In this document: in pieces, positions 1-64,000 of the stretch
Layout of the letters: each line of letters starts with the position of its first letter
Position numbering within the stretch: position 1 is the first letter of the stretch
From: Actinomyces massiliensis 4401292
GTDB taxonomy: Bacteria > Actinomycetota > Actinomycetes > Actinomycetales > Actinomycetaceae
Assembly (NCBI RefSeq): GCF_000269805.1
Contig: NZ_JH711481.1
Coordinates: 683,779 to 747,778, forward strand
Length of the DNA: 64,000 bases
Direction: 5' to 3'
The notes under the pieces: generated by a model
Databases searched by the model: none
The model's input: the letters and a program-made list of their open reading frames with translations, nothing else
What the model was told of the DNA's origin: nothing
Translations under genes and position numbers: made by a program

Positions 1-319
1 CCGCTGTGGATCGGTCCGCGTCTCCGCCCGCAGGCGGGTCAGGGGCGGTGGCCTGATGCATCTCGATGTCTGCGATGCGTGCCTCCACCCGCAGATGGAG
101 TCGCGGCGGATGCTGCGGCGGGGTTCGACGTTTGCAGCGGACCGGGTCGTGTGGCGGGCTCTGCGGCGACCTTGGCGGCGGGTTCTGCGGCGGCATGGTG
201 GGTCCCGTAGCGAACTTTGCGGCAGATCTCGTGGTGATCTTTTGGTGAGCTTGCGGTGGGCCCGGCGGCGGATGTGCGATGTGGCGGGTGCGCTGGGCTC
301 TGCGGGCTCGATGTGGGAC
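1..319. other. No confident gene; G+C-rich stretch at the window edge
   Basis: I see no reliable gene here. On the minus strand a reading frame with a possible GTG start near 93 reads VEARIADIEMHQATAPDPP and runs off the left edge of the window; it could be the start of a gene that follows the ArsR regulator, but there is too little to judge. The rest is repetitive GCGGCGG-type sequence. Confidence 0.3.
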
Positions 320-631
320 TTACAGAAGATCGACGAAGTGCGTCACGTAATCGTTCAGGGTCTTGAGATTGATGGAGACGTACTTCTCGCGGGACTTCTT
401 CTCGGTGATGGTGAGTCCGGCCTCCCGCAGGGTCTTGAAATGGTAGGAGCCGGCCGACTTGCTGATATCGATGACCTCTCCGATCTCGCTGCAGGTGACG
501 CCCCGGCCGACCCGCTTGAGGTAGCGGAGGATCTGGAGGCGCACCGGGTCGGACAGGGCCTTGAACACCTTGACCTGCATGTCCTCGTCCCAGTTCGAAG
601 CGGTCGGCACCCCCGTCAGTTCAATAGTCAT
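320..631 (-). CDS. ArsR-family winged-helix transcriptional regulator
   Basis: A 103-residue single-domain protein with the compact ArsR/SmtB winged-helix layout. The sequence KALSDPVRLQILRYL forms the first helices, CSEIGEVIDISKSAGSYHFKTL the helix-turn-helix with the typical S..YHFKTLREAGL recognition segment, and KSREKYVSIN the wing. I see no metal-binding CxC in the recognition helix, so the effector is not predictable. The open frame continues upstream over the divergent aminotransferase gene, but the ATG at 631 is chosen because a -10 hexamer ends 6 nt before it, giving a leaderless transcript. A 14-bp palindrome covers the promoter and start, which suggests autorepression. It is divergent from the hisC-like gene. 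Any downstream partner lies beyond the left edge. Confidence 0.88.
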   Translation of the reverse strand: MTIELTGVPTASNWDEDMQVKVFKALSDPVRLQILRYLKRVGRGVTCSEIGEVIDISKSAGSYHFKTLREAGLTITEKKSREKYVSINLKTLNDYVTHFVDLL

Positions 632-666
632 AGAACTATGATATCTTCGAGTCCGCCGTCGGGCAA
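628..666 (-). promoter_or_regulatory. Leaderless promoter and operator of the ArsR-family gene
   Basis: On the minus strand: -35 TTGCCC (666-661), 17-nt spacer, -10 TATCAT (643-638), six bases, then the ATG at 631. The inverted repeat TCATAGTTCTATGA (641-628) overlaps the -10 element and the start codon, the usual place for an ArsR autoregulatory operator. Seen directly; the binding protein is inferred. Confidence 0.65.
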
Positions 667-774
667 TCGAATGACCGGGCGCCACCGCCGACGGATCAGG
701 CCGACGCCGGCGCATCTGGTCTCCCCAGGCGGCTACTCCGGCCCACTCGCACTCCCCAGTGGGAGGATGCGCCC

Positions 775-1899
775 ATGAGCAGCACGGAACCAGCCGGAAC
801 CCCCGGCGCCCTTGGCACCCCCGGCACCCCCGTCCACATCCGCGACGCCGTCCTCTCCCTGCCCGGCTATGTGCCCGGGGCGCGCCCCGGCGCCGGCCGC
901 ACGGCCAAGCTCTCCAGCAACGAGCTCCCCTACCCGCCCCAGCCCGCGGTGCTGGAGGCCATGGTCGAGGCCGCGTCCGGCGCCAACCGCTACCCCGAGA
1001 TGGCTGCAGACTCACTTATCGCGGCTCTCGCCCGGCGGCACGGGGTGGACGCCGAGCAGATCGTCGTCGGCAACGGGTCGGTGGCCCTCATCCAGCACGT
1101 GCTCGACGCCGTGTGCGACGAGGGGGACGACGTCGTCGTGCCGTGGCGCTCCTTCGAGGCATACCCGATCTGTATCGCCGTCGCCGGGGCGCGGGCCATC
1201 GCGGTGCCGCTGACCGCCGACGGCCGCCACGACGTCGCCGCCATGATCGCGGCCGTCACGCCGCGCACCCGCGTCGTCATCGCCTGCACGCCCAACAACC
1301 CGACCGGGCCGGCCCTGACCGGCGCCGAACTGGCCGCACTGCTCGACGGCGTGCCCGAGCGGGTGCTCGTGCTCGTGGACGAGGCCTACCTCGACTTCGT
1401 CACCGACGCCGCCGTCGGGGACGCGCTGACGCTGCTGGACCGCCACCCGAACCTGGTCGTGTCGCGGACCTTCTCCAAAGCGCACGCCTTGGCCGGAATG
1501 CGGGTGGGCTACCTGGTGGGGGCTCCCGCGATCATCAGCGCCGTCCGCAGCGTGGCGACTCCCTTCGGGGTGGGGCTCGCGGCGCAGGCCGCGGCCATGG
1601 CGGCGAGTCGGCCCGAGGCGCTGGTCGAGACCGCACGGCGGGCGGGCGCGGTGGTCGATGAGCGGGAGCGCGTGGTGTCGGCGCTGCGCGAGCGGGGGTG
1701 GGCGGTGCCCGATGCTCAGGGGAACTTCTACTGGCTCGGCGTGGGGGAGGCGACGGCGCGCCTGGCGGAGCATTTCGCATCCGCCGGGGTGCTCGTGCGC
1801 CCCTTCGCCGGGGAGGGCGTGCGCATCTCGGTGGGCACGAGCGAGGAGAACGACCGGGTGCTCGACGCCGCAGCCGCCTGGAGGGGCCCGCGCGGCTGA
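775..1899 (+). CDS. hisC: Histidinol-phosphate / aromatic amino acid aminotransferase family (HisC-like)
   Basis: A 374-residue fold-type I PLP aminotransferase. It shows LSSNELPYPP near the N-terminus, the NNPTG loop around residue 174, the PLP-ring Asp in LVDEAYLDF (about 202), the Schiff-base lysine in RTFSKAHALAGMRVGY (K235), and the C-terminal arginine segment GEGVRISVGT that binds the substrate carboxylate. HisC converts imidazole-acetol phosphate and glutamate to histidinol phosphate; many actinobacterial relatives are aromatic transaminases (Pat). No other his genes are near, so Pat is as likely as HisC. The ATG at 775 has GGGAGGA eight bases upstream. The first 20 residues are a Gly/Thr/Pro-rich extension. 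The gene is followed by the repeat-rich gap at 1900-2268. Confidence 0.88.
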   Translation: MSSTEPAGTPGALGTPGTPVHIRDAVLSLPGYVPGARPGAGRTAKLSSNELPYPPQPAVLEAMVEAASGANRYPEMAADSLIAALARRHGVDAEQIVVGNGSVALIQHVLDAVCDEGDDVVVPWRSFEAYPICIAVAGARAIAVPLTADGRHDVAAMIAAVTPRTRVVIACTPNNPTGPALTGAELAALLDGVPERVLVLVDEAYLDFVTDAAVGDALTLLDRHPNLVVSRTFSKAHALAGMRVGYLVGAPAIISAVRSVATPFGVGLAAQAAAMAASRPEALVETARRAGAVVDERERVVSALRERGWAVPDAQGNFYWLGVGEATARLAEHFASAGVLVRPFAGEGVRISVGTSEENDRVLDAAAAWRGPRG

Positions 1900-1918
1900 C
1901 CTCCTCCGGCTCCTTTCC

Positions 1919-1992
1919 GCGAGATCGGTCCGCTTCCGCGTCGAGATCGGTCCGGTTCCGTGTCGAGATCGGTCCGGTTCTGCGTCGAGATT
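1919..1992 (-). repeat. 22-bp tandem repeat array 1 (three units, minus orientation)
   Basis: Three copies of a 22-bp unit, GAGATCGGTCCGGTTCCG with neighbouring bases, in tandem just after the aminotransferase stop codon. It is the reverse complement of the ACCGATCTCG unit of array 2, so arrays 1 and 2 face each other across the hairpin at 2007-2035. Confidence 0.8.
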
Positions 1993-2006
1993 GTGGTGTG
2001 TCAGGA

Positions 2007-2035
2007 CATCTGAGACAGTTCGAGTGTCTCAGATG
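2007..2035. terminator. Perfect 11-bp hairpin after hisC (candidate terminator)
   Basis: CATCTGAGACA, a 7-nt loop, then TGTCTCAGATG: a perfect 11-bp stem about 110 bases after the aminotransferase stop and before the convergent YwiC-like gene. There is no strong U-tract, so it is either a bidirectional terminator of the actinobacterial type or a protein site. Confidence 0.5.
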
Positions 2036-2121
2036 TGGTGATTGTGGTGGGGTGGTCTCAGGGTTGGTGGGTGGTTACTGAGATTTCCTGGGCTAGACGG
2101 CATGCGCTCGCCGCATTCAAT

Positions 2122-2253
2122 ACGGACCGATCTCGAGCCGGAGTACAACCGATCTCGACGCGGAGTGCGACCGATCTCGACGCGGAGTGCGACCGATCTC
2201 GAGCCGGAATACGACCGATCTCGACGCGGGTTACGACCGATCTCGGCGAATAA
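2122..2253 (+). repeat. 22-bp tandem repeat array 2 (six units)
   Basis: Six consecutive 22-bp units with the core ACCGATCTCGACGCGGAGT. Variants alternate GACGC and GAGCC, and the last unit ends GATCTCGGCGAATAAG. The same unit occurs in four other gaps of this window. There are no unique spacers, so it is not a CRISPR. Confidence 0.85.
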
Positions 2254-2268
2254 GCTGAGTGCAGCCGG

Positions 2269-3510
2269 TTAGCCGGTGGTGATCGAGATCAGGAAGACCA
2301 GCTCGAGCACCACCTCGACCAGACCCATCGTCCCCGGACGCAGCGGCCGGTGGCGCTGCTTGACCAGCTTCCACTGCCAGCGCGGCATGACCAGGGACCT
2401 CACCGCCAGCACTACCCAGAGCGCCGCGTGCATCCACGGCAGCCACCCGCCGACCGCCAGCCACACGGCTCCGGCCGCCACGACCGTATGCGCCGCCACC
2501 GTCGCGGCCAGGAGCCGGTTGTTGAAGCGCTCGCGGATCATCGACTTGATGTACGGCACCGTCCCGCAGAAGTACGCCGCCGTCGAGGCCGTCACCAGCC
2601 ACATCCACGGCCAGCCCACCAGCTGACCGTTGGGGCTCATGCCGGGCAGCCCGGCGTCGTTGCCACCGGTCCCGAGGAATCCGCCCGCGCCCCGCACGGC
2701 CAGGCTGTAGGTGACCGCGGCGATCAGGCTCGCCGCCGCCGCCGTCGCCAGTCCGGAGGGCAGTGAGCGCTCGCGTCCGCGCCACACCTCCCACAGCGCG
2801 ATCGCGAACAGCGGCAGCATGGGCACCGCCCACTGCAGCAGGTGCGGGGCCACGACCAGGGTCAGCAGCCCGAGCATGCCGGTCCATCCGGTGTACATCA
2901 CCAGGGGGATGAGGAGCAGCGCGCGCTTGCGCGCGGACCGGGTGCGCAACCACTGCGACCAAGCCCAATAAGTGAGGTAGGCGCCCCACCAGGACGGGAT
3001 GAACAGCAGGTTGACCCAGCTGAAACCGCCCACGACCCAGCCGACGATCGCCGGCATCACCAGCATCGACCAGGCGCCGTGCTGGCCCGGGACCCAGGCG
3101 CGCCGGCCCGGCTGACGGCGGATCTTCTCCTGCTTGCGCCGCTCGGACTGGACGAAGGTCTCGCCCGCGCGCGTGCTGGCGGGACGGCGGGGCTTGCCGG
3201 TGGCGAGCATGATGTCGTCGTCGGGACCCGGTCGGGACTGCTGATGGGGAATACCGGTGCGCGGCCTCTGCTCCGCGGCGGGGGCGGCGTCCGGGTTCGC
3301 GACGGCATCCGGACCGGAGGAGGCGCCGGAGGAGGCGGAGGGGGCCGCCCCCGCCGAGGCTGCTCCTGCTGCGCCCGTCCCTGCCGAGGCCGCCCCTTCG
3401 GCCTCTCCAGCTTCCCCGGCCCTCTCGACCGGGGCGCCCTCCGGGGTCGGGTCGCCGGAGACGTACTCGATATGGTGGTCGGAAGGTTCCGAGGGGCGCT
3501 GCTGGGTCAC
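2269..3510 (-). CDS. YwiC-like family membrane protein (copy 1)
   Basis: A 413-residue integral membrane protein. The first 130 residues are a disordered Ala/Ser/Glu/Pro-rich tail. The conserved part then opens with WVPGQHGAWSMLVMPAIVGW, a motif typical of YwiC-like proteins, followed by about eight to nine hydrophobic segments and the short basic loop RTRSARKRA. The biochemical function of the family is not known. The start is a GTG. It is the last gene of a minus-strand run, 33 bp after the preceding propeller gene, so probably co-transcribed. A clear paralogue (11126-12142) stands at the opposite end of the same cluster and shares HGAW, SxWWxAYxxYW, QWLRTRSxRKRA and GWPWMWL, so the two arose by duplication. 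Confidence 0.8.
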   Translation of the reverse strand: MTQQRPSEPSDHHIEYVSGDPTPEGAPVERAGEAGEAEGAASAGTGAAGAASAGAAPSASSGASSGPDAVANPDAAPAAEQRPRTGIPHQQSRPGPDDDIMLATGKPRRPASTRAGETFVQSERRKQEKIRRQPGRRAWVPGQHGAWSMLVMPAIVGWVVGGFSWVNLLFIPSWWGAYLTYWAWSQWLRTRSARKRALLLIPLVMYTGWTGMLGLLTLVVAPHLLQWAVPMLPLFAIALWEVWRGRERSLPSGLATAAAASLIAAVTYSLAVRGAGGFLGTGGNDAGLPGMSPNGQLVGWPWMWLVTASTAAYFCGTVPYIKSMIRERFNNRLLAATVAAHTVVAAGAVWLAVGGWLPWMHAALWVVLAVRSLVMPRWQWKLVKQRHRPLRPGTMGLVEVVLELVFLISITTG

Positions 3511-3543
3511 GTGGGCAGCCTACTGAATGCCCCGCTGAATCCG

Positions 3544-5718
3544 TCAGCGCAGGCCGTAGATGAGGGTGGCCTTCTTGGAGCTGGTGTCGTTGCCGGAGCT
3601 GTCCCACGCATCCCAGAAGGTGCTCCACATGACTACTGCTCCAGGCGCGGCGATCGCCTGCGGCTGGTTCATTTCAGAGTCGCCGGCGTGCAGCAGGGCC
3701 TCCGATTCCACTGTCACCGCCGCTGATCCGTCGGGGCGGGTCAGCGCCAAGCCCGTGGGCTGGTCATGAGAGTCGGAAGGAGCCGATACGGCGACTGCTG
3801 TATCCGCCGTCGCCCAGCCCGCAGGCCGATGATCATGGGTACTCATCTGGTACTGCGCGCCCTCGGCAACTGGCGTGAGCGTGCCTGTGGAGGGATCGAA
3901 CAGTGCTGCGATCGACAGTCCACGGCCTTGCCCGAGATCCTCCGTCTTGGGCGCCCGGCGCAGCGCGATGAAGGAGCGCGAGCTCCAGGGATCCGGGCCT
4001 CCGAACTCCCCGAGCTCGACGACGCGCGCGTCCTCGGGGACGGTCTTCGTCACGTCGCCGCTGAGGGAATCGATGTCCAAGGCCTCCATGGCGGTCTCAC
4101 GCGAGCCGGAGTCGGCTCGCGATGCGTTGGCGTCCCGGTCGGAGTAGCGCACGACCCATCCGTCCACCACGGTGAGTCCGTCCTCCGGGCTGCCGACCAC
4201 GTTCATCAGGAGATGCTCGGAGTCCGGGTCGTCGTCGTTGATGAGAGTCAGGTCGCATGCGCTCGGTCTCGGATCGTCCTCATGGCCGTTCTCGCAGGCT
4301 TTCTTTGTGATCAAGGTGTGGTGACCGGCCGTCCCGGAGAAGCGGTAGCGCTTGTCGGAGTCCTGCTTCAGGTCCAACTCCCACATGAATGAGCCGTCTG
4401 CTAGGGAGAAGGCCTGGGTATCGATGAGGACCACCGAGTCGGTCATCTGAATGGCGGGCATGGCCTCGTCGATGTCGTCGGCCTCGGTGGGGGTTATCTC
4501 ATCGGGATCGTAGGCGCGCCCGCCCTTATCGGGAGTCTTGGGACTGGCGGATTCCCGGGGGCGGTTCCCGGCGTGCTCCATGATGACGCGACCGGTGACG
4601 GTATCCAGAACAAGGGTGAGCACCCTGATGCTGCTGCCCATTGTGGGAGTGATCGCCAGAGCGATGGCGATGCGACTGCCGTCCGGGCTGGTCACCGAAC
4701 GTATGACAGGCGGTTCCTCGTCGCTCGTGGACGAGCGGCTCCTGGCTTTCGGCTCGGGCGCGCCGATTCTCCCGACGACGCCGCGGGCACGCCGGTAGGA
4801 CCACAGTGTGGAGCCGTCATCCCCGTTCAGGCCGATGAGTCCGTTGTCGGTGATCAGGACCGGCCCCGCCTTGCCCGCGGCGATATCGACGACGGGCTCA
4901 TCCATGGCGAGCTGCCAGGCGACCTGTCCCGACACGGATGCGGGGGTGGCGGGCAGCTGATCGTCCGACTGTGCGGGCGCCGTCGTCCGCGTGACCGGAT
5001 CCGGGAGCAGTGTCGGAGCCGCGGCGGCCAGCACCGGAACCAGGAGGGCCGCCACTGCTCCCAGCAGGCCGAGGCGGCCGCGCCGCCCCAGCGGTATGGA
5101 CCGCCATGCCTCCGCGCCCTTGGGGCGCGGAATCGCATCGCCTGCCCTGCGGCACAGGAGGAGGTCGAGGGTCAGGGCGATGGTCAGGGAGGCGACGGCG
5201 CATGCTGCGAGCCCGCCCGTGATGGTCCGCGAGCCGCGGATGGAGAAGAACGTCCAGGAGATGAGTGCGCCCACTGCCCCGATCCCGAGGGTTCCGGTCA
5301 GGACGCAGATCATCAGGCGCGACGTGGGCTCCCAGCGGCTGCGGCCGATTCTCCACGCGACGAACCCGATGAGGCATTGCGAGATCAGAAGCACCATCCC
5401 TCCCTTGCCGGGCGGCGGAATGGCGGGCTCCATGTAGCGGTGCACCAGGAAGGCCGCGCATGCGAAGGCCGTCGCGCTCAGGGCGGCGCCCTGTCGGATA
5501 CCGCGCATCAGATCGGTGGTTGGGGATACCGGGATGGGCGCGGGCGTGCTCGTTGCGGAGTCGGCGGCGGGCTCGACGGCGTCGCCGGTGTCAGGCTCGA
5601 CGGCGTCGGCGGCATCAGGGGCGCTCGCGGTGCTCTTTGTGTTCGCAGTGTTCGCAATGTTCGCAGTGTCCTCGGTGCCCTCGGGGTTCGCGGCACCGCT
5701 GTCGGGAGAGTCGCTCAT
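3544..5718 (-). CDS. Membrane-anchored beta-propeller (PQQ/YVTN-like) protein, paralogue A'
   Basis: A 724-residue protein of unknown function. Residues 1-60 are low complexity (ANIANTANTKSTA, from a 12-nt DNA repeat). Several membrane segments follow to about residue 235, then an extracytoplasmic domain with repeated WD/PQQ-like blades such as GLIGLNGDDGSTLWSY, VLDTVTGRVI and SLADGSFMWELDL. It closely resembles the protein at 8926-10974: both share TRTTAPA after the last membrane span, LNG[DE]DGS, SGTAGH and G[LI]TVV[DG]GWV[VA]R. Two internal cysteines, ACENG and SACDL, may form a disulfide. Its ATG overlaps the upstream stop by 4 nt (ATGA), so translation is coupled. The likely role is a surface sensor or scaffold; this is inference. 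Confidence 0.72.
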   Translation of the reverse strand: MSDSPDSGAANPEGTEDTANIANTANTKSTASAPDAADAVEPDTGDAVEPAADSATSTPAPIPVSPTTDLMRGIRQGAALSATAFACAAFLVHRYMEPAIPPPGKGGMVLLISQCLIGFVAWRIGRSRWEPTSRLMICVLTGTLGIGAVGALISWTFFSIRGSRTITGGLAACAVASLTIALTLDLLLCRRAGDAIPRPKGAEAWRSIPLGRRGRLGLLGAVAALLVPVLAAAAPTLLPDPVTRTTAPAQSDDQLPATPASVSGQVAWQLAMDEPVVDIAAGKAGPVLITDNGLIGLNGDDGSTLWSYRRARGVVGRIGAPEPKARSRSSTSDEEPPVIRSVTSPDGSRIAIALAITPTMGSSIRVLTLVLDTVTGRVIMEHAGNRPRESASPKTPDKGGRAYDPDEITPTEADDIDEAMPAIQMTDSVVLIDTQAFSLADGSFMWELDLKQDSDKRYRFSGTAGHHTLITKKACENGHEDDPRPSACDLTLINDDDPDSEHLLMNVVGSPEDGLTVVDGWVVRYSDRDANASRADSGSRETAMEALDIDSLSGDVTKTVPEDARVVELGEFGGPDPWSSRSFIALRRAPKTEDLGQGRGLSIAALFDPSTGTLTPVAEGAQYQMSTHDHRPAGWATADTAVAVSAPSDSHDQPTGLALTRPDGSAAVTVESEALLHAGDSEMNQPQAIAAPGAVVMWSTFWDAWDSSGNDTSSKKATLIYGLR

Positions 5719-7631
5719 GAATCCGCCTCTTTCGGGATCGCGTAGAGATCAAAGCGCTGTCGCGATACATCGGTGATCAGCGAGTCGGTATAGGTGGAGT
5801 CCACTTTCATTTTGTCGGTTATCCGAAGAACTGAACCAGGGGAGTCAGGGGATTCAATAGTGGGCGCACTGGTCGCCGGGGTGCTGATATTGATATTGCC
5901 GACCGTGGTCTTGTTGTTGGTTCCGGGCTCCTTCTGGATGAGCTCCACCTGGTTTCCAGTATTCGTGTCCAGAGACTCGGCCGTCATTCCGGTGATATCG
6001 ATTCTCTGATCGGTATTGAGATCGACCAGCTCTCGGGTCTGCTGCTCGGGGCCGGAGAGGAGCTCCACCCATCCGCCCGGGAAGATGTTGCGAACACCGG
6101 TGATTTTGGATGCCTCGTCTACTCTGGCCGGGGTCGCCAGGGTGACGGTGGCTGCCCGTCCTTCCTTAGGGCTGTTAGGGTCGTGAATGCTGTACGGCGA
6201 TTGATCGGATAGCAGGAGGCGGTCGCGGGTGGCGCCCACCAGCCAGGTGCTCACCTTCGCTGTGCTCTGAAAGTCCGCATAACCATTCTCCCTGTTCAAG
6301 GAGTAGGTGAGGATGGTTCCGCCGGTTTCCAGGGGGGAATCGTCCGCGGTTTGGATTGCCAGGGTGTCCGAGGTCAGGACGGTGCTGACGATCTCGCCCT
6401 GGATCTCTGCGCTCCCCACTATTCCGCCGCTCGTCAGATCGATGACGGCAATGGGCGTGATCCATTCTTTGGCGGATTTATTCCAGGTGGGTTTGAGGCG
6501 GATGGCGAGTAGTTGTCCGTCGGGATCTGTGACCATCCTGCCAATGGCCGGATTGTCCTCGTTGGGGAAACTGGTGGGTAGATAGTCGGAGAGATTGTGA
6601 GAGGAACCAGAACGTGAGGTGTCTCCAGTGGATAGTCTCGTGGGACTGGTGAGTTCCAGACTCCACTGCGGGGAGCCATCAGTCGGATCGAGCAGGGTGA
6701 CGGTCAATGTGTCGAGTCGGCGGGACTCGTATGTCGATACTGCGCTGTTCCTGCTGTCCGACGTGTCCTCCTCCTTCGGGGCCGACAGGGCGATCGGCCC
6801 GGCCGCAGTGACGGCATAGTCGATGAACAACGACTGCTTGAACTGGACGGTCCACGTGCCCGAGTCGCTGGTACGGGCGAATAGGTCCGGCCCGCTGCCC
6901 GAGGGACGCGACTCGGAGGCGCTGAATGCTCGCGTGGGCGATACCCGTGCGCTGTAGACCTCGGCGGAGACGATGGTAAGAACGATCACCCCGGTGATCG
7001 CCGCGACGCGGATCCAGAGGCGAGGACTGCGCAGACTGCGCAGACTGCGCAGGCCGTGCAGGGTGCGCAGATCGTGCAGGGTGCGGCTGAAGATCTGCAA
7101 CGGGCTCGGCCCGCCGTCGTCGGCGGGTTGCGGAGGTTGCGGTGGCCATTCCCGCGGCCTCGGCGGTAGGAGCACAATGCCGAGCGCCAACAGGAAGCCG
7201 CCGACGATGAGGAAGCGGGCTCCCAGATAGTGGGCGGGGGCTAAGTCCGCCAGGATGACGACGGCGCCCACCAGGGCGGAGAAGTCTAGGAGATTGATGC
7301 CGAATGCGGCGGAGCCCGCCGAGGACCTGGTCAAGGGGTCCCGCCGGATCCACAGCTGCATGGCCAGGACGACCGCGCAGCTCAGCAGGATGGCGAGGCC
7401 GCTGCAGAAGAGATCGCGCTCCCGGCCGGGAAGGTCGCCGCCCAGCATGGCGATGGGCCGGACGCCCAGGGCCGACATGAGGTGCGCCACGATCGGGACG
7501 AGAGTCAAACCCACTCCCGCGCTCAGGCAGGTAATGGAGGCCGCAGTCAGCAGCTTGTGGAGCAGCGGCCGCGGGCGCTCGTCGCTGCGGGCCTTGACGG
7601 ACTGACTGGGCTGGTCAGGCGGTGAGGTCAT
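5715..7631 (-). CDS. Membrane-anchored beta-propeller-like protein, paralogue B'
   Basis: A 638-residue protein of unknown function. The N-terminal 200 residues hold about four membrane segments. A short Leu/Arg/Ser repeat, LRTLHGLRSLRSLRSPRL, encoded by a CTGCGCAGA tandem repeat, precedes a last span at IRVAAITGVIVLTIVSAEV. The rest is an extracytoplasmic blade-type domain: LTVTLLDPTDGSPQWSLELT, VTDPDGQLLAIRL, STWLVGATRDRLLLSD. These match segments of the neighbouring lipoprotein (TVLAALDPQDGSLRWSLTIT, WLVGATADAVLLAP), so the two are paralogues with different membrane anchors. It overlaps both neighbours by 4 nt. Base composition in the extracytoplasmic half is slightly less GC-rich than its neighbours. 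Confidence 0.7.
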   Translation of the reverse strand: MTSPPDQPSQSVKARSDERPRPLLHKLLTAASITCLSAGVGLTLVPIVAHLMSALGVRPIAMLGGDLPGRERDLFCSGLAILLSCAVVLAMQLWIRRDPLTRSSAGSAAFGINLLDFSALVGAVVILADLAPAHYLGARFLIVGGFLLALGIVLLPPRPREWPPQPPQPADDGGPSPLQIFSRTLHDLRTLHGLRSLRSLRSPRLWIRVAAITGVIVLTIVSAEVYSARVSPTRAFSASESRPSGSGPDLFARTSDSGTWTVQFKQSLFIDYAVTAAGPIALSAPKEEDTSDSRNSAVSTYESRRLDTLTVTLLDPTDGSPQWSLELTSPTRLSTGDTSRSGSSHNLSDYLPTSFPNEDNPAIGRMVTDPDGQLLAIRLKPTWNKSAKEWITPIAVIDLTSGGIVGSAEIQGEIVSTVLTSDTLAIQTADDSPLETGGTILTYSLNRENGYADFQSTAKVSTWLVGATRDRLLLSDQSPYSIHDPNSPKEGRAATVTLATPARVDEASKITGVRNIFPGGWVELLSGPEQQTRELVDLNTDQRIDITGMTAESLDTNTGNQVELIQKEPGTNNKTTVGNINISTPATSAPTIESPDSPGSVLRITDKMKVDSTYTDSLITDVSRQRFDLYAIPKEADS

Positions 7632-8926
7632 GGGGCCTCCATGGGGGTCGGGCTGAGAGTCACGTCCATGTGGTCCTCAGGTTTGACGAACTTGGAGGTT
7701 CGGTAGCGGTCCTTGACGTCGGTGACGGGTTCGGTGTGCACGGCCCCGCCGTCGGCGGGGGCGCCGATCCAAGCGGCCGAGTGCTGATCGAAGCGCGGCG
7801 AGCCGTCCTTGTCGGGCTCGGCCTCGACAACGCGGTTGAGGAGGACGCCGGGGCCATCCGTCAGGATGAGAGGGGCGGGGGCGGTGGCGAAGCCGGTGAT
7901 ATCGGTGGTGGTACCGGTGGAGACATTGAGGATCTCCCGGCTAGTCGCCGCCCAGGCCAAGTCTTTCCCGGGGCCGCCGACGGCATCATTGGCGGCCGCC
8001 GGGTCGGTGTAGCGCTCGACGCGCCCGGCGCTCAGAATTCGGTAGACATACGGAATAGTCGCCAGAGTCTCGCCGCTTGCGGACATCTCGGTGATCGTGG
8101 CGCTGGTGCACGGCGGGCAGAAGCCGGAGAGGCCATCGGGAGCCAGGAGAACGGCGTCGGCCGTGGCGCCCACGAGCCACTGGTCGGTGCGCAGGGTACT
8201 CGGCTCGGCCTCCGGCTCATCCAGCCGGGCGACGGTGAGGGTGCCGCTGCCCGCCGGCACATAGTCCTGCGCGGTTTGGACGAACAAGTCGGAATCGGTC
8301 AAGGCCTGCCCCAGGACCAGGCCGGTGGTCTCGAGGGTGCGCACCGTCTCGCCCGTAGCGGCGTCCAGAACCAGGATGCCGGCGCGGGTGCCGGCGATTG
8401 TCGAGGACTCGTTCGAATTGAGCTGGAGGGAGATGTATTGGCCGTTGGGACTGGTGACGACAGGGCCGGGAGACCCGACCAATTCGATATTGTCCATCGC
8501 TACGCGTTGAGGAATCGACGGGTTTCTTAAGGGGGAGCTCTCCAATGATTCAATCGCAGGCGTGATGGTGAGCGACCAGCGCAGCGAGCCGTCCTGCGGG
8601 TCGAGCGCGGCCAGAACGGTCTTATCGTTGGGGCCGGAGTATTCCTCGGACCTTACGCGCAGGATCGCCACAGGCCCCGACGCCGTGGCGATGAACCACG
8701 GGGTGTCGCTGGACAAGGCCAATCCCGTCGTCCAGCCCGCGCTATCGGAGCCCGAGGAATCGACCAGGTCGGCGGGACCAGATTCGATACTGGGCGCTTC
8801 ACTCTGCGCGTCGCTGCTGGTGGATGGGTCGCAGCCGGTCGCCCCCAGTGCGCACCCGACGACGGCGAGGACGCAGACCGTGGAGCGCAGCAGTGCGCGA
8901 AGGCGTGAAAGACGGCGGCTCGTCAT
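7628..8926 (-). CDS. Beta-propeller-like lipoprotein, paralogue B
   Basis: A 432-residue predicted lipoprotein. A basic N-terminus and the hydrophobic stretch STVCVLAVVGCALGATGC end at a lipobox-like ATGC, so Cys would be lipidated and the protein displayed outside the membrane. The mature part starts with a Ser/Asp-rich linker and carries propeller-like repeats (LAALDPQDGSLRWSL, VTSPNGQYISLQL, VLDAATGETVRTL, DQWLVGATADAVLLAP). Its closest relative in the window is the membrane-anchored protein encoded next (5715-7631). The start codon overlaps the stop of the upstream gene (TGATG) and its own end overlaps the next gene by 4 nt: a tightly coupled operon. Function unknown. Confidence 0.72.
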   Translation of the reverse strand: MTSRRLSRLRALLRSTVCVLAVVGCALGATGCDPSTSSDAQSEAPSIESGPADLVDSSGSDSAGWTTGLALSSDTPWFIATASGPVAILRVRSEEYSGPNDKTVLAALDPQDGSLRWSLTITPAIESLESSPLRNPSIPQRVAMDNIELVGSPGPVVTSPNGQYISLQLNSNESSTIAGTRAGILVLDAATGETVRTLETTGLVLGQALTDSDLFVQTAQDYVPAGSGTLTVARLDEPEAEPSTLRTDQWLVGATADAVLLAPDGLSGFCPPCTSATITEMSASGETLATIPYVYRILSAGRVERYTDPAAANDAVGGPGKDLAWAATSREILNVSTGTTTDITGFATAPAPLILTDGPGVLLNRVVEAEPDKDGSPRFDQHSAAWIGAPADGGAVHTEPVTDVKDRYRTSKFVKPEDHMDVTLSPTPMEAP

Positions 8927-10974
8927 CAGTCATCTCCTGCTATGCCGTAGATGACGCTGACCTTCGGGTCGTCGACGTCCGGAAATATGGATCTGAGGAC
9001 AATGACCGTGGCCCCGGGGGCGGTCAGGGCGGTGATATCCGAGCGTTCCGCATTGAGAGGTTCCGCCTCCTCGGGAAAGAGAGTGTGCCTTTGCGGGGCG
9101 AAGAGGGTTCCCGGTGGAATCTGGGCCGAAGTCCCGGCGCTGCCGTCGGCGGGGTCGATGGCTACCGAGGTTATGGCCTGTGTGTTGTCGACCGTGGTGC
9201 GCAGGCTGACTTTCGCGGCGGCCAGGCCGGAGGACTCGACGGCCGGGGTTGCCATGTCCGTTGCCGGATCGAAGACCGTCTCGACCCAGTTCACCTTGGG
9301 ATCGTCGATACTGCTGCGCTTCGCAAGGCTTTCGAGCGCAGCGGCGGTGACCAGGGTATGGGAGGCGTATGAGGCGACCGCGTTGACGCCGCTCGCGCTC
9401 CCCAGAGAGATCGGCGCGTACTCCCAGCCGAGGGCGACGGCGTCGAGGCTCACCGCCTGCGCGTCCCAGGCCGGCTCGGCACTCCCGTCCGGAACCGTTC
9501 GTGCCTTCTCGTCGGTGCTGCGCGCCACCCAGCCGCCCACGACCGTGATGCCCTCCGCAACGCTGTGCTGCAGCTCGAGATCGCGCAGGACATGGGTGAT
9601 GTCGGTGGTTGCGGTCGGGTCGTGATCGGGGGCGATGCGGAGCGTACTGGTCATTGCGCAGAACTCATTGGAGGTGATGCAGCTCCTCTGCGCACTCACG
9701 ATGACGGCGGTGTGCCCGGCGGTTCCCGAATAGCCGTTCTGCCCCCGCCCGAATGTGCCCTCCGGCATTGTCCACAGGACTCTGCCGCCGTCGAGTGCGA
9801 AGGCCTCGTCCCCGTCGACGGCGAGGGAATCGGTTATCTGGAAGGAGTCGTCGTCGGTGCCCCGGTGCTCGGCGGTGACCTCGCCCGTGGCGGAGTCGAG
9901 AATGACCGAGACGACGATGTGCGAGTGGTGCAGACTCGGGCCCTTCATCCGTATGGCGACGTGGCGGGCATCGGGACTGATGATCAGGGTTTTGTCCCTG
10001 GAGTTCCCGCGCCCGTTCACGTAGTCGGCGTCGCGCTGGTAGGTCCACCGGACGGAGCCGTCCTCCCCGTTGAGCGCGGTGACGCCCTCGGGCGTCAGGA
10101 TGATCGGGCCGGCCGTGCCCGCGACGACATCCAGGAACGTGCCGACGTTATAGGTCCAGTCGATGTTCTTGTCGTTCTTACTGCTCCCGCTGCTCCCGCT
10201 GTCCCCGCCTGGGCCGGTCGGACGGGCGGGCGGCTCGGAGTCGGCCGGCGCCGTCGTCCGGGCGGCCGGGTTGAGCAGGGCGGTGGGCGCTAGAGCGGCG
10301 GCGGTCAGGGCCAGGATCGGCAGAAGGACGACGACGGCGAGCAGGGCTCTGCCCCGGAAACGCAGAGGCAGTGGGGTCGGCGGGGTCGCCGGAGTCGGCG
10401 GAGCGTCGGGCTCGCTTGCTCCCTCGGGGGCCGGGTCTGCTTCGGCGGGTCCGCGCAGGCGCCGCCAGCGGGCCGGGTCGTTGGGCGTCCGCCGTCGTGC
10501 ACCCATTCGCCTGCGGGCGCGATACAGACGTATGTCGGCCACGACGAGCAGAGCGAGTGCGATGAGGGCGGCTGCGACGATGAGGTACACGGGAGAGGTG
10601 ATGGTGGTCTCCCGGTAGTCCGCCCACCACGCCCGCGCCAGACGCACCGTCATCGCGAGCGCCGCCCCCACGACAATGAGCTCGGTCATCGCGATGATCG
10701 TTGTTATCCCAGCGATCCTGGTGTTGTTCGTGTTGTACTCAGTCCGCTCACTACTCGCCGCCGCGCAGTCGACGACGATCATCACCACGCAGGCCAGGAT
10801 TGTGAGCGCCCGGTGAGGGTTGAGCAGGCCGATCTCCTGACGCCAGGCGCAGAGCAGGCCCAGGAGGGCGGCGCATGTGATCAGTGCGCCCAGTCGCAGC
10901 GCGCGCAGTGCCAGGATTCCGCGGTAGCCGGCTGGAAGGGCGGCATCGGTGGAGCCGGGGTGCGGAGCGCTCAC
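8926..10974 (-). CDS. Membrane-anchored beta-propeller protein, paralogue A
   Basis: A 682-residue protein, first of the four propeller genes in transcription order. There are roughly five membrane spans in residues 20-250, interrupted by a Pro/Ala/Glu cytoplasmic stretch, then an extracytoplasmic domain with blades GVTALNGEDGSVRWTYQ, IISPDARHVAIRM and VILDSATGEVTAEH, and a Cys pair (SCITSNEFC). It is a clear paralogue of the protein at 3544-5718, its mirror position in the cluster. The start is GTG at 10974. The 151-bp gap before it holds a perfect 6-bp inverted repeat, so this may be where regulated transcription of the cluster begins. Function unknown; the WD/PQQ-like fold suggests protein or ligand binding. 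Confidence 0.72.
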   Translation of the reverse strand: MSAPHPGSTDAALPAGYRGILALRALRLGALITCAALLGLLCAWRQEIGLLNPHRALTILACVVMIVVDCAAASSERTEYNTNNTRIAGITTIIAMTELIVVGAALAMTVRLARAWWADYRETTITSPVYLIVAAALIALALLVVADIRLYRARRRMGARRRTPNDPARWRRLRGPAEADPAPEGASEPDAPPTPATPPTPLPLRFRGRALLAVVVLLPILALTAAALAPTALLNPAARTTAPADSEPPARPTGPGGDSGSSGSSKNDKNIDWTYNVGTFLDVVAGTAGPIILTPEGVTALNGEDGSVRWTYQRDADYVNGRGNSRDKTLIISPDARHVAIRMKGPSLHHSHIVVSVILDSATGEVTAEHRGTDDDSFQITDSLAVDGDEAFALDGGRVLWTMPEGTFGRGQNGYSGTAGHTAVIVSAQRSCITSNEFCAMTSTLRIAPDHDPTATTDITHVLRDLELQHSVAEGITVVGGWVARSTDEKARTVPDGSAEPAWDAQAVSLDAVALGWEYAPISLGSASGVNAVASYASHTLVTAAALESLAKRSSIDDPKVNWVETVFDPATDMATPAVESSGLAAAKVSLRTTVDNTQAITSVAIDPADGSAGTSAQIPPGTLFAPQRHTLFPEEAEPLNAERSDITALTAPGATVIVLRSIFPDVDDPKVSVIYGIAGDD

Positions 10975-11058
10975 GAGCCGGGCTCGCCGATCGGTGCGGG
11001 GGCCGGCATGAAGACGAGTATGAAGACGGGGACAGGAGCAGAGTTCGGTGTATCAGGG

Positions 11059-11079
11059 GTCACAATTCTATTATGTGAC
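11059..11079. promoter_or_regulatory. Inverted repeat GTCACA-N9-TGTGAC upstream of the propeller operon
   Basis: GTCACA and TGTGAC arms are separated by nine A/T-rich bases, about 85 bp before the GTG of the first propeller gene. The minus strand reads ACATAATAG inside the site, a plausible -10 region. Seen directly; operator function is inferred. Confidence 0.45.
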
Positions 11080-11125
11080 TGAGCCGTGACCGGTGTGAAG
11101 GGCCTGTCCGTCCCGGGTGGCCCAG

Positions 11126-12142
11126 TCAGCCCAGTAGCAGGCCGAGCAGCACGAGCAGGGAGGCGACCACCTCGAGGCGTCCGACGAGTTTGACGGGCAG
11201 GAGCTTCCGCCCGCTGTCCATGCGTCTGCGCTGGAGCAGGGGAAGCGCGACGGCCCGCAGGAGCAGCAGAACCCAGACCAGCGCGTGCAGCCAGGACATG
11301 AGCCCGGCGGCCGCGCAGCCGAGTGCGGCCGCCGTCACCGCGGAGTGAAAGCCGACCGAGCCGATGATCATTCGCGGGTCACCGCGTCGGCGTATCATTG
11401 TCTTGACATAGGGGACTGCGCCGACGAAGTAGGCGGCGAGGAATCCGGTGAGCAGCCACATCCACGGCCAACCCGTCAACGAACCGTTCAGGCTCTGGCC
11501 GCGCAGCTCGCTCGCCTCCGGCCCCAGCCCGAGCCAGCCCCCGCGACCTCCGGTGCCCAGGTCGTAGACGACGAGAGCCATGAGGGACGCCGCCAGCGTG
11601 GTGACGCTCCCGGAGAGCAGAGAGCGCTCCTTGCCGCGCCACGACTGGTGAACCGCCACTGCTGCGAGCGGGACGAGAAGGAGCCCCCAGCCCACGAGGT
11701 AGGGGGCGCGGGCCAGGGAGATCAGCGCCAGGATTAGCGTGATCGCCGAGTAGACGGCCAGCGGCGTCCGCAGTGGAGCGCGCTTGCGGGGACTGCGGGT
11801 GCGCAGCCACTGGGTCAGCACCCAGTAGCTGAAGTAGGCGCTCCACCAGGCGGGCAGGACGACGGCGTCCATCCAGCTCCAGCCGCCTACGACGATGCCG
11901 ACCACCGCCGGCAGTACGAGCATTCCCCATGCCCCGTGATAGTTGGGCACCCAACCGCGCTTGCCGCGCCGGCGCTTCTTCTTCGGCTTCTGCGGTGCGG
12001 CCGTCGGGACCCGGCGCGGCTGCCCGGCGTCGGAGGCGCTGCCGTCGGAGGCTGCGTTGGCGGCGTCAGTCGCACCGGCCGTGGCGGCCGCGTTGGCTGC
12101 ACCGGCTGCGTCGGCCGGCTCAGTGGATGGCGAGTGGCTCAC
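11126..12142 (-). CDS. YwiC-like family membrane protein (copy 2)
   Basis: A 338-residue membrane protein. An Ala-rich tail of about 50 residues is followed by a very basic stretch (QKPKKKRRRGKRG) and then WVPNYHGAWGMLVLPAVVG, the same motif as in copy 1, with about eight hydrophobic segments. The GTG at 12142 is supported by TAGGCT seven bases upstream, the leaderless pattern seen repeatedly in this window. It is the promoter-proximal end of the six-gene cluster; 151 bp separate it from the first propeller gene. Family function is unknown. It is shorter than copy 1 mainly because the N-terminal tail is shorter. Confidence 0.8.
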   Translation of the reverse strand: MSHSPSTEPADAAGAANAAATAGATDAANAASDGSASDAGQPRRVPTAAPQKPKKKRRRGKRGWVPNYHGAWGMLVLPAVVGIVVGGWSWMDAVVLPAWWSAYFSYWVLTQWLRTRSPRKRAPLRTPLAVYSAITLILALISLARAPYLVGWGLLLVPLAAVAVHQSWRGKERSLLSGSVTTLAASLMALVVYDLGTGGRGGWLGLGPEASELRGQSLNGSLTGWPWMWLLTGFLAAYFVGAVPYVKTMIRRRGDPRMIIGSVGFHSAVTAAALGCAAAGLMSWLHALVWVLLLLRAVALPLLQRRRMDSGRKLLPVKLVGRLEVVASLLVLLGLLLG

Positions 12143-12238
12143 GCATGCGAGCCTAGAGAGGGGCGGGTAAGCGCCGCGACCATGGTGACGTCCCGTTAGC
12201 TCCCGCGTTCGCCCCCTCCAGATGTGCCCACACCTTCC

Positions 12239-12306
12239 AAATTGACATTCTCGAACGAGATCGACGGTGACACCGTCGATCTCGTTCGAGAATGTCGATC
12301 TCGACG
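12239..12306. repeat. Palindromic element, copy 1
   Basis: The two arms meet at GACGGTGACACCGTC and are complementary over about 30 bp each (CGAACGAGATCGACGGTG is the inner part). The left outer end is truncated (AAATTGACATT). It lies between the start of the YwiC-like gene and the end of pgm, 44 bp from the pgm stop codon. Confidence 0.9.
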
Positions 12307-12350
12307 CCGGAGCTCCGGTTGCGCAGGCCCGAGCGCGAGACCGCGAGCAG

Positions 12351-14033
12351 TCAGCCGCCCAGGGCGGCGGAGACGACCTTCTTGGCCTCCTCCTGGACGA
12401 GCGCCAGATGCTCGGCCCCCTTGAAGGACTCGGCGTAGATCTTGTAGACGTCCTCAGTGCCCGAGGGGCGCGCGGCGAACCAGGCGTCCTTGGTGGTCAC
12501 CTTAAGCCCGCCGATGGGGGCGTCGTTGCCGGGGGCCCGCACGAGCCGGTCGATGATCGGCTCCCCGGCGAGCTCGGTGGCGGTGACGTCCTCGGGGGAC
12601 AGGGCCGCGAGCTTCGCCTTCTCCTCCTTGGTGGCGGGCGCGTCGATCCGGGCGTAGGCGGAGGCGCCGAAGCGGGCCACCTGCTCCTCGTGCAGCTGCG
12701 AGGGCGTCTTGCCGGTGACGGCGATGATCTCGCTGGCCAGGAGAGCCAGGATGATGCCGTCCTTGTCCGTGGTCCACACGGTGCCGTCCTTGCGCAGGAA
12801 GGAGGCTCCCGCGCTCTCCTCGCCGCCGAAGCCGACGGAGCCGTCGATGAGTCCGGGCACGAAGTACTTGAATCCGACGGGCACCTCAATGAGCGTGCGC
12901 CCCATGGCCGCCACCACCCGGTCGATGAGGCTGGAGGAGACCAGGGTCTTGCCCACCGCGCAGCCCTCGGGCCACTCGGGCCGGTGGGTGAAGAGGTACT
13001 CGATGGCCACGGCCAGGAAGTGGTTGGGGTTCATCAGCCCGCCGTCGGGGGTGACGATGCCGTGGCGGTCGGAGTCGGCGTCATTCCCGGTGGCGACGTC
13101 GTAGGGGGTCTTGCCCTCGGCGTCGGGCGTCATCTTCCCCCGCAGGGAGGCCATGGCGTTGGGGGAGGAGCAGTCCATGCGGATCTTGCCGTCCCAGTCC
13201 AGGGTCATGAAGTGCCAGGCCGGATCCACCTCGGGGTTGACCACCGTGAGCTCGAGACCGTAGCGCTCGCCGATGGCGCCCCAGTAATCGACGGAGGCGC
13301 CGCCCAGCGGATCAGCCCCGATGCGCACGCCCGCCTCCCGGATGGCGTCCAGATCGATGACGTTCTCCAGGTCAGCGACGTAGGTCTCGAGATAGTCGTG
13401 CTTGATGACGTGAGGGTCGTCGAGGGCGGTGGCGATCGGCGTGCGCGGCACATCGCGCCAGCCGCCGGCCAGCAGCTCGTTGGCGCGGTCCGCGATCCAT
13501 CCGGTGGCATCCGAGTCCGCGGGGCCGCCGTGCGGCGGGTTGTACTTGAAGCCGCCATCGCGCGGCGGGTTGTGGGAGGGGGTGATGACGATGCCGTCGG
13601 CCAGGCCCGGGCCGGTGGTGCGCACGCCCGCCTCGGTGCCGGCGCCGTTGGCCCGCAGGATGGAGTGCGAGACCGCCGGGGTGGGCGTGTAGGAGCCGCG
13701 GGCGTCGACGGCGGTCGTGACCCCGGCTGCAGTGAGAACCTCGATGGCGGTGCGCCAGGCGGGCTCGGACAGCCCGTGGGTGTCGCGGCCGAGGTAGAGG
13801 GTGCCGTCGGTGCCCTGGGAGCGCCGGTACTCGATGATCGCAGCGGTGATCGCCACGATGTGGGCCTCGTTGAAGGCGGTGTCCAAGGAGGAGCCGCGGT
13901 GGCCCGAGGTGCCGAAGACCACCTTCTGGGCCGGGACCGCGGGGTCGGGGACGAGGTCGTAGTAGGCGGAGACGACCTCGTCGATGTTGACGAGGTCTTC
14001 GGGCTGTGCTGGCTGTCCTGCGCGTGGATGCAT
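12351..14033 (-). CDS. pgm: Phosphoglucomutase (alpha-D-glucose phosphate-specific)
   Basis: A 560-residue phosphohexomutase of full length for the family. It interconverts glucose 1-phosphate and glucose 6-phosphate in the cytosol, linking glycogen or nucleotide-sugar metabolism to glycolysis. The catalytic phosphoserine loop is [13 protein letters not shown] (S153), the metal loop is [12 protein letters not shown], the sugar-binding loop is [10 protein letters not shown], and the phosphate-binding loop near the C-terminus is [15 protein letters not shown]. All four domains appear intact. The ATG at 14033 starts the protein with a Pro/Gln-rich tail before [17 protein letters not shown]. It stands alone on the minus strand. 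A long open frame on the other strand over this gene is only a codon-bias shadow. Confidence 0.95.
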
Positions 14034-14244
14034 GACGGCAGTGTGTCACTGATCACGGAGCGTGTCTCGAGAATCCCGAAAGTCGGACGCGTGATTTTGA
14101 CGTGACGTTCTCGCACCGTTCTGCTCCGGCTCTTCTTCCCGTTTCAGCCGGCCGTTGCGACCCGCGCCGTCGGGGGTCGTCTGATGTGGTCGGCCGCCGT
14201 CGGAGTGCCGTCTGCTTCCGTCGTCCTGCCTGGGCCCGGCCGGT

Positions 14245-15153
14245 TCAGCTGATCCCGTCGACCAGCCACGGCAGCACGTTGCGCCTGGTGGCGACCCACA
14301 GCTCGGCGCGAGTCACCCTGCCCCGGGTCACGACCAGTGAGCCCTGCAGGATGTGGGGGACGTCGTGGAACTGCCGGTAGCTCTCGCCGGCGTCGACGGC
14401 GACCCGGCCCTTGCCCAGCAGGTGCAGGCGGACGGTGGGGCGCTGCGGGTCCGCCGTGAGGGCGGCCGTCACCCGGGGCGGGAGCCCCTGCGGCAGGATC
14501 AGGCCGACGTCGGCGGCGTTCTCGGCGGGATCCTGGCTCACGGCCGCGACGAGGACGTCCAGGTGACTGTCGTCCACGACCTGGAGGAGCGATCTCCCCT
14601 GGTCGGTGTCCACGCATAGGCGGGTCCAGTCCACGGCGCCGCGCGCCCGGTCCCGCTCGGAGGCGACGACCTGATGCAGCGAGCCGTTCTCGTCCCCGCT
14701 GCCGCCGGCCAGGTGCTCACGGTCCTCCCGGCGGTGCAGGAACGCGACCGACATGATGCTGGGCAGGCGGATGCCGTGGATGTGAGCGAGCTCGGCGACG
14801 TCGAGGGGCAGGTCCGGCCGGCTGGAGGTGTCGAAGCCGTCGGTCCTGATTTTCTTGCGCTGCGCCCGGGTGTGGCCGAAGGGCGAGTACTTCCAGGTGG
14901 TGCCCAGCAGCAGAGTGGAGGCCTTGCGCGCATGCGGACGGGTCGCCATGGCCGTGCCCAACTCCCGTTGGAACCGCGACCCGGTGAACCGGGCTCCTCT
15001 CCGGATGCCGCCGGGCAGGGCGCCGCGCACAGTCTCATCGGCTCGTCGTGCTGCCCGGGAGGCGACCATGGATGCCGCTTGCCCGCCGGCTTGCGCCAGC
15101 TTCCCGACGGTGCGCTGCGCCTGTTCGCGCCGGTCCTCATGAGGGGTGCCCAC
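14245..15153 (-). CDS. Conserved hypothetical protein, no family recognised
   Basis: A 302-residue soluble-looking protein that I do not recognise. The N-terminal 80 residues are Arg/Ala/Gln-rich and probably helical (REQAQRTVGKLAQAGGQAASMVASRAARRADETV). The middle contains KYSPFGHTRAQRKKIRTDGFDTSSRPDLPLDVAELAHIHGI and the C-terminal part alternates predicted strands and short helices (VRLHLLGKGRVAVDAGESYRQFHDVPHI). There is no signal peptide, no clear membrane span and no known catalytic motif. The start is a GTG at 15153. The gene stands alone, 211 bp upstream of pgm on the same strand; the gap 14034-14244 has no gene that I can support. Confidence 0.6.
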   Translation of the reverse strand: MGTPHEDRREQAQRTVGKLAQAGGQAASMVASRAARRADETVRGALPGGIRRGARFTGSRFQRELGTAMATRPHARKASTLLLGTTWKYSPFGHTRAQRKKIRTDGFDTSSRPDLPLDVAELAHIHGIRLPSIMSVAFLHRREDREHLAGGSGDENGSLHQVVASERDRARGAVDWTRLCVDTDQGRSLLQVVDDSHLDVLVAAVSQDPAENAADVGLILPQGLPPRVTAALTADPQRPTVRLHLLGKGRVAVDAGESYRQFHDVPHILQGSLVVTRGRVTRAELWVATRRNVLPWLVDGIS

Positions 15154-15329
15154 GGCTGCGTCTCCTCGCTCTCCTCAGTGGTTGGTACCCAGATTCCGCT
15201 CCGCCGGTTTCCGACGGGCGGGGCGCGGGGCGGTGTCGGGGTGAGCACAGGCTATCCGTCGGTCGTGCGCAGCGAGTGTGGGCGACTGGCCGCCCACTGA
15301 GCCCGCACCAGAGCCGGGCCGCCCGGCGG

Positions 15330-15365
15330 TAAGGTGGCTGCGTTAACAGTTATGCGTTAACAGTT
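15330..15365 (+). promoter_or_regulatory. ridA promoter with tandem GTTAAC operator repeats
   Basis: A TAAGGT hexamer (15330-15335) resembles an actinobacterial -10 box. Immediately after it come two direct copies of TGCGTTAACAGTT, separated by one base (15339-15365), each with a GTTAAC palindrome at its core, placed over the expected transcription start. A repressor site is likely; the regulator is unknown. Confidence 0.45.
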
Positions 15366-15417
15366 CACAGCAGCCGCTCGCCCGGTTCAGCACCCGCCAT
15401 CGCCTAGGAGCTCCCCT

Positions 15418-15909
15418 TTGTCCGCATCCGTCGACCCCACCGGTTCTGCCGCCTCTGCAGCCTCCACCGATTCCGCCACTCCTGCAGCCTCCGCCGCCCC
15501 CGCAGCCTCGGTCACCGCCGTGTCCACCGCCGCCGCACCCGCCGCCGCCGGGCCCTACTCCCAGGCCGTGTCCACAGGGTCCACCGGGTCCACAGGGTCC
15601 ACCGTATACATCTCTGGTCAGGTGCCTCTGGATCCCGCCACCGGTGCGCTCGTCGAGGGCGGCATTCAGGCTCAGGCCGAGCGGGTGCTGACCAACATCG
15701 GGGCGATCCTCGAGGCGGCCGGCCTGAGCTACGCCGACGTCGTCAAGACCACTGTCCTGCTGGCCGATATCGCCGACTTCAAGGCCGTCAACGAGGTCTA
15801 CGCCCGCTTCTTCACCGGACCGGTGCTGCCCGCCCGCGCCGCCTTCGCCGTCGCCGGCCTCCCCCTGGGGGCGAGGGTCGAGATCGAGGCGGTCGCTCTC
15901 CGGCCCTGA
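15418..15909 (+). CDS. RidA family reactive-intermediate deaminase
   Basis: The last 125 residues are a complete YjgF/YER057c/UK114 (RidA) domain: APAAAGPYSQAV, VYISGQVPLDPATG, a VKTTVLLADIADF core, YARFF, and the signature PARAAFAVAGLPLGARVEIEAVAL, whose Arg binds the substrate carboxylate. RidA enzymes hydrolyse reactive enamine/imine intermediates made by PLP enzymes. The TTG at 15418 is preceded by TAGGAG at good spacing. It adds a 35-residue Ala/Ser/Thr linker absent from ordinary RidA proteins; a GTG at about 15521 would give the standard length. A Gly-Ser-Thr repeat (STGSTGSTGST) sits inside the domain after the PYSQAV motif. Confidence 0.85.
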   Translation: MSASVDPTGSAASAASTDSATPAASAAPAASVTAVSTAAAPAAAGPYSQAVSTGSTGSTGSTVYISGQVPLDPATGALVEGGIQAQAERVLTNIGAILEAAGLSYADVVKTTVLLADIADFKAVNEVYARFFTGPVLPARAAFAVAGLPLGARVEIEAVALRP

Positions 15910-15934
15910 GACGGCGGGCGGACTGCACCTTCCC

Positions 15935-16009
15935 GCGTCGAGATCGACATTTTCGGACGAAGGCGACGGTGCCACCGTCGATCTCATTCGAAAAAGTCGA
16001 CCTCGACGC
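15935..16009. repeat. Palindromic element, copy 2
   Basis: Located 26 bp after the ridA stop. The outer ends GCGTCGAG and CTCGACGC pair, which shows the longer, about 75-bp form of the element. The arms carry several mismatches (CGGACGAAGG against ATCTCATTCG), so this copy is somewhat degraded. Confidence 0.9.
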
Positions 16010-16099
16010 AGAGGGCACGCACGGGGGCGCGTGTTACCCGGGCAATTCTCCCCATGCGGGGCGCCCCGCGCGCAGCGGTGGCCGACTACCGTTGAGGCG

Positions 16100-17695
16100 G
16101 TGAACGACACACTGATCCGCTGGGGCGGCTCCCGCGCCGTCGTGTCCTTGTCCCTCAAGATCATCGTCATCCTCCTGCTCGTGGGCGGGGTGCCGTTGCT
16201 GGCCTTCTGGCCCTTCGGGAAGACGCATGCGCCCACCGTGGAGGTCTACGACGAGGCCAACGTGCTCCAGGACAACGGAACCGCCTCCTCCCTGGAGAAC
16301 CTGCGTTTCCGCAAAGACGTGAAACTCGTCGTCGTCACCCTGGATGCCGGCTACAACGACAATTTCAACAGCGCGGTGCTGGCCTACGCGCGCCAGGACC
16401 ACCCGGAGTGGATCAGCGCCTCCAACCCCAACTATTGGGCGGACGGCACGGTCATCCTCGGGGTCTCGCCGAAGGGCAGATGGACCGGCTGCTATTTCGG
16501 CGAGGACGTCAAAGTCGACCTGGCCATTCAGCAAGAAATCCAGGACGCGGGCAAGGACTCCTTCCGTCAAGGCCTGTGGGCGCCCGGCGTCGAGCGGATG
16601 GCCGCCCGCACCGCCGACGTCATAGGGCGTCCGATCCCCTCCGATACCGCAGCGGTCATCATCTCCGGGATCGGAGCAATCGGCGGCCTCGCGCTGGGGG
16701 TTGTGATGCTCGTGAGGCGCAGCGATGCACGGGAGGCCTTCACCCGAGCCCGGCGCCACTACACCCAGGTCACCACCGACTACGAGGGCACCCAGATCAA
16801 GGCCGGTCTCATTCCCACCGACGACGCCCACGGCGCTCAGATCCTGGCCCGTTTCGCCTGGTTCGAGGACCGTTACGCCGAGTTGACCCGGGCTTTCTAC
16901 GACTTCGGGGAGCCCCGCAGGGCCGAGTGGTTCGAGTGGGACCGCAAGACGGATGCCGAGAGGCTCGAGGTTCGGGCCGCCGCACTCGACTCCCTCGACG
17001 ACGCCATCTCCAACGCCTCCGACCTGCTGACCATGTCCCAGAGCTGGCGGGAGGCCTGGCGCAATGAGCAGGGGCCGGTCCGCGAGGACCTGGCCTCCTT
17101 CCGGAAGCTGTGCTCCTCGGTGCAGGCCAAGGGCGAGCTCGATATCACCCAGGAGCGCATTTGGCTGAAGGCGAGCTTGGACCGGATGGCGGCCATGACC
17201 AATGAGATGGAGGCGGGGGCGCTGTCGCCCTCGGCGGCGCTCGACGAGCTGGACACCATCTCTCAGGATGTGCGTACCCGGGCCGAATCTTTGGCGAGGC
17301 GGGCGCTGAAGGCAGACACCTCCTCCTACCGAAATGGCCGTCTGCACCGATACGAGTCCTCGCAGAGTAGAAGGGTGCGCAACAGCGATGCCTATGCGGG
17401 CTGGTGGCTGTTCGATGGGCACCGCATCTCCTACGACCCGGCGTCGACCATTCGCATCAACCCGTCCTCCGTGGGCGCCAACGCCTCCGGAGTGCATTGG
17501 ACCGGTGCGGGATCGGCGTCCCACTTCTCGACGCCGATCGCCGATCTCGTCACCGGGTACAGCTCGGCGGCGAATTGGCAGCCGCCGTCGTCCTCCTCGT
17601 CCTCCTCCTTCTCCGACTCGGGCGGTTTCTCCGGTGGTGGCGGTTTCTCCGGCGGCGGGGACTTCTCCGGCGCCGGGTCGAGTTCGCATTTCTGA
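16100..17695 (+). CDS. Membrane protein with TPM-like extracytoplasmic domain and Gly/Ser-rich tail (DUF5129-like), copy 1
   Basis: A 531-residue protein with one N-terminal membrane anchor (LSLKIIVILLLVGGVPLLAFW) and a luminal domain beginning VEVYDEANVLQD, as in TPM/YgcG-type proteins. A second span lies around residues 185-206 (VIISGIGAIGGLALGVVML), followed by a long helical, probably coiled-coil cytoplasmic region rich in Arg, Glu and Ala. It ends in a flexible tail, GGFSGGGGFSGGGDFSGAGSSSHF. GTG 16100 is preferred to the upstream in-frame ATG because TACCGT lies seven bases before it. The next gene is a clear paralogue with the same plan. Function unknown; TPM domains occur in photosystem-repair and membrane-quality-control proteins, and assignment to DUF5129 is from memory of Actinomyces proteins. 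Confidence 0.7.
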   Translation: MNDTLIRWGGSRAVVSLSLKIIVILLLVGGVPLLAFWPFGKTHAPTVEVYDEANVLQDNGTASSLENLRFRKDVKLVVVTLDAGYNDNFNSAVLAYARQDHPEWISASNPNYWADGTVILGVSPKGRWTGCYFGEDVKVDLAIQQEIQDAGKDSFRQGLWAPGVERMAARTADVIGRPIPSDTAAVIISGIGAIGGLALGVVMLVRRSDAREAFTRARRHYTQVTTDYEGTQIKAGLIPTDDAHGAQILARFAWFEDRYAELTRAFYDFGEPRRAEWFEWDRKTDAERLEVRAAALDSLDDAISNASDLLTMSQSWREAWRNEQGPVREDLASFRKLCSSVQAKGELDITQERIWLKASLDRMAAMTNEMEAGALSPSAALDELDTISQDVRTRAESLARRALKADTSSYRNGRLHRYESSQSRRVRNSDAYAGWWLFDGHRISYDPASTIRINPSSVGANASGVHWTGAGSASHFSTPIADLVTGYSSAANWQPPSSSSSSSFSDSGGFSGGGGFSGGGDFSGAGSSSHF

Positions 17696-17726
17696 GCGGC
17701 TGCTTCTCTGGGCGGGCCGAGGTGGA

Positions 17727-17796
17727 CGAGATCGACATTTTCGGACGAAGGCGACGGTGACACCGTCGATCTCGTTCGAGAATGTCGATCTCGACG
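17727..17796. repeat. Palindromic element, copy 3
   Basis: Situated 32 bp after the first TPM-like gene and 40 bp before the second. The left arm has the CGGACGAAGGCGACGG variant also seen in copy 2 (15935-16009), while the right arm is standard, so the two arms do not pair fully. Confidence 0.88.
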
Positions 17797-17836
17797 GGGC
17801 GGGCGCAAGGAGAGAGCGAAGAGAGGAACGGCCGTC

Positions 17837-19444
17837 ATGAAGATGCTCGTGAAGACGCTGGGAGAGCGGTTCGGCGGTTGGCGGGCCATCGGCGCTCTCA
17901 GTGCCAAGATCGCGCTGGGGATTGCCCTCATCGTGCTGCCGATCCTGGCCGTCTGGCCGTTCGGAGGTCCGTACACCCCGCGGGTCGAGGTTGATGACGA
18001 GGCCGGAGTCCTGCACCTGCAGGTCGACGCCGTCAGGGACGCGCTTGAACAGGTCACCTTCCGCAGGGATGTCGACCTGGTGGCCCTCACGTTGGACGTC
18101 CCTTACGAGAGCAACTTCGATTCCGCGGTGCACGACTATGCGACGCAGAAGCATCCGGAGTGGTTCGAGCCCGACCGGCGCACTGTCGTCCTGGCGGTCT
18201 CGCCCTCCGGGAGGTGGGTCGGCTGCTACTTCTACGGCAGACTCTCCAGACTCTCCTCCAACGGGAAGGCCATGAGCACCATTCAGGAGGCCGGTAAGGA
18301 CGCTCTTCGGGCGGGCGACTGGACGGGCGGATTCGAGGCTGCTGCGAGGGAGTCCGCGAGCCTGATCGGGCGCCCGGTCACGACCTTCCAACCGTACATG
18401 TGGGTCGGGCTCATCGTCCTTGCGGGGATCGCCTGGCTCTCCGTACTGACCTGGATCGCCCGGAGCGGCATGAGCGCTTTCGAACGGGCCCGCCGCCACC
18501 GCGATCGAGCCGCCCGGGAATACGAGGGCGTCCGGCTCAATGCCCGGACGATGCCGCAGAATGAGCACCATTGCGCCCAGGTGCTCAGGCGCTTTGAGCG
18601 GCTCGATGGGACCCGCGCCGAACTTTCCCGGGATTTCGCCGACTTCGGTTCGCCGCGCGGCGCTCAATGGTGGACGCGTGAGATGCGCTCGAAGGCGCGG
18701 GATCTGGAGAAGCGAGCGGCCGATCTCGACTCGGCCGGCAGCGCCGTTGCCAACGCATCGGCGCTGTTCGCGCGGAGCCCGGGCTGGGAGGCCGCCTGGA
18801 GCAATGAGCAGGGGCTGCTGCGCGAGGATCTGGCGAACTTCGATGCGCTGTGCATTAGAGCGACGAGCTCGCGTCTATCCGTGGATGAAAGCCGTTTGAA
18901 CACGGAGATCTATACCTCGCAAGTCTGGGTGCGCAAGCAGATGCGCGTCCTGGATCAGACGACGGCCGAGCTGTCCTCGGGCGAGTTGCAGCCCGCCGAG
19001 GCCCTGGACCGGCTCGACTCGCTCTCGAGCGAGATCCGGTCCAAGGCCGAGCAGTTCGCCGCGTACGCGATCTCGTGCGATCACTCGCGCAGGGCTGCGG
19101 ATCGCAGCCGGGTGCTCAACGAGAAAATACGGGAGTGGCAGCGCAGCCGCTTCGGCTATTCGGGCACATGGAGTCTCGATGAGGTGGAGGGCTCGTACGA
19201 TCCGTCCTCGACCATTCGCGTCAACCCGTCCTCGCCCGGCATCGACGATTCGGACTGGGACGGTGCGGACGACCAGTCCGCACCGGCGCCGAATGCGGTC
19301 CCACTGTTCTCGTTGTCGATCGCGGGCCTCGTCGAGGTCTACAAGGAGGCGTCGACATGGTCGCCCTCCAGTGACTGGACCTATGGTGGTGGCGGGGGCG
19401 GTTTCTCCGGCGGCGACGGCGGCGGGAGCAGCTCGCACTTCTGA
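17837..19444 (+). CDS. Membrane protein with TPM-like domain and Gly/Ser-rich tail (DUF5129-like), copy 2
   Basis: A 535-residue paralogue of the preceding protein. It has an N-terminal anchor (LSAKIALGIALIVLPILAVWPFG) and VEVDDEAGVL at the start of the extracytoplasmic domain. The shared motifs are RRDVDLVALTLD, HPEW, VLAVSPSGRWVGCYF and IQEAGKDALRAGDW. A second span (MWVGLIVLAGIAWLSVLTWI) and a long helical region follow, with RARRHRDRAAREYEG and GWEAAWSNEQGLLREDLA aligning with copy 1. The tail is YGGGGGGFSGGDGGGSSSHF. Both copies keep a conserved single Cys in GCYF. The ATG at 17837 follows a purine-rich stretch. Tandem duplication followed by strong divergence is evident. Function unknown. 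Confidence 0.7.
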   Translation: MKMLVKTLGERFGGWRAIGALSAKIALGIALIVLPILAVWPFGGPYTPRVEVDDEAGVLHLQVDAVRDALEQVTFRRDVDLVALTLDVPYESNFDSAVHDYATQKHPEWFEPDRRTVVLAVSPSGRWVGCYFYGRLSRLSSNGKAMSTIQEAGKDALRAGDWTGGFEAAARESASLIGRPVTTFQPYMWVGLIVLAGIAWLSVLTWIARSGMSAFERARRHRDRAAREYEGVRLNARTMPQNEHHCAQVLRRFERLDGTRAELSRDFADFGSPRGAQWWTREMRSKARDLEKRAADLDSAGSAVANASALFARSPGWEAAWSNEQGLLREDLANFDALCIRATSSRLSVDESRLNTEIYTSQVWVRKQMRVLDQTTAELSSGELQPAEALDRLDSLSSEIRSKAEQFAAYAISCDHSRRAADRSRVLNEKIREWQRSRFGYSGTWSLDEVEGSYDPSSTIRVNPSSPGIDDSDWDGADDQSAPAPNAVPLFSLSIAGLVEVYKEASTWSPSSDWTYGGGGGGFSGGDGGGSSSHF

Positions 19445-19540
19445 GCGGGCTGGTTGGGCTGAGCGGGCTGGGCGAACCGGTTCGGCCCCCGCCGCGCCCG
19501 GCTGCGTGCGTTCCCCCTCTTGCGTGCGCGCTCCCCCTGT

Positions 19541-19607
19541 CGAGGTCGACTTTTTCGAACGAGATCGACGGTGGCACCGTCGATCTCGTTCGAAAAAGTC
19601 GACCTCG
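19541..19607. repeat. Palindromic element, copy 4
   Basis: Perfectly symmetric 67 bp. The usual ATTCTCGAA / TTCGAGAAT arm segment is changed to TTTTTCGAA on one side and TTCGAAAAA on the other, so both arms changed together. It lies 97 bp after the second TPM-like gene. Confidence 0.92.
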
Positions 19608-19683
19608 TGGGTGGCCTCGACAGTGCGCTCGGCTATCCGTGCGCGCCGCACTAGTAGCTCGCGCACGCCGCTAGCAACTACTG

Positions 19684-19720
19684 TCAACCTACTGACAATT
19701 ACTGTTAACCTATTTACAGT
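19684..19720 (+). promoter_or_regulatory. Leaderless promoter with two operators for the AlbA/Schlafen-type regulator
   Basis: -35 CTGACA (19692-19697), 17-nt spacer, -10 TACAGT (19715-19720), then seven bases to the GTG at 19728. The inverted repeat ACTGTTAACCTATTTACAGT (19701-19720) covers the -10, and TGTCAACCTACTGACA (19684-19699) covers the -35. The downstream product has a C-terminal helix-turn-helix, so autorepression is likely. Confidence 0.6.
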
Positions 19721-19727
19721 AGAACTC

Positions 19728-21152
19728 GTGGACAAGATCGATCTTGACTCGCTGCTCGGCCTCGACGCGGAGGCCAGAGGCGCACGGCTCGTCTCCGCAT
19801 CGGAGTCGCAGTGGTTCGAGCGCAAGGCGTTCCGCATCAATGCCAAGAAGCTCGCCGCTGCGGTCATCGGTATGGCGAACGCCGAGGGCGGGCTTGTCGC
19901 CGTCGGACTGAGCCAGGGTCGGGTCGAGGGCGTCGATGCCGATCCCCGACAGGTCAACCGCCTGCGTCGCGCGCCCCTCGAGCTCATCGACCCCCCGCTG
20001 CTGCTGCGCATCGAGGAGATCGACGTCGTCAACGACGAGGGGGCCGCCGACCATGTGCTCCTGTTCTCCGTGGCGCCCAGCCAGCACGCGCATCAGCGCA
20101 CTGATGGCGAGGCATTCATCCGCGCGGGCGACTCGACGATCTCCTTGAGTCGTACAGCCTGGCAGGAGCTCGTCTACGACCGGGAGGCGGACAGCTACGA
20201 GGCGCAGCCGGCGCCGGTCGGCGTGGAGGAGCTCAGCGCCGAGCGGGTGGACCGGCTCCGTCGAGATATCAATGCCGTGGGAGATGACGCGCACGTGCTG
20301 CGCGCCAGGAGCCTCGTCACTGTTGATGACAGACTGACAGTAGCGGGCCTGCTGCTCCTCGGTGAGCACCCCCAGCTGTCCTTCCCCCATGCCCTGGTGC
20401 GGGTGCTGCGCTACCAGGCCGATGAGACCGGCGTCGGTTCGAGACAGACGATGGTTGCGGACGGCGACCGGCGTCTGGAGGGGGCGATTCCGGACGTCAT
20501 CGACGCCGCCCTCGCGCTCGTCGATGAGTGGGCCCCGCGTCGTCGAGCTCTGAGGGCCGACGGACGCTTCGGCCCCGTTGACGTCATCCCGAAGGAGGCG
20601 TGGATGGAGGCGATCGTCAACGCCGTCGTCCACCGCTCCTACTCGATGGCCGGCGATCACATCCGGGTTTCGATCTTCCCGCACCGGATAGAGGTCTCCT
20701 CGCCCGGGCGCTTTCCGGGACTGGTCGATCCCTCCGACTCCCTCAAGATCGCCCGATACGCTCGGAATCCGCGCATTGCGCGCGTGTGCTCCGACCTCGG
20801 CTACGCCCAGGAGCCCGGCGAGGGAATCCGCCGCATGGTGGGCGAGATGCGGCAGTCGGGGCTGAGCGATCCCGTCTACCACCAGACCTCCACGAGCGTC
20901 ATCGTCAGACTCGACGCCGCCACTCGAGTCGCGGAGTCGGTTGCCGAACGGGTTGGGAAGGATGCGCTGGACGTCGTATCCCTGCTCCGATCGACCGGGC
21001 CGCTCGGTACCGCTGATATTGCGATGGCAATGGGCGTGACTCGGCAGACCGCGCTCAAGCGGCTCAAAGCGCTGCGGGAAGAGGGAATGGTCGAACGCGA
21101 TGGTCGGTCTCCCCGTGATCCTCGGGCGACGTGGAGGGTTGCCGGGGCGTGA
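19728..21152 (+). CDS. ATP-binding transcriptional regulator with AlbA_2/Schlafen-like domain
   Basis: A 474-residue protein with three parts. Residues about 25-140 are an AlbA_2/Schlafen-type domain: SQWFERKAFRINAKKLAAAVIGMANAEGGLVAVGL, AFIRAGDSTISL. The middle and C-terminal part resembles the HATPase_c_4 family of predicted ATP-binding regulators (EAWMEAIVNAVVHRSYSMAGDHIRVSIFPHRIEVSSPG, YAQEPGEGIRRM). Near the end is a winged helix-turn-helix, GPLGTADIAMAMGVTRQTALKRLKALREEG. Such proteins are stress- or phage-associated regulators. GTG 19728 is set by the promoter just upstream; an open frame extends further but crosses the palindromic element. Not in an operon. Confidence 0.82.
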   Translation: MDKIDLDSLLGLDAEARGARLVSASESQWFERKAFRINAKKLAAAVIGMANAEGGLVAVGLSQGRVEGVDADPRQVNRLRRAPLELIDPPLLLRIEEIDVVNDEGAADHVLLFSVAPSQHAHQRTDGEAFIRAGDSTISLSRTAWQELVYDREADSYEAQPAPVGVEELSAERVDRLRRDINAVGDDAHVLRARSLVTVDDRLTVAGLLLLGEHPQLSFPHALVRVLRYQADETGVGSRQTMVADGDRRLEGAIPDVIDAALALVDEWAPRRRALRADGRFGPVDVIPKEAWMEAIVNAVVHRSYSMAGDHIRVSIFPHRIEVSSPGRFPGLVDPSDSLKIARYARNPRIARVCSDLGYAQEPGEGIRRMVGEMRQSGLSDPVYHQTSTSVIVRLDAATRVAESVAERVGKDALDVVSLLRSTGPLGTADIAMAMGVTRQTALKRLKALREEGMVERDGRSPRDPRATWRVAGA

Positions 21153-21247
21153 CGTGCGCCTGGAGCGCCTGAGCCGCGCTCGGCTGCGGGTGCCCGCGTA
21201 CGCCCCCTTCTTGCGTGCGCGCCCCCTGCTTGCGCGCGCCCCCGCGT

Positions 21248-21314
21248 CGAGATCGACATTCTCGAACGAGGGCGACGGCGCCACCGTCGATCTCGTTCGA
21301 GGATGTCGATCTCG
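21248..21314. repeat. Palindromic element, copy 5
   Basis: 67 bp, 95 bp after the AlbA/Schlafen-type gene. Small asymmetric changes: GAGGGCGACGGCG on the left against CACCGTCGATCTC on the right, and TTCGAGGATG on the right arm. Confidence 0.9.
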
Positions 21315-21477
21315 TGTCTACCTCATGGTCTGCCTCGCCGAGGCGGGTGTGGGCGGGCGTGATGAGGCGTACAGGGCTCCTATAGGGCTCTTACAGGGCT
21401 CCACAGGGGCGTGTGCTGCGGGCGGTTGAGCACCGAGTGTGGAGGGGGCGGACGCTCGGGGCGCCCTGGACCTCATC

Positions 21478-22473
21478 ATGAATAGATTGAGCCACAACAC
21501 CTTCGCCTCGCGTCCCGGTCTCCCCGCCCGCGGTCGCTGCGGTCCCACTCCGGTCGTCCGCCTGGTTTCGGAGTACACGGGTCTGAGCGGCGTGCGGCTG
21601 GAACGCGACGACGCCTGGCGCCGGGTCGCCCCCGGTGTCTACGTCTCCGCTGGTGAGTGGCGTCAGGCCACTGCGGACGAGCGCCATCTGGCTCTGGTCG
21701 ATGCTGCCGCCCGCAGGCAAGGCGCAGACGGCGACGGCAGCCGGGAGCTCGTCCTCGCCGGCGCATCGGCGGCGCTCGTGCTGGGGCTGCCGGTGGTGGG
21801 GCGCGTGCCCGGGCGCGTGCAGTGCCTCGGTCGCAAAGGGGATCGCAGACGCACCTCCCTGCTTCAGCGGCGCATCCGCCGGGCGCCCGTCGTCCTGGTG
21901 GGCACGCGCCGCACCACCGACGTCGCTACGACCTGCATCGACTTGGCCCGTTGGGGAGGACTGGTCCAGGGCGTGGCCGCCATGGACCACGCCCTGCACC
22001 ACGGCCTGTGCGCGCCCGATGACCTCGCCGCCGCTCTCGAGGGGCTTCCCGCACGTGCCCGCGGCCTGCGTGTCGCCCGCATCGCCGTGCGTCTGGCCGA
22101 TCCCTTGGCGGAATCGCCCGGGGAATCCCTCTCGCGCGTGCGGATGTGGCAGGCGCGGATTCCGCGCCCGGTGCTCCAGAAGGAGATCTGGACCGAGGCC
22201 GGCATGGCCCGCACCGACTACTTCTGGCCCGAGGCCGTGGCCGCGCCCCACCCCGTCGCGGAGTTCGACGGCGATGCGAAGTATCACCGGGAGGTTTCCG
22301 GGCATGCCGTCGAGGAGACGGTTCTCGCAGAGCGCAGGCGCGAGCGGGCGCTGTGGCGCCTGGGCTTCCCCATGGCGCGCTGGACGTGGGCCGACGCCTG
22401 GTACAACAGCGGCGCCCGCATGCTCGCCGAGCTCGCCGCCGTCGGCGTGAGACCCGGTATCGCTCGATGGTGA
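21478..22473 (+). CDS. AbiEi-like antitoxin-domain protein with DUF559-type C-terminus
   Basis: A 331-residue protein of a layout frequent in actinobacteria. The N-terminal part, YTGLSGVRLERDDAWRRVAPGVYV, resembles the winged-helix AbiEi antitoxin domain (recognition of a start and 'r.r.G.Y' motif). The C-terminal 120 residues look like a Vsr/DUF559 endonuclease-type fold: ESPGESLSRVRMWQARIPRPVLQKEI, TDYFWPEAVAAPHPVAEFDGDAKY, ERRRERALWRLGFPMARWTWADAW. No toxin gene is adjacent, so an active toxin-antitoxin pair is unlikely. The ATG 21478 is the first reasonable start after a region with three tandem ACAGGGCTC-like repeats (21371-21403). Confidence 0.7.
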   Translation: MNRLSHNTFASRPGLPARGRCGPTPVVRLVSEYTGLSGVRLERDDAWRRVAPGVYVSAGEWRQATADERHLALVDAAARRQGADGDGSRELVLAGASAALVLGLPVVGRVPGRVQCLGRKGDRRRTSLLQRRIRRAPVVLVGTRRTTDVATTCIDLARWGGLVQGVAAMDHALHHGLCAPDDLAAALEGLPARARGLRVARIAVRLADPLAESPGESLSRVRMWQARIPRPVLQKEIWTEAGMARTDYFWPEAVAAPHPVAEFDGDAKYHREVSGHAVEETVLAERRRERALWRLGFPMARWTWADAWYNSGARMLAELAAVGVRPGIARW

Positions 22474-22547
22474 ACGGTTCGTGTACGGCTCGGCGAGGTC
22501 GACGCCGGTGCGCCGTTGTCGTCGCCCCGCCCGGTAGTCTGGCCGGC

Positions 22548-23423
22548 ATGTCGAAGAAGAATCGCCAGAAACGTCGCGCCGACGTCGCGACCAAGACACC
22601 CAAGAAGAAGCAGATCCCGTTCGTGGCCCGCCCCTTCGAAGGACTCGCGGGCGAGCAGGACCTGGTCGCCATGATGCAGATCCTCCCCGCCGCCACCATG
22701 GTCGTGCGGTTGAACGCCGAGCACGGCGGGGGCGACATCCGGCTCGTCACCCTGCTGCCCGAACTCGCCCAGGCCCTCAAGCGCGCCGATGGCGAGGTCC
22801 TGGTGGCGATGCAGACCAGCATGCACTCCGGCGACGCCAGCCGCGATGTCGCCGCCGCTCTGCTGGAGGCCCTCGAACTGGACGCCGGAACCGCGCTGAC
22901 GGCCAGCGGCCTGCCCGAGCCCGGTGAGCGGCTTCAGGACATCCTCGACTCCAAGACCGCCCCGCAGCTCGATGTGCGCGAGACCTTCGACTTCTGGCTC
23001 GACTCCGAGACCGCGGAGAATCCGGAGGTGCTGCGCTCGCTGGAGGAGGCCAAGGAGGAGATCGCCCCGACCGCGCCCGTGCCCGGCGTCGAGCATGCCT
23101 ACTGGTGCCGTATGAACGGCAAGGAGTTCGTGCGCTGGGTGCGCGGCGAGGACGAGGATGCCTTCTTCAACGCGTTCGCGCGCGTGCACGCGGTCCGCGA
23201 GTCCGACCTCGAGGAGGGGGCCCGCTTCGTCGGCGCCTTCCGCGCCTGCGGTCTGGCCATCCCCGTGTGGGAGCTGGTTCCGGGCACCGAGGCCGAGGAG
23301 CTGACCGAGTCCATGCGGGCGATGGCCGAGCGCTTGGACGCCGCCCTGGCCGACGACGCCCCGCTGGACGCCGCCGCTCGCCGCGCCAAGGCCGGCATCA
23401 TCTCGCGGCAGGTGAACCTGTGA
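22548..23423 (+). CDS. DUF5926 family protein
   Basis: A 291-residue actinobacterial protein of unknown function. It begins with a basic, probably disordered tail, MSKKNRQKRRADVATKTPKKKQ, followed by IPFVARPFEGLAGEQDLVAMMQILPAATMVVRL, which is characteristic of the family, and an acidic C-terminal half (EDEDAFFNAFARVHAVRESDLEEGARFVGAFRACGLAIPVWEL). No membrane span or enzymatic motif is seen. The ATG at 22548 is favoured over in-frame upstream codons because TAGTCT ends seven bases before it. It converges on the sugar permease gene, with a palindromic element in the 113-bp gap. Confidence 0.82.
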   Translation: MSKKNRQKRRADVATKTPKKKQIPFVARPFEGLAGEQDLVAMMQILPAATMVVRLNAEHGGGDIRLVTLLPELAQALKRADGEVLVAMQTSMHSGDASRDVAAALLEALELDAGTALTASGLPEPGERLQDILDSKTAPQLDVRETFDFWLDSETAENPEVLRSLEEAKEEIAPTAPVPGVEHAYWCRMNGKEFVRWVRGEDEDAFFNAFARVHAVRESDLEEGARFVGAFRACGLAIPVWELVPGTEAEELTESMRAMAERLDAALADDAPLDAAARRAKAGIISRQVNL

Positions 23424-23455
23424 ATCTGTGAGGACGGCGGCGGCGCCGCGCCCCT

Positions 23456-23522
23456 CGAGATAGACATTTTCGAACGAGATCGACGGTGCCACCGCCAACC
23501 TCGTTCGAAAATGTCAATCTCG
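23456..23522. repeat. Palindromic element, copy 6
   Basis: Lies between two convergent genes, 32 bp after one stop and 14 bp before the other. ATTTTCGAA pairs with TTCGAAAAT (both arms differ from the ATTCT/AGAAT consensus). The inner right arm CACCGCCAACCTC does not pair with GAGATCGACGGTG; the copy inside lhr has the same right-arm variant. Confidence 0.9.
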
Positions 23523-23536
23523 ACGCCGGGGGCTGC

Positions 23537-25077
23537 TCAGTCCGGGTCGGCTGCGCCGTCTGCTGCGCCGCCCGCTGAGCCATCTGCTGCGCCGCCCGCT
23601 GCACCGCCTGCTGGGCTGTCTGCCTCGCTGCCGCCCTCGGCGGCGAGTTCGGCGCGCAGGCGCTCGTTGGCCTTCTCCACATCGAGCCGCCACAGCAGCA
23701 GGAGGATGACCCCGTTGGCGATCGCGGGAATCCACAGGTACATGAAGTAGAGCATGGAGATCGTCGAGGCCGGCTGCACATCGGCATTGGCGACGTACCC
23801 GCTGGAGGCCAGTAGCCAGCCCGCCATGGCCGTCCCCACGCCCCCGCCGACCTTCACTCCCAGTGACGTGCAGGAGAACATGATCCCGTCGATGCGCTTG
23901 CCGCTGCGCAGATAGGTGTACTCCGAGGCCTCGGCGATGAGGGCGTTGAGCGTGCCCTGCAACGGGCTCATGCCGATGGAGGCCAGGGCCGTGAAGGCGA
24001 GCATGAGCGGGACGCTGCCCAGGTAGCCGGCGACCACCACCCCCAGGCGCCCGGCGACGGCGATCGCGTAGCCGGTGGTGGTCACGCTCTGCATCCGGCC
24101 GAACCGGGAGACGATCGCGGGGGTGAGCACCAGACCCGCGATGAGCGGGACGTTGATCGCCCAGGCGAAGGGGCCCAGCAGGTTGGCGTCCTTCAGGATG
24201 TAGGTCATGAAGTAGATGCCCATGTTGAGGGTCGCGGTGAACACCTGGGTCAGGACGAAGACGACCAGGATGATGAGGTAGTACCGGTTCCCCAGGAGCA
24301 GCCGGGCGGACTCCCGGGCGCTGAGCTTGTCGGCATCGTCAGCGCCTTCGGCCTTGTCACGCGCCTCATCGCGGTCTTCATCGCTTCCCCCGTCACGGCT
24401 CCCGGTCTCCCGATCCGCCTCGGTCTCGGGGCGGTCCTCGAGCTCGTCATCGGGCAGCTCCCGCACGGACATGACGGACAGCGTGTTGGCCGCCAGCCCG
24501 ATGACCGCGTAGATGATCGCGATGGCGCGCCATCCCTGCTCGCCGCCGCCGAAGAGCTCGACGCCCTCGACGGTCACGGTCTGGATGAGCAGGCTCGTGC
24601 TGAAGGCGAAGATGAACCGGATCGAGCCCATTTGGACGCGCTCGGCGCTGTTCTTGGTGATGAGCGCCGTCAGCGTGGAGTACGCGATGTTGTTCGCGGT
24701 GAAGAAGCCCGCGTTGAGCAGGGTGTAGGTGATGAAGAACCACGCGTACTTGGCGTTGTCCCCCAGGGTCGTGGGGATCGCGAAGACCGCGATGATCAGG
24801 GCGGCGCATCCGAAGAACGCCCACAGCATCCACGGCCGGGCCCGGCCCATGCGGGTGCGCGTCCTGTCGATGATGGCGCCGAAGAAAATATCGGACGCCC
24901 CGTCGAAAATGCGCGCGACCATCATGAGGGTGCCGATCACCCCCGCGTTGAGGCCGGCCGTGTCCGTCAGGTAGATCATGACGAAGGCCGACAGGAGCGC
25001 GTACACCACGTTCCCGGCGATATCGCCAGAGCCGTAACCGACTTTGTTGTACCACTTCAGGTACTTCTTCTCGTTCA

Positions 25078-25078
<1 letters not shown>
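23537..25078 (-). CDS. GPH-family (MFS superfamily) sugar:cation symporter, probable lactose permease
   Basis: A 513-residue transporter with about twelve membrane segments. The opening MNEKKYLKWYNKVGYGSGDIAGNVVYALLSAFVMIYLTD and the motifs DGASDIFFGAIIDRTRTRMGRARPW and YLRSGKRIDGIMFSCTSLGVKVGGGVG are typical of the glycoside-pentoside-hexuronide family. A charged cytoplasmic loop of about 40 residues (rich in Asp, Glu, Arg) separates the two halves. The C-terminus is a Gly/Ala/Asp repeat tail (GGAADGSAGGAADGAADPD). Its ATG overlaps the lacZ stop (TGATG), so it is translationally coupled to the beta-galactosidase. The likely substrate is lactose or another beta-galactoside. Confidence 0.88.
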
Positions 25079-28512
<3,434 letters not shown>

Positions 28513-28528
28513 TTAATGTCGACGTTAA
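28513..28528. promoter_or_regulatory. LacI-type operator in the lacZ / lacI intergenic region
   Basis: TTAATGTCGACGTTAA is a 16-bp palindrome with one mismatched pair, centred on GTCGAC, as expected for a LacI/GalR-family site. It lies 199 bp from the lacZ start and 148 bp from the divergent regulator. The surrounding 100 bp are much more A/T-rich than the genes and hold the promoters for both directions (for example TTGACAATAT at 28611-28620). Confidence 0.6.
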
Positions 28529-28675
28529 CATGATTGTCATGCTGAAGGACATGCATCAGTATGACTGCATTGACGGCGATAATATTGCTTGTAGACGATC
28601 TTGGATTCGCCTTGACAATATCGTAGCATAGGTTGTTTTCCGGATGCTCTCGAGGCGCTTGGTAGCCTCGTGCCC

Positions 28676-29710
28676 ATGGGTGAGGCGGGAGGTTCGCGAC
28701 GGCGCCGGTCCGGCGTCCCGTCGGTCGCGGACGTCGCCCGGCTGGCCGGCGTGTCGACCCAGACGGTCTCCCGAGTCACCAGCGGCGCCTCGAACGTGCG
28801 CCCCGGCACCCGGGACAAGGTGCTGCGTGCGATGGAGCAGCTGGGGTACTCGCCCAATCTCGCCGCTCAGGCGCTGCGTCGGGGGTCGTCTCGCACGATC
28901 GGGGTGGTCACTCAGCACATTCAGCGCACCGGTGAGGCGCTGACCACCGAGGGTGTGCTCTCGGCGGCCTGGGATGCCGGCTACACCGTCTCGATGGTGC
29001 AGGTGGAGCGCCCGGCCTCCGAGGACATGCGCACCGCTGTGCTGCGGCTGGCGCACCAGGCGGTTGATGGCCTGGTCGTGGTTCAGGCGGGGCGCGCCGG
29101 GCGTGAGCACCTGTCCCTGCCCGCCGGAGTGCCGGTGGCCGTGTCCGACTCCGCGCTCGTGGGCTACTACCCGTCGGCCTCGGCCGACCAGGTGCAGGGG
29201 GTGCGTGACGCCGTCGAGCACCTTCTGGGGCTCGGGCACCGCACGGTCCATCACGTCACCGGGCCGGAGGACTCCCAGTCCGCCCTCATCCGTTCGGCGG
29301 CCTGGGCGGCCCGCCTCAAGGAGGCCGGTGCGACGGTGCCCCAGCCGGTGCAGGGCGACTGGACCGCGGCCTCCGGATATGCGGCCGGGGGGCGGCTGGC
29401 TGCCGATCCCGAGGCGACGGCGGTCTTCTGCGCCAATGACGAGGTGGCGATCGGGCTCATGCGCGCCATGCACGAGCGCGGGCGGCGCGTTCCGCAGGAT
29501 GTGTCGGTGGTCGGTTTCGATGGCCTGTCGCTGGGGGAGTACAGCTTCCCGCCTCTGACGACGGTGCGTCAGGACTTCTGGCGGGCCGGGGAGGAGATGG
29601 TCGGACTCGTTCTGGAGCAGGTGGCCTCCGGGGAGGTCGACGGCGCCCGGCAGATCCTCATTCCCACCGAGCTCCTGGTTCGCGGGAGCACCGCCCCTCC
29701 TGTTCGCTGA
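28676..29710 (+). CDS. LacI-family transcriptional regulator of the lactose operon
   Basis: A 344-residue LacI/GalR regulator. The N-terminal helix-turn-helix reads [56 protein letters not shown], with the hinge helix at AAQAL. The sugar-binding periplasmic-protein-like domain follows ([54 protein letters not shown]). It is divergent from lacZ and should repress the lacZ-permease operon until a galactoside binds. ATG 28676 is chosen because TAGCCT lies seven bases before it (leaderless pattern); GTG 28670 would begin inside that spacer. Confidence 0.92.
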
Positions 29711-29801
29711 GCCGGTTGCCGGGCCGTCCGTCCACGCCGGGACTTGCGCTGTCTCTGCTTTCCGTCGGCCCCCGCGCTCCCTCCGTCGGTCCCTGTCTCA
29801 G

Positions 29802-29822
29802 TCGAAAATGTCAATCTCGACG
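29802..29822. repeat. Palindromic element, half copy (7)
   Basis: Only the outer right arm remains (TCGAAAATGTCAATCTCGAC), joined directly to a 22-bp repeat array. It is a decayed or deleted element 92 bp after the lacI stop. Confidence 0.75.
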
Positions 29823-29837
29823 AGGATGCGGTGGGTG

Positions 29838-29925
29838 GACCGAGTCTCGGTGCGGAACTCGACCGATCTCGACGCGGAGTACGACCGATCTCGGTGCGGA
29901 AGTGGACCGATTTCGGTGCGGATTG
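29838..29925 (+). repeat. 22-bp tandem repeat array 3 (four units)
   Basis: Units GACCGAGTCTCGGTGCGGAA, CGACCGATCTCGACGCGGAG, CGACCGATCTCGGTGCGGAA and GGACCGATTTCGGTGCGGAT in tandem at 22-bp spacing, directly after the half palindrome and about 155 bp before the aldolase start. Confidence 0.8.
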
Positions 29926-29975
29926 GCGGGCCGGGCTCGGGGTGTGTGCTCACTCTTGATGTGCACAGATGTGCA

Positions 29976-29994
29976 CATGAGAATCAATCTCATG
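29976..29994. promoter_or_regulatory. Inverted repeat CATGAGA-N5-TCTCATG upstream of the aldolase gene
   Basis: Perfect 7-bp arms, preceded by two direct ATGTGCACA copies (29959-29977) and followed at once by TAAGGT, a probable -10 hexamer. The position suggests a repressor site at the fda promoter. Confidence 0.45.
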
Positions 29995-30080
29995 TAAGGT
30001 GGTGGCTGCAGGGCCGTTCGGGCCCGACCGCGCGACCGCCGCGGCACCCGCAATCAATCGCAGGAGATGCAGGAGATACC

Positions 30081-30968
30081 GTGAACGAGCAGCAGGCCGA
30101 GCAGATGCGACACGGAGCGGGCTTCATCGCCGCGCTCGATCAATCCGGGGGCTCCACGCCCAAAGCGCTGGCCGGCTACGGCGTCGGCCCGGAGCGCTAC
30201 TCCAACGACGCCGAGATGTTCGACCTGGTCCACGCCATGCGCACCCGCGTCATCACCTCGAAGTCCTTCACCTCCGAACGCATCATCGGCGCCATCCTCT
30301 TCGAGCGGACCATGGACGGCCAGATCGAGGGCCGTCCCACCGCCGAGTACCTGTGGGAGGTCAAGCACGTCGTCCCCTTCCTCAAGGTCGACAAGGGCCT
30401 GGCCGACGAGGAGCACCGAGCCAGGGTCATGAAGCCGATCCCGGGGCTGGATGATCTGCTCGCGCGCGCCGTCGAAGCCGGCATCTTCGGCACCAAGATG
30501 CGCTCGGTCATCCTGGCGGCCGATCCCGAGGGCGTGCGCGCCGTCGTCGAGCAGCAGTTCGAGATCGCTGAGCGGATCATCGCGGCCGGACTGGTGCCGA
30601 TCATCGAGCCCGAGGTCGATATTCACGCAACCGACAAGGCCAAAGCCGAGGAGCTTCTGGTGGCGTCGCTGACCGAGCGCCTCGACGCCCTGTCCGAGGG
30701 CGCCGACGTCATGCTCAAGGTGAGCATCCCGACCGTTGACGGCCTGTACTCCTACCTCATGAAGCACCCGCGGGTGATGCGCGTGGTGGCGCTGTCCGGC
30801 GGCTACGAGCGCGAGGACGCCAACGCGCGCCTGGCGCGCAACCCCGGCCTCATCGCGAGCTTCTCGCGCGCCCTGCTGGAGGGCCTGAGCGACGGTCAGA
30901 GTCAGGAGGAGTTCGACGCGGTTCTCGCGGCGACCGCTGAGAGCGTCTACGAGGCGAGCATCGCCTAG
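30081..30968 (+). CDS. fda: Fructose-bisphosphate aldolase, class I (bacterial DhnA-unrelated type)
   Basis: A 295-residue Schiff-base aldolase that cleaves fructose 1,6-bisphosphate to dihydroxyacetone phosphate and glyceraldehyde 3-phosphate. The N-terminal signature [21 protein letters not shown] is diagnostic of the short class I family. FLKVDKGL and [11 protein letters not shown] follow, with a catalytic-lysine candidate in [10 protein letters not shown], and a C-terminal [31 protein letters not shown]. The GTG 30081 is preceded by two AGGAGAT sequences, a good ribosome site. A single-gene unit, downstream of the lactose regulator and upstream of the debranching-enzyme gene, all concerned with carbohydrate use. 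Confidence 0.93.
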
Positions 30969-31161
30969 GGCGCGATCCAGACCCGGGTCGGTCCGGTGGG
31001 GGCTGACCCGTCGAGCCCGGCTGGGCGCTCCGGGCAGTGGTGCAGCGCCTGACGGCGGCCGCCGATCGGTTGGGGTTCCGACGGCGGTCGCCGTGCTGCT
31101 CGGCTGCTCAGCCGCTCGCCGGCCTTCGGTGTCGCCGCGTGGTCTACTGCGTCTAGGCGGA

Positions 31162-31228
31162 CGAGATTGACATTCTCGAACGAGATCGACGGTGCCACCG
31201 TCGATCTCGTTCGAGAATGTCGACCTCG
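31162..31228. repeat. Palindromic element, copy 8
   Basis: 67 bp, nearly perfect arms around GACGGTGCCACCGTC; only the outer GAGATTG/CGACCTC pair is imperfect. It sits in the 536-bp gap between the aldolase and the pullulanase-type gene. Confidence 0.92.
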
Positions 31229-31333
31229 TCGAAGGGCGGGGTGGGGCGGCGCCTGCGCCGGCCCGCCTGCATACCCCCTATACATGCCCATACGCGCCCG
31301 TACGCGCGCACCCACACGTACAGTCCACATAAT

Positions 31334-31393
31334 GAGATCGGGTGCCCTGTGTCGAGATCGGTTCATTTCCGCGCCGAAATCGGTTCGGTAGCG
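31334..31393 (-). repeat. 22-bp tandem repeat array 4 (about three units, minus orientation)
   Basis: Units GAGATCGGGTGCCCTGT, GTCGAGATCGGTTCATTTCC and GCCGAAATCGGTTCGGTAGC, degenerate relatives of the reverse complement of the 22-bp unit. They lie 112 bp upstream of the pullulanase-type start, after a TACACATAAT-like promoter region, and may affect its expression. Confidence 0.65.
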
Positions 31394-31504
31394 CGCGGCC
31401 CGTCACTCGATCGTCTCATTTGTTGGCTCAAGTTGCGTTTTTCGGTCTTGGCGGGAGGTGATCCGGCATGCGAGGCTGTGCATGTCATCAGGAAGGTGGT
31501 GCAC

Positions 31505-34500
31505 ATGACTGACGACCCTCGTATCAGCACGAAGACCCCGGACAGTGCCGTACCCACGGTCTGGCCGATTGTTCCGGATCTGCAGCGTCACCATGAGGCT
31601 CCGGTGCGGCGCCCCATCCCCGGAGCCGGGCAGGCCCGGGCTTACTGGGTTGATGAAACGACTCTGGCATGGCCCGCCGACCTGCTTCCCAAAGGGGTCA
31701 CCCCCGCTATGTGCGTGGGTCCTCACCATGGCCGCCCCCGCAGCGCCCCGCCCGTCAGCTTCGGGTTGGTCTCCTCCCCCGATGGACAGGCCCATGTTCG
31801 GGACGGACTGCTGCATCGCGGCCCCCACGGCTCCGAGGTTCCCCTCGTCCTGGTCGGCGAGGTCGGCCCCGAGGTCGTGGCCGCTCATCCACAGCTGAGC
31901 GGCTACTTGGCGCTGACCACCGTCGACGACTTCGGTGATCCCCGTTTGGGGCGCGCGGACGTCGAAGCGCTTCTGACCGGCCAACTCGCCGTCGTCCAGC
32001 GGACGGCCTCGGCCTCGGGCGGCTGGCTCACGGCTTTCACGGGTGTGCAGATCTGGCCGCTGATCGATCGCTTCTGGGGAGGCGCCGCCTCGACGCGAGA
32101 CGGCTCGGCTCCACTGGGCGTCCGCTTCGTCGAACCGCAGGCCCCTGATGGCGCAGATGGCGCCGACGGCGCCGGTGACGCTGCCGGTTCCGAGAGCGCC
32201 GGGGACACCGAGGGCGCAGAGGGCGTCGAGAGCGCCGGGGGCACAGAGACCGCCGGGGTCACCGAGGGCACTGCGCTCCCGGCCTTCGCCCTGTGGGCGC
32301 CGACCGCCCTGGCCGTCACGCTCCTGGCCTGGGAGACCGGCGACCCGACGGGATCGTCGCCTCTGGTCGATGACCCGCCCATGCGCTTGCCCGCTCATCG
32401 GTGCGATGACGGCCGATGGGAGGTGGATCCGGGTCGCGTCGGCGCCGGTGCGCAGTACCTGTGGGAAGTCGAGGTGTTCGTCCCCTCGACGGGACGGGTC
32501 GAGCTCAACCGGGTCACCGATCCCTACAGCACGGCTCTGACGGTCGATTCGCGCCGGTCGGTCGCCGTCGATCTGGGGCAGCGCGCTCTCAAGCCCACTG
32601 CCTGGTGCGAGAACCTCAGCCCCGTCGTCCACTCCGACGCCGCACGGGCCATCTACGAACTTCACGTGCGCGACTTCTCCTGCACCGACGAGTCCGTACC
32701 GGCCGAGCTGCGCGGGACCTACGCCGCGTTCACCGTCGATTCGCTCGGCACCCGCCACCTGGGTGCGCTGGTGGGCGCGGGCGTCGACACCCTGCACCTG
32801 CTGCCGATTTTCGACACCGCCACCATCCCCGAGGACCGGGCCGACCAGAAGTCCCCCGAGATTCCGGCCGATACCTCGGCCTCCTCGCGCCGTCCCCAGG
32901 CGGCGGTGGCGGCCGTGGCCGACAGCGACGCCTACAACTGGGGCTACGACCCGTATCACTGGATGGCCCCGGAGGGCTCCTACGCGCGCGAAGGCCACCA
33001 GGACGGCGGCGCCCGCACGCGCGAGGTGCGCGACATGGTGGGGGCGCTGCACGGCATGGGCCTGCAGGTCGTTCTCGACCAGGTGTACAACCACACCGCC
33101 GCGGCGGGCCAGGACCCGTGCTCCGTGCTCGACCGGATCGTGCCCGACTACTACCACCGCCTCGACGTCTACGGCGCCATCGAGATGAGCACCTGCCGCA
33201 ACAACGTGGCCACCGAGCGCGCCATGGCCGAGCGGCTCATGATCGACGCGTGCGTGGCCTGGGTGCGCGACTACCGGGTCGACGGCTTCCGCTTCGACCT
33301 CATGGGCTACCACAGCATCGGCACAATGGCCCGCCTGCGCGAGGCGCTGGACGAGATCGCCGAGGACGCCGTCGGACACCCCATCTACCTTTACGGCGAG
33401 GGCTGGAACATGGGGGAGGTGGCCGACAACGCTCTGTTCCGCCAGGCCTGCCAGGGGCAGGTCGGCGAGCTGGGCATCGGCACCCTCAACGACCGGGTGC
33501 GCGACGCCGTCCACGGCGGCAGCTTCAAGCAGCCCGACCCGCGGACGGATCAGGGCCTGGGCAACGGGGAGCTGACCGACCCCAACGCCGTGGAGGAGCG
33601 CAAGAAGGATGCGGCGCGCAGGGACCTCGCCTGGCGCAGCGACCTGGTGCGGCTGTCACTGGCCGGCAACCTGCGCGACTACACCCTGCTGACCTCCGAC
33701 GGGCAGTGGCGACGCGGCGACGAGATCGGGTACGGGGAGTCCCCGGCGGCCTACGGCATCGAGCCCGTGGACTCCATCGCCTACGTGTCCTCCCATGGCG
33801 ACGAGACCCTTTTCGACCGCCTGGCGTACAAGCTGCCGCTGCCCACCTCCATGGCGGACCGGGTGCGCATGAACACCCTGTGCCTGGCCATCGCCACGCT
33901 GGGCCAGTCGCCGGCCTTCTGGGCGGCGGGTTGCGAGCTGCTGCGCAGCAAGTCCCTGGACACCGATTCCTACAATTCCGGCGACCACTTCAACGCCATC
34001 GACTGGTCCGGGCGGGACAACGGCTGGGGGCGGGGATTGCCGCCGGCGGGGCGCAACTTCGAGTCCTGGATCATCCAGGCCGAGCTGCTCGCCCATGACG
34101 AGCTGCGCCCCACCGCCCGCGACATCGCCGCCGCCCAGGAGCAGGCTCTCGATGTTCTGCGACTGCGGCGCAGCACGCCGCTGTTCTCCCTGGGGTCCGC
34201 CGAACTCATCCGTGAGCGCGTGAGTTTCCCGTCCAGTGGTCCGCGTGCGCAGCCCGGCATCATCATCATGGTGATCGACGACGGCGCGGGCGAGGCGGAT
34301 GTTGACCCCGCGCTGGACGGGGTCGTGGTGGTGATCAATGCGACGCCGCGCGAGGTCAGCCAGCGGGTCGACGCCCTGGTGGACCGCTTCCTGGTGCTCT
34401 CCGAGGTCCAGGTCTGCGGTGTGGACCCGGTGGTGCGCGAGACCCGTTTCGACGCCTCCACCGGCCTGGTGACGATTCCCGCGCGCACGGTCGCGGTGCT

Positions 34501-34513
34501 CGTCGAGCCCTAG
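31505..34513 (+). CDS. Pullulanase-type GH13 protein with a missing catalytic Asp
   Basis: A 1002-residue protein of the type I pullulanase / alpha-1,6-glucosidase family, expected to debranch glycogen, starch or pullulan. It has an N-terminal ARAYWVDETTLAWP domain, a CBM48-like region (FALWAPTALAVTLLAWETGDPTG), and the barrel motifs VLDQVYNHTAA and DGFRFDLMGYHS (nucleophile D598), followed by YLYGEGWNMGE (acid/base E632). The expected HDNETL of region IV is HGDETL at H764-G765-D766, so the transition-state Asp is replaced by Gly. The paralogue at 56176-59115 keeps HDNETL. A Gly/Ala/Glu repeat (GADGAGDAAGSESAGDTEG) interrupts the N-terminal part. ATG 31505 follows AGGAAGG. No signal peptide is evident, so cytoplasmic glycogen is the likely substrate if active. 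Confidence 0.85.
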   Translation: MTDDPRISTKTPDSAVPTVWPIVPDLQRHHEAPVRRPIPGAGQARAYWVDETTLAWPADLLPKGVTPAMCVGPHHGRPRSAPPVSFGLVSSPDGQAHVRDGLLHRGPHGSEVPLVLVGEVGPEVVAAHPQLSGYLALTTVDDFGDPRLGRADVEALLTGQLAVVQRTASASGGWLTAFTGVQIWPLIDRFWGGAASTRDGSAPLGVRFVEPQAPDGADGADGAGDAAGSESAGDTEGAEGVESAGGTETAGVTEGTALPAFALWAPTALAVTLLAWETGDPTGSSPLVDDPPMRLPAHRCDDGRWEVDPGRVGAGAQYLWEVEVFVPSTGRVELNRVTDPYSTALTVDSRRSVAVDLGQRALKPTAWCENLSPVVHSDAARAIYELHVRDFSCTDESVPAELRGTYAAFTVDSLGTRHLGALVGAGVDTLHLLPIFDTATIPEDRADQKSPEIPADTSASSRRPQAAVAAVADSDAYNWGYDPYHWMAPEGSYAREGHQDGGARTREVRDMVGALHGMGLQVVLDQVYNHTAAAGQDPCSVLDRIVPDYYHRLDVYGAIEMSTCRNNVATERAMAERLMIDACVAWVRDYRVDGFRFDLMGYHSIGTMARLREALDEIAEDAVGHPIYLYGEGWNMGEVADNALFRQACQGQVGELGIGTLNDRVRDAVHGGSFKQPDPRTDQGLGNGELTDPNAVEERKKDAARRDLAWRSDLVRLSLAGNLRDYTLLTSDGQWRRGDEIGYGESPAAYGIEPVDSIAYVSSHGDETLFDRLAYKLPLPTSMADRVRMNTLCLAIATLGQSPAFWAAGCELLRSKSLDTDSYNSGDHFNAIDWSGRDNGWGRGLPPAGRNFESWIIQAELLAHDELRPTARDIAAAQEQALDVLRLRRSTPLFSLGSAELIRERVSFPSSGPRAQPGIIIMVIDDGAGEADVDPALDGVVVVINATPREVSQRVDALVDRFLVLSEVQVCGVDPVVRETRFDASTGLVTIPARTVAVLVEP

Positions 34514-34540
34514 CGGGGCCGGTTCCTGCCTGCACGTCGT

Positions 34541-34607
34541 CGAGGTCGACATTCTCGAACGAGATCGACGGTGCCACCGTCGATCTCGTTCGAGAATGTC
34601 GACCTCG
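34541..34607. repeat. Palindromic element, copy 9 (best copy)
   Basis: A perfect 33-bp inverted repeat around a single central C, 28 bp after the pullulanase-type stop and 42 bp before the DUF488 start. I use this copy as the reference for the family. In RNA it would fold into a very stable stem. Confidence 0.95.
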
Positions 34608-34648
34608 TTGGAGGCTTCTCTGCTCCCGCCCGGAACTAGGGTGGGGGC

Positions 34649-35059
34649 ATGAGTCCTGGTCGAAGCAATGTGCCCGTCGCCGACGACGTCGTGATCAAGG
34701 GGGTGCGGGACGAGCCCTCGTCCGACGACGGCCGGCGCGTCCTAGCTGATCGGCTGTGGCCGCGCGGGGTCAGCAAGGAACGGGCCGCGTTGGATGAGTG
34801 GGCGAAGGACGCCACGCCGTCAACGGCGCTGCGTCGGGCCTTCCACTCCGGCGACCTGACCTGGGAGCAGTTCGTTCCCGCCTACCGCGCCGAGCTGGAG
34901 GAGGAGCCTCGGGCCGTGGAGGCGGTCGAGAGGCTGCGCGCCGAGGCGCTGCAGGGGCGGGTGACCCTGCTGATCGCCGGACACGACAGGAATCGCACCC
35001 ACGCCCGAGTGCTGCGCGAGGCCATTCTGGGGGAGAGTGACCCGGATCTGCCCCGCTGA
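34649..35059 (+). CDS. DUF488 family protein (YeaO-like)
   Basis: A 136-residue small protein of the DUF488 family. The signature is GRRVLADRLWPRGVSKERAALDEWAKDATPSTALRRAFHSGDLTWEQFVPAYRAELEE, with a C-terminal VTLLIAGHDRNRTHARVLRE strand-helix. The family's biochemical role is not established. The ATG 34649 is supported by TAGGGT six bases upstream, so the message is probably leaderless. It lies immediately after palindromic element copy 9 and 48 bp before padR on the same strand, but padR has its own leaderless promoter, so co-transcription is optional. Confidence 0.88.
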   Translation: MSPGRSNVPVADDVVIKGVRDEPSSDDGRRVLADRLWPRGVSKERAALDEWAKDATPSTALRRAFHSGDLTWEQFVPAYRAELEEEPRAVEAVERLRAEALQGRVTLLIAGHDRNRTHARVLREAILGESDPDLPR

Positions 35060-35107
35060 GGCCGGGCCGTCCGGCCTTCGGAGCCGTTCCTCGTCTACTG
35101 TTTCCGT

Positions 35108-35683
35108 ATGAAACTCAGGCACGCCATTCTTGGGCTGCTGTCCCATGGACCGCAGAGCGGCTACGACCTCAGTCGTGCCTTCGCCGGCTCCGTCGTCAAC
35201 TTCTGGCATGCCGACCAGTCCCAGGTCTACCGCACTCTGGACCGCCTGGAGGACGACGGCGCAATCTCGACGCGGGTCATCGCCCAGACGGGGCGACCCG
35301 ATCGGCGTGTGCACAGCCTGACGCCGGAGGGCTGGGCGGAGCTGGATGCCTGGCTGGCCAGCCCGCTCGAACCCCGCTTGGGCAAGGACCCGTTGCTCGC
35401 GCGGATCTTCTTCGCCGCCCGGCTGGGCCACGAGAGGGTCGATGCGCTCCTGGAGGAGGCCGAACGGGCGCTCCGCCAGGAGCTGGAGACTCTGGAGGCG
35501 ATCGAGTTCGATGTCGTGGATCTCGACACCCTTCTCAAGGCCGCGACGCTGCGCCACGGGCTCCAGGGGGCGAGGTTCGAACTGGAGTGGCTCGAACGGG
35601 TTCGGCGCGACGTCGCAGATCATGCGGCCAAGGCGAGGGAAGCTGCGGATCGGGACGGCGAGCGCGATGGCGGGGATGGGTGA
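35108..35683 (+). CDS. PadR-family transcriptional regulator
   Basis: A 191-residue PadR/Vir regulator. The N-terminal winged helix reads LRHAILGLLSHGPQSGYDLSRAF, then FWHADQSQVYRTLDRLEDDGAISTRVIAQTGRPDRRVHSLTPEGWAELDAWL. The C-terminal Vir_act_alpha_C dimerisation helices carry the effector function (DPLLARIFFAARLGHERVDALLEEAERALRQELETLEAIE). ATG 35108 follows TACTGT by six bases. The next gene downstream begins only 55 bp later and has an operator-like inverted repeat in its promoter, duplicated before the second protease copy, so this regulator probably controls the CPBP pair. Confidence 0.88.
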   Translation: MKLRHAILGLLSHGPQSGYDLSRAFAGSVVNFWHADQSQVYRTLDRLEDDGAISTRVIAQTGRPDRRVHSLTPEGWAELDAWLASPLEPRLGKDPLLARIFFAARLGHERVDALLEEAERALRQELETLEAIEFDVVDLDTLLKAATLRHGLQGARFELEWLERVRRDVADHAAKAREAADRDGERDGGDG

Positions 35684-35702
35684 ACGGGAGCCACTTTCAT
35701 AC

Positions 35703-35732
35703 TTGTAGAATCGAATAGTCGCATTTTACAGT
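35703..35732 (+). promoter_or_regulatory. Promoter and operator of CPBP copy 1
   Basis: -35 TTGTAG (35703-35708), 17-18 nt, -10 TTACAGT ending at 35732, then six bases to ATG 35739. The inverted repeat TGTAGAAT-N11-ATTTTACA (35704-35730) spans the whole promoter. The second copy of the gene carries the same site with perfect arms (37190-37216). It fits the spacing of a PadR operator; binding is inferred. Confidence 0.6.
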
Positions 35733-35738
35733 ATGGGC

Positions 35739-36593
35739 ATGAGTGAAACATGCCCTTCCAATGGCGTCCCCGCGGTGAGTTCCAGGGCTCGCCTCCTGGT
35801 CTTCATCGTCATCGCACTTAGTTCCGGGTGGATCGGGGTCTTCGTCAACCGCCTCCTCGGCATTCCCGACTCCATGGACTCGGCGGGCGCCGCCATCTGG
35901 ATCGTGACTCCGCTGCTGGTCGGCATTGTCATGGGGCTCACGGATCCGTCCCTGCGGCGCTCCTATCTCGCCTCGTGGAAGCCGGGCCGGTTCCGGGCCT
36001 ACGGTGTGGCGCTCGTCGTCTTCCCCCTGTCCTTTGTGGCGGCCATCGCCGTTGGTTGGGCGGCCGGGTGGCTGGAGCCTTCCGGGCTGGGTGCCTTCGC
36101 GGGCGTGGTGGTCGCGGCTGCGGTGGGGACTCTGGGCAAGAACGTCTTCGAGGAAGGGGCCTGGCGCGGCTACCTGGCGCCCGCCCTCGTGGGTCGAGGG
36201 CTGCCGGACCTCTGGGTCTGGGTTATCTCGGGGACTGTGTGGGCGGTGTGGCACTACCCCTACTACCTGTTCCTCTTCGATGAGTCCCTGACGCGCGCGG
36301 TCTGGGACGTCCCCCCGGTCGTCTACGCCACGCTGGGGATCGTGATCATGAACCTGTGGGCGCCCCTGTTCACCGAGCTGCGGCTGCTCAGCGGGAGCTT
36401 CTGGCCCGGCGTCATCGCCCACAGCGTGGCCAACCTCAGTCAGCTCCCCCTGGCGTACGGCGGGCTTCCGATCGAGTCGGGCAAGCACCTGATCGTCTCC
36501 CCATTGGCGGGCCTGATCTCCAACGCCGTCGTCCTGGGTGCGGGCCTGTTGCTGTGGGCGCGTCGCACGGGCCGTCTGCGCCGGGCTCGGTGA
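35739..36593 (+). CDS. CPBP-family intramembrane metalloprotease (copy 1)
   Basis: A 284-residue membrane protein with about seven spans and the three conserved CPBP (Abi/Rce1) motifs: the Glu pair and Arg in NVFEEGAWRGYLAP (E138, E139, R143), the His in VWAVWHYPYYLF, and the late His in FWPGVIAHSVANLSQLPL. These proteases cleave near the membrane and in bacteria are linked to peptide maturation, bacteriocin immunity or stress signalling. ATG 35739 is preferred over 35733 because the -10 box ends at 35732. The C-terminus (RRTGRLRRAR) is followed by a 51-bp tandem duplication of the gene end. A second, roughly 90% identical copy follows at 37225. Confidence 0.85.
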   Translation: MSETCPSNGVPAVSSRARLLVFIVIALSSGWIGVFVNRLLGIPDSMDSAGAAIWIVTPLLVGIVMGLTDPSLRRSYLASWKPGRFRAYGVALVVFPLSFVAAIAVGWAAGWLEPSGLGAFAGVVVAAAVGTLGKNVFEEGAWRGYLAPALVGRGLPDLWVWVISGTVWAVWHYPYYLFLFDESLTRAVWDVPPVVYATLGIVIMNLWAPLFTELRLLSGSFWPGVIAHSVANLSQLPLAYGGLPIESGKHLIVSPLAGLISNAVVLGAGLLLWARRTGRLRRAR

Positions 36594-36659
36594 GCGGACG
36601 GCGGGCGGGCGCGTCGCACGGGCCGCCTGCGCTGGGCTCGGTGAGCGGACGGCGGGCGG
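36558..36659 (+). repeat. 51-bp tandem duplication over the 3' end of CPBP copy 1
   Basis: Two units beginning GCGCGTCGCACGGGCC, differing at two positions, the first covering the last codons and stop of the protease gene. The equivalent place after CPBP copy 2 has only one unit, so it arose after the gene duplication or was lost there. Confidence 0.8.
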
Positions 36660-36714
36660 GCGCGTTCCAGGTGCTCGCCCTCGGTGCTGCGCGCGACCAT
36701 TTCGTCCAGCCACT

Positions 36715-36909
36715 TCATCCAGCCATGGCAACAGCTGGCCCGCATGATCCCCGGCCGTATAGGCGACCCGCCCCTCGGGTCCCCGCGAACAGCGCGCTTG
36801 GCCCCAGCAGCACCGCGTCACCGAGGATGACGGGCTGTTGACCGAACTCGCTGAACACGACGGCCGTGCCATCGCGCACAACAACGAGCCGGACGACCTT
36901 GTACGCCAC
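36715..36909 (-). pseudogene. AraC-type regulator N-terminal fragment (degraded)
   Basis: The minus strand reads MAYKVVRLVVVRDGTAVVFSEFGQQPVILGDAVLLGPSALFAG, which resembles the cupin-like N-terminal part of actinobacterial AraC regulators. The helix-turn-helix half is absent and the frame breaks after about 43 residues; PEGRVAYTAGDHAGQLLPWLDEVA continues in another frame. In the second duplication unit about 220 bp of this fragment are deleted. Identification is from memory and tentative. Confidence 0.4.
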
Positions 36910-36987
36910 AGGGCCGACAGGCCCTCCGAGTCCGAGCCGACAAAGGCGGAGAGATACGGCTAGTCACTCATCAATGAACCTCGCGAT

Positions 36988-37165
36988 TCAGTGCCGGGTC
37001 AGTGCCGGTGCAGTGCTGGTTCGGTGCCGGTGCAGGTGCCGATGCGCCCAGTGGGGGCTGTGCATCCGTCCGAGGACGTTGCCGAACGGGTCGATGATGG
37101 AGGCCGTCGTGAATCCGCCGCCGCGTTCGGTCGTAGGAGCGTGTATCTGCGCGCCACGGGCGGGG
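36988..37165 (-). pseudogene. 3' fragment of a VOC/glyoxalase-family gene
   Basis: Encodes AQIHAPTTERGGGFTTASIIDPFGNVLG and MHSPHWAHRH, nearly identical to the end of the intact gene at 38204-38644, but the upstream two thirds are missing. The break falls within CGCGCCACGGGCG, directly before the second CPBP operator, so it marks a junction of the tandem duplication. The tail is altered by expansion of a GTGCCGGTGCAG repeat. Confidence 0.8.
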
Positions 37166-37188
37166 AGCGAACGAGGCTGCCGCTATAC

Positions 37189-37218
37189 TTGTAAAATCGA
37201 ATAGTCGCATTTTACAGT
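37189..37218 (+). promoter_or_regulatory. Promoter and operator of CPBP copy 2
   Basis: -35 TTGTAA (37189-37194), -10 TACAGT (37213-37218), six bases to ATG 37225. TGTAAAAT-N11-ATTTTACA (37190-37216) is a perfect 8-bp inverted repeat; copy 1 differs at one position. Confidence 0.6.
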
Positions 37219-37224
37219 ATGGGC

Positions 37225-38079
37225 ATGAGTGAAACATGCCCTTCCAATGGCGTCCCCGCGGTGAGTTCCAGGGCCCGCCTCCTGGTCTTCGTCGTCATCG
37301 CACTTAGTTCCGGGTGGATCGGGGTCTTCGTCAATCGTCTCCTCGGAACTCCCGACTCCATGGACTCGGCGGGTGCCGGCATTTGGATCGCGATTCCGCT
37401 GCTGGCCGGCATCGTCATGGGCGTCACGGATCGATCCCTGCGGCGCTCCTACGGCGCCTCGTGGAAGCCGGGGCGGCTTCGGGCCTACGGTGTGGCGCTG
37501 GTCGTCTTTCCCCTGTCGTTCGCGGCGGCCATCGCCGTTGGTTGGGCGGCCGGGTGGCTGGAGCCTTCCGGGCTGGGTGCCTTCGCGGGCGTGGTGGTTG
37601 CGGCTGCGGTGGGGACTCTGGGCAAGAACGTCTTCGAGGAAGGGGCTTGGCGCGGCTATCTGGCGCCCGCCCTCGTGGGTCGAGGGCTGCCGGATCCCTG
37701 GGTCTGGGTTATCTCGGGGACTGTGTGGGCGGTGTGGCACTGCCCCTATTACCTGTTCTTCTTGGACGAGTCCCTGGTGCGCGCGGTCTGGGATGTTCCC
37801 CCGGTCGTCTTCTTCACGCTGGGGGTCGTGATCATGAACCTGTGGGCGCCCCTGTTCACCGAGCTGCGGCTGCTCAGCGGGAGCTTCTGGCCCGGCGTCA
37901 TCGCCCACAGCGTGGCCAACCTCAGCCAGCTCCCCCTGACGACGGGCGGGCTTCCGATCGCCCCGGGCAAGCACCTGATCGTCTCCCCAATGGTGGGGCT
38001 GATCCCCAACGCCGTCGTCCTGGGCGCCGGCCTGCTGCTGTGGGCGCGTCGCACGGGCCGTCTGCGCCGGGGGCGGTGA
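37225..38079 (+). CDS. CPBP-family intramembrane metalloprotease (copy 2)
   Basis: A 284-residue near-duplicate of the protein at 35739. The motifs NVFEEGAWRGYLAP, VWAVWHCPYYLF and FWPGVIAHSVANLSQLPL are all retained. Differences cluster in the membrane segments and loops (for example HYP to HCP, LFLFDESLTRAV to LFFLDESLVRAV, VVYATLGI to VVFFTLGV), which suggests functional divergence rather than decay. It has its own copy of the promoter-operator, so both genes should respond to the same regulator, probably the adjacent PadR. Downstream lie about 120 bp of remnant sequence, then the convergent VOC gene. Confidence 0.85.
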   Translation: MSETCPSNGVPAVSSRARLLVFVVIALSSGWIGVFVNRLLGTPDSMDSAGAGIWIAIPLLAGIVMGVTDRSLRRSYGASWKPGRLRAYGVALVVFPLSFAAAIAVGWAAGWLEPSGLGAFAGVVVAAAVGTLGKNVFEEGAWRGYLAPALVGRGLPDPWVWVISGTVWAVWHCPYYLFFLDESLVRAVWDVPPVVFFTLGVVIMNLWAPLFTELRLLSGSFWPGVIAHSVANLSQLPLTTGGLPIAPGKHLIVSPMVGLIPNAVVLGAGLLLWARRTGRLRRGR

Positions 38080-38203
38080 GCGGACGGCGGGTGGGCGTTC
38101 CAGGTGCTCGCCCTCGGTGCTGAGCGCGACGTTGTACGCCACAGGGCCGACAGGCCCTCCGAGTCCGAGCCGACAAGGGCGGAGAGATACGGCTGATCGC
38201 TCA

Positions 38204-38644
38204 TCAATGAACCTCGCGATTCAGTGCCGGGTCAGTGCTGGTGCAGTGCCGGTGCGCCCAGTGAGGGCTGTGCATCAGTCCGAGGACGTTGCCGAACGGG
38301 TCGATGATGGAAGCCGTCGTGAATCCGCCGCCGCGTTCGGTCGTAGGAGCGTGTATCTGCGCGCCACGGGCGAGAAGCGCGTCCAGGGCCGACTCGACGT
38401 CGTCGACCTGCCAATAGGTGGTCGAGCCGCCCGCACCCGAAGACCCTGCCGGTGCGTAGGCGCGGTTCATGATGCCGAGCTCGTCTTCGTCGGGGCCGAT
38501 GCGGAACTCGACGTATGCGGCAGGCCCGGTCTCGGGACGGCGGAAGTACGGGCCAATGCCGAGGGTGTCGGAGTACCAGTCGGCTGCTGCGTCCACATCG
38601 TCGGCGGTGAGCACCATCGTGGTGAGGCCCTGCAGGTGAGTCAT
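38204..38644 (-). CDS. VOC (glyoxalase/bleomycin-resistance/dioxygenase) family protein
   Basis: A 146-residue protein with two beta-alpha-beta-beta-beta modules of the vicinal-oxygen-chelate fold: TTMVLTADDVDAAADWYSDTLGIGPYFRRPE and TYWQVDDVESALDALLARGAQIHAP, ending IIDPFGNVLGLMHSP. Members bind a metal and act as glyoxalases, dioxygenases or antibiotic-binding proteins; the substrate cannot be told here. ATG 38644 has AAGGAC upstream. It is divergent from the WYL-type regulator, with a perfect inverted repeat between them, so it is the likely regulated target. A truncated copy of its 3' end lies at 36988-37165. Confidence 0.85.
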   Translation of the reverse strand: MTHLQGLTTMVLTADDVDAAADWYSDTLGIGPYFRRPETGPAAYVEFRIGPDEDELGIMNRAYAPAGSSGAGGSTTYWQVDDVESALDALLARGAQIHAPTTERGGGFTTASIIDPFGNVLGLMHSPHWAHRHCTSTDPALNREVH

Positions 38645-38694
38645 CGTGCTGTCCTTGCTTCGTGAGGGATCGTTCTACTCCACTCTGGCAGGTG

Positions 38695-38717
38695 AAGTGC
38701 TCATCTTATGAGCACTT
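38695..38717. promoter_or_regulatory. Perfect operator-like inverted repeat between the VOC and WYL genes
   Basis: AAGTGCTCAT-CTT-ATGAGCACTT: 10-bp perfect arms with a 3-nt centre, 20 bp before the WYL regulator start and 51 bp before the VOC start. The usual place for a YafY-type divergent operator. Confidence 0.65.
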
Positions 38718-38736
38718 TGCTTGAGAAGATCGAGCC

Positions 38737-39684
38737 ATGCGTGCTGACCGGCTCATCGCTCTCCTGCTCCTGCTGCAATCCCGGGGCCGAGTCACCGCCG
38801 CTACGGTTGCGGCTGAGTTGGAGGTGTCACTGGCGACGGCCAGACGTGACCTCGAAGCGCTGTCGGCGGCGGGCGTGCCCCTCTATGTGCAGTCGGGTCG
38901 CGGCGGAGGGTGGCAGCTCATCGGTGACGCCCGCACCAACCTGTCCGGGCTTTCGGTGTATGAGTCGCGAGCCGTGTTCTGGCTGCTGGGTACTGCTGGA
39001 CTCGCCTCGCCGCAGACGCGCCTCGCCACGAAGAAACTGATTCGTGCATTGCCGGAATCGATGCGCGACGAAGCCGAACGCCTTGCCGCGTCGATTCACT
39101 ACGACCACACCGCATGGGGCGAGCATCCTCGCGAATCGGCGAAAGGTCTGGAGTTGCTGCGTGATGCGATCGTGAAGCGGCAGATGGTTCGGGCCTCCTA
39201 CACCACGGGCGAGGGCGCCCGGGGCGCGCACGAGCTTCGGCCCCTGGGGCTGGTTGCCAAGGCGGGCATCTGGTATCTCATTGCGGATGGTGAGCGGGGG
39301 CCGCGGAGCTACCGAGTCGAACGACTGGCTGAACTTCATCTCACAGGTGAGCAGTTCGAGCCACCGCACGATTTCGATCTTGTCGCCTACTGGCACGCTC
39401 ATGCCGAGGAAGTCGAGACCTTGCGTTCGCAGATCGCCGCGACGCTCAGAGTTCCCATGACGGTTGTGCCGATCCTGCAACAGCAGTTCGGTCGATACTG
39501 CACAGTGCTCGACCGGCAGGGCGAGCATGCTGCGGTCGAAGTCCGAGCCCACCTCTTGACCGGCCTCGCCGAACAACTCGCCGGATGGGGTAACCGCATC
39601 GAGGTCATATCACCCTCGGAGCTGCGGGCCGAACTGGTTCGCCTCGGAACTGAACTCGTCGCTCACCATAACGAAGCACCATAG
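38737..39684 (+). CDS. YafY/WYL-family transcriptional regulator
   Basis: A 315-residue protein. The N-terminal helix-turn-helix reads MRADRLIALLLLLQSRGRVTAATVAAELEVSLATARRDLEALSAAGVPLYVQSGRGGGWQL, as in DeoR/YafY regulators. The WYL domain follows (LLRDAIVKRQMVRASYTTGEGARGAHELRPLGLVAKAGIWYLIADGERGPRSYRVERLAELHLTGE), with the W-Y-L triad in GIWYLIA, and a C-terminal WCX-like extension. WYL domains sense ligands, often nucleic-acid or nucleotide derived. It probably represses or activates the divergent VOC gene through the inverted repeat between them. The 3' end carries a 13-bp tandem repeat. Confidence 0.9.
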   Translation: MRADRLIALLLLLQSRGRVTAATVAAELEVSLATARRDLEALSAAGVPLYVQSGRGGGWQLIGDARTNLSGLSVYESRAVFWLLGTAGLASPQTRLATKKLIRALPESMRDEAERLAASIHYDHTAWGEHPRESAKGLELLRDAIVKRQMVRASYTTGEGARGAHELRPLGLVAKAGIWYLIADGERGPRSYRVERLAELHLTGEQFEPPHDFDLVAYWHAHAEEVETLRSQIAATLRVPMTVVPILQQQFGRYCTVLDRQGEHAAVEVRAHLLTGLAEQLAGWGNRIEVISPSELRAELVRLGTELVAHHNEAP

Positions 39685-39703
39685 CGAAGCACCATAGCGA
39701 AGC
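39665..39703 (+). repeat. 13-bp tandem repeat at the end of the WYL gene
   Basis: ACCATAGCGAAGC three times in a row (first unit ACCATAACGAAGC), overlapping the last codons and stop. A slippage-type repeat that can move the C-terminus. Confidence 0.75.
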
Positions 39704-40127
39704 AGCTCCGTGAAAGGCGGCGTGCTCCTGCTCCGTGGCAGCGGTGCTGACGCGCGCGATTGCAGGTGAGTGCGTTTGCAGTGCCTCGGCTAGGCGCCGG
39801 TCCTGTACGTACGGGCCGGGCGCCCCCGTCCGGAGAGGCCGGGTGTCCGCATACTGCGGCCCTCGTTAGCATCGCGCCGGCGCCCCCCGTCCGGAGGAGC
39901 TGGGCTCGCAGTGTGCGAGCGGTCCTGCGGAGGGTGACAGGCACTGGGATGGCGGCATCGCCCTTGATGAACCTTCTCATCAAAGGGTGTGGGCTCGTGT
40001 AATCTGGCGCTTGTGGTGAGCATGTGTGTGCTTGCTGCGCCGCCCTCGTCGGCGGTCGGATCCGGTCTCTTCCCAGTACGTCCTGTGACGCTGGGAAGAA
40101 ACCGCAGGCCTATGGAGCTGAAGAAAG
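39704..40127. other. Gap without a supported gene; hairpin and imperfect duplications
   Basis: Two imperfect copies of GCGCCCCCGTCCGGAG (near 39820 and 39881) and a hairpin CCCTTGATGA...TCATCAAAGGG at 39961-39987 with one bulged base, followed 25 bp later by TAATCT, a plausible -10 box for the next gene. I see no coding sequence with normal codon bias. Confidence 0.45.
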
Positions 40128-40436
40128 ATGACGCGCGCAAAGAAGTTCGAGGCGACCACCTACCTCAGGACAGACAACCCCGAGTCGATTGCCGACCTGG
40201 CCCACGACCTGGACGTCAAGGCGCGCGAGTACGCTCGTGGGCGGGAGGGGATCGCGGTCATCGAGGTGCGCCCCGCGCCCAGCATCTCCAGTGTGGCCAT
40301 CTCTCTGGAGGTCTCCAGCATGCTCCCCTCGGCGGCGGCCCAGACCGCCAGGGACTTTCTCGAACAGGTGCAGGGCCTCATGGAGGATCGGGGCAGCACC
40401 TTCAAGAGCGCCAGTCGCGAGCTCGCCTACGCCTGA
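40128..40436 (+). CDS. Small hypothetical protein (102 aa)
   Basis: MTRAKKFEATTYLRTDNPESIADLAHDLDVKAREYARGREGIAVIEVRP and onward to SASRELAYA. A small soluble protein, with one predicted strand-rich centre (IAVIEVRPAPSISSVAISLEVSSM) flanked by helices. I do not recognise the family. The ATG 40128 has a purine-rich AAGAAAGA upstream, and codon use is normal for the region, so it is likely real. It converges on rarA. There is no partner gene next to it, so no function can be offered. Confidence 0.6.
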   Translation: MTRAKKFEATTYLRTDNPESIADLAHDLDVKAREYARGREGIAVIEVRPAPSISSVAISLEVSSMLPSAAAQTARDFLEQVQGLMEDRGSTFKSASRELAYA

Positions 40437-40546
40437 CCCTGACTCATGCCCGCCGCCCCGGAGAGGACCCGTGAGGAGCGCTTCCTCTCCTGGGTCGGGC
40501 GCGAGGATCGAACGGCAGTGCGCACTCGCCGGCCCCGCCGTCGTAC

Positions 40547-42190
40547 TCAGCCGTGGGGGTGCTGGCGCTTCCGCCGCAGCGCCTCCCAGTGGGTCAGGCG
40601 TTCGCGGATGCGGCGCTCGTGACCGCGATCGGTCGGCTCGTAGAAGGGCTCGCGCTCGCCGGGCGGCGGGTAGCCGTCGGGGAAGTAGTCGGCGCCCGAG
40701 AAGCCGTCGGCGGTATCCGGGTCGTACTGGTAGCCGGCCCCGTAGCCGAGCTCCTTCATCAGGCGCGTCGGCGCATTGAGGATGTGCGCGGGCGGGGCGA
40801 GCGAGCCCGTCTGCTGCGCCGCCCTCTGCGCCCGCCCGAGACCCCGGTAGACCGCGATCGACTTGGGCGCGGTGGCCAGGTGCACGACCGCCTGGGCGAT
40901 GGCGAGCTCCCCCTCCGGGGAGCCGAGTCGCTCATAGGCATCCCAGGCGGCCAATGCCATCTGCAGGGCCCCGGGCTCGGCCATTCCCACATCCTCGCTG
41001 GCGAAGCGCACGAGACGCCGCACCACGTACAGCGGATCCTCCCCACCGTCCAGCATCCGCGCCAGCCAGTACAGGGCGGCGTCCGGATCGGAGCCGCGCA
41101 TCGACTTGTGGAGGGCCGAGATGAGGTTGTAGTGCTCCTCGCCGGACTTGTCGTACAGGGGAGATCGCGAGGCGACGACGGCGGTCAGATCCTCGGCGTC
41201 CAGAAGAGCCCGGCTGTCAGGGGCGGCGTCGGCCCCGGCTGTCCCGGCTCTGTCGCCGGTCTCCCGGGCGGCGTGGGCCCTGTCGGTCCCGGTGCGGTCT
41301 TCGGCCCCGTGCGGGAGGTCGGCCCCGGCTGGCAAGTCGGCCTCGGGGCCCACGGGTGAGCGGGGTCTGGTGTGCGGGTCAGGTGTCACCGGCGCTCCGG
41401 GGCTCGCGGGTGAGCGGGGCCTTTCGGGTGTTCCCGTGTCCCCGCTGTCGTGGCCGGAGCCGTTCTCGGCTCCCCGGGCCGACCGGTCACCGGCTCCCCT
41501 GAGGCGGGCCCAGCCCACGATCTGCTCGACCATGCTCAGCAGATAGCGGCCATCGCCGTCGGCCATGATGATCAGGGCTGCGCGGGCGGCCTCGGTCAGC
41601 GGGAGCGGGCCGCCGGCCATCGCCTCGGCGCGGGCGAGCAGGACGGCCAGGGCGCGGTCGTCGAGGCGGCGCAGGACCAGGACCTGGCAGCGGGACAGTA
41701 GGGCGCCGTTGAGCTCGAAGCTCGGGTTCTCCGTGGTCGCGCCGACCAGTACGACCGTCCCGTCCTCGACGTAGGGCAGGAAGGAGTCCTGCTGCGCGCG
41801 GTTGAACCGGTGGATCTCGTCGACGAACAGCAGCGTGCCCTGCCCGAGCTCGTGGCGGCGCGCAGCGGTGGTGAAGACCTTGCGGAGATCCGCCACTCCG
41901 GAGAAGGTCGCCGAGATCTGCTCGAAAATCAGGCCGGTGCGCGCTGCCAGCAGTCGGGCGATCGTCGTCTTCCCGCAGCCCGGCGGCCCCCACAAGATGA
42001 TGGAGGACAGTCGGCCCGCCTCGACCATGCGGCCCAGTGGCGCATCCGGGGCCAGCAGGTGGTCCTGGCCCACGACGTCGTCGAGTGCGCGCGGCCGCAG
42101 ACGGTCCGCAAGCGGTCGCGTCGGGTCCGTGACGGCGGGGTCGCCGCTCTCCGCCGCGGCGTCGAAGAGCGAGGGGGCGTCGGTGCTCAT
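40547..42190 (-). CDS. rarA: Replication-associated recombination protein A (RarA/MgsA AAA+ ATPase)
   Basis: A 547-residue clamp-loader-like AAA+ ATPase that acts at stalled replication forks. It shows LADRLRPRALDDVVGQDHLL, Walker A GPPGCGKTT, Walker B LLFVDEIHRFN, sensor GATTENPSFELNGALLSRC, and the C-terminal oligomerisation domain (LYDKSGEEHYNLISALHKSMRGSDPDAALYWLARML, LNAPTRLMKELGYGAGYQYDPD). Residues about 230-325 are a Gly/Pro/Arg/Asp low-complexity insertion between the ATPase and C-terminal domains, which normal RarA lacks. ATG 42190 follows TAGCCT by seven bases; the longer frame upstream runs through a repeat array and the palindromic element and is rejected. Confidence 0.93.
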   Translation of the reverse strand: MSTDAPSLFDAAAESGDPAVTDPTRPLADRLRPRALDDVVGQDHLLAPDAPLGRMVEAGRLSSIILWGPPGCGKTTIARLLAARTGLIFEQISATFSGVADLRKVFTTAARRHELGQGTLLFVDEIHRFNRAQQDSFLPYVEDGTVVLVGATTENPSFELNGALLSRCQVLVLRRLDDRALAVLLARAEAMAGGPLPLTEAARAALIIMADGDGRYLLSMVEQIVGWARLRGAGDRSARGAENGSGHDSGDTGTPERPRSPASPGAPVTPDPHTRPRSPVGPEADLPAGADLPHGAEDRTGTDRAHAARETGDRAGTAGADAAPDSRALLDAEDLTAVVASRSPLYDKSGEEHYNLISALHKSMRGSDPDAALYWLARMLDGGEDPLYVVRRLVRFASEDVGMAEPGALQMALAAWDAYERLGSPEGELAIAQAVVHLATAPKSIAVYRGLGRAQRAAQQTGSLAPPAHILNAPTRLMKELGYGAGYQYDPDTADGFSGADYFPDGYPPPGEREPFYEPTDRGHERRIRERLTHWEALRRKRQHPHG

Positions 42191-42284
42191 GCGCCCCAGG
42201 CTACGGCGGCGCGGGTGCGCCGGCGGGCATCTTGACCGGCTCCCCAAGGCGAGCCTTGAAGGGCGCGGAGCCCGGCGGGCGCTT

Positions 42285-42371
42285 CGAACCGATCTCGAGC
42301 CGGAGTGCGACCGATCTCGAGGCGGAACTGGACCGATCTCGAGGCGGAGTGCGACCGATCTCGGCGAAAAG
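42285..42371 (+). repeat. 22-bp tandem repeat array 5 (four units)
   Basis: GAACCGATCTCGAGCCGGAG, GACCGATCTCGAGGCGGAAC, GACCGATCTCGAGGCGGAGT and CGACCGATCTCGGCGAAAAG at 22-bp spacing, 80 bp upstream of the rarA promoter and 38 bp from a palindromic element. The last unit ends GATCTCGGCGAA, exactly as in array 2. Confidence 0.85.
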
Positions 42372-42408
42372 AGGGGGCGGGGGTGGGCGGCTCCTGCGTC
42401 GAGGTTGA

Positions 42409-42475
42409 CGAGATTGACATTCTCGAACGAGATCGACGGTGGCACCGTCGATCTCGTTCGAAAATGTCTATCTGG
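42409..42475. repeat. Palindromic element, copy 10
   Basis: 67 bp in the gap between the rarA start and the ROK gene, 54 bp after the ROK stop codon (which is at 42530 on the minus strand). The right outer end is altered (AAAATGTCTATCTGG), and an extra GTCGAGGTTGA precedes the left end. Confidence 0.9.
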
Positions 42476-42529
42476 ATGGGAAGGGCATAGGAGAGTGAGG
42501 GGGAAATGCGGGAGGGAGGGCAGCCGGCC

Positions 42530-43720
42530 CTACCGGTCGGACTGCCCCCGAGTCGCCCAGGCAGCCAGTCCGGCGGGGCTCGCCACCTCGTCCAGGGCGG
42601 CTTCGATGGTGCCGACCAGTGCGGCGTCGGCCCCGAGCTCGCCGACGACGATCCTCGGCTGGTCCTCGCGCAGGCATCGCATGAGGCCGTTCGCCAGGGC
42701 CTCCTCGAATGCCTCGGGCGAATGAGCGCGCAGAAGCGGCCCGATCCCGCCGAGGGTGACGACGTCGGGGTCGGTGACATTGATCAGCCCGGCCAGGCCG
42801 CTGCCCAGGCTCGCGGACGCGGCCTCAATCGCCGGGCGATGGGCGGGGGCCCCTCGGGCGATGATCGCCCCAACACCGGCCGCCGAGTCGTCCTCGGCCC
42901 TCAGTCGCCCGGCCAGCGGCCTGGTTCCCAGGACGGTGTCCCAGCAGCCACGCGCACCGCAGTCGCAGACCGCCTTCGGGTCGCCCAGGGGGAGGTGCCC
43001 GACCTCCATCGCCAGTCCGGTCGCCCCGAGCACGGGCGCGCCGTTAAGGACGAGGCCGCCGCCGACGCCTGTGAGCACGGTCAGATGCAGGGCGCTGCGT
43101 GCGCCGCGCGAGGCGCCGCGGCGGGACTCCGCCAGGGCCTCGCAGGTGGCGTCGTTGGCGACGAGGAGGGCGGTGTCCGGCACGGCCAGGGGGGTGAGGC
43201 TCACCTGGTCCCAATCCAGGACGGAGGATTGGACGACGGTTCCCTCGCGGACGGTGGCGGCCACGGCGACCGATACGGCCCGCACCCGGCCCGGGCGGCC
43301 GTTCGCCTCCGCGATCACCGCTCGGCGGATCGGGGCGAGCACGTCGTCTGGGCCGCGGCCGCGATGGGGGGCGGAGGCTGCGGCTGTCAGGCGGCCGTCG
43401 AGGCCGGCGGTCGCCATCCGCCAGCCGGTGGCGGTGATCTCGATGGCGACGATGAGTGGGCCCTCCGGGTGTGCGGTGAGCTCCGAGGTGGGCCGCCCCC
43501 GGCCGTGGGGGACCGGCGTCCCCTCGCCGAGGATGGCGGCCTGGCGCATGCGCGTCACCAGATCGGCGGCCGTGCCGCTGGAGATCGCGAGTTCTTGGGC
43601 GACCCGTGCCCGGGTGATGCCGGGGTGGCGGCGTACCAGGGCGCAGACATCGGCCGCCAGGGTCCAGCGGAGCCGGTCGGCGGTGCCGCGTCGTTGCGCC
43701 GGGTGCGTCGGCTGTGGCAT
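42530..43720 (-). CDS. ROK-family transcriptional regulator
   Basis: A 396-residue repressor-type ROK protein. The N-terminal winged helix-turn-helix is LAADVCALVRRHPGITRARVAQELAISSGTAADLVTRMRQAAIL. The sugar-kinase-like fold follows: IVAIEITATGWRMATAGLDG, LLVANDATCEALAESR, TVLTGVGGGLVLNGAPVLGATGLAMEVGHLPLG, and the zinc-binding CDCGARGCWDTV motif. The phosphate-1 DxGxT motif of true kinases is degenerate (EITATG), consistent with a regulator. ATG 43720 has GGAG at proper spacing; the in-frame start 13 codons upstream overlaps the promoter region. It is divergent from the HAD gene, which it probably controls through the A/T-rich 56-bp gap. Confidence 0.88.
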   Translation of the reverse strand: MPQPTHPAQRRGTADRLRWTLAADVCALVRRHPGITRARVAQELAISSGTAADLVTRMRQAAILGEGTPVPHGRGRPTSELTAHPEGPLIVAIEITATGWRMATAGLDGRLTAAASAPHRGRGPDDVLAPIRRAVIAEANGRPGRVRAVSVAVAATVREGTVVQSSVLDWDQVSLTPLAVPDTALLVANDATCEALAESRRGASRGARSALHLTVLTGVGGGLVLNGAPVLGATGLAMEVGHLPLGDPKAVCDCGARGCWDTVLGTRPLAGRLRAEDDSAAGVGAIIARGAPAHRPAIEAASASLGSGLAGLINVTDPDVVTLGGIGPLLRAHSPEAFEEALANGLMRCLREDQPRIVVGELGADAALVGTIEAALDEVASPAGLAAWATRGQSDR

Positions 43721-43776
43721 GAGCTTCTCCGGTCCCTCGTCTAGTATTTTAATCGGCACGCGAGTTTAATAGGTGC

Positions 43777-44427
43777 ATGAGCGCACACACCCACCATCTT
43801 GCCCCCTGTCGGGCTGTTCTCCTCGACATGGACGGCACCCTGGTGAACTCCGATGATGCCGTCGAGGCGGCCTGGGCTGCTTGGGCCCGAGCCAACGGCG
43901 TCGAGGCGGCCGACGTCCTGGCGGTCTGTCATGGTTCGGACGTCGCCACTACCGTGCGGCGCTTCCTGCCGGGCATAGGCGAGGCCGAGCTCGCCGAGCA
44001 CGTCGCCGCCCACCTGGAGCGCGAGTGCGCGGACACCGATGGCGTCCGGCCCGCCCCCGGCGCCCTGGAGCTGATCGCCTGGATGGATGGCCGGTCCCTG
44101 CCCTGGGCGGTCGTCACCAACGCCCATCCCCGCCTGGCTCGCGCGCGTCTGGGGGCGGCCGGGCTGGATCCGCCGGTCGTCGTCTCTCGCGACGACGTCG
44201 AGCGCGGCAAGCCCCACCCGGAGGGGTACCTGCTGGGTGCTCGGCGCCTGGGAGTAGAGCCCCGGTGCGCGGCCGCGGTGGAGGACTCCGCTCCCGGGCT
44301 GGCGGCGGCGCGGGCCGCGGGGACCGTCGTCGTGGCCGTGGGTGGAGCCCGGGACGGCGACGTCGTGTGCCGCGGTCTGGATGAGTTGCGCGGCCTGCTG
44401 GCCTCGGCGAAGGGGTGGGCTCCATGA
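43777..44427 (+). CDS. HAD-superfamily phosphatase (beta-phosphoglucomutase/sugar-phosphatase-like)
   Basis: A 216-residue HAD hydrolase with motif I VLLDMDGTLVNSDDAV (catalytic DxD), motif II VVTNA, motif III in DDVERGKPHPEGYLLGARRLG, and motif IV VEDSAPGLAAARAAG. The helical cap lies between motifs I and II, as in sugar phosphatases and beta-phosphoglucomutase. Substrate unknown, but the divergent ROK regulator suggests a sugar phosphate. ATG 43777 follows TTTAAT by six bases, a leaderless start. It overlaps the next small gene by four bases (ATGA), so the two are translationally coupled. Confidence 0.88.
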   Translation: MSAHTHHLAPCRAVLLDMDGTLVNSDDAVEAAWAAWARANGVEAADVLAVCHGSDVATTVRRFLPGIGEAELAEHVAAHLERECADTDGVRPAPGALELIAWMDGRSLPWAVVTNAHPRLARARLGAAGLDPPVVVSRDDVERGKPHPEGYLLGARRLGVEPRCAAAVEDSAPGLAAARAAGTVVVAVGGARDGDVVCRGLDELRGLLASAKGWAP

Positions 44428-44843
44428 GGATCACGGAGGTGCAGGCCGTCCTGTTCGAATCGCTTGATCCGGCGGACGACGCCGTCCCCGACGGTGGGCT
44501 GGACGTCATCGTCGCGCTGGACCGGCACGGCATCCCGTGGCGGGTCCTGCCCCACCGGTCCGCGGTCCGCACGGTCCAGTGGGCGACTCGAGGCGTCGGC
44601 GCTCCGGTGCAGCGCTGCCTGGTGGTGGCCTGCACCGACGAGGGCGCGCAGGCCGCGGTGAAGGCGGGCGCGATCGTGGCTCCGGTTCCGCCCGACGGCG
44701 ATATCGGCGCTTTCGTCGATCGGTTCGAGCCCGGTTTCCCCTCGGCTCCGCAGTCCGAGGGTGCGCTGTGCAGGCTGGCCCGCTGGTTCTATGGGAGGGG
44801 GCTTCGCGTCACCGGATCCGTTGTCCGTCAGCTGGAGCCCTGA
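44424..44843 (+). CDS. Hypothetical protein coupled to the HAD phosphatase
   Basis: A 139-residue protein that I do not recognise: MRITEVQAVLFESLDPADDAVPDGGLDVIVALDRHGIPWRVLPH, then RCLVVACTDEGAQAAVKAGAIVAPVPPDGDIGAFVDRFEPGF. The CLVVACTDEGAQAAVKAGA segment resembles the motif IV loop of HAD enzymes (recognition of D-x-x-x-G-x-x-A-A-x-x-A-G), so it may be a non-catalytic HAD-derived remnant; no DxD motif I is present. Its ATG overlaps the HAD stop by four bases, so it is made with it. It could be a regulatory partner; this is inference. Confidence 0.6.
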   Translation: MRITEVQAVLFESLDPADDAVPDGGLDVIVALDRHGIPWRVLPHRSAVRTVQWATRGVGAPVQRCLVVACTDEGAQAAVKAGAIVAPVPPDGDIGAFVDRFEPGFPSAPQSEGALCRLARWFYGRGLRVTGSVVRQLEP

Positions 44844-44865
44844 GGGCCTCCGGCGGAGAGGCTGA

Positions 44866-44932
44866 CGAGATTGACATTCTCGAACGAGGGCGACGGTGCC
44901 ACCGTCGCCCTCGTTCGAGAATGTCTGTTTGG
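44866..44932. repeat. Palindromic element, copy 11
   Basis: Lies 22 bp after the preceding stop. GAGGGCGACGGTG on the left and CACCGTCGCCCTC on the right both differ from the consensus (GATC to GGGC) yet still pair: a compensatory double change. The right outer end is altered (ATGTCTGTTTGG). Confidence 0.92.
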
Positions 44933-44988
44933 ACGGCTCCTGTGCGGGCGGTGCGGTCCTCGCTTCATGTGCGGCCGTCGTCTCGCAG

Positions 44989-45036
44989 TTGCGCTTGGCA
45001 AAAAAATAGATATCATTTTGCTAGCCAACAAGGAGG
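44989..45036 (+). promoter_or_regulatory. Promoter, inverted repeat and strong ribosome site of the SPFH gene
   Basis: -35 TTGCGC (44989-44994), 16-nt spacer, -10 TATCAT (45011-45016). TTGGC...GCCAA (44995-45028) brackets an A/T-rich centre with inner GCAAAA/TTTTGC arms, a possible operator or early hairpin. AAGGAGG at 45030-45036 is the strongest Shine-Dalgarno sequence in the window. Confidence 0.5.
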
Positions 45037-45041
45037 CCCGC

Positions 45042-46034
45042 ATGTCCACCAGCTCCACTGCTGCTAGTAATTCCAACGCGCCCGCGCTCTCGGACCCGGC
45101 GTCCAACGCGCCGGAGCGCTCTTCCGGCCGCGTCGACATCACAGAGAGGCCCGCGCGCGCCGCTGGCTCCGCAGTCGCCTTCCTCGCCCTCATCATCCTG
45201 CTGGCGGCCATAGCGGGCTCGGTCGTCCTCATCGGCACTGGCGCCCAGGCCGCCGACGCGGGCGAGCCGGGGGCGGCGGCCCGGATCATCGGCGGAGCCG
45301 CAGGAGTCGTGTTCGTGACCATACTGCTGTCCAGCTCCTTGGTGATCGTCGTCCCCGGCCAGACCAGCGTCCGCCAGTTCTTCGGCCAGTACATCGGCAC
45401 CGTGCGCCGTACGGGGGTCGCCCTCGTCCCTCCGCTGACCACCGGCAAGAAGGTCTCCGTCAAGGTCCACAACTTCGAGACCAATGAGCTCAAGGTCAAC
45501 GACCTGGAGGGCAACCCCGTCAACATCGCCGCCATCGTCGTGTGGCAGGTGGCCGACACCGCCCGCGCCGTGTTCGCCGTCGAGGCCTACGAGGACTTCA
45601 TCAAGGCGCAGGCCGAGTCCGCGCTGCGCCACGTCGCCACCACCCACCCCTACGACGAGCCCGGCCCCGGCGAGACCTCCCTGCGCGGTGGCACCGACGT
45701 CGTCTCCGCCGAGCTGGCCGCCGAGGTCGCCGCCCGGGTCGCGCTGGCCGGCCTGGAGATCGTCGAGGTCCGCATCTCCTCGCTCGCCTACGCCCCCGAG
45801 ATCGCCCAGGCCATGCTCCAGCGCCAGCAGGCCGGCGCCGTCATCGCCGCCCGCGAGCAGATCGTCGAAGGCGCCGTCACCATGGTCGACCAGGCCCTCA
45901 GGCGCCTGGAGGAGGGCGACATCGTCGCCATGGACGACGAGCGCCGCGCGCAGATGGTCTCCAACCTGCTCGTCGTCCTGTGCTCCGACCAGCGCACCCA
46001 GCCCGTCGTCAACACCGGCTCCCTCTACGCCTGA
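45042..46034 (+). CDS. SPFH/Band 7 domain membrane protein
   Basis: A 330-residue stomatin-like protein. A Ser/Ala-rich cytoplasmic start is followed by two membrane segments ([23 protein letters not shown] and [29 protein letters not shown]). The SPFH core follows: [83 protein letters not shown]-type sequence, and a C-terminal coiled coil ([34 protein letters not shown]). Such proteins form large oligomeric cages in membrane microdomains. The ATG 45042 follows AAGGAGG by five bases. It is followed after nine bases by a small ribbon-helix-helix gene, probably in the same transcript. Confidence 0.9.
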
Positions 46035-46043
46035 GCCGAGCCT

Positions 46044-46295
46044 GTGGCGGGGAAGGGGCGCAAGCAGGTCCTGCTGAGGCTGGACCCCGCCGTCCACGCG
46101 GCCATCGCCAAGTGGGCGGCGGACGACCTGCGCTCGGTCAACGCCCAGATCGAGGTCGTCCTGCGCCACGCTCTCGACGAGGCCGGCCGGGGCGTGCACG
46201 CGGCGCCCATGCGCGGGCGGGGGAGGCCCCGCAAGGAGGAGTCAGGGGAGTCTGAGGAGTCTGAGAAGTCGGGGGACGACGGCGGGGCCGGTTGA
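46044..46295 (+). CDS. Small Arc/ribbon-helix-helix-like protein
   Basis: An 83-residue protein starting with GTG. The first 55 residues, KGRKQVLLRLDPAVHAAIAKWAADDLRSVNAQIEVVLRHALDEAG, fit the strand-helix-helix pattern of Arc/MetJ DNA-binding proteins (RKQVLLRLDP strand, then two helices with an SVNAQIEVVLR turn). The tail is basic, then acidic and Ser-rich (EESGESEESEKSGDDGGAG). The 9-bp gap from the SPFH gene means co-transcription. This SPFH plus Arc-like pairing is recurrent in actinobacteria as far as I recall. It could autoregulate the pair. Confidence 0.75.
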   Translation: MAGKGRKQVLLRLDPAVHAAIAKWAADDLRSVNAQIEVVLRHALDEAGRGVHAAPMRGRGRPRKEESGESEESEKSGDDGGAG

Positions 46296-46323
46296 GTGGG
46301 CCGTCCGCACCATCGCTTTACTA

Positions 46324-46397
46324 CCCTTTACTACGCTCCTTTCCCCCTTAGTGTACGGGGGCGAGGAGCGTAGTAAGGGGTGAACAGGCGTAGTAAG
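46324..46397. repeat. TTACTACGC hairpin and GCGTAGTAAG repeat motif, copy 1
   Basis: CCCTTTACTACGCTCCT pairs with AGGAGCGTAGTAAGGG (one base unpaired) around a 23-nt loop. The right arm runs into GCGTAGTAAG-N10-GCGTAGTAAG (46368-46397). The same 30-bp motif, with three differences, is at 61456-61485. Here it lies between two convergent genes and may act as a terminator. Confidence 0.7.
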
Positions 46398-46478
46398 GCG
46401 GTAGCGCGGCGCGTGGGCGGGCGAGCGCGCGGGTGGGCGGCTGAAAGGAAGCGCGGTGGCTCAGGCGGCCGGTTGCGA

Positions 46479-47153
46479 TCAGGAGCTCGCCGCAGCCGAG
46501 CTGCTTGCGGCCAGGACTGCGATCAGGGCCCCATTCGTCGCGTCCACCGCCCGGGAGACGGCGCTGCCCGCCGGGTTGGCCCGGGCGATCTCCTTGATTC
46601 GGCGTTTGAGGGCGCTCCTGCTCAGTCCGGTCTGCGCCCGGGGCAGGACGCGCGTTGCGACGCTGAGTCCCTGGAGGATGGACAGGATGGTGCCGTCGGC
46701 CTCCGAGATGATCTGCTCGCCGCGCAGCACCGCGTAAAGGTGGTTGCGCAGTTGCTGCTCGGGGACGGGGTCGACCGTGGGATACCGTGGTGAGAAAGAG
46801 CCGAGGAGACCACCGGTGTCCACCGCAATGATCCCCGCTGCGGACAGCGAGGTCACGATGTCCCTGGTGGGGTTGAGTTTGCCCCAGGGCACGAGCGAGG
46901 AGAAGCGCTTCCCGTTCTTGGCCGGGAGGATCTGCAGGGCTCGATCCAGGACCGGATGGCCGGTGGGGGCGGGGTTGACGATGTTGATTCGCGGATTGCG
47001 GTCCTCGTTCAACGCGACGCGACCGGCCAGGAGGAGGTCGACCAGCAGGGCGCCATTCAAGCCGTAGGCCGCGTCGGCCAGGCGGCTCTCGGGCGACCCG
47101 GAGTCCTTGGTCAGCAGCAGGAAGAGCTTCTCGCAGATGAGCATCTCTGTCAT
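46479..47153 (-). CDS. GPP34 (GOLPH3/Vps74-like) family phosphoprotein
   Basis: A 224-residue protein of the bacterial GPP34 family. The opening MLICEKLFLLLTKDSGSPESRLADAAYGLNGALLVDLLLAGRVAL matches the LxExLLLLxxD...G...L..a..GA.LaDLxLxGRv pattern of GOLPH3 proteins. DPVPEQQLRNHLYAVLRG and a long C-terminal helix bundle (ALKRRIKEIARANPAGSAVSRAVDAT) follow. Eukaryotic homologues bind PI4P and retain glycosyltransferases in the Golgi; the bacterial function is unknown. The ATG 47153 is used; a TTG four codons earlier is possible. It is monocistronic and divergent from the Lhr gene. Confidence 0.85.
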   Translation of the reverse strand: MTEMLICEKLFLLLTKDSGSPESRLADAAYGLNGALLVDLLLAGRVALNEDRNPRINIVNPAPTGHPVLDRALQILPAKNGKRFSSLVPWGKLNPTRDIVTSLSAAGIIAVDTGGLLGSFSPRYPTVDPVPEQQLRNHLYAVLRGEQIISEADGTILSILQGLSVATRVLPRAQTGLSRSALKRRIKEIARANPAGSAVSRAVDATNGALIAVLAASSSAAASS

Positions 47154-47630
47154 GCGACCAGTCAACCGCCTCGTTACCGATATGTGATCCCTCTGTGGGG
47201 CGAATTCGGATCCCCCTGGAGGAGGAGTCGGGCAAGGAGTCGGACGGTCGGCCGCTGGGCTCCGGACAATGCTGCCGGTGTGCTCCCCCGCGGAGGGGGC
47301 CTGCGCCGCGCACGTGTGGGCGCCACTGGGAACCCTGGCCGTGCTTCCCTGGGTGAGCAGCTGGACCGATATCGGATTCGGCGGTCGGGTTCATCGGCTC
47401 GGGTTTCCCGATGGAAGGGGCCGGATCCCCGTTGCCGGAGTTCCGCCTTCCGGATGCCGACCCGACACCGCCTGTGCAGGCTCTGCGGGGCGGTCGAGAG
47501 CGGTGGCTGTGAGAGGCTGATGCGGGCTGCGGGCTGCAGGCTGCAGGCTGCATGCAGTGCGGAAGTCGGGTGCGAGCCGTGTGCAAGTCGGGCGCAGGAC
47601 GACGGGACGATCAGGAAGGCGGGTGACGGC
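47154..47630. other. 476-bp divergent gap between GPP34 and Lhr genes
   Basis: No supported gene. It contains a short GC hairpin (CTCCCCCGCGGAGGGGG near 47283), and tandem GCAGGCT/GCGGGCT repeats at about 47521-47552 followed by GTGCGGAAGTCGGG / GTGCAAGTCGGGCG imperfect repeats. The start of the Lhr gene at 47631 has no clear upstream signal except AGGAAGGCGGG. Confidence 0.4.
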
Positions 47631-53333
<5,703 letters not shown>

Positions 53334-53773
53334 GGCGCAGCATCGGCCGGTGGAGTGGATCTCACCGGGGTCGGGCGTCCGGGCAGGAGCGGGTGCTGTT
53401 GTCACCGGCCGGTTCGCCGCATTCGCTGCGGGACGGGTGTGTTATCGCCCCGCAGCGAGTGCGGCGAAAGATGCGCCTTCCGGCCTCGCTGCCGGGCGGG
53501 GGCCAGCGCCGTCGGGCGGACGGGGAGAAGATGTTCGCCTGGTCTTGTCCCTTCTGGCGCGTGACCGAGGCGCTGCCGGGACGGAGAGGAAGACGGGTTC
53601 TGACCGGCGGCCCGCCTGTGGTCGAGGCGCTGTCGGGGCCGCGCAGGAAGGGCCCGCGCCGCGCGATTTGTTGCAAGCATTGCATTGTGCGGGCGCTGTC
53701 AGGGGCGCGCAGGCGCGCAGGAAGGGCACTGCACATGGGAGAGCGGGGTCCAGACAGAGTGGGTGCGAGTTTT

Positions 53774-53789
53774 CCCTGTCATGACAGGG
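53774..53789. repeat. 16-bp perfect palindrome
   Basis: CCCTGTCATGACAGGG, without spacer, 26 bp before the long hairpin. It could be a protein-binding site or part of a termination structure. Confidence 0.6.
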
Positions 53790-53815
53790 TTCTTGAGTTT
53801 CCGTAGAAATGTGTT

Positions 53816-53865
53816 GATGTGCTCCCATGTGCACCGACCCCCCTCGGTGCACATGGGAGCACATC
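53816..53865. terminator. Long perfect hairpin (22-bp stem, six-C loop)
   Basis: The arms 53816-53837 (GATGTGCTCCCATGTG and following bases) and 53844-53865 are exactly complementary, with a loop of six C residues on the + strand; one further T-A pair extends it. The stem contains GTGCAC, also present twice upstream of the aldolase gene. Located 480 bp after lhr; it could be a terminator, an attenuator or a recombination remnant. Confidence 0.6.
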
Positions 53866-54358
53866 AGTATGTCGTGACGGTGTAAGTGAATTACTGGAAT
53901 AACAACGAAAAATGGCAATCCGCTCGCCGGTCCCCCATCCTCCCATGTGCGTATCACCTCCACAGGGCTGCTTCGCGTCGGCGGCCGGGGGTTTCGGATT
54001 CGACCTGGCCCCATTGCGGGGCTTGTCCCCGGCCGGGACCCGGCTCGCGCCTGAGGTCAAGGCTGAGCCCCGCGCCGTGCCCGCCCCAGCCCTACGGGAC
54101 CCGGCTCGCGCCCGAGGTCAAGGGACGAGGTCGGCGCGCGAGCGAGACTCAGCATCGCCTACATCGAGAGAACCGCGGGCAAATGCTGAAGGGTGGTGTG
54201 GTGGTGCGGGGAGCCGGAAGTGCGTGGGCCCCACCTTTTTCGGATGGGCTCGGATGGGCTCGATGGGCTCGGATGGGAGTAGGAGCGGATGGAAGCGGAT
54301 TCGAACGGGGCGGGAGGGCGCCGGGTCCGCCTGCGATCGGCGCGCGATAATTGGGGCG

Positions 54359-55243
54359 ATGACAGAAGCGACAGGGGCGACCGATCCGCACCCGCTCACC
54401 GGAACGGGCTTTATCTCGCCCGTCCCGCCCGGAATCGGTTGGCCCGGTGACCCGGCCGATACCACCACCCCCGTGGCGCACTCGGCCGACGGCGTGGCGC
54501 GCCTGGCCCGCTCCGCAACCGATATTCCCGCCCTTGACGCCCGGGTCAGCGTGTGTCGGGCCTGTCCGCGCCTGGTGGCGTGGCGAGAGCGGGTGGCCAC
54601 GATCGGCCGCCGCGCCTCCTTCGCGCATGAGCCCTATTGGGGGCGCCCGGTGCCGAGTATCGGGCCGGCCGATGCGCGCATCTACGTCGTCGGGCTGGCT
54701 CCCGCGGCCAATGGCGCCAACCGCACCGGTCGCATGTTCACGGGGGACAGGTCCGGCGACTGGCTGTGGGCCGCCTTCCACCGTGCGGGCATGGCCACTC
54801 GTGACACTTCGCGGCACGCCGGCGATGGGCAGGCGCCGATCGGCCTGCGCATGGGTGCGGCGGTGCGCTGCGCCCCGCCCGCCAACAAGCCGACGACGGC
54901 GGAGAAGGCCGCTTGCCTGCCCTGGATCGCCCGCGAACTCGCCCTCATGCCGCAGGTGCGCGTGCTGGTGGCGCTCGGTGGGATCGCCTGGGACACGGCA
55001 CTGAGAGTTGTCCGACAGGCGGGCTGGAGCGCGCCGAGACCCAAACCGCGCTTCGGGCACGGCGCCGAGGCGGTGCTTGCGCGCCCCGACGGTGATGAGG
55101 CCACTCTGCTGGGCAGCTACCACCCGAGTCAGCAGAACACCTTCACCGGCCGGCTCACCGCGGACATGCTCGACGACGTGCTCGCGCGGGCCGCCGAGCT
55201 GGCCGGGCGGCGAGTTCACGGCGTCTCCTCAATCTCCACGTGA
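54359..55243 (+). CDS. Family 5 uracil-DNA glycosylase (UdgB type)
   Basis: A 294-residue DNA repair enzyme that removes uracil, and often hypoxanthine, from DNA. The motif A region GLAPAANGANRTGRMFTGDRSGDWL (starting about residue 112) carries the Ala/Asn pattern of family 5 rather than the Asp of families 1 and 3. The second motif is SYHPSQQNTFTGRL. Cysteines in VCRACPRL, together with those in RCAPPANKPTTAEKAACLPW, fit the 4Fe-4S cluster. An N-terminal 60-residue extension is Pro/Thr-rich. ATG 54359 follows GATAAT by seven bases, suggesting a leaderless message. Its nearness to lhr places two DNA-repair genes together. Confidence 0.92.
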   Translation: MTEATGATDPHPLTGTGFISPVPPGIGWPGDPADTTTPVAHSADGVARLARSATDIPALDARVSVCRACPRLVAWRERVATIGRRASFAHEPYWGRPVPSIGPADARIYVVGLAPAANGANRTGRMFTGDRSGDWLWAAFHRAGMATRDTSRHAGDGQAPIGLRMGAAVRCAPPANKPTTAEKAACLPWIARELALMPQVRVLVALGGIAWDTALRVVRQAGWSAPRPKPRFGHGAEAVLARPDGDEATLLGSYHPSQQNTFTGRLTADMLDDVLARAAELAGRRVHGVSSIST

Positions 55244-55488
55244 ATAAGTCAGCACTGAAATATGAGGGCGATTCGCGCAACCGACGCCGGTGGGGTGACT
55301 GTGATCGTGATTCCGACAATCGGGGGCGGTCAGCGCGCAACCGACGTCCGGGCCCGGCCGGGGGCGGACTGCGAGCCGGTGCGGTCCGCCGTCCTGGAGT
55401 CCGGAATGTGAGGTGCCCTTGGTCAACCGGAGACGCTCTGGAACGATAATGGGACATTCGTCCCTCCATCAGGAAGAAACGAGACGCC

Positions 55489-56028
55489 ATGTCCCTCTAC
55501 CTCTTCGAGATCGTCCCTGCAGCATCCGATCGCGCCTCCGCCCGGGCCCTCATCGCCGCCGTGGATGAGGCCGCCTCCTCCGTATCCGCCGCCGTCCTGG
55601 AATCCCAGGTGACCTCAGGCCATGGGCGCGTGTTCACCGTCGTCGAGCACGACGGCGACCCGGACGCCCTGGGCGCCGCCGTCCGCGAGGGCCTCAAGGC
55701 CGTCGAGACCTCCGAGATCACCGGCCCCGACGAGGTGCGCCTGGTGGGCGCCGAGATCGAGGACATCCGCGGCCTGCGCGGATCGGCCGACTACCTCGTG
55801 GAGTGGGACATCCCCGCCGAGATCGACATGGAGACCTACCTGACGCGCAAGAAGGCGAATTCGCCCAAGTACGCCCAGGTGCCCGAGGTCAGCTTCCTGC
55901 GCACCTACGTGCGCGAGGACACGGTCAAGTGCCTGTGCTTCTACGACGCCCCCGACGAGGAGACCGTGGTGAAGGCGCGCGAGGCGGTCTCCACTCCGAT
56001 CGACCGCCTGCACAAGCTGTCCGACTGA
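55489..56028 (+). CDS. DUF4242 family protein
   Basis: A 179-residue protein. The C-terminal half, DYLVEWDIPAEIDMETYLTRKKANSPKYAQVPEVSFLRTYVREDTVKCLCFYDAPDEETVVKAREAVSTPIDRLHKL, matches the ferredoxin-like DUF4242 domain; a Streptomyces member has been described as nickel-binding, and the family is often found as a pair of repeats. The N-terminal half (YLFEIVPAASDRASARALIAAVDEAASSVSAAVLESQVT) looks like a second, degenerate copy of the same beta-alpha-beta unit. Cysteines occur in KCLCFYDAP. The ATG 55489 has AGGAAG upstream, and a GATAAT hexamer lies about 45 bp before the start. Confidence 0.8.
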   Translation: MSLYLFEIVPAASDRASARALIAAVDEAASSVSAAVLESQVTSGHGRVFTVVEHDGDPDALGAAVREGLKAVETSEITGPDEVRLVGAEIEDIRGLRGSADYLVEWDIPAEIDMETYLTRKKANSPKYAQVPEVSFLRTYVREDTVKCLCFYDAPDEETVVKAREAVSTPIDRLHKLSD

Positions 56029-56175
56029 CGGGCCGACGGGGCCGACTCACTCGCTCACTCGCAGACCGGCCCGAGGTGGGACACGGCCGCGACGAGTGAG
56101 GGGCTAGCGCAGTGACCTGAAGCAGCTCACCGGGGCGGACCGACGCGGCCGCGACGAGGACGGACGGGTGAGGGG

Positions 56176-59115
56176 CTAGTTCTTGCCCGATTTCCCCGGC
56201 CTCGGCGCTCCCGGCCGCTTCTTCGCCGCTTGGTCCTGAACCAGCACCGCCACGGTGCGCGCCGGCACGCTCACCGTCCCCGTGGACCGGTCGAAGCCGG
56301 TCTGCCGCACGACGTCGTCGGCCCCCTCGGCCTGGATCGGGGAGAGGTGGAAGTCCCGCCCCGCCAGCTCGGTCAGGGATTGGGTGAGCGTCTGCCCGGA
56401 GGCGTTGAAGACCACCAGGACGCCGTCCAGGGACGGGTCCACGTCCCGCTTCCCGGCGGTGTCATCGATGAGCATGACGATGATGCCCGGCGGGGCCGCG
56501 AAGCCCGAGCCCGGGAAGCTCAGCTTGTCCCGGATGAGGCCGGCGTCCCCCAGGCTGAACAAGGGCGTGGAGGAGCGCAGTCGCAGCAGGTCCAGGGCCT
56601 GCGCCCGGGCCATCGCGATCTCGTCGGGCGAGGGGCGCAGCCACGCATCCGCCAACAATGGCCCCTGAATGTGCCAGACCCCCTCGTTCTGCCTCGCCGG
56701 GGGCAGCCCTCGGCCGAATCCGTTGCGCTGTCCCGAGAAGTCGATGGCGTTGAACCAGTCCCCGGAGTTGTAGGAGTCCCGGTCCAGGGACTTGCTGCGC
56801 AGCAGCTCGGTGCCGGCGCACCAGAAGGACGGCGACTGCCCCAACGTCACCGTGGCCAGGCAGACGGTGTTCATCCGCACCCGTTCGGACACGGGCATCC
56901 CCCGCGGCAGCTTGTAGGCCAGCAGGTCGTACAGGGTCTCGTTGTCGTGGGCGTCGACGTAGTTGACGTTCTCCTGCGGACTGGAGGTGTAGGCGGCCGG
57001 TGCGCCGTTGTGGATGAGGTCGGCGCCCCGGCGCACTGAGCCGTCCGAGACCGTCATGACGTAGTCGGTCAGATTGCCCACCAGCCCCAGTCTCACCAGG
57101 TCGGTGCGGTGAGCCAGATCCGCCGACTGGTAGTCCCAGCTGCGCTTGTCGAGCCCGCTGGGCTGGGTGAGCAGGCCCGTGCCGAAGCCCTGGAAGATGC
57201 GGTGGTCGGCGTCGAAGGGCGCCCCGCCGTGGACGGCATCGCGCAGGCGGTCGTTGAAGACGCCGATGCCGGTGCCGTTCAGCTGCCCCTGGGTCGCCTG
57301 GACGAACAGGGCGTTGTTCGCGACCTCCCCGAAGTTCCAGCCCTCCCCGTACAGGTAGATCGAGGAGCCGTCGACGCCGTCGGCCTCCACGGTGAGCCGG
57401 TCCAGGGCGGTGCGCAGGCGCTCCATGACGGCGCGCGGGTGATGCCCCATGAGGTCGAAGCGGAAGCCGTCCACCCGGTAGCACCTGGCCCAGCGCACCA
57501 CCGAGTCGATCATGAGGCGCTCGCACATGGCGTGCTCGGTGGCGGTGTTGGCGCAACAGGTCGAGTTCGTCACCTTCCCGACGGCGTCGAGCCGGTGGTA
57601 GTAGCCGGGCACCACCCTGTCCAGAACGCTGAGACGGTCCTGCCCGCAGGCCGCCATGTGGTTGTAGACCTGGTCGAGCACCACCTGGTAGCCCAGGGCG
57701 TGCAGGGCGCCGACCATCTGCCGGAACTCGACGATGCGCGCCCCGCCGTCCTGGTGGCCATCGGTGGCGTAGGAGCCCTCGGGGGCGCCCCAGTGGAAGG
57801 GGTCGTAACCCCAGTTGTAGGCGTCGCGGTCGGCCACGGCCGACACCGCCGCCTGCTGCTCGGTGGAGGCCGGCCCCAGCCCCTTGGGGATCTCCGGGGA
57901 GTGCTGACCGGCCCGGTCCTCCGGGATCGTGGCGATGTCGAAGGTGGGCAGCAGGTGGATGGTGTTCATCCCGGCACCCGCCAATTCCGCCAGGTGGCGC
58001 ACACCGGTGGAGTCCTCCATGGTGAAGGCCCGGTAGGTGCCGCGCAGCTCGGCCGGGACGGTCTCGTCGGCGGCCGAGAAGTCGCGCACGTGCAGCTCGT
58101 AGATGCTGCGGGCGGAGTCGTTGCGAACCGGCGGGGCGGGGACGGCGGCCCACTGGTCGGGCGCCAGGCGCGCATCGGCGAGGTCGACGGCGACCGAGCG
58201 GGTGGAGTCGGTCGTCAGCGCCGTCGAGTAGGGGTCGGTGACGATGTTGGTCTCCACCCGGCGGGTGGAGGGCACGTACACCTTCACCTCCCACAGGTAC
58301 TGGCAGCCGACGCCGATCCGGCCGTCGGCGTTGGGCACGCACCAGCGACCGTCATCGCCCTGGATGGCGGGGGTGCGCGTGGCGGGGCCGGGCATTTCGG
58401 GCACGGAGCCGAGGGGATCGCCGGTCTGCCAGGTCAGCAGCGTGACGGTCTTGGCGGTGGGCGCCCACAGGGCGAAGGAGGGGCGGTCGGTATCGACGTT
58501 GTCGGAACTGTCGTCGTCGGGGCCTTCGGAACTGCCGTCGCTGAAGGTGACGCCCAGGTCGGCGCGGGAGGCGGCCTCGGTGTAGAGGCGGTCCAGGACG
58601 ATGGCGGTCTGCACGCCGGTGAAGGCGTCCAGGCGCCCCCCGTTGCCGTCCGTGTTGGCGTCCACGTGCTGGGCCACCGCCACCTGGCCGGTCAGGGCGG
58701 CGGCGATGGCGTCGCCGTCGAGCAGGGGCGTGCCGGCGGAGTCGGTCGGGCTCAGGGCGATATAGCCCTCCAGGTTGGGGTGGGCGGTGCGAACGCTCTC
58801 GGGCAGATTGCCGACGACGCGCAGGGGCGTGAGCGTGGGGGCGGCCAGGCCGTCCGCGCCCACGATGCGTCCGTGGACGGCGGCTGCACCGCCCTCGGGG
58901 GCCGTGACCAGCTGGAAGGCCAGGCCGGTGCCGGGGACGGGCCGGCCCGAATCGGTGACGACTTTCTCGCGGTTCATTCCCCTGGGCAGCAGGGACATCG
59001 GCCAGGCCAGGAGGTCGGGGGCGACCCAGTAGGCGCGCTGCTCCTCGCTGCCGGCGACGGGTGGGAGGGACGTGACGGTATCGAGTGTGAAGCTGATCGT
59101 GTAGGTGAAGGTCAT
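56176..59115 (-). CDS. Pullulanase / alpha-1,6-glucosidase, GH13
   Basis: A 979-residue debranching enzyme of the pullulanase-type alpha-1,6-glucosidase family, expected to hydrolyse alpha-1,6 branch points in glycogen, starch or pullulan. The N-terminal domain contains QRAYWVAPDLLAWPMSLLPRG, then a CBM48-like FALWAPTAKTVTLLTWQTGDP. The barrel motifs are ELHVRDFS, VLDQVYNHMAACG, VDGFRFDLMGHH (nucleophile), YLYGEGWNFGEVANN (acid/base) and NYVDAHDNETLYD (third Asp, D724). All three carboxylates are present, unlike the paralogue at 31505-34513. The C-terminal tail is basic (KKRPGAPRPGKSGKN). No signal peptide: a cytoplasmic, glycogen-directed role is likely. Divergent from the membrane-protein gene at 59291. 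Confidence 0.92.
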   Translation of the reverse strand: MTFTYTISFTLDTVTSLPPVAGSEEQRAYWVAPDLLAWPMSLLPRGMNREKVVTDSGRPVPGTGLAFQLVTAPEGGAAAVHGRIVGADGLAAPTLTPLRVVGNLPESVRTAHPNLEGYIALSPTDSAGTPLLDGDAIAAALTGQVAVAQHVDANTDGNGGRLDAFTGVQTAIVLDRLYTEAASRADLGVTFSDGSSEGPDDDSSDNVDTDRPSFALWAPTAKTVTLLTWQTGDPLGSVPEMPGPATRTPAIQGDDGRWCVPNADGRIGVGCQYLWEVKVYVPSTRRVETNIVTDPYSTALTTDSTRSVAVDLADARLAPDQWAAVPAPPVRNDSARSIYELHVRDFSAADETVPAELRGTYRAFTMEDSTGVRHLAELAGAGMNTIHLLPTFDIATIPEDRAGQHSPEIPKGLGPASTEQQAAVSAVADRDAYNWGYDPFHWGAPEGSYATDGHQDGGARIVEFRQMVGALHALGYQVVLDQVYNHMAACGQDRLSVLDRVVPGYYHRLDAVGKVTNSTCCANTATEHAMCERLMIDSVVRWARCYRVDGFRFDLMGHHPRAVMERLRTALDRLTVEADGVDGSSIYLYGEGWNFGEVANNALFVQATQGQLNGTGIGVFNDRLRDAVHGGAPFDADHRIFQGFGTGLLTQPSGLDKRSWDYQSADLAHRTDLVRLGLVGNLTDYVMTVSDGSVRRGADLIHNGAPAAYTSSPQENVNYVDAHDNETLYDLLAYKLPRGMPVSERVRMNTVCLATVTLGQSPSFWCAGTELLRSKSLDRDSYNSGDWFNAIDFSGQRNGFGRGLPPARQNEGVWHIQGPLLADAWLRPSPDEIAMARAQALDLLRLRSSTPLFSLGDAGLIRDKLSFPGSGFAAPPGIIVMLIDDTAGKRDVDPSLDGVLVVFNASGQTLTQSLTELAGRDFHLSPIQAEGADDVVRQTGFDRSTGTVSVPARTVAVLVQDQAAKKRPGAPRPGKSGKN

Positions 59116-59290
59116 GATGGTGTCCTACCGAACAGAGGCGTGGTGCTGATGCTGTGGCCTGAGCCGCAAGCGACTCCGCTCACGCCGTAGTCTTCTCCTC
59201 CTGGCCGCCGGGTGCTACCCCCGGGCGGGAGGCAAAAGTTGGGGAGGGCTGCCCGGTCCGGTGCGACCGGTGCGATGGCAGACTGCGGTC

Positions 59291-60574
59291 ATGACGTTCC
59301 CCCCAGTGCCCGAGCACCCCTCTGATCAGGGTCTCGACGGCGATCCCGGAGTCAGTGGAGTCAGCGGAGCTAGCGGAGATGAAGCTGACGGAGGTGACGG
59401 GGCGCATCGGTCGGCTGAGCTCGCCGGGTCGGCCGGGGGTGTTGGCGCCTACGCGGTCAATGGCACCCCCGGGACCGTCCCGGGCTCGGCGTCCTCCGCT
59501 CCGCTGAGCGGTTATCCGGGCGGGATGCCTTCCGGTCCGTATGGCGCCTCGTACTCTGCAGGAGCTCAGGCGGGCCCTCAGGTCCCGGGAAGCGCGCCGA
59601 TCGCATACGCGCACACGTATGGACACCAATACGGGCCCGTGCCCGGACGCAGGCCGATCCCCCGCCAGCCCTCCAGGGCCGGCCTGTTCGTGATTCTCGC
59701 TGCGCTGTTGACGTGTCAGCTGGCGTTTCCTTTTCTCAGTTCAATAGGGAGTTATGCTGGGTTTAGTCTGATCGATATGGTGTACCGGTTCGTATTCAGC
59801 TCGATGACATGGATAGTCGTTGTGGGGATTGTTCAGGCTGTCAAGCGCCGGCCGATTCCGAGTTTTATCCCCGCTGCGGCTATGTCGGTCGCCTCTTCAG
59901 TGTTCGACCTTGTCCTTGTCGTCGCTTATGCGGGTGGGCATACATTCCTGAGTGCAGTCACGAACGCCTCCTTCTTCCTTATTTCTTTGATCGAGGTCTG
60001 CCTGTTCATGATTGCCGGCTGGATGAGTTGCACGAGGCTTCGTGGTCGGCCCGGCTCACCACCGATTTCTGTGCTGCTGTCGTCTGGGGCAGCGCAGTTC
60101 CTGCTCGTTCTGGCAGCAGGGAGGCTGGTCAATGCGCCCGTTCTTCTGCTTATGAGTGGAGTCGGCGCGCCGTTCGACCAGTATGGAGCTGATATGAGGC
60201 TCGGGTACGGCCTGTACTGGTATGCGAATTCCCAGCCTGTGGGTGGTGCGGTGCCCTTCGGTGTGGGGCTGGCGATTCTTATCGTGGTGGGGCTGGCGGC
60301 GGCGGGAGCCGTCGTCATGTCTCGGCCGGGCGGGTCACGGGTCACACTCGTGGCGGGATCCGCTGTGGCTTCGGGGGTCTTCTTGCTGCACTCCCTGTAC
60401 GCTACGATCCTGACTTTTCTTGCAGAGTCGCACAGCCCTGGCGGCTCGTTCGAGGATCTGGGGTATGCGGTGCCGCTCGTGATCGCGGCTGCGCTCATGA
60501 TCGGCATGTCCTTGGCGGGGCTGGCGCCGAGCGCCCGCGCATGGTTCGCCGGCCAACGATGGTCTTCGTCTTGA
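59291..60574 (+). CDS. Hypothetical polytopic membrane protein
   Basis: A 427-residue protein with a disordered Gly/Pro/Ala/Tyr-rich cytoplasmic N-terminus (about 125 residues: GYPGGMPSGPYGASYSAGAQ, and onward) and then about eight to nine membrane segments (AGLFVILAALLTCQLAFPFL, WIVVVGIVQAV, LISLIEVCLFMIAGWMSC, and others). No family recognised. The membrane part, about 59715-60230, is visibly poorer in GC and uses A/T-ending codons unlike its neighbours, while the N-terminal tail has normal high-GC codons, as if a host-type tail were joined to an acquired membrane domain. ATG 59291 is the first start after the divergent promoter gap. Confidence 0.6.
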   Translation: MTFPPVPEHPSDQGLDGDPGVSGVSGASGDEADGGDGAHRSAELAGSAGGVGAYAVNGTPGTVPGSASSAPLSGYPGGMPSGPYGASYSAGAQAGPQVPGSAPIAYAHTYGHQYGPVPGRRPIPRQPSRAGLFVILAALLTCQLAFPFLSSIGSYAGFSLIDMVYRFVFSSMTWIVVVGIVQAVKRRPIPSFIPAAAMSVASSVFDLVLVVAYAGGHTFLSAVTNASFFLISLIEVCLFMIAGWMSCTRLRGRPGSPPISVLLSSGAAQFLLVLAAGRLVNAPVLLLMSGVGAPFDQYGADMRLGYGLYWYANSQPVGGAVPFGVGLAILIVVGLAAAGAVVMSRPGGSRVTLVAGSAVASGVFLLHSLYATILTFLAESHSPGGSFEDLGYAVPLVIAAALMIGMSLAGLAPSARAWFAGQRWSSS

Positions 60575-60591
60575 GTATTCCACCCTCTCGT

Positions 60592-60658
60592 CGAGGTTGA
60601 CATTCTCGAACGAGATCGACGGTGGCACCGTCGCCGTCGTCCCGAAATGTCGACCTCG
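60592..60658. repeat. Palindromic element, copy 13
   Basis: Lies 17 bp after the preceding stop and 18 bp from the stop of the convergent SDR-like gene. The right arm is degraded (CGTCGCCGTCGTCCCGAAATG), so symmetry is only partial. Confidence 0.88.
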
Positions 60659-60676
60659 TCGCGCGTCCGAGTTCGC

Positions 60677-61375
60677 TCAGGACAGGTCTGAGTAGGCCTC
60701 CGGCACGTCGGCGACCGCCTGGGCGATGAGCGTGCCGCCGTCCCGGAAGGGGATGACTCTGCCGATGCTGGCAGGCTCGCCGAGCACCGCTGCGATCACC
60801 CGGGCCACATTTCCGCGGGAGGTGGGCGCATCGGTTGAGGACTCGCCGGCCCCCACGCGGCCCACGGTGATGGCGCCGGTGGGCTCGTCCTGCGTGAGCA
60901 GGCCGGGGCCGAGGATCGTCCAGTCCAGGCCGGTGGTCTGCAGGTGGCGGTCCGCGGCTATCTTGGCGATGGCGTAGGCGCGCAGCGGGTGGTCGTCGGC
61001 CACCTCGCCGTAGGCGGTGATGAAGGAGACCATGATGTAGCGGCGCACGCCCGCCGCCTCGGCGGCCTCCATCGAGCGGATCGCAGCGGCGCGGTCGACG
61101 GCGTCGGTGCGCTCCGGCCCGCCCTTGCCGCCGGCCCCCGCCGACCAGACGACGGCGTCGGCCCCGGCGAATGCCTGGGCGAGCTCCTCGGTGCCGGCGT
61201 CCTCTACGGACAGGACCAGGGGTGTGGCGCCGGTGGCGGCGACGTCGTCGGCCTGGGCGGGATTGCGGATGACGGAGATGACCTCATGGCCGTCGGCCAC
61301 GAGCAGCGGGGCGGCCAGAAGCGCGATCTTGCCGTGGCCGCCGATGATGACGATGCGGGACGTGCTGTGCGACAT
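60677..61375 (-). CDS. NAD(P)-binding SDR-type protein (atypical short-chain dehydrogenase)
   Basis: A 232-residue Rossmann-fold protein of the NAD(P)H-binding / NmrA-like atypical SDR group. The glycine motif is RIVIIGGHGKIALLAAPLL (GGHGKIA), and conserved features include EVISVIRNPAQADDVAATGATPLVLSVED, VVWSAGAGGKGGPERTDAVDRAAAI and YIMVSFITAYG, with YAIAKIAADRHLQTTGLDWTILGPGLLT as the C-terminal substrate-side segment. Probably a sugar-nucleotide or quinone-type oxidoreductase or a regulator; the catalytic YxxxK is shifted (YAIAK). ATG 61375 follows TACGGT by six bases, a leaderless start; a longer frame upstream is rejected. Confidence 0.85.
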   Translation of the reverse strand: MSHSTSRIVIIGGHGKIALLAAPLLVADGHEVISVIRNPAQADDVAATGATPLVLSVEDAGTEELAQAFAGADAVVWSAGAGGKGGPERTDAVDRAAAIRSMEAAEAAGVRRYIMVSFITAYGEVADDHPLRAYAIAKIAADRHLQTTGLDWTILGPGLLTQDEPTGAITVGRVGAGESSTDAPTSRGNVARVIAAVLGEPASIGRVIPFRDGGTLIAQAVADVPEAYSDLS

Positions 61376-61455
61376 GCTGCGACCGTACTCCGTGCGGGCG
61401 GGGCCGGGCGAGCGCTTACAACGCTCATTTACCCCTTCCTGTACGGCCGTAAGGG

Positions 61456-61485
61456 GCGTAGCAAGGGGCAAACAGGCGTAGTAAG
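61456..61485. repeat. GCGTAGYAAG repeat motif, copy 2
   Basis: GCGTAGCAAG-GGGCAAACAG-GCGTAGTAAG, a near match to 46368-46397. It is preceded by CCCCTT...AAGGGG, able to pair, as in the first copy. It lies between the divergent SDR-like and TMEM175-like genes, 34 bp before the latter. Confidence 0.65.
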
Positions 61486-61519
61486 CTGCTGAGGCGTGGT
61501 CAATGGGGAGGCTGGTCGT

Positions 61520-62173
61520 ATGTCGCCCGGACGGTTGGAGGCATTCAGCGATGGCGTGATCGCGATTGCCATTACGCTGCTGAGTCTGGAGATCAGACTT
61601 CCCGACGACGATGCGCTCACCAGCGGGTTGCTCTCCATATGGCCCAGCTATGTGGGCTTCGTGCTCAGCTTTTTGCTGATCGGGCAGGTCTGGCTCAATC
61701 ATCACGCCATTTTCCAGAAGATCCGCTATGTCGATCAGTGGGTGCTTGTCTGCAATCTTCTCCTCCTGCTCGACGTCGCTTTTCTCCCCTTTGCCACCAC
61801 CGTGCTCACCCGCGCTCTCAAGACGGGGGAGGACGCGCGGATCGGTGCTGTTTTCTACGGCATGGTCATGGTGGTCGGGGGTCTTTTCTTCAATGGGCTG
61901 TGGCGGGCCGCCATTAGGAATAGGCGCTGTCTGAAGCCGGAGGTTCCCGACGACGTCGTGCGGGCCATGACGCGGCGCTTCGCCATGGGGCCGCTGCTCT
62001 ACGCCATCGCCGCCGCCGTGAGCGTGATCAGCGCCTGGCTGAGTGTGGCCACCTACCTCCTCCTCATCGTCCTCTACACGGTGGAAAGCAGTTGGCGCCG
62101 GAATGCGGGGGAGGGGGATGACGAGGATCGGGGGCCGCGGCTGCCTGCCGATGGCGAGCGGGCCTCGGAGTAG
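61520..62173 (+). CDS. TMEM175/DUF1211 family potassium-channel-like membrane protein
   Basis: A 217-residue protein with six membrane segments. The first helix has the family signature RLEAFSDGVIAIAITLLSLEIRLP, containing the FSDGVxAIAxTL motif that lines the pore of TMEM175 channels; VWLNHHAIFQKI follows. Bacterial members form tetrameric potassium-permeable channels from one six-helix unit each. The C-terminus is an acidic tail (GEGDDEDRG). ATG 61520 is chosen because GGGGAGG lies eight bases upstream and the family usually starts just before RLEAFSDG; GTG 61496 is less likely. Confidence 0.9.
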   Translation: MSPGRLEAFSDGVIAIAITLLSLEIRLPDDDALTSGLLSIWPSYVGFVLSFLLIGQVWLNHHAIFQKIRYVDQWVLVCNLLLLLDVAFLPFATTVLTRALKTGEDARIGAVFYGMVMVVGGLFFNGLWRAAIRNRRCLKPEVPDDVVRAMTRRFAMGPLLYAIAAAVSVISAWLSVATYLLLIVLYTVESSWRRNAGEGDDEDRGPRLPADGERASE

Positions 62174-62229
62174 TCGGAGTAGGCGGAAGTAGATGGGCCG
62201 ACTGCGCGGCCGGTAGTCGGGGAGTTCTT

Positions 62230-62706
62230 ATGTATATTATTTTTATCTCTGTTTTCGTGCCGATTGTTCTCGCCGCGGTGGTGCCTGCGGTCATGCGGCG
62301 GGCGGGGCTCGCTGAGGAGCGCCGCTGGCGCTGGTGGCTGTACGCGGCGTGCATTCTTTTCTGGGTGTCGTGGTACTTGCCGTCACCGCTGATCGAGGGG
62401 CGGGATACCAGCTTCACGACTCATTTCGTGGGCGGCGGTATATTCACGGGATTTCTGTGGTACTACGTGAAGCAGTCTCTTGGGTGGCGCAGCCGCTGGC
62501 CGGTCGAGTTGTTCTCCCTGTTCGCCCTGGTGTCGGCGCTCGGATGCGTCAATGAGCTGGTCGAGCTCGGCGCGGTGAAGGCCGGTATATCGCGACTGAC
62601 TCTGGAGGACACGAACTGGGACATCCTGGCCAACTCATTGGGGGCGCTGGTGGCGTATGCCGGTTATCTGCTGGTCGGTCGCCGGATCGACCGGCCGAGG
62701 CGCTAG
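62230..62706 (+). CDS. Small membrane protein, DUF2238/VanZ-like
   Basis: A 158-residue protein with four to five membrane segments: MYIIFISVFVPIVLAAVVPAVM, WWLYAACILFWVSWYLPSPL, a loop, VELFSLFALVSALGCVNELVEL, and DTNWDILANSLGALVAYAGYLL. The late NELVEL...DTNWDILANSLGAL block resembles the E...DTxWDM...GA pattern of DUF2238 (YjdF) and the similar VanZ motif; I cannot separate these by eye. Function unknown. It follows the TMEM175-like gene by 56 bp on the same strand. The ATG has only a weak ribosome site (GGGAG). It is the last gene before the GC drop. Confidence 0.65.
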   Translation: MYIIFISVFVPIVLAAVVPAVMRRAGLAEERRWRWWLYAACILFWVSWYLPSPLIEGRDTSFTTHFVGGGIFTGFLWYYVKQSLGWRSRWPVELFSLFALVSALGCVNELVELGAVKAGISRLTLEDTNWDILANSLGALVAYAGYLLVGRRIDRPRR

Positions 62707-62904
62707 CCAGTTGTGCTCCATTGATGTGCCGTACTGAGCGATATCCAGGAAAATTAAGGAAATAGCGTCGCTATGCTTAATTAAGCTTAATCCATTTTTT
62801 GGCCGGCCATGCTGGCTTCTCATGCGCAGGTGTCGCCCGTTCTCCTTAGCTGTTCTTCAACAATCCTTACGAGGAAACAGTTTATGGTGTTGCTTAGGGC
62901 GTTG
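62707..62904. other. Low-GC boundary region
   Basis: About 200 bp with A/T-rich stretches (GCTTAATTAAGCTTAATCC near 62776, itself partly palindromic) and no gene. GC content falls from the chromosomal level to about half here and stays low to the window end. This marks the edge of a likely acquired island. Confidence 0.6.
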
Positions 62905-64000
62905 CTACTGGAAGCGGAAGCCAAAGAGGCCGCCCTCTTCACCCGCATCCGTTAAAATGGGGTCGATAACGTATTTACGCCTTTCGAATCCTTCTGCCTC
63001 GGCGGCTGTGAGCCTGTCTGAGTTGAGTGTGACAATGTATTGAAATCCAATGGTGTCCGCTAAACGTGCCCCAATGTTAAGGCAGGAGGCGACCTGTCTA
63101 TCATCCATTGAATCAAAAAGAAAACTGTCGTGCACAAGGAGACGGGGGGCGCGGTCAGCTTTAATGGCCATCACTAGACAGACGATGTCCAAAAGGAAGG
63201 TCTTCACGCCTAGGATGCCGGCAGAGGCGTCGCCGTCAATCTTCGGAACAACTTTGAGTACTCCCTTGTTGGTAGCCTCAATGAGTAGAGAAACATCGCG
63301 ATCGTCGTATATTTCTTCACCAAGTTGGTGGAACAACGAAATTACTTCTTCGAGGGAGGCTTCTTTTTCAGTCATCTCAGTTCGTAGACTGGACTCGGCG
63401 TCGGCCGTAATCGAACGAAGGCGGAGACCTGTATCATTTATCGACTGTACAAGTTCTAACTTTCGCTCCAAATCTGCTGCGACTGAATCCAGCTCAGTGA
63501 GTTCCCGTTCCGCATCCCGGAATGTTTCGAGCGCCATTGACTCGTTCAGCAGATTCATCACGGCAGCTCGACGCTGGTCCAAGTCCGAGCGCTCCGCTTG
63601 AACTGCCCCAAGTCGATCAATGACTAAGGCCAACTCTGATTGGAGATACATTCGCCGATTTCGTACTACGGATGAATGGAAGTCTGAGACTTCGTCAAAT
63701 CGTCGTGCGACAACATCGGGGAGTATTATGCCGATCTCGGCGTACATCGATTCCAACTGCTTGGTCACTTCACCATTCGAAGCTACTGGACTCTCGTCTT
63801 GGAATGCAAGTTCGAGATCGCGCTTTCGCTGCTCTAAAGCAAGACCTTCATCATTTAGATCCCTAATGGCATGGGTGAGGCTATCAGCCTCTGCCTGATG
63901 TTCGGCGTACTGATCATCGATACGAAAACCTAACAGATTCTTTTCGAGGCGCGATCGCCGCTGACGGGTCTGCGCTAAACGTGCGCGAAGTTCGGCCTCG
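62905..64000 (-). CDS. DUF2326 SMC-like ATPase, C-terminal part (ABC three-component system)
   Basis: Partial: 365 residues up to the window edge, no start in the window. The upstream part is a long coiled coil (LRARLAQTRQRRSRLEKNLLGF, EADSLTHAIRDLNDEGLALEQRKRDLELAF, EKEASLEEVISLFHQLGEEIYD). The C-terminal ABC-type half contains DIVCLVMAIKADRAPRLLVHDSFLFDSMDDRQ, where LLVHDS is the Walker B-like strand, and QYIVTLNSDRL. This is the pattern of DUF2326 proteins, the SMC-like ATPases of ABC three-component conflict systems. Codon use is much less GC-rich than the rest of the window, consistent with transfer. The other components would lie upstream on the minus strand, beyond 64000. Confidence 0.75.
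   Translation of the reverse strand, partial: EAELRARLAQTRQRRSRLEKNLLGFRIDDQYAEHQAEADSLTHAIRDLNDEGLALEQRKRDLELAFQDESPVASNGEVTKQLESMYAEIGIILPDVVARRFDEVSDFHSSVVRNRRMYLQSELALVIDRLGAVQAERSDLDQRRAAVMNLLNESMALETFRDAERELTELDSVAADLERKLELVQSINDTGLRLRSITADAESSLRTEMTEKEASLEEVISLFHQLGEEIYDDRDVSLLIEATNKGVLKVVPKIDGDASAGILGVKTFLLDIVCLVMAIKADRAPRLLVHDSFLFDSMDDRQVASCLNIGARLADTIGFQYIVTLNSDRLTAAEAEGFERRKYVIDPILTDAGEEGGLFGFRFQ

What the first reader, a model, noticed from the sequence alone, without database searches (positions are those of the whole stretch)
12239..60658. Family of 67-79 bp palindromic elements with co-varying arms
Twelve complete copies and one half copy share a 33-bp arm around GACGGTGnCACCGTC. 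Several changed in both arms at once: TTTTT/AAAAA in 19541-19607, ATTTT/AAAAT in 23456-23522, GGGC/GCCC in 44866-44932. Such paired changes suggest selection for a hairpin, or arm-to-arm correction. Most copies lie 17-100 bp after a stop codon. I know of no described element with this sequence. It could be a terminator cassette, a REP/BIME-like element or a MITE.
Basis: seen in the sequence. Interest (0 to 1): 0.78.

Follow-up and report, generated by a model that had tools for sequence, protein, structure and literature searches.

The report
Hairpin DNA repeats with matching arms
A family of short mirror-image DNA repeats sits mostly just behind genes in some Actinomyces bacteria; each species has its own version, and the way their two halves match suggests that one half is copied from the other during DNA copying.

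Summary
The repeats are real: 12 copies in the window, 74-75 in the genome. Ten of 49 Actinomyces genomes match the architecture; no other of 36 sampled genera did. Each species has its own arm sequence ("dialect") on one plan: 33-nt arm, 1 nt, 33-nt arm. Most copies lie close behind stop codons.

The 12 window copies alone do not show covariation. With 184 distinct copies from 7 species, the two arms of a copy agree beyond chance at columns 5-20 in 6 of 7 species (not A. gerencseriae), and at inner columns 23-33 in none. Mismatches show no RNA signature (G.U 26, A.C 26). In 11 matched loci of two species the elements are not detectably more alike than random cross-species pairs.

Best reading: a REPIN-like family, homogenised within each genome, whose arms are kept alike by fold-back (quasipalindrome) template switching. 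No Y1 transposase was found in 49 genomes, and no convincing target-site duplication. My paper searches showed no description. What spreads them is unknown. A selected hairpin with an internal loop remains possible.

The parts
12237..12303 (.). palindromic element, copy 1 (one arm ends in the variant CCAAATT); a palindrome lies at the matching site in A. israelii
15939..16005 (.). palindromic element, copy 2; no palindrome (threshold 18 of 26 pairs) at the matching site in 4 relatives
17727..17793 (.). palindromic element, copy 3 (left arm identical to that of copy 2)
19541..19607 (.). palindromic element, copy 4 (perfect; TTTTT/AAAAA variant)
21248..21314 (.). palindromic element, copy 5
23456..23522 (.). 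palindromic element, copy 6 (between convergent genes)
29797..29822 (-). half copy (outer part of one arm, two differences from the consensus), followed by 22-bp repeats; absent at the matching site in A. israelii and oral taxon 448
31162..31228 (.). palindromic element, copy 7; no palindrome at the matching site in A. israelii (intergenic gap 114 vs 335 bp) or A. gerencseriae
34541..34607 (.). palindromic element, copy 8 (perfect); at the matching site A. gerencseriae has units of the 22-bp repeat and A. israelii about one such unit instead
42409..42475 (.). palindromic element, copy 9; absent at the matching site in A. israelii (gap 54 vs 181 bp)
44866..44932 (.). palindromic element, copy 10 (GGGC/GCCC variant; one arm CCAAACA); a close counterpart in G011
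52753..52819 (+). palindromic element, copy 11, in frame inside a predicted Lhr helicase gene (residues about 1674-1696 of ORF 47733-53333), in a linker that differs in A. gerencseriae
60592..60658 (.). palindromic element, copy 12, 18 bp from the stop of gene 60677-61375 (-) and 17 bp after ORF 59261-60574 (+), which my gene caller did not take

Best explanation
The elements are a REPIN-like family of dispersed, non-coding DNA palindromes (67 bp, with about 3 further conserved bp on each side in this genome). They occupy mostly gene 3' ends in a subset of Actinomyces and turn over within each genome, so that each species has its own dialect. The palindrome is kept at the DNA level. When a replicating strand has passed the centre and made about 10 nt of the second arm, it folds back on the first arm, primes there, and copies the first arm outward for about 15-20 nt before returning to its template. 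That makes the middle and outer parts of the two arms identical and leaves the innermost ~10 nt, which served as primer, uncorrected. Shown: family, positions, dialects, the step between columns 20 and 23, the lack of an RNA-strand signature. Inferred: the fold-back copying itself, and that the same self-primed synthesis may accompany spread to new sites. Unknown: the protein that spreads or reads them.
For: Arm agreement above chance at columns 5-20 in 6 of 7 species (kappa 0.30-0.90, p at most 0.036) and not at columns 23-33 taken together in any (kappa -0.34 to 0.21, p at least 0.07): 184 distinct copies. Same step column by column in the own genome and A. israelii (the one inner column that agrees there, 25, does so through a single copy). 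Discordant columns come in neighbouring blocks in the own genome (variance 3.89 vs 1.52 simulated, 0 of 2000), as copy tracts would give. Flanking columns -2 to 0 do not covary. G.U and A.C mismatches equal in copies oriented by transcription (26:26 in columns 1-22 of the own-genome tandem copies; 54:55 over 49 tandem copies of three species). No difference between 5' and 3' arms (39 copies). Species dialects. Turnover: matched loci show no detectable extra similarity; sites without the palindrome in relatives. Template switching that perfects inverted repeats, and maintains hairpin stems, is established (PMC7202029 and PMC8604942: starts of abstracts in the listing; PMC8794818: abstract and one section).
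Against: In A. gerencseriae (36 distinct copies) the outer arms do not agree beyond chance overall (p 0.26; single columns 20, 19 and 13 do, z 3.9, 2.2, 2.1). Inner columns are often opposite rather than random (negative kappa in A. israelii, G032, A. gerencseriae), so a founder with an asymmetric centre, copied many times, could explain part of the inner result. Shuffles do not remove relatedness between copies; in G031 the outer value rests partly on two dialects. Copies were found with models or patterns that reward symmetry, and in several species only part of the copies was used (26 distinct of 40 in A. israelii, 12 of 19 in oral taxon 448, 16 of 32 in G032; totals). Eight columns are invariant in 148 own-genome arms, which correction alone does not explain and which points to sequence-specific selection as well. 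Partly conserved positions (10 of 31 A. israelii stretches match an own-genome element locus on both flanks) suggest constraint on place or repeated insertion.
Confidence: 0.5

Rival explanations
1. A selected DNA or RNA hairpin: the stem at columns 1-22 and the tip at columns 29-33 pair, with a tolerated or required internal loop at columns 23-28 (as in protein-recognised ssDNA hairpins). Compensatory substitutions are fixed by selection for pairing. It would act as a structure bound by a protein, or as an mRNA 3'-end hairpin.
For: Whole-stem covariation across species is far above shuffles (200 double-changed cells vs 58, 0 of 500; 33 chosen sequences). Invariant columns. Position just behind stop codons: median 46.5 bp for 40 copies in tandem intergenic regions, closer to the stop in 34 of 40; depleted between divergent genes (5 with vs 21 without; Fisher p 0.0003). 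Recurrent asymmetry at column 28 or the tip.
Against: G.U is not favoured over A.C; no 5'/3' asymmetry; no T-run; discordances come in blocks. The sequences were mostly found with a model that rewards pairing.
Confidence: 0.25
2. A MITE or other non-autonomous element moved by an undetected transposase. New copies descend from many palindromic founders, so the arms agree because founders were symmetric; no in-place correction is needed.
For: High copy number, patchy distribution (10 of 49 genomes), a copy inside a gene, sites without the palindrome in relatives, two dialects side by side in G031.
Against: No convincing target-site duplication, no Y1 transposase, no longer element with these ends noticed (not systematically sought). 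It does not explain how so many symmetric founders arose, nor the step at columns 20-23. Positions are partly shared between species.
Confidence: 0.15
3. Binding sites for a DNA-binding protein (nucleoid, repair or uptake protein) whose specificity drifted between species, dragging all copies to a new dialect.
For: Invariant columns separated by freely varying ones; two GAGNNNGAC motifs per arm, 19 bp apart; the 22-bp arrays share the head CGAGATCG; dialect shifts at shared loci.
Against: A dimer with a fixed specificity does not predict that freely varying columns agree within a copy. The 10-bp spacing of conserved columns is weak (823 of 20000 permutations at a preset period, 1543 of 4000 over all periods). 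CGAGATCGAC occurs once outside the 12 full copies in the window, so it is not a general uptake word.
Confidence: 0.1

Closest known systems
REPINs (REP doublets forming hairpins) with RAYT transposases, Pseudomonas and others (PMC3116915, passages seen)
   Same: Inverted pair with conserved blocks and a less conserved part whose two sides show compensatory changes; high copy number; extragenic; several sequence classes
   Different: No Y1/RAYT gene found in 49 genomes; arms abut with a 1-nt centre and no spacer; single arms do not fold better than shuffles (five tried)
GTAG- and CGTC-tagged REPs (PMC3733652: abstract, sections 6 and 15, and passages seen)
   Same: Predominantly between tandem and convergent genes near stop codons; some inside genes, many of these DNA repair genes; the CGTC class also apparently lacks a dedicated transposase; CGTC is common at the outer edge here
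   Different: CGTC REPs have 8-9 bp stems, mostly 4-5 nt loops and an unpaired CGTC at one end; here a 33-bp stem, CGTC at both ends (so it can pair), and not kept in all dialects (for example G032)
Rickettsia palindromic elements (as described in PMC3733652)
   Same: A palindrome kept inside a coding gene
   Different: Only 1 of 75 copies here was found in a gene; no sequence comparison was made
Quasipalindrome correction / template-switch mutation (PMC8794818, abstract and one section; PMC7202029 and PMC8604942, listing only)
   Same: Arms of an inverted repeat made identical by copying one from the other
   Different: A mechanism, not an element family; here it is read across 184 natural copies, with an uncorrected inner zone
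DNA uptake sequence dialects in Neisseriaceae (PMC3630211, passages seen)
   Same: Species-specific versions of a genome-wide repeat, often as inverted pairs near terminators
   Different: Thousands of short words per genome there; 1 to 74 long palindromes here; core word found once outside the full copies in the window

Membership tests
REPIN / RAYT system | A Y1 (IS200-like) transposase of RAYT type in the genome | tested here: not met
   PF01797: 0 of 49 genus genomes, own genome included; control positive in 5 of 14. A very divergent HUH enzyme is not excluded.
REPIN / RAYT system | Two inverted REP units, each a small palindrome, around a spacer | tested here: not met
   Five single-arm sequences from five dialects fold no better than shuffles (z -0.30 to 1.40); the arms abut with 1 nt between
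REPIN / RAYT system | Dispersed, mostly extragenic, multi-copy | tested here: met
CGTC-tagged REP | Unpaired CGTC at one end, 8-9 bp stem, 4-5 nt loop | tested here: not met
   CGTC common at both ends in the own genome, 33-bp stem (definition)
MITE of a classical DDE transposon | Target-site duplication | tested here: not met
   74 copies; over all lengths 2-9 and offsets tried the largest excess was 9 copies against 3.9 for a 2-nt match
MITE of a classical DDE transposon | Autonomous parent with the same ends | not tested
   No systematic search for other transposases or full-length parents was made
Intrinsic terminator | Hairpin followed by a T-run on the transcribed strand | tested here: not met
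   T fraction 0.125 in 10 nt after 40 oriented copies, at most 3 T in the first 8
RNA element | Mismatches biased to G.U on the transcribed strand; gathering-score hit in Rfam | tested here: not met
   26 G.U to 26 A.C; no Rfam family in the window
DNA uptake sequence | Short word over-represented singly across the genome | tested here: not met
   CGAGATCGAC once outside the full copies in 64 kb; not counted genome-wide
Quasipalindrome correction | Arms agree beyond chance away from the centre, in tracts | tested here: met
   6 of 7 species, not A. gerencseriae; blocks tested in the own genome only
Quasipalindrome correction | Observed correction events | not testable with these tools
   One genome per species is held; strain comparisons are needed

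The most novel reading that the evidence does not exclude
The palindrome is regenerated each time it spreads: a single-stranded piece carrying one arm plus the innermost part of the other folds, primes itself and copies its own arm, giving a new palindrome that replaces or seeds a copy elsewhere. This would be a replicating hairpin repeat that needs no Y1 transposase and leaves an uncorrected inner zone as its fingerprint. It would explain at once the within-copy agreement, the inner zone, the genome-wide dialects and the lack of extra similarity between matched loci.
Probability: 0.18. Interest if true: 0.85.

Novelty: new variant of a known kind. Interest (0 to 1): 0.56.

Why it matters
REP-type repeats are usually explained by RAYT transposases; here a REPIN-like family thrives in a genus in which the Pfam Y1 model finds none in 49 genomes, so it is a clean place to ask what else spreads and keeps such repeats. 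The sharp boundary between agreeing and non-agreeing parts of the arms, seen in several species, may turn a laboratory mutation process (quasipalindrome correction) into something that can be read from natural genomes. It also warns that covarying arms in DNA repeats need not mean a selected RNA structure.

Tried and rejected
Covariation from the 12 window copies alone: not significant. RAYT/Y1: none. Target-site duplication: none convincing. Uptake sequence: rejected for the window. Helical-face periodicity of conserved columns: weak, not claimed. 5'/3' arm asymmetry relative to transcription: none. REP dimer (each arm a hairpin): rejected. Ortholog double changes (25 of 27 to the same base in columns 5-22) were first taken as evidence for in-place correction; one search shows that matched loci are not detectably more alike than random cross-species pairs, so they only show the dialect shift. 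Ten proteins beside clustered copies: 9 have ordinary Pfam matches and one none, with no transposase among them. Plasmids: no match to one copy; viral contigs: none.

Rows dropped and limits: the copy at L077:1362 (indel) left out of all arm counts; L039 and L040 (repeats of other loci) left out; duplicates left out; L218 left out. Model counts are capped (150, 150, 105 and 25 scored per genome), so the counts are used; its place list was cut but its counts are whole. The model matched 13 of 49 genomes at E 0.001, some of them weakly; G007, G034 and G035 (and G023) match a model but not the pattern. The five 'divergent' copies were not checked by hand. Gene calls come from my own script, not from an annotation.
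Full report
OBSERVATION. The 12 complete copies and the half copy are present at the stated places. Arms are 33 nt with one central base. Paired changes in 19541, 23456 and 44866 are as described. With the 12 copies alone, however, no covariation measure clearly exceeds shuffles (48 to 246 of 500 reach the observed values).

COPY NUMBER AND RANGE. The window lies at C1:683779-747778 of a 3.37-Mb genome; its nearest named relatives are Actinomyces. A covariance model of the 12 copies finds 75 loci, all 150 scored rows passing. In 200 genomes drawn from the family (36 genera; 25 candidates scored per genome) a multi-species model matches only this genus (11 of 200). The exact pattern in one genome each of 84,980 species gives 41 stretches (31 A. 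israelii, 8 oral taxon 448, 1 A. gerencseriae, 1 A. haliotis), own genome left out; viral contigs give none.

PLACE. Of 75 own-genome copies my gene calls put 40 between tandem genes, 23 between convergent and 5 between divergent genes, 6 at stretch edges and 1 inside a gene (60592, called tandem there, is convergent if ORF 59261-60574 is a gene, which gives 39 and 24). Among intergenic regions of at least 70 bp with both neighbours called, divergent ones rarely carry a copy (5 with, 21 without; p 0.0003); in tandem regions the median distance is 46.5 bp from the upstream stop and 134 bp to the next start, closer to the stop in 34 of 40. The copy at 52753 is in frame inside an Lhr helicase gene, in a linker that differs in A. 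gerencseriae.

ARMS. In 74 own-genome copies the arms of a copy match at 2126 of 2442 positions, against 2023 (sd 13) when arms are re-paired at random, 0 of 2000. The excess sits at columns 5-7 and 11-20; columns 23-33 and the flanking columns show none that is significant. A. israelii shows the same step (28 distinct copies), apart from column 25, where one copy has the rare base on both arms. Over 7 species and 184 distinct copies the outer part (5-20) agrees beyond chance in the own genome (72 distinct), A. israelii (26), oral taxon 448 (12), G032 (16; weakest, p 0.036), A. haliotis (11) and G031 (11), not in A. gerencseriae (36; kappa 0.03); the inner part agrees in none. These are part of the copies in A. 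israelii, oral taxon 448 and G032 (totals 40, 19, 32). With 9 exact-pattern copies only, oral taxon 448 was not significant over the whole arm. In A. israelii, G032 and A. gerencseriae the inner columns tend to differ between arms; in G032, 15 of 17 copies have GCAT at the inner end of one arm only. Discordant columns of the own genome cluster in neighbouring blocks.

NOT AN RNA SIGNATURE. In own-genome tandem copies oriented by transcription, G.U and A.C mismatches are equal (26:26 in columns 1-22, 24:19 in columns 23-33). The two arms do not differ in composition by their order in the transcript (39 copies, lowest p 0.24). No T-run follows. No Rfam family reaches its gathering score in the window.

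SEQUENCE CONSTRAINT. Columns 8, 9, 10, 17, 19, 21, 27 and 30 are identical in all 148 own-genome arms while other columns vary up to about 40%. A. gerencseriae has G at column 9 in most arms (53 of 72), so even these can shift with the dialect.

DIALECTS AND MATCHED LOCI. Ten of the 31 A. israelii stretches match an own-genome element locus on both flanks with a palindrome between; window 12237 makes an eleventh pair. Single further pairs were found with oral taxon 448, G062, A. gerencseriae and G011. Across the 11 A. israelii pairs the elements differ at 11.9 of 66 positions, random cross-species pairs at 12.4 (880 of 5000 permutations as low; 1295 of 5000 with one duplicated locus left out). 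With 11 pairs a small effect could be missed. So places are partly shared but sequences carry no detectable locus history: they have been homogenised, replaced or re-inserted within each lineage. Other sites lack a palindrome of at least 18 of 26 pairs: in A. israelii at 31162, 34541 and 42409, in A. gerencseriae at 15939, 17727, 19541, 31162 and 34541.

MECHANISM. Fold-back copying predicts agreement away from the centre, none in the primer zone, none outside the arms, blocks instead of single columns, and no strand signature; all were seen in the own genome. Template switching that perfects inverted repeats is established (PMC8794818, abstract and one section; PMC7202029 and PMC8604942, listing). 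An asymmetric founder plus many descents, or selection for a hairpin with an internal loop, can also give parts of this, and A. gerencseriae is an exception. I give 0.5 to the fold-back reading.

KNOWN KINDS. REPINs are the nearest kind: inverted doublets whose sides show compensatory changes, thought to be moved by RAYTs (PMC3116915, passages). No Y1 transposase is found here and single arms do not fold. CGTC REPs share position, intragenic cases in repair genes and the lack of a dedicated transposase, but are short stems with an unpaired CGTC (PMC3733652). My paper searches (listings only) showed no description of such an element in Actinomyces; subscription papers are mostly not in that library.

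Noticed in passing
1918-2000, 2104-2250, 29818-29942, 31351-31389, 42266-42390: Arrays of a 22-bp repeat (CGAGATCGGT + 12 nt) in intergenic regions, often beside the palindromes and sharing the head CGAGATCG. Head pairs spaced 22 bp: 544 in the own genome, 276 in A. israelii, 234 in A. gerencseriae, at most 17 in any of the other 46 genomes and none in 38 of them. At the site of 34541 two relatives have units of these repeats instead of the palindrome.
   Followed up: partly
46328-46397 and 61416-61485: Another pair of imperfect palindromic repeats (TTACTACGCTCC...GTAGTAAG), 81% alike.
   Followed up: no
L042 (G011:C8:2723785-2726851) against window 44866: G011 is about 76% identical to this genome at a test gene, yet its single palindrome copy has flanks 93-95% identical to the window: probable horizontal transfer.
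   Followed up: no
   Followed up: no
L068:1356 and L068:3460: Two identical copies about 2.1 kb apart around an AAA-family (AbiEii-like) gene; both have counterparts at the matching places in A. israelii.
   Followed up: partly
L210, L216, L218 (G031): G031 carries a second dialect that matches that of A. haliotis, beside its own.
   Followed up: no
31505-34513 and 56176-59115: Two pullulanase-type paralogues on opposite strands.
   Followed up: no
L118, L044 (A. gerencseriae): A further 20-bp tandem repeat family (GGTACGACCGCGCGGCATCG-like) beside some copies.
   Followed up: no
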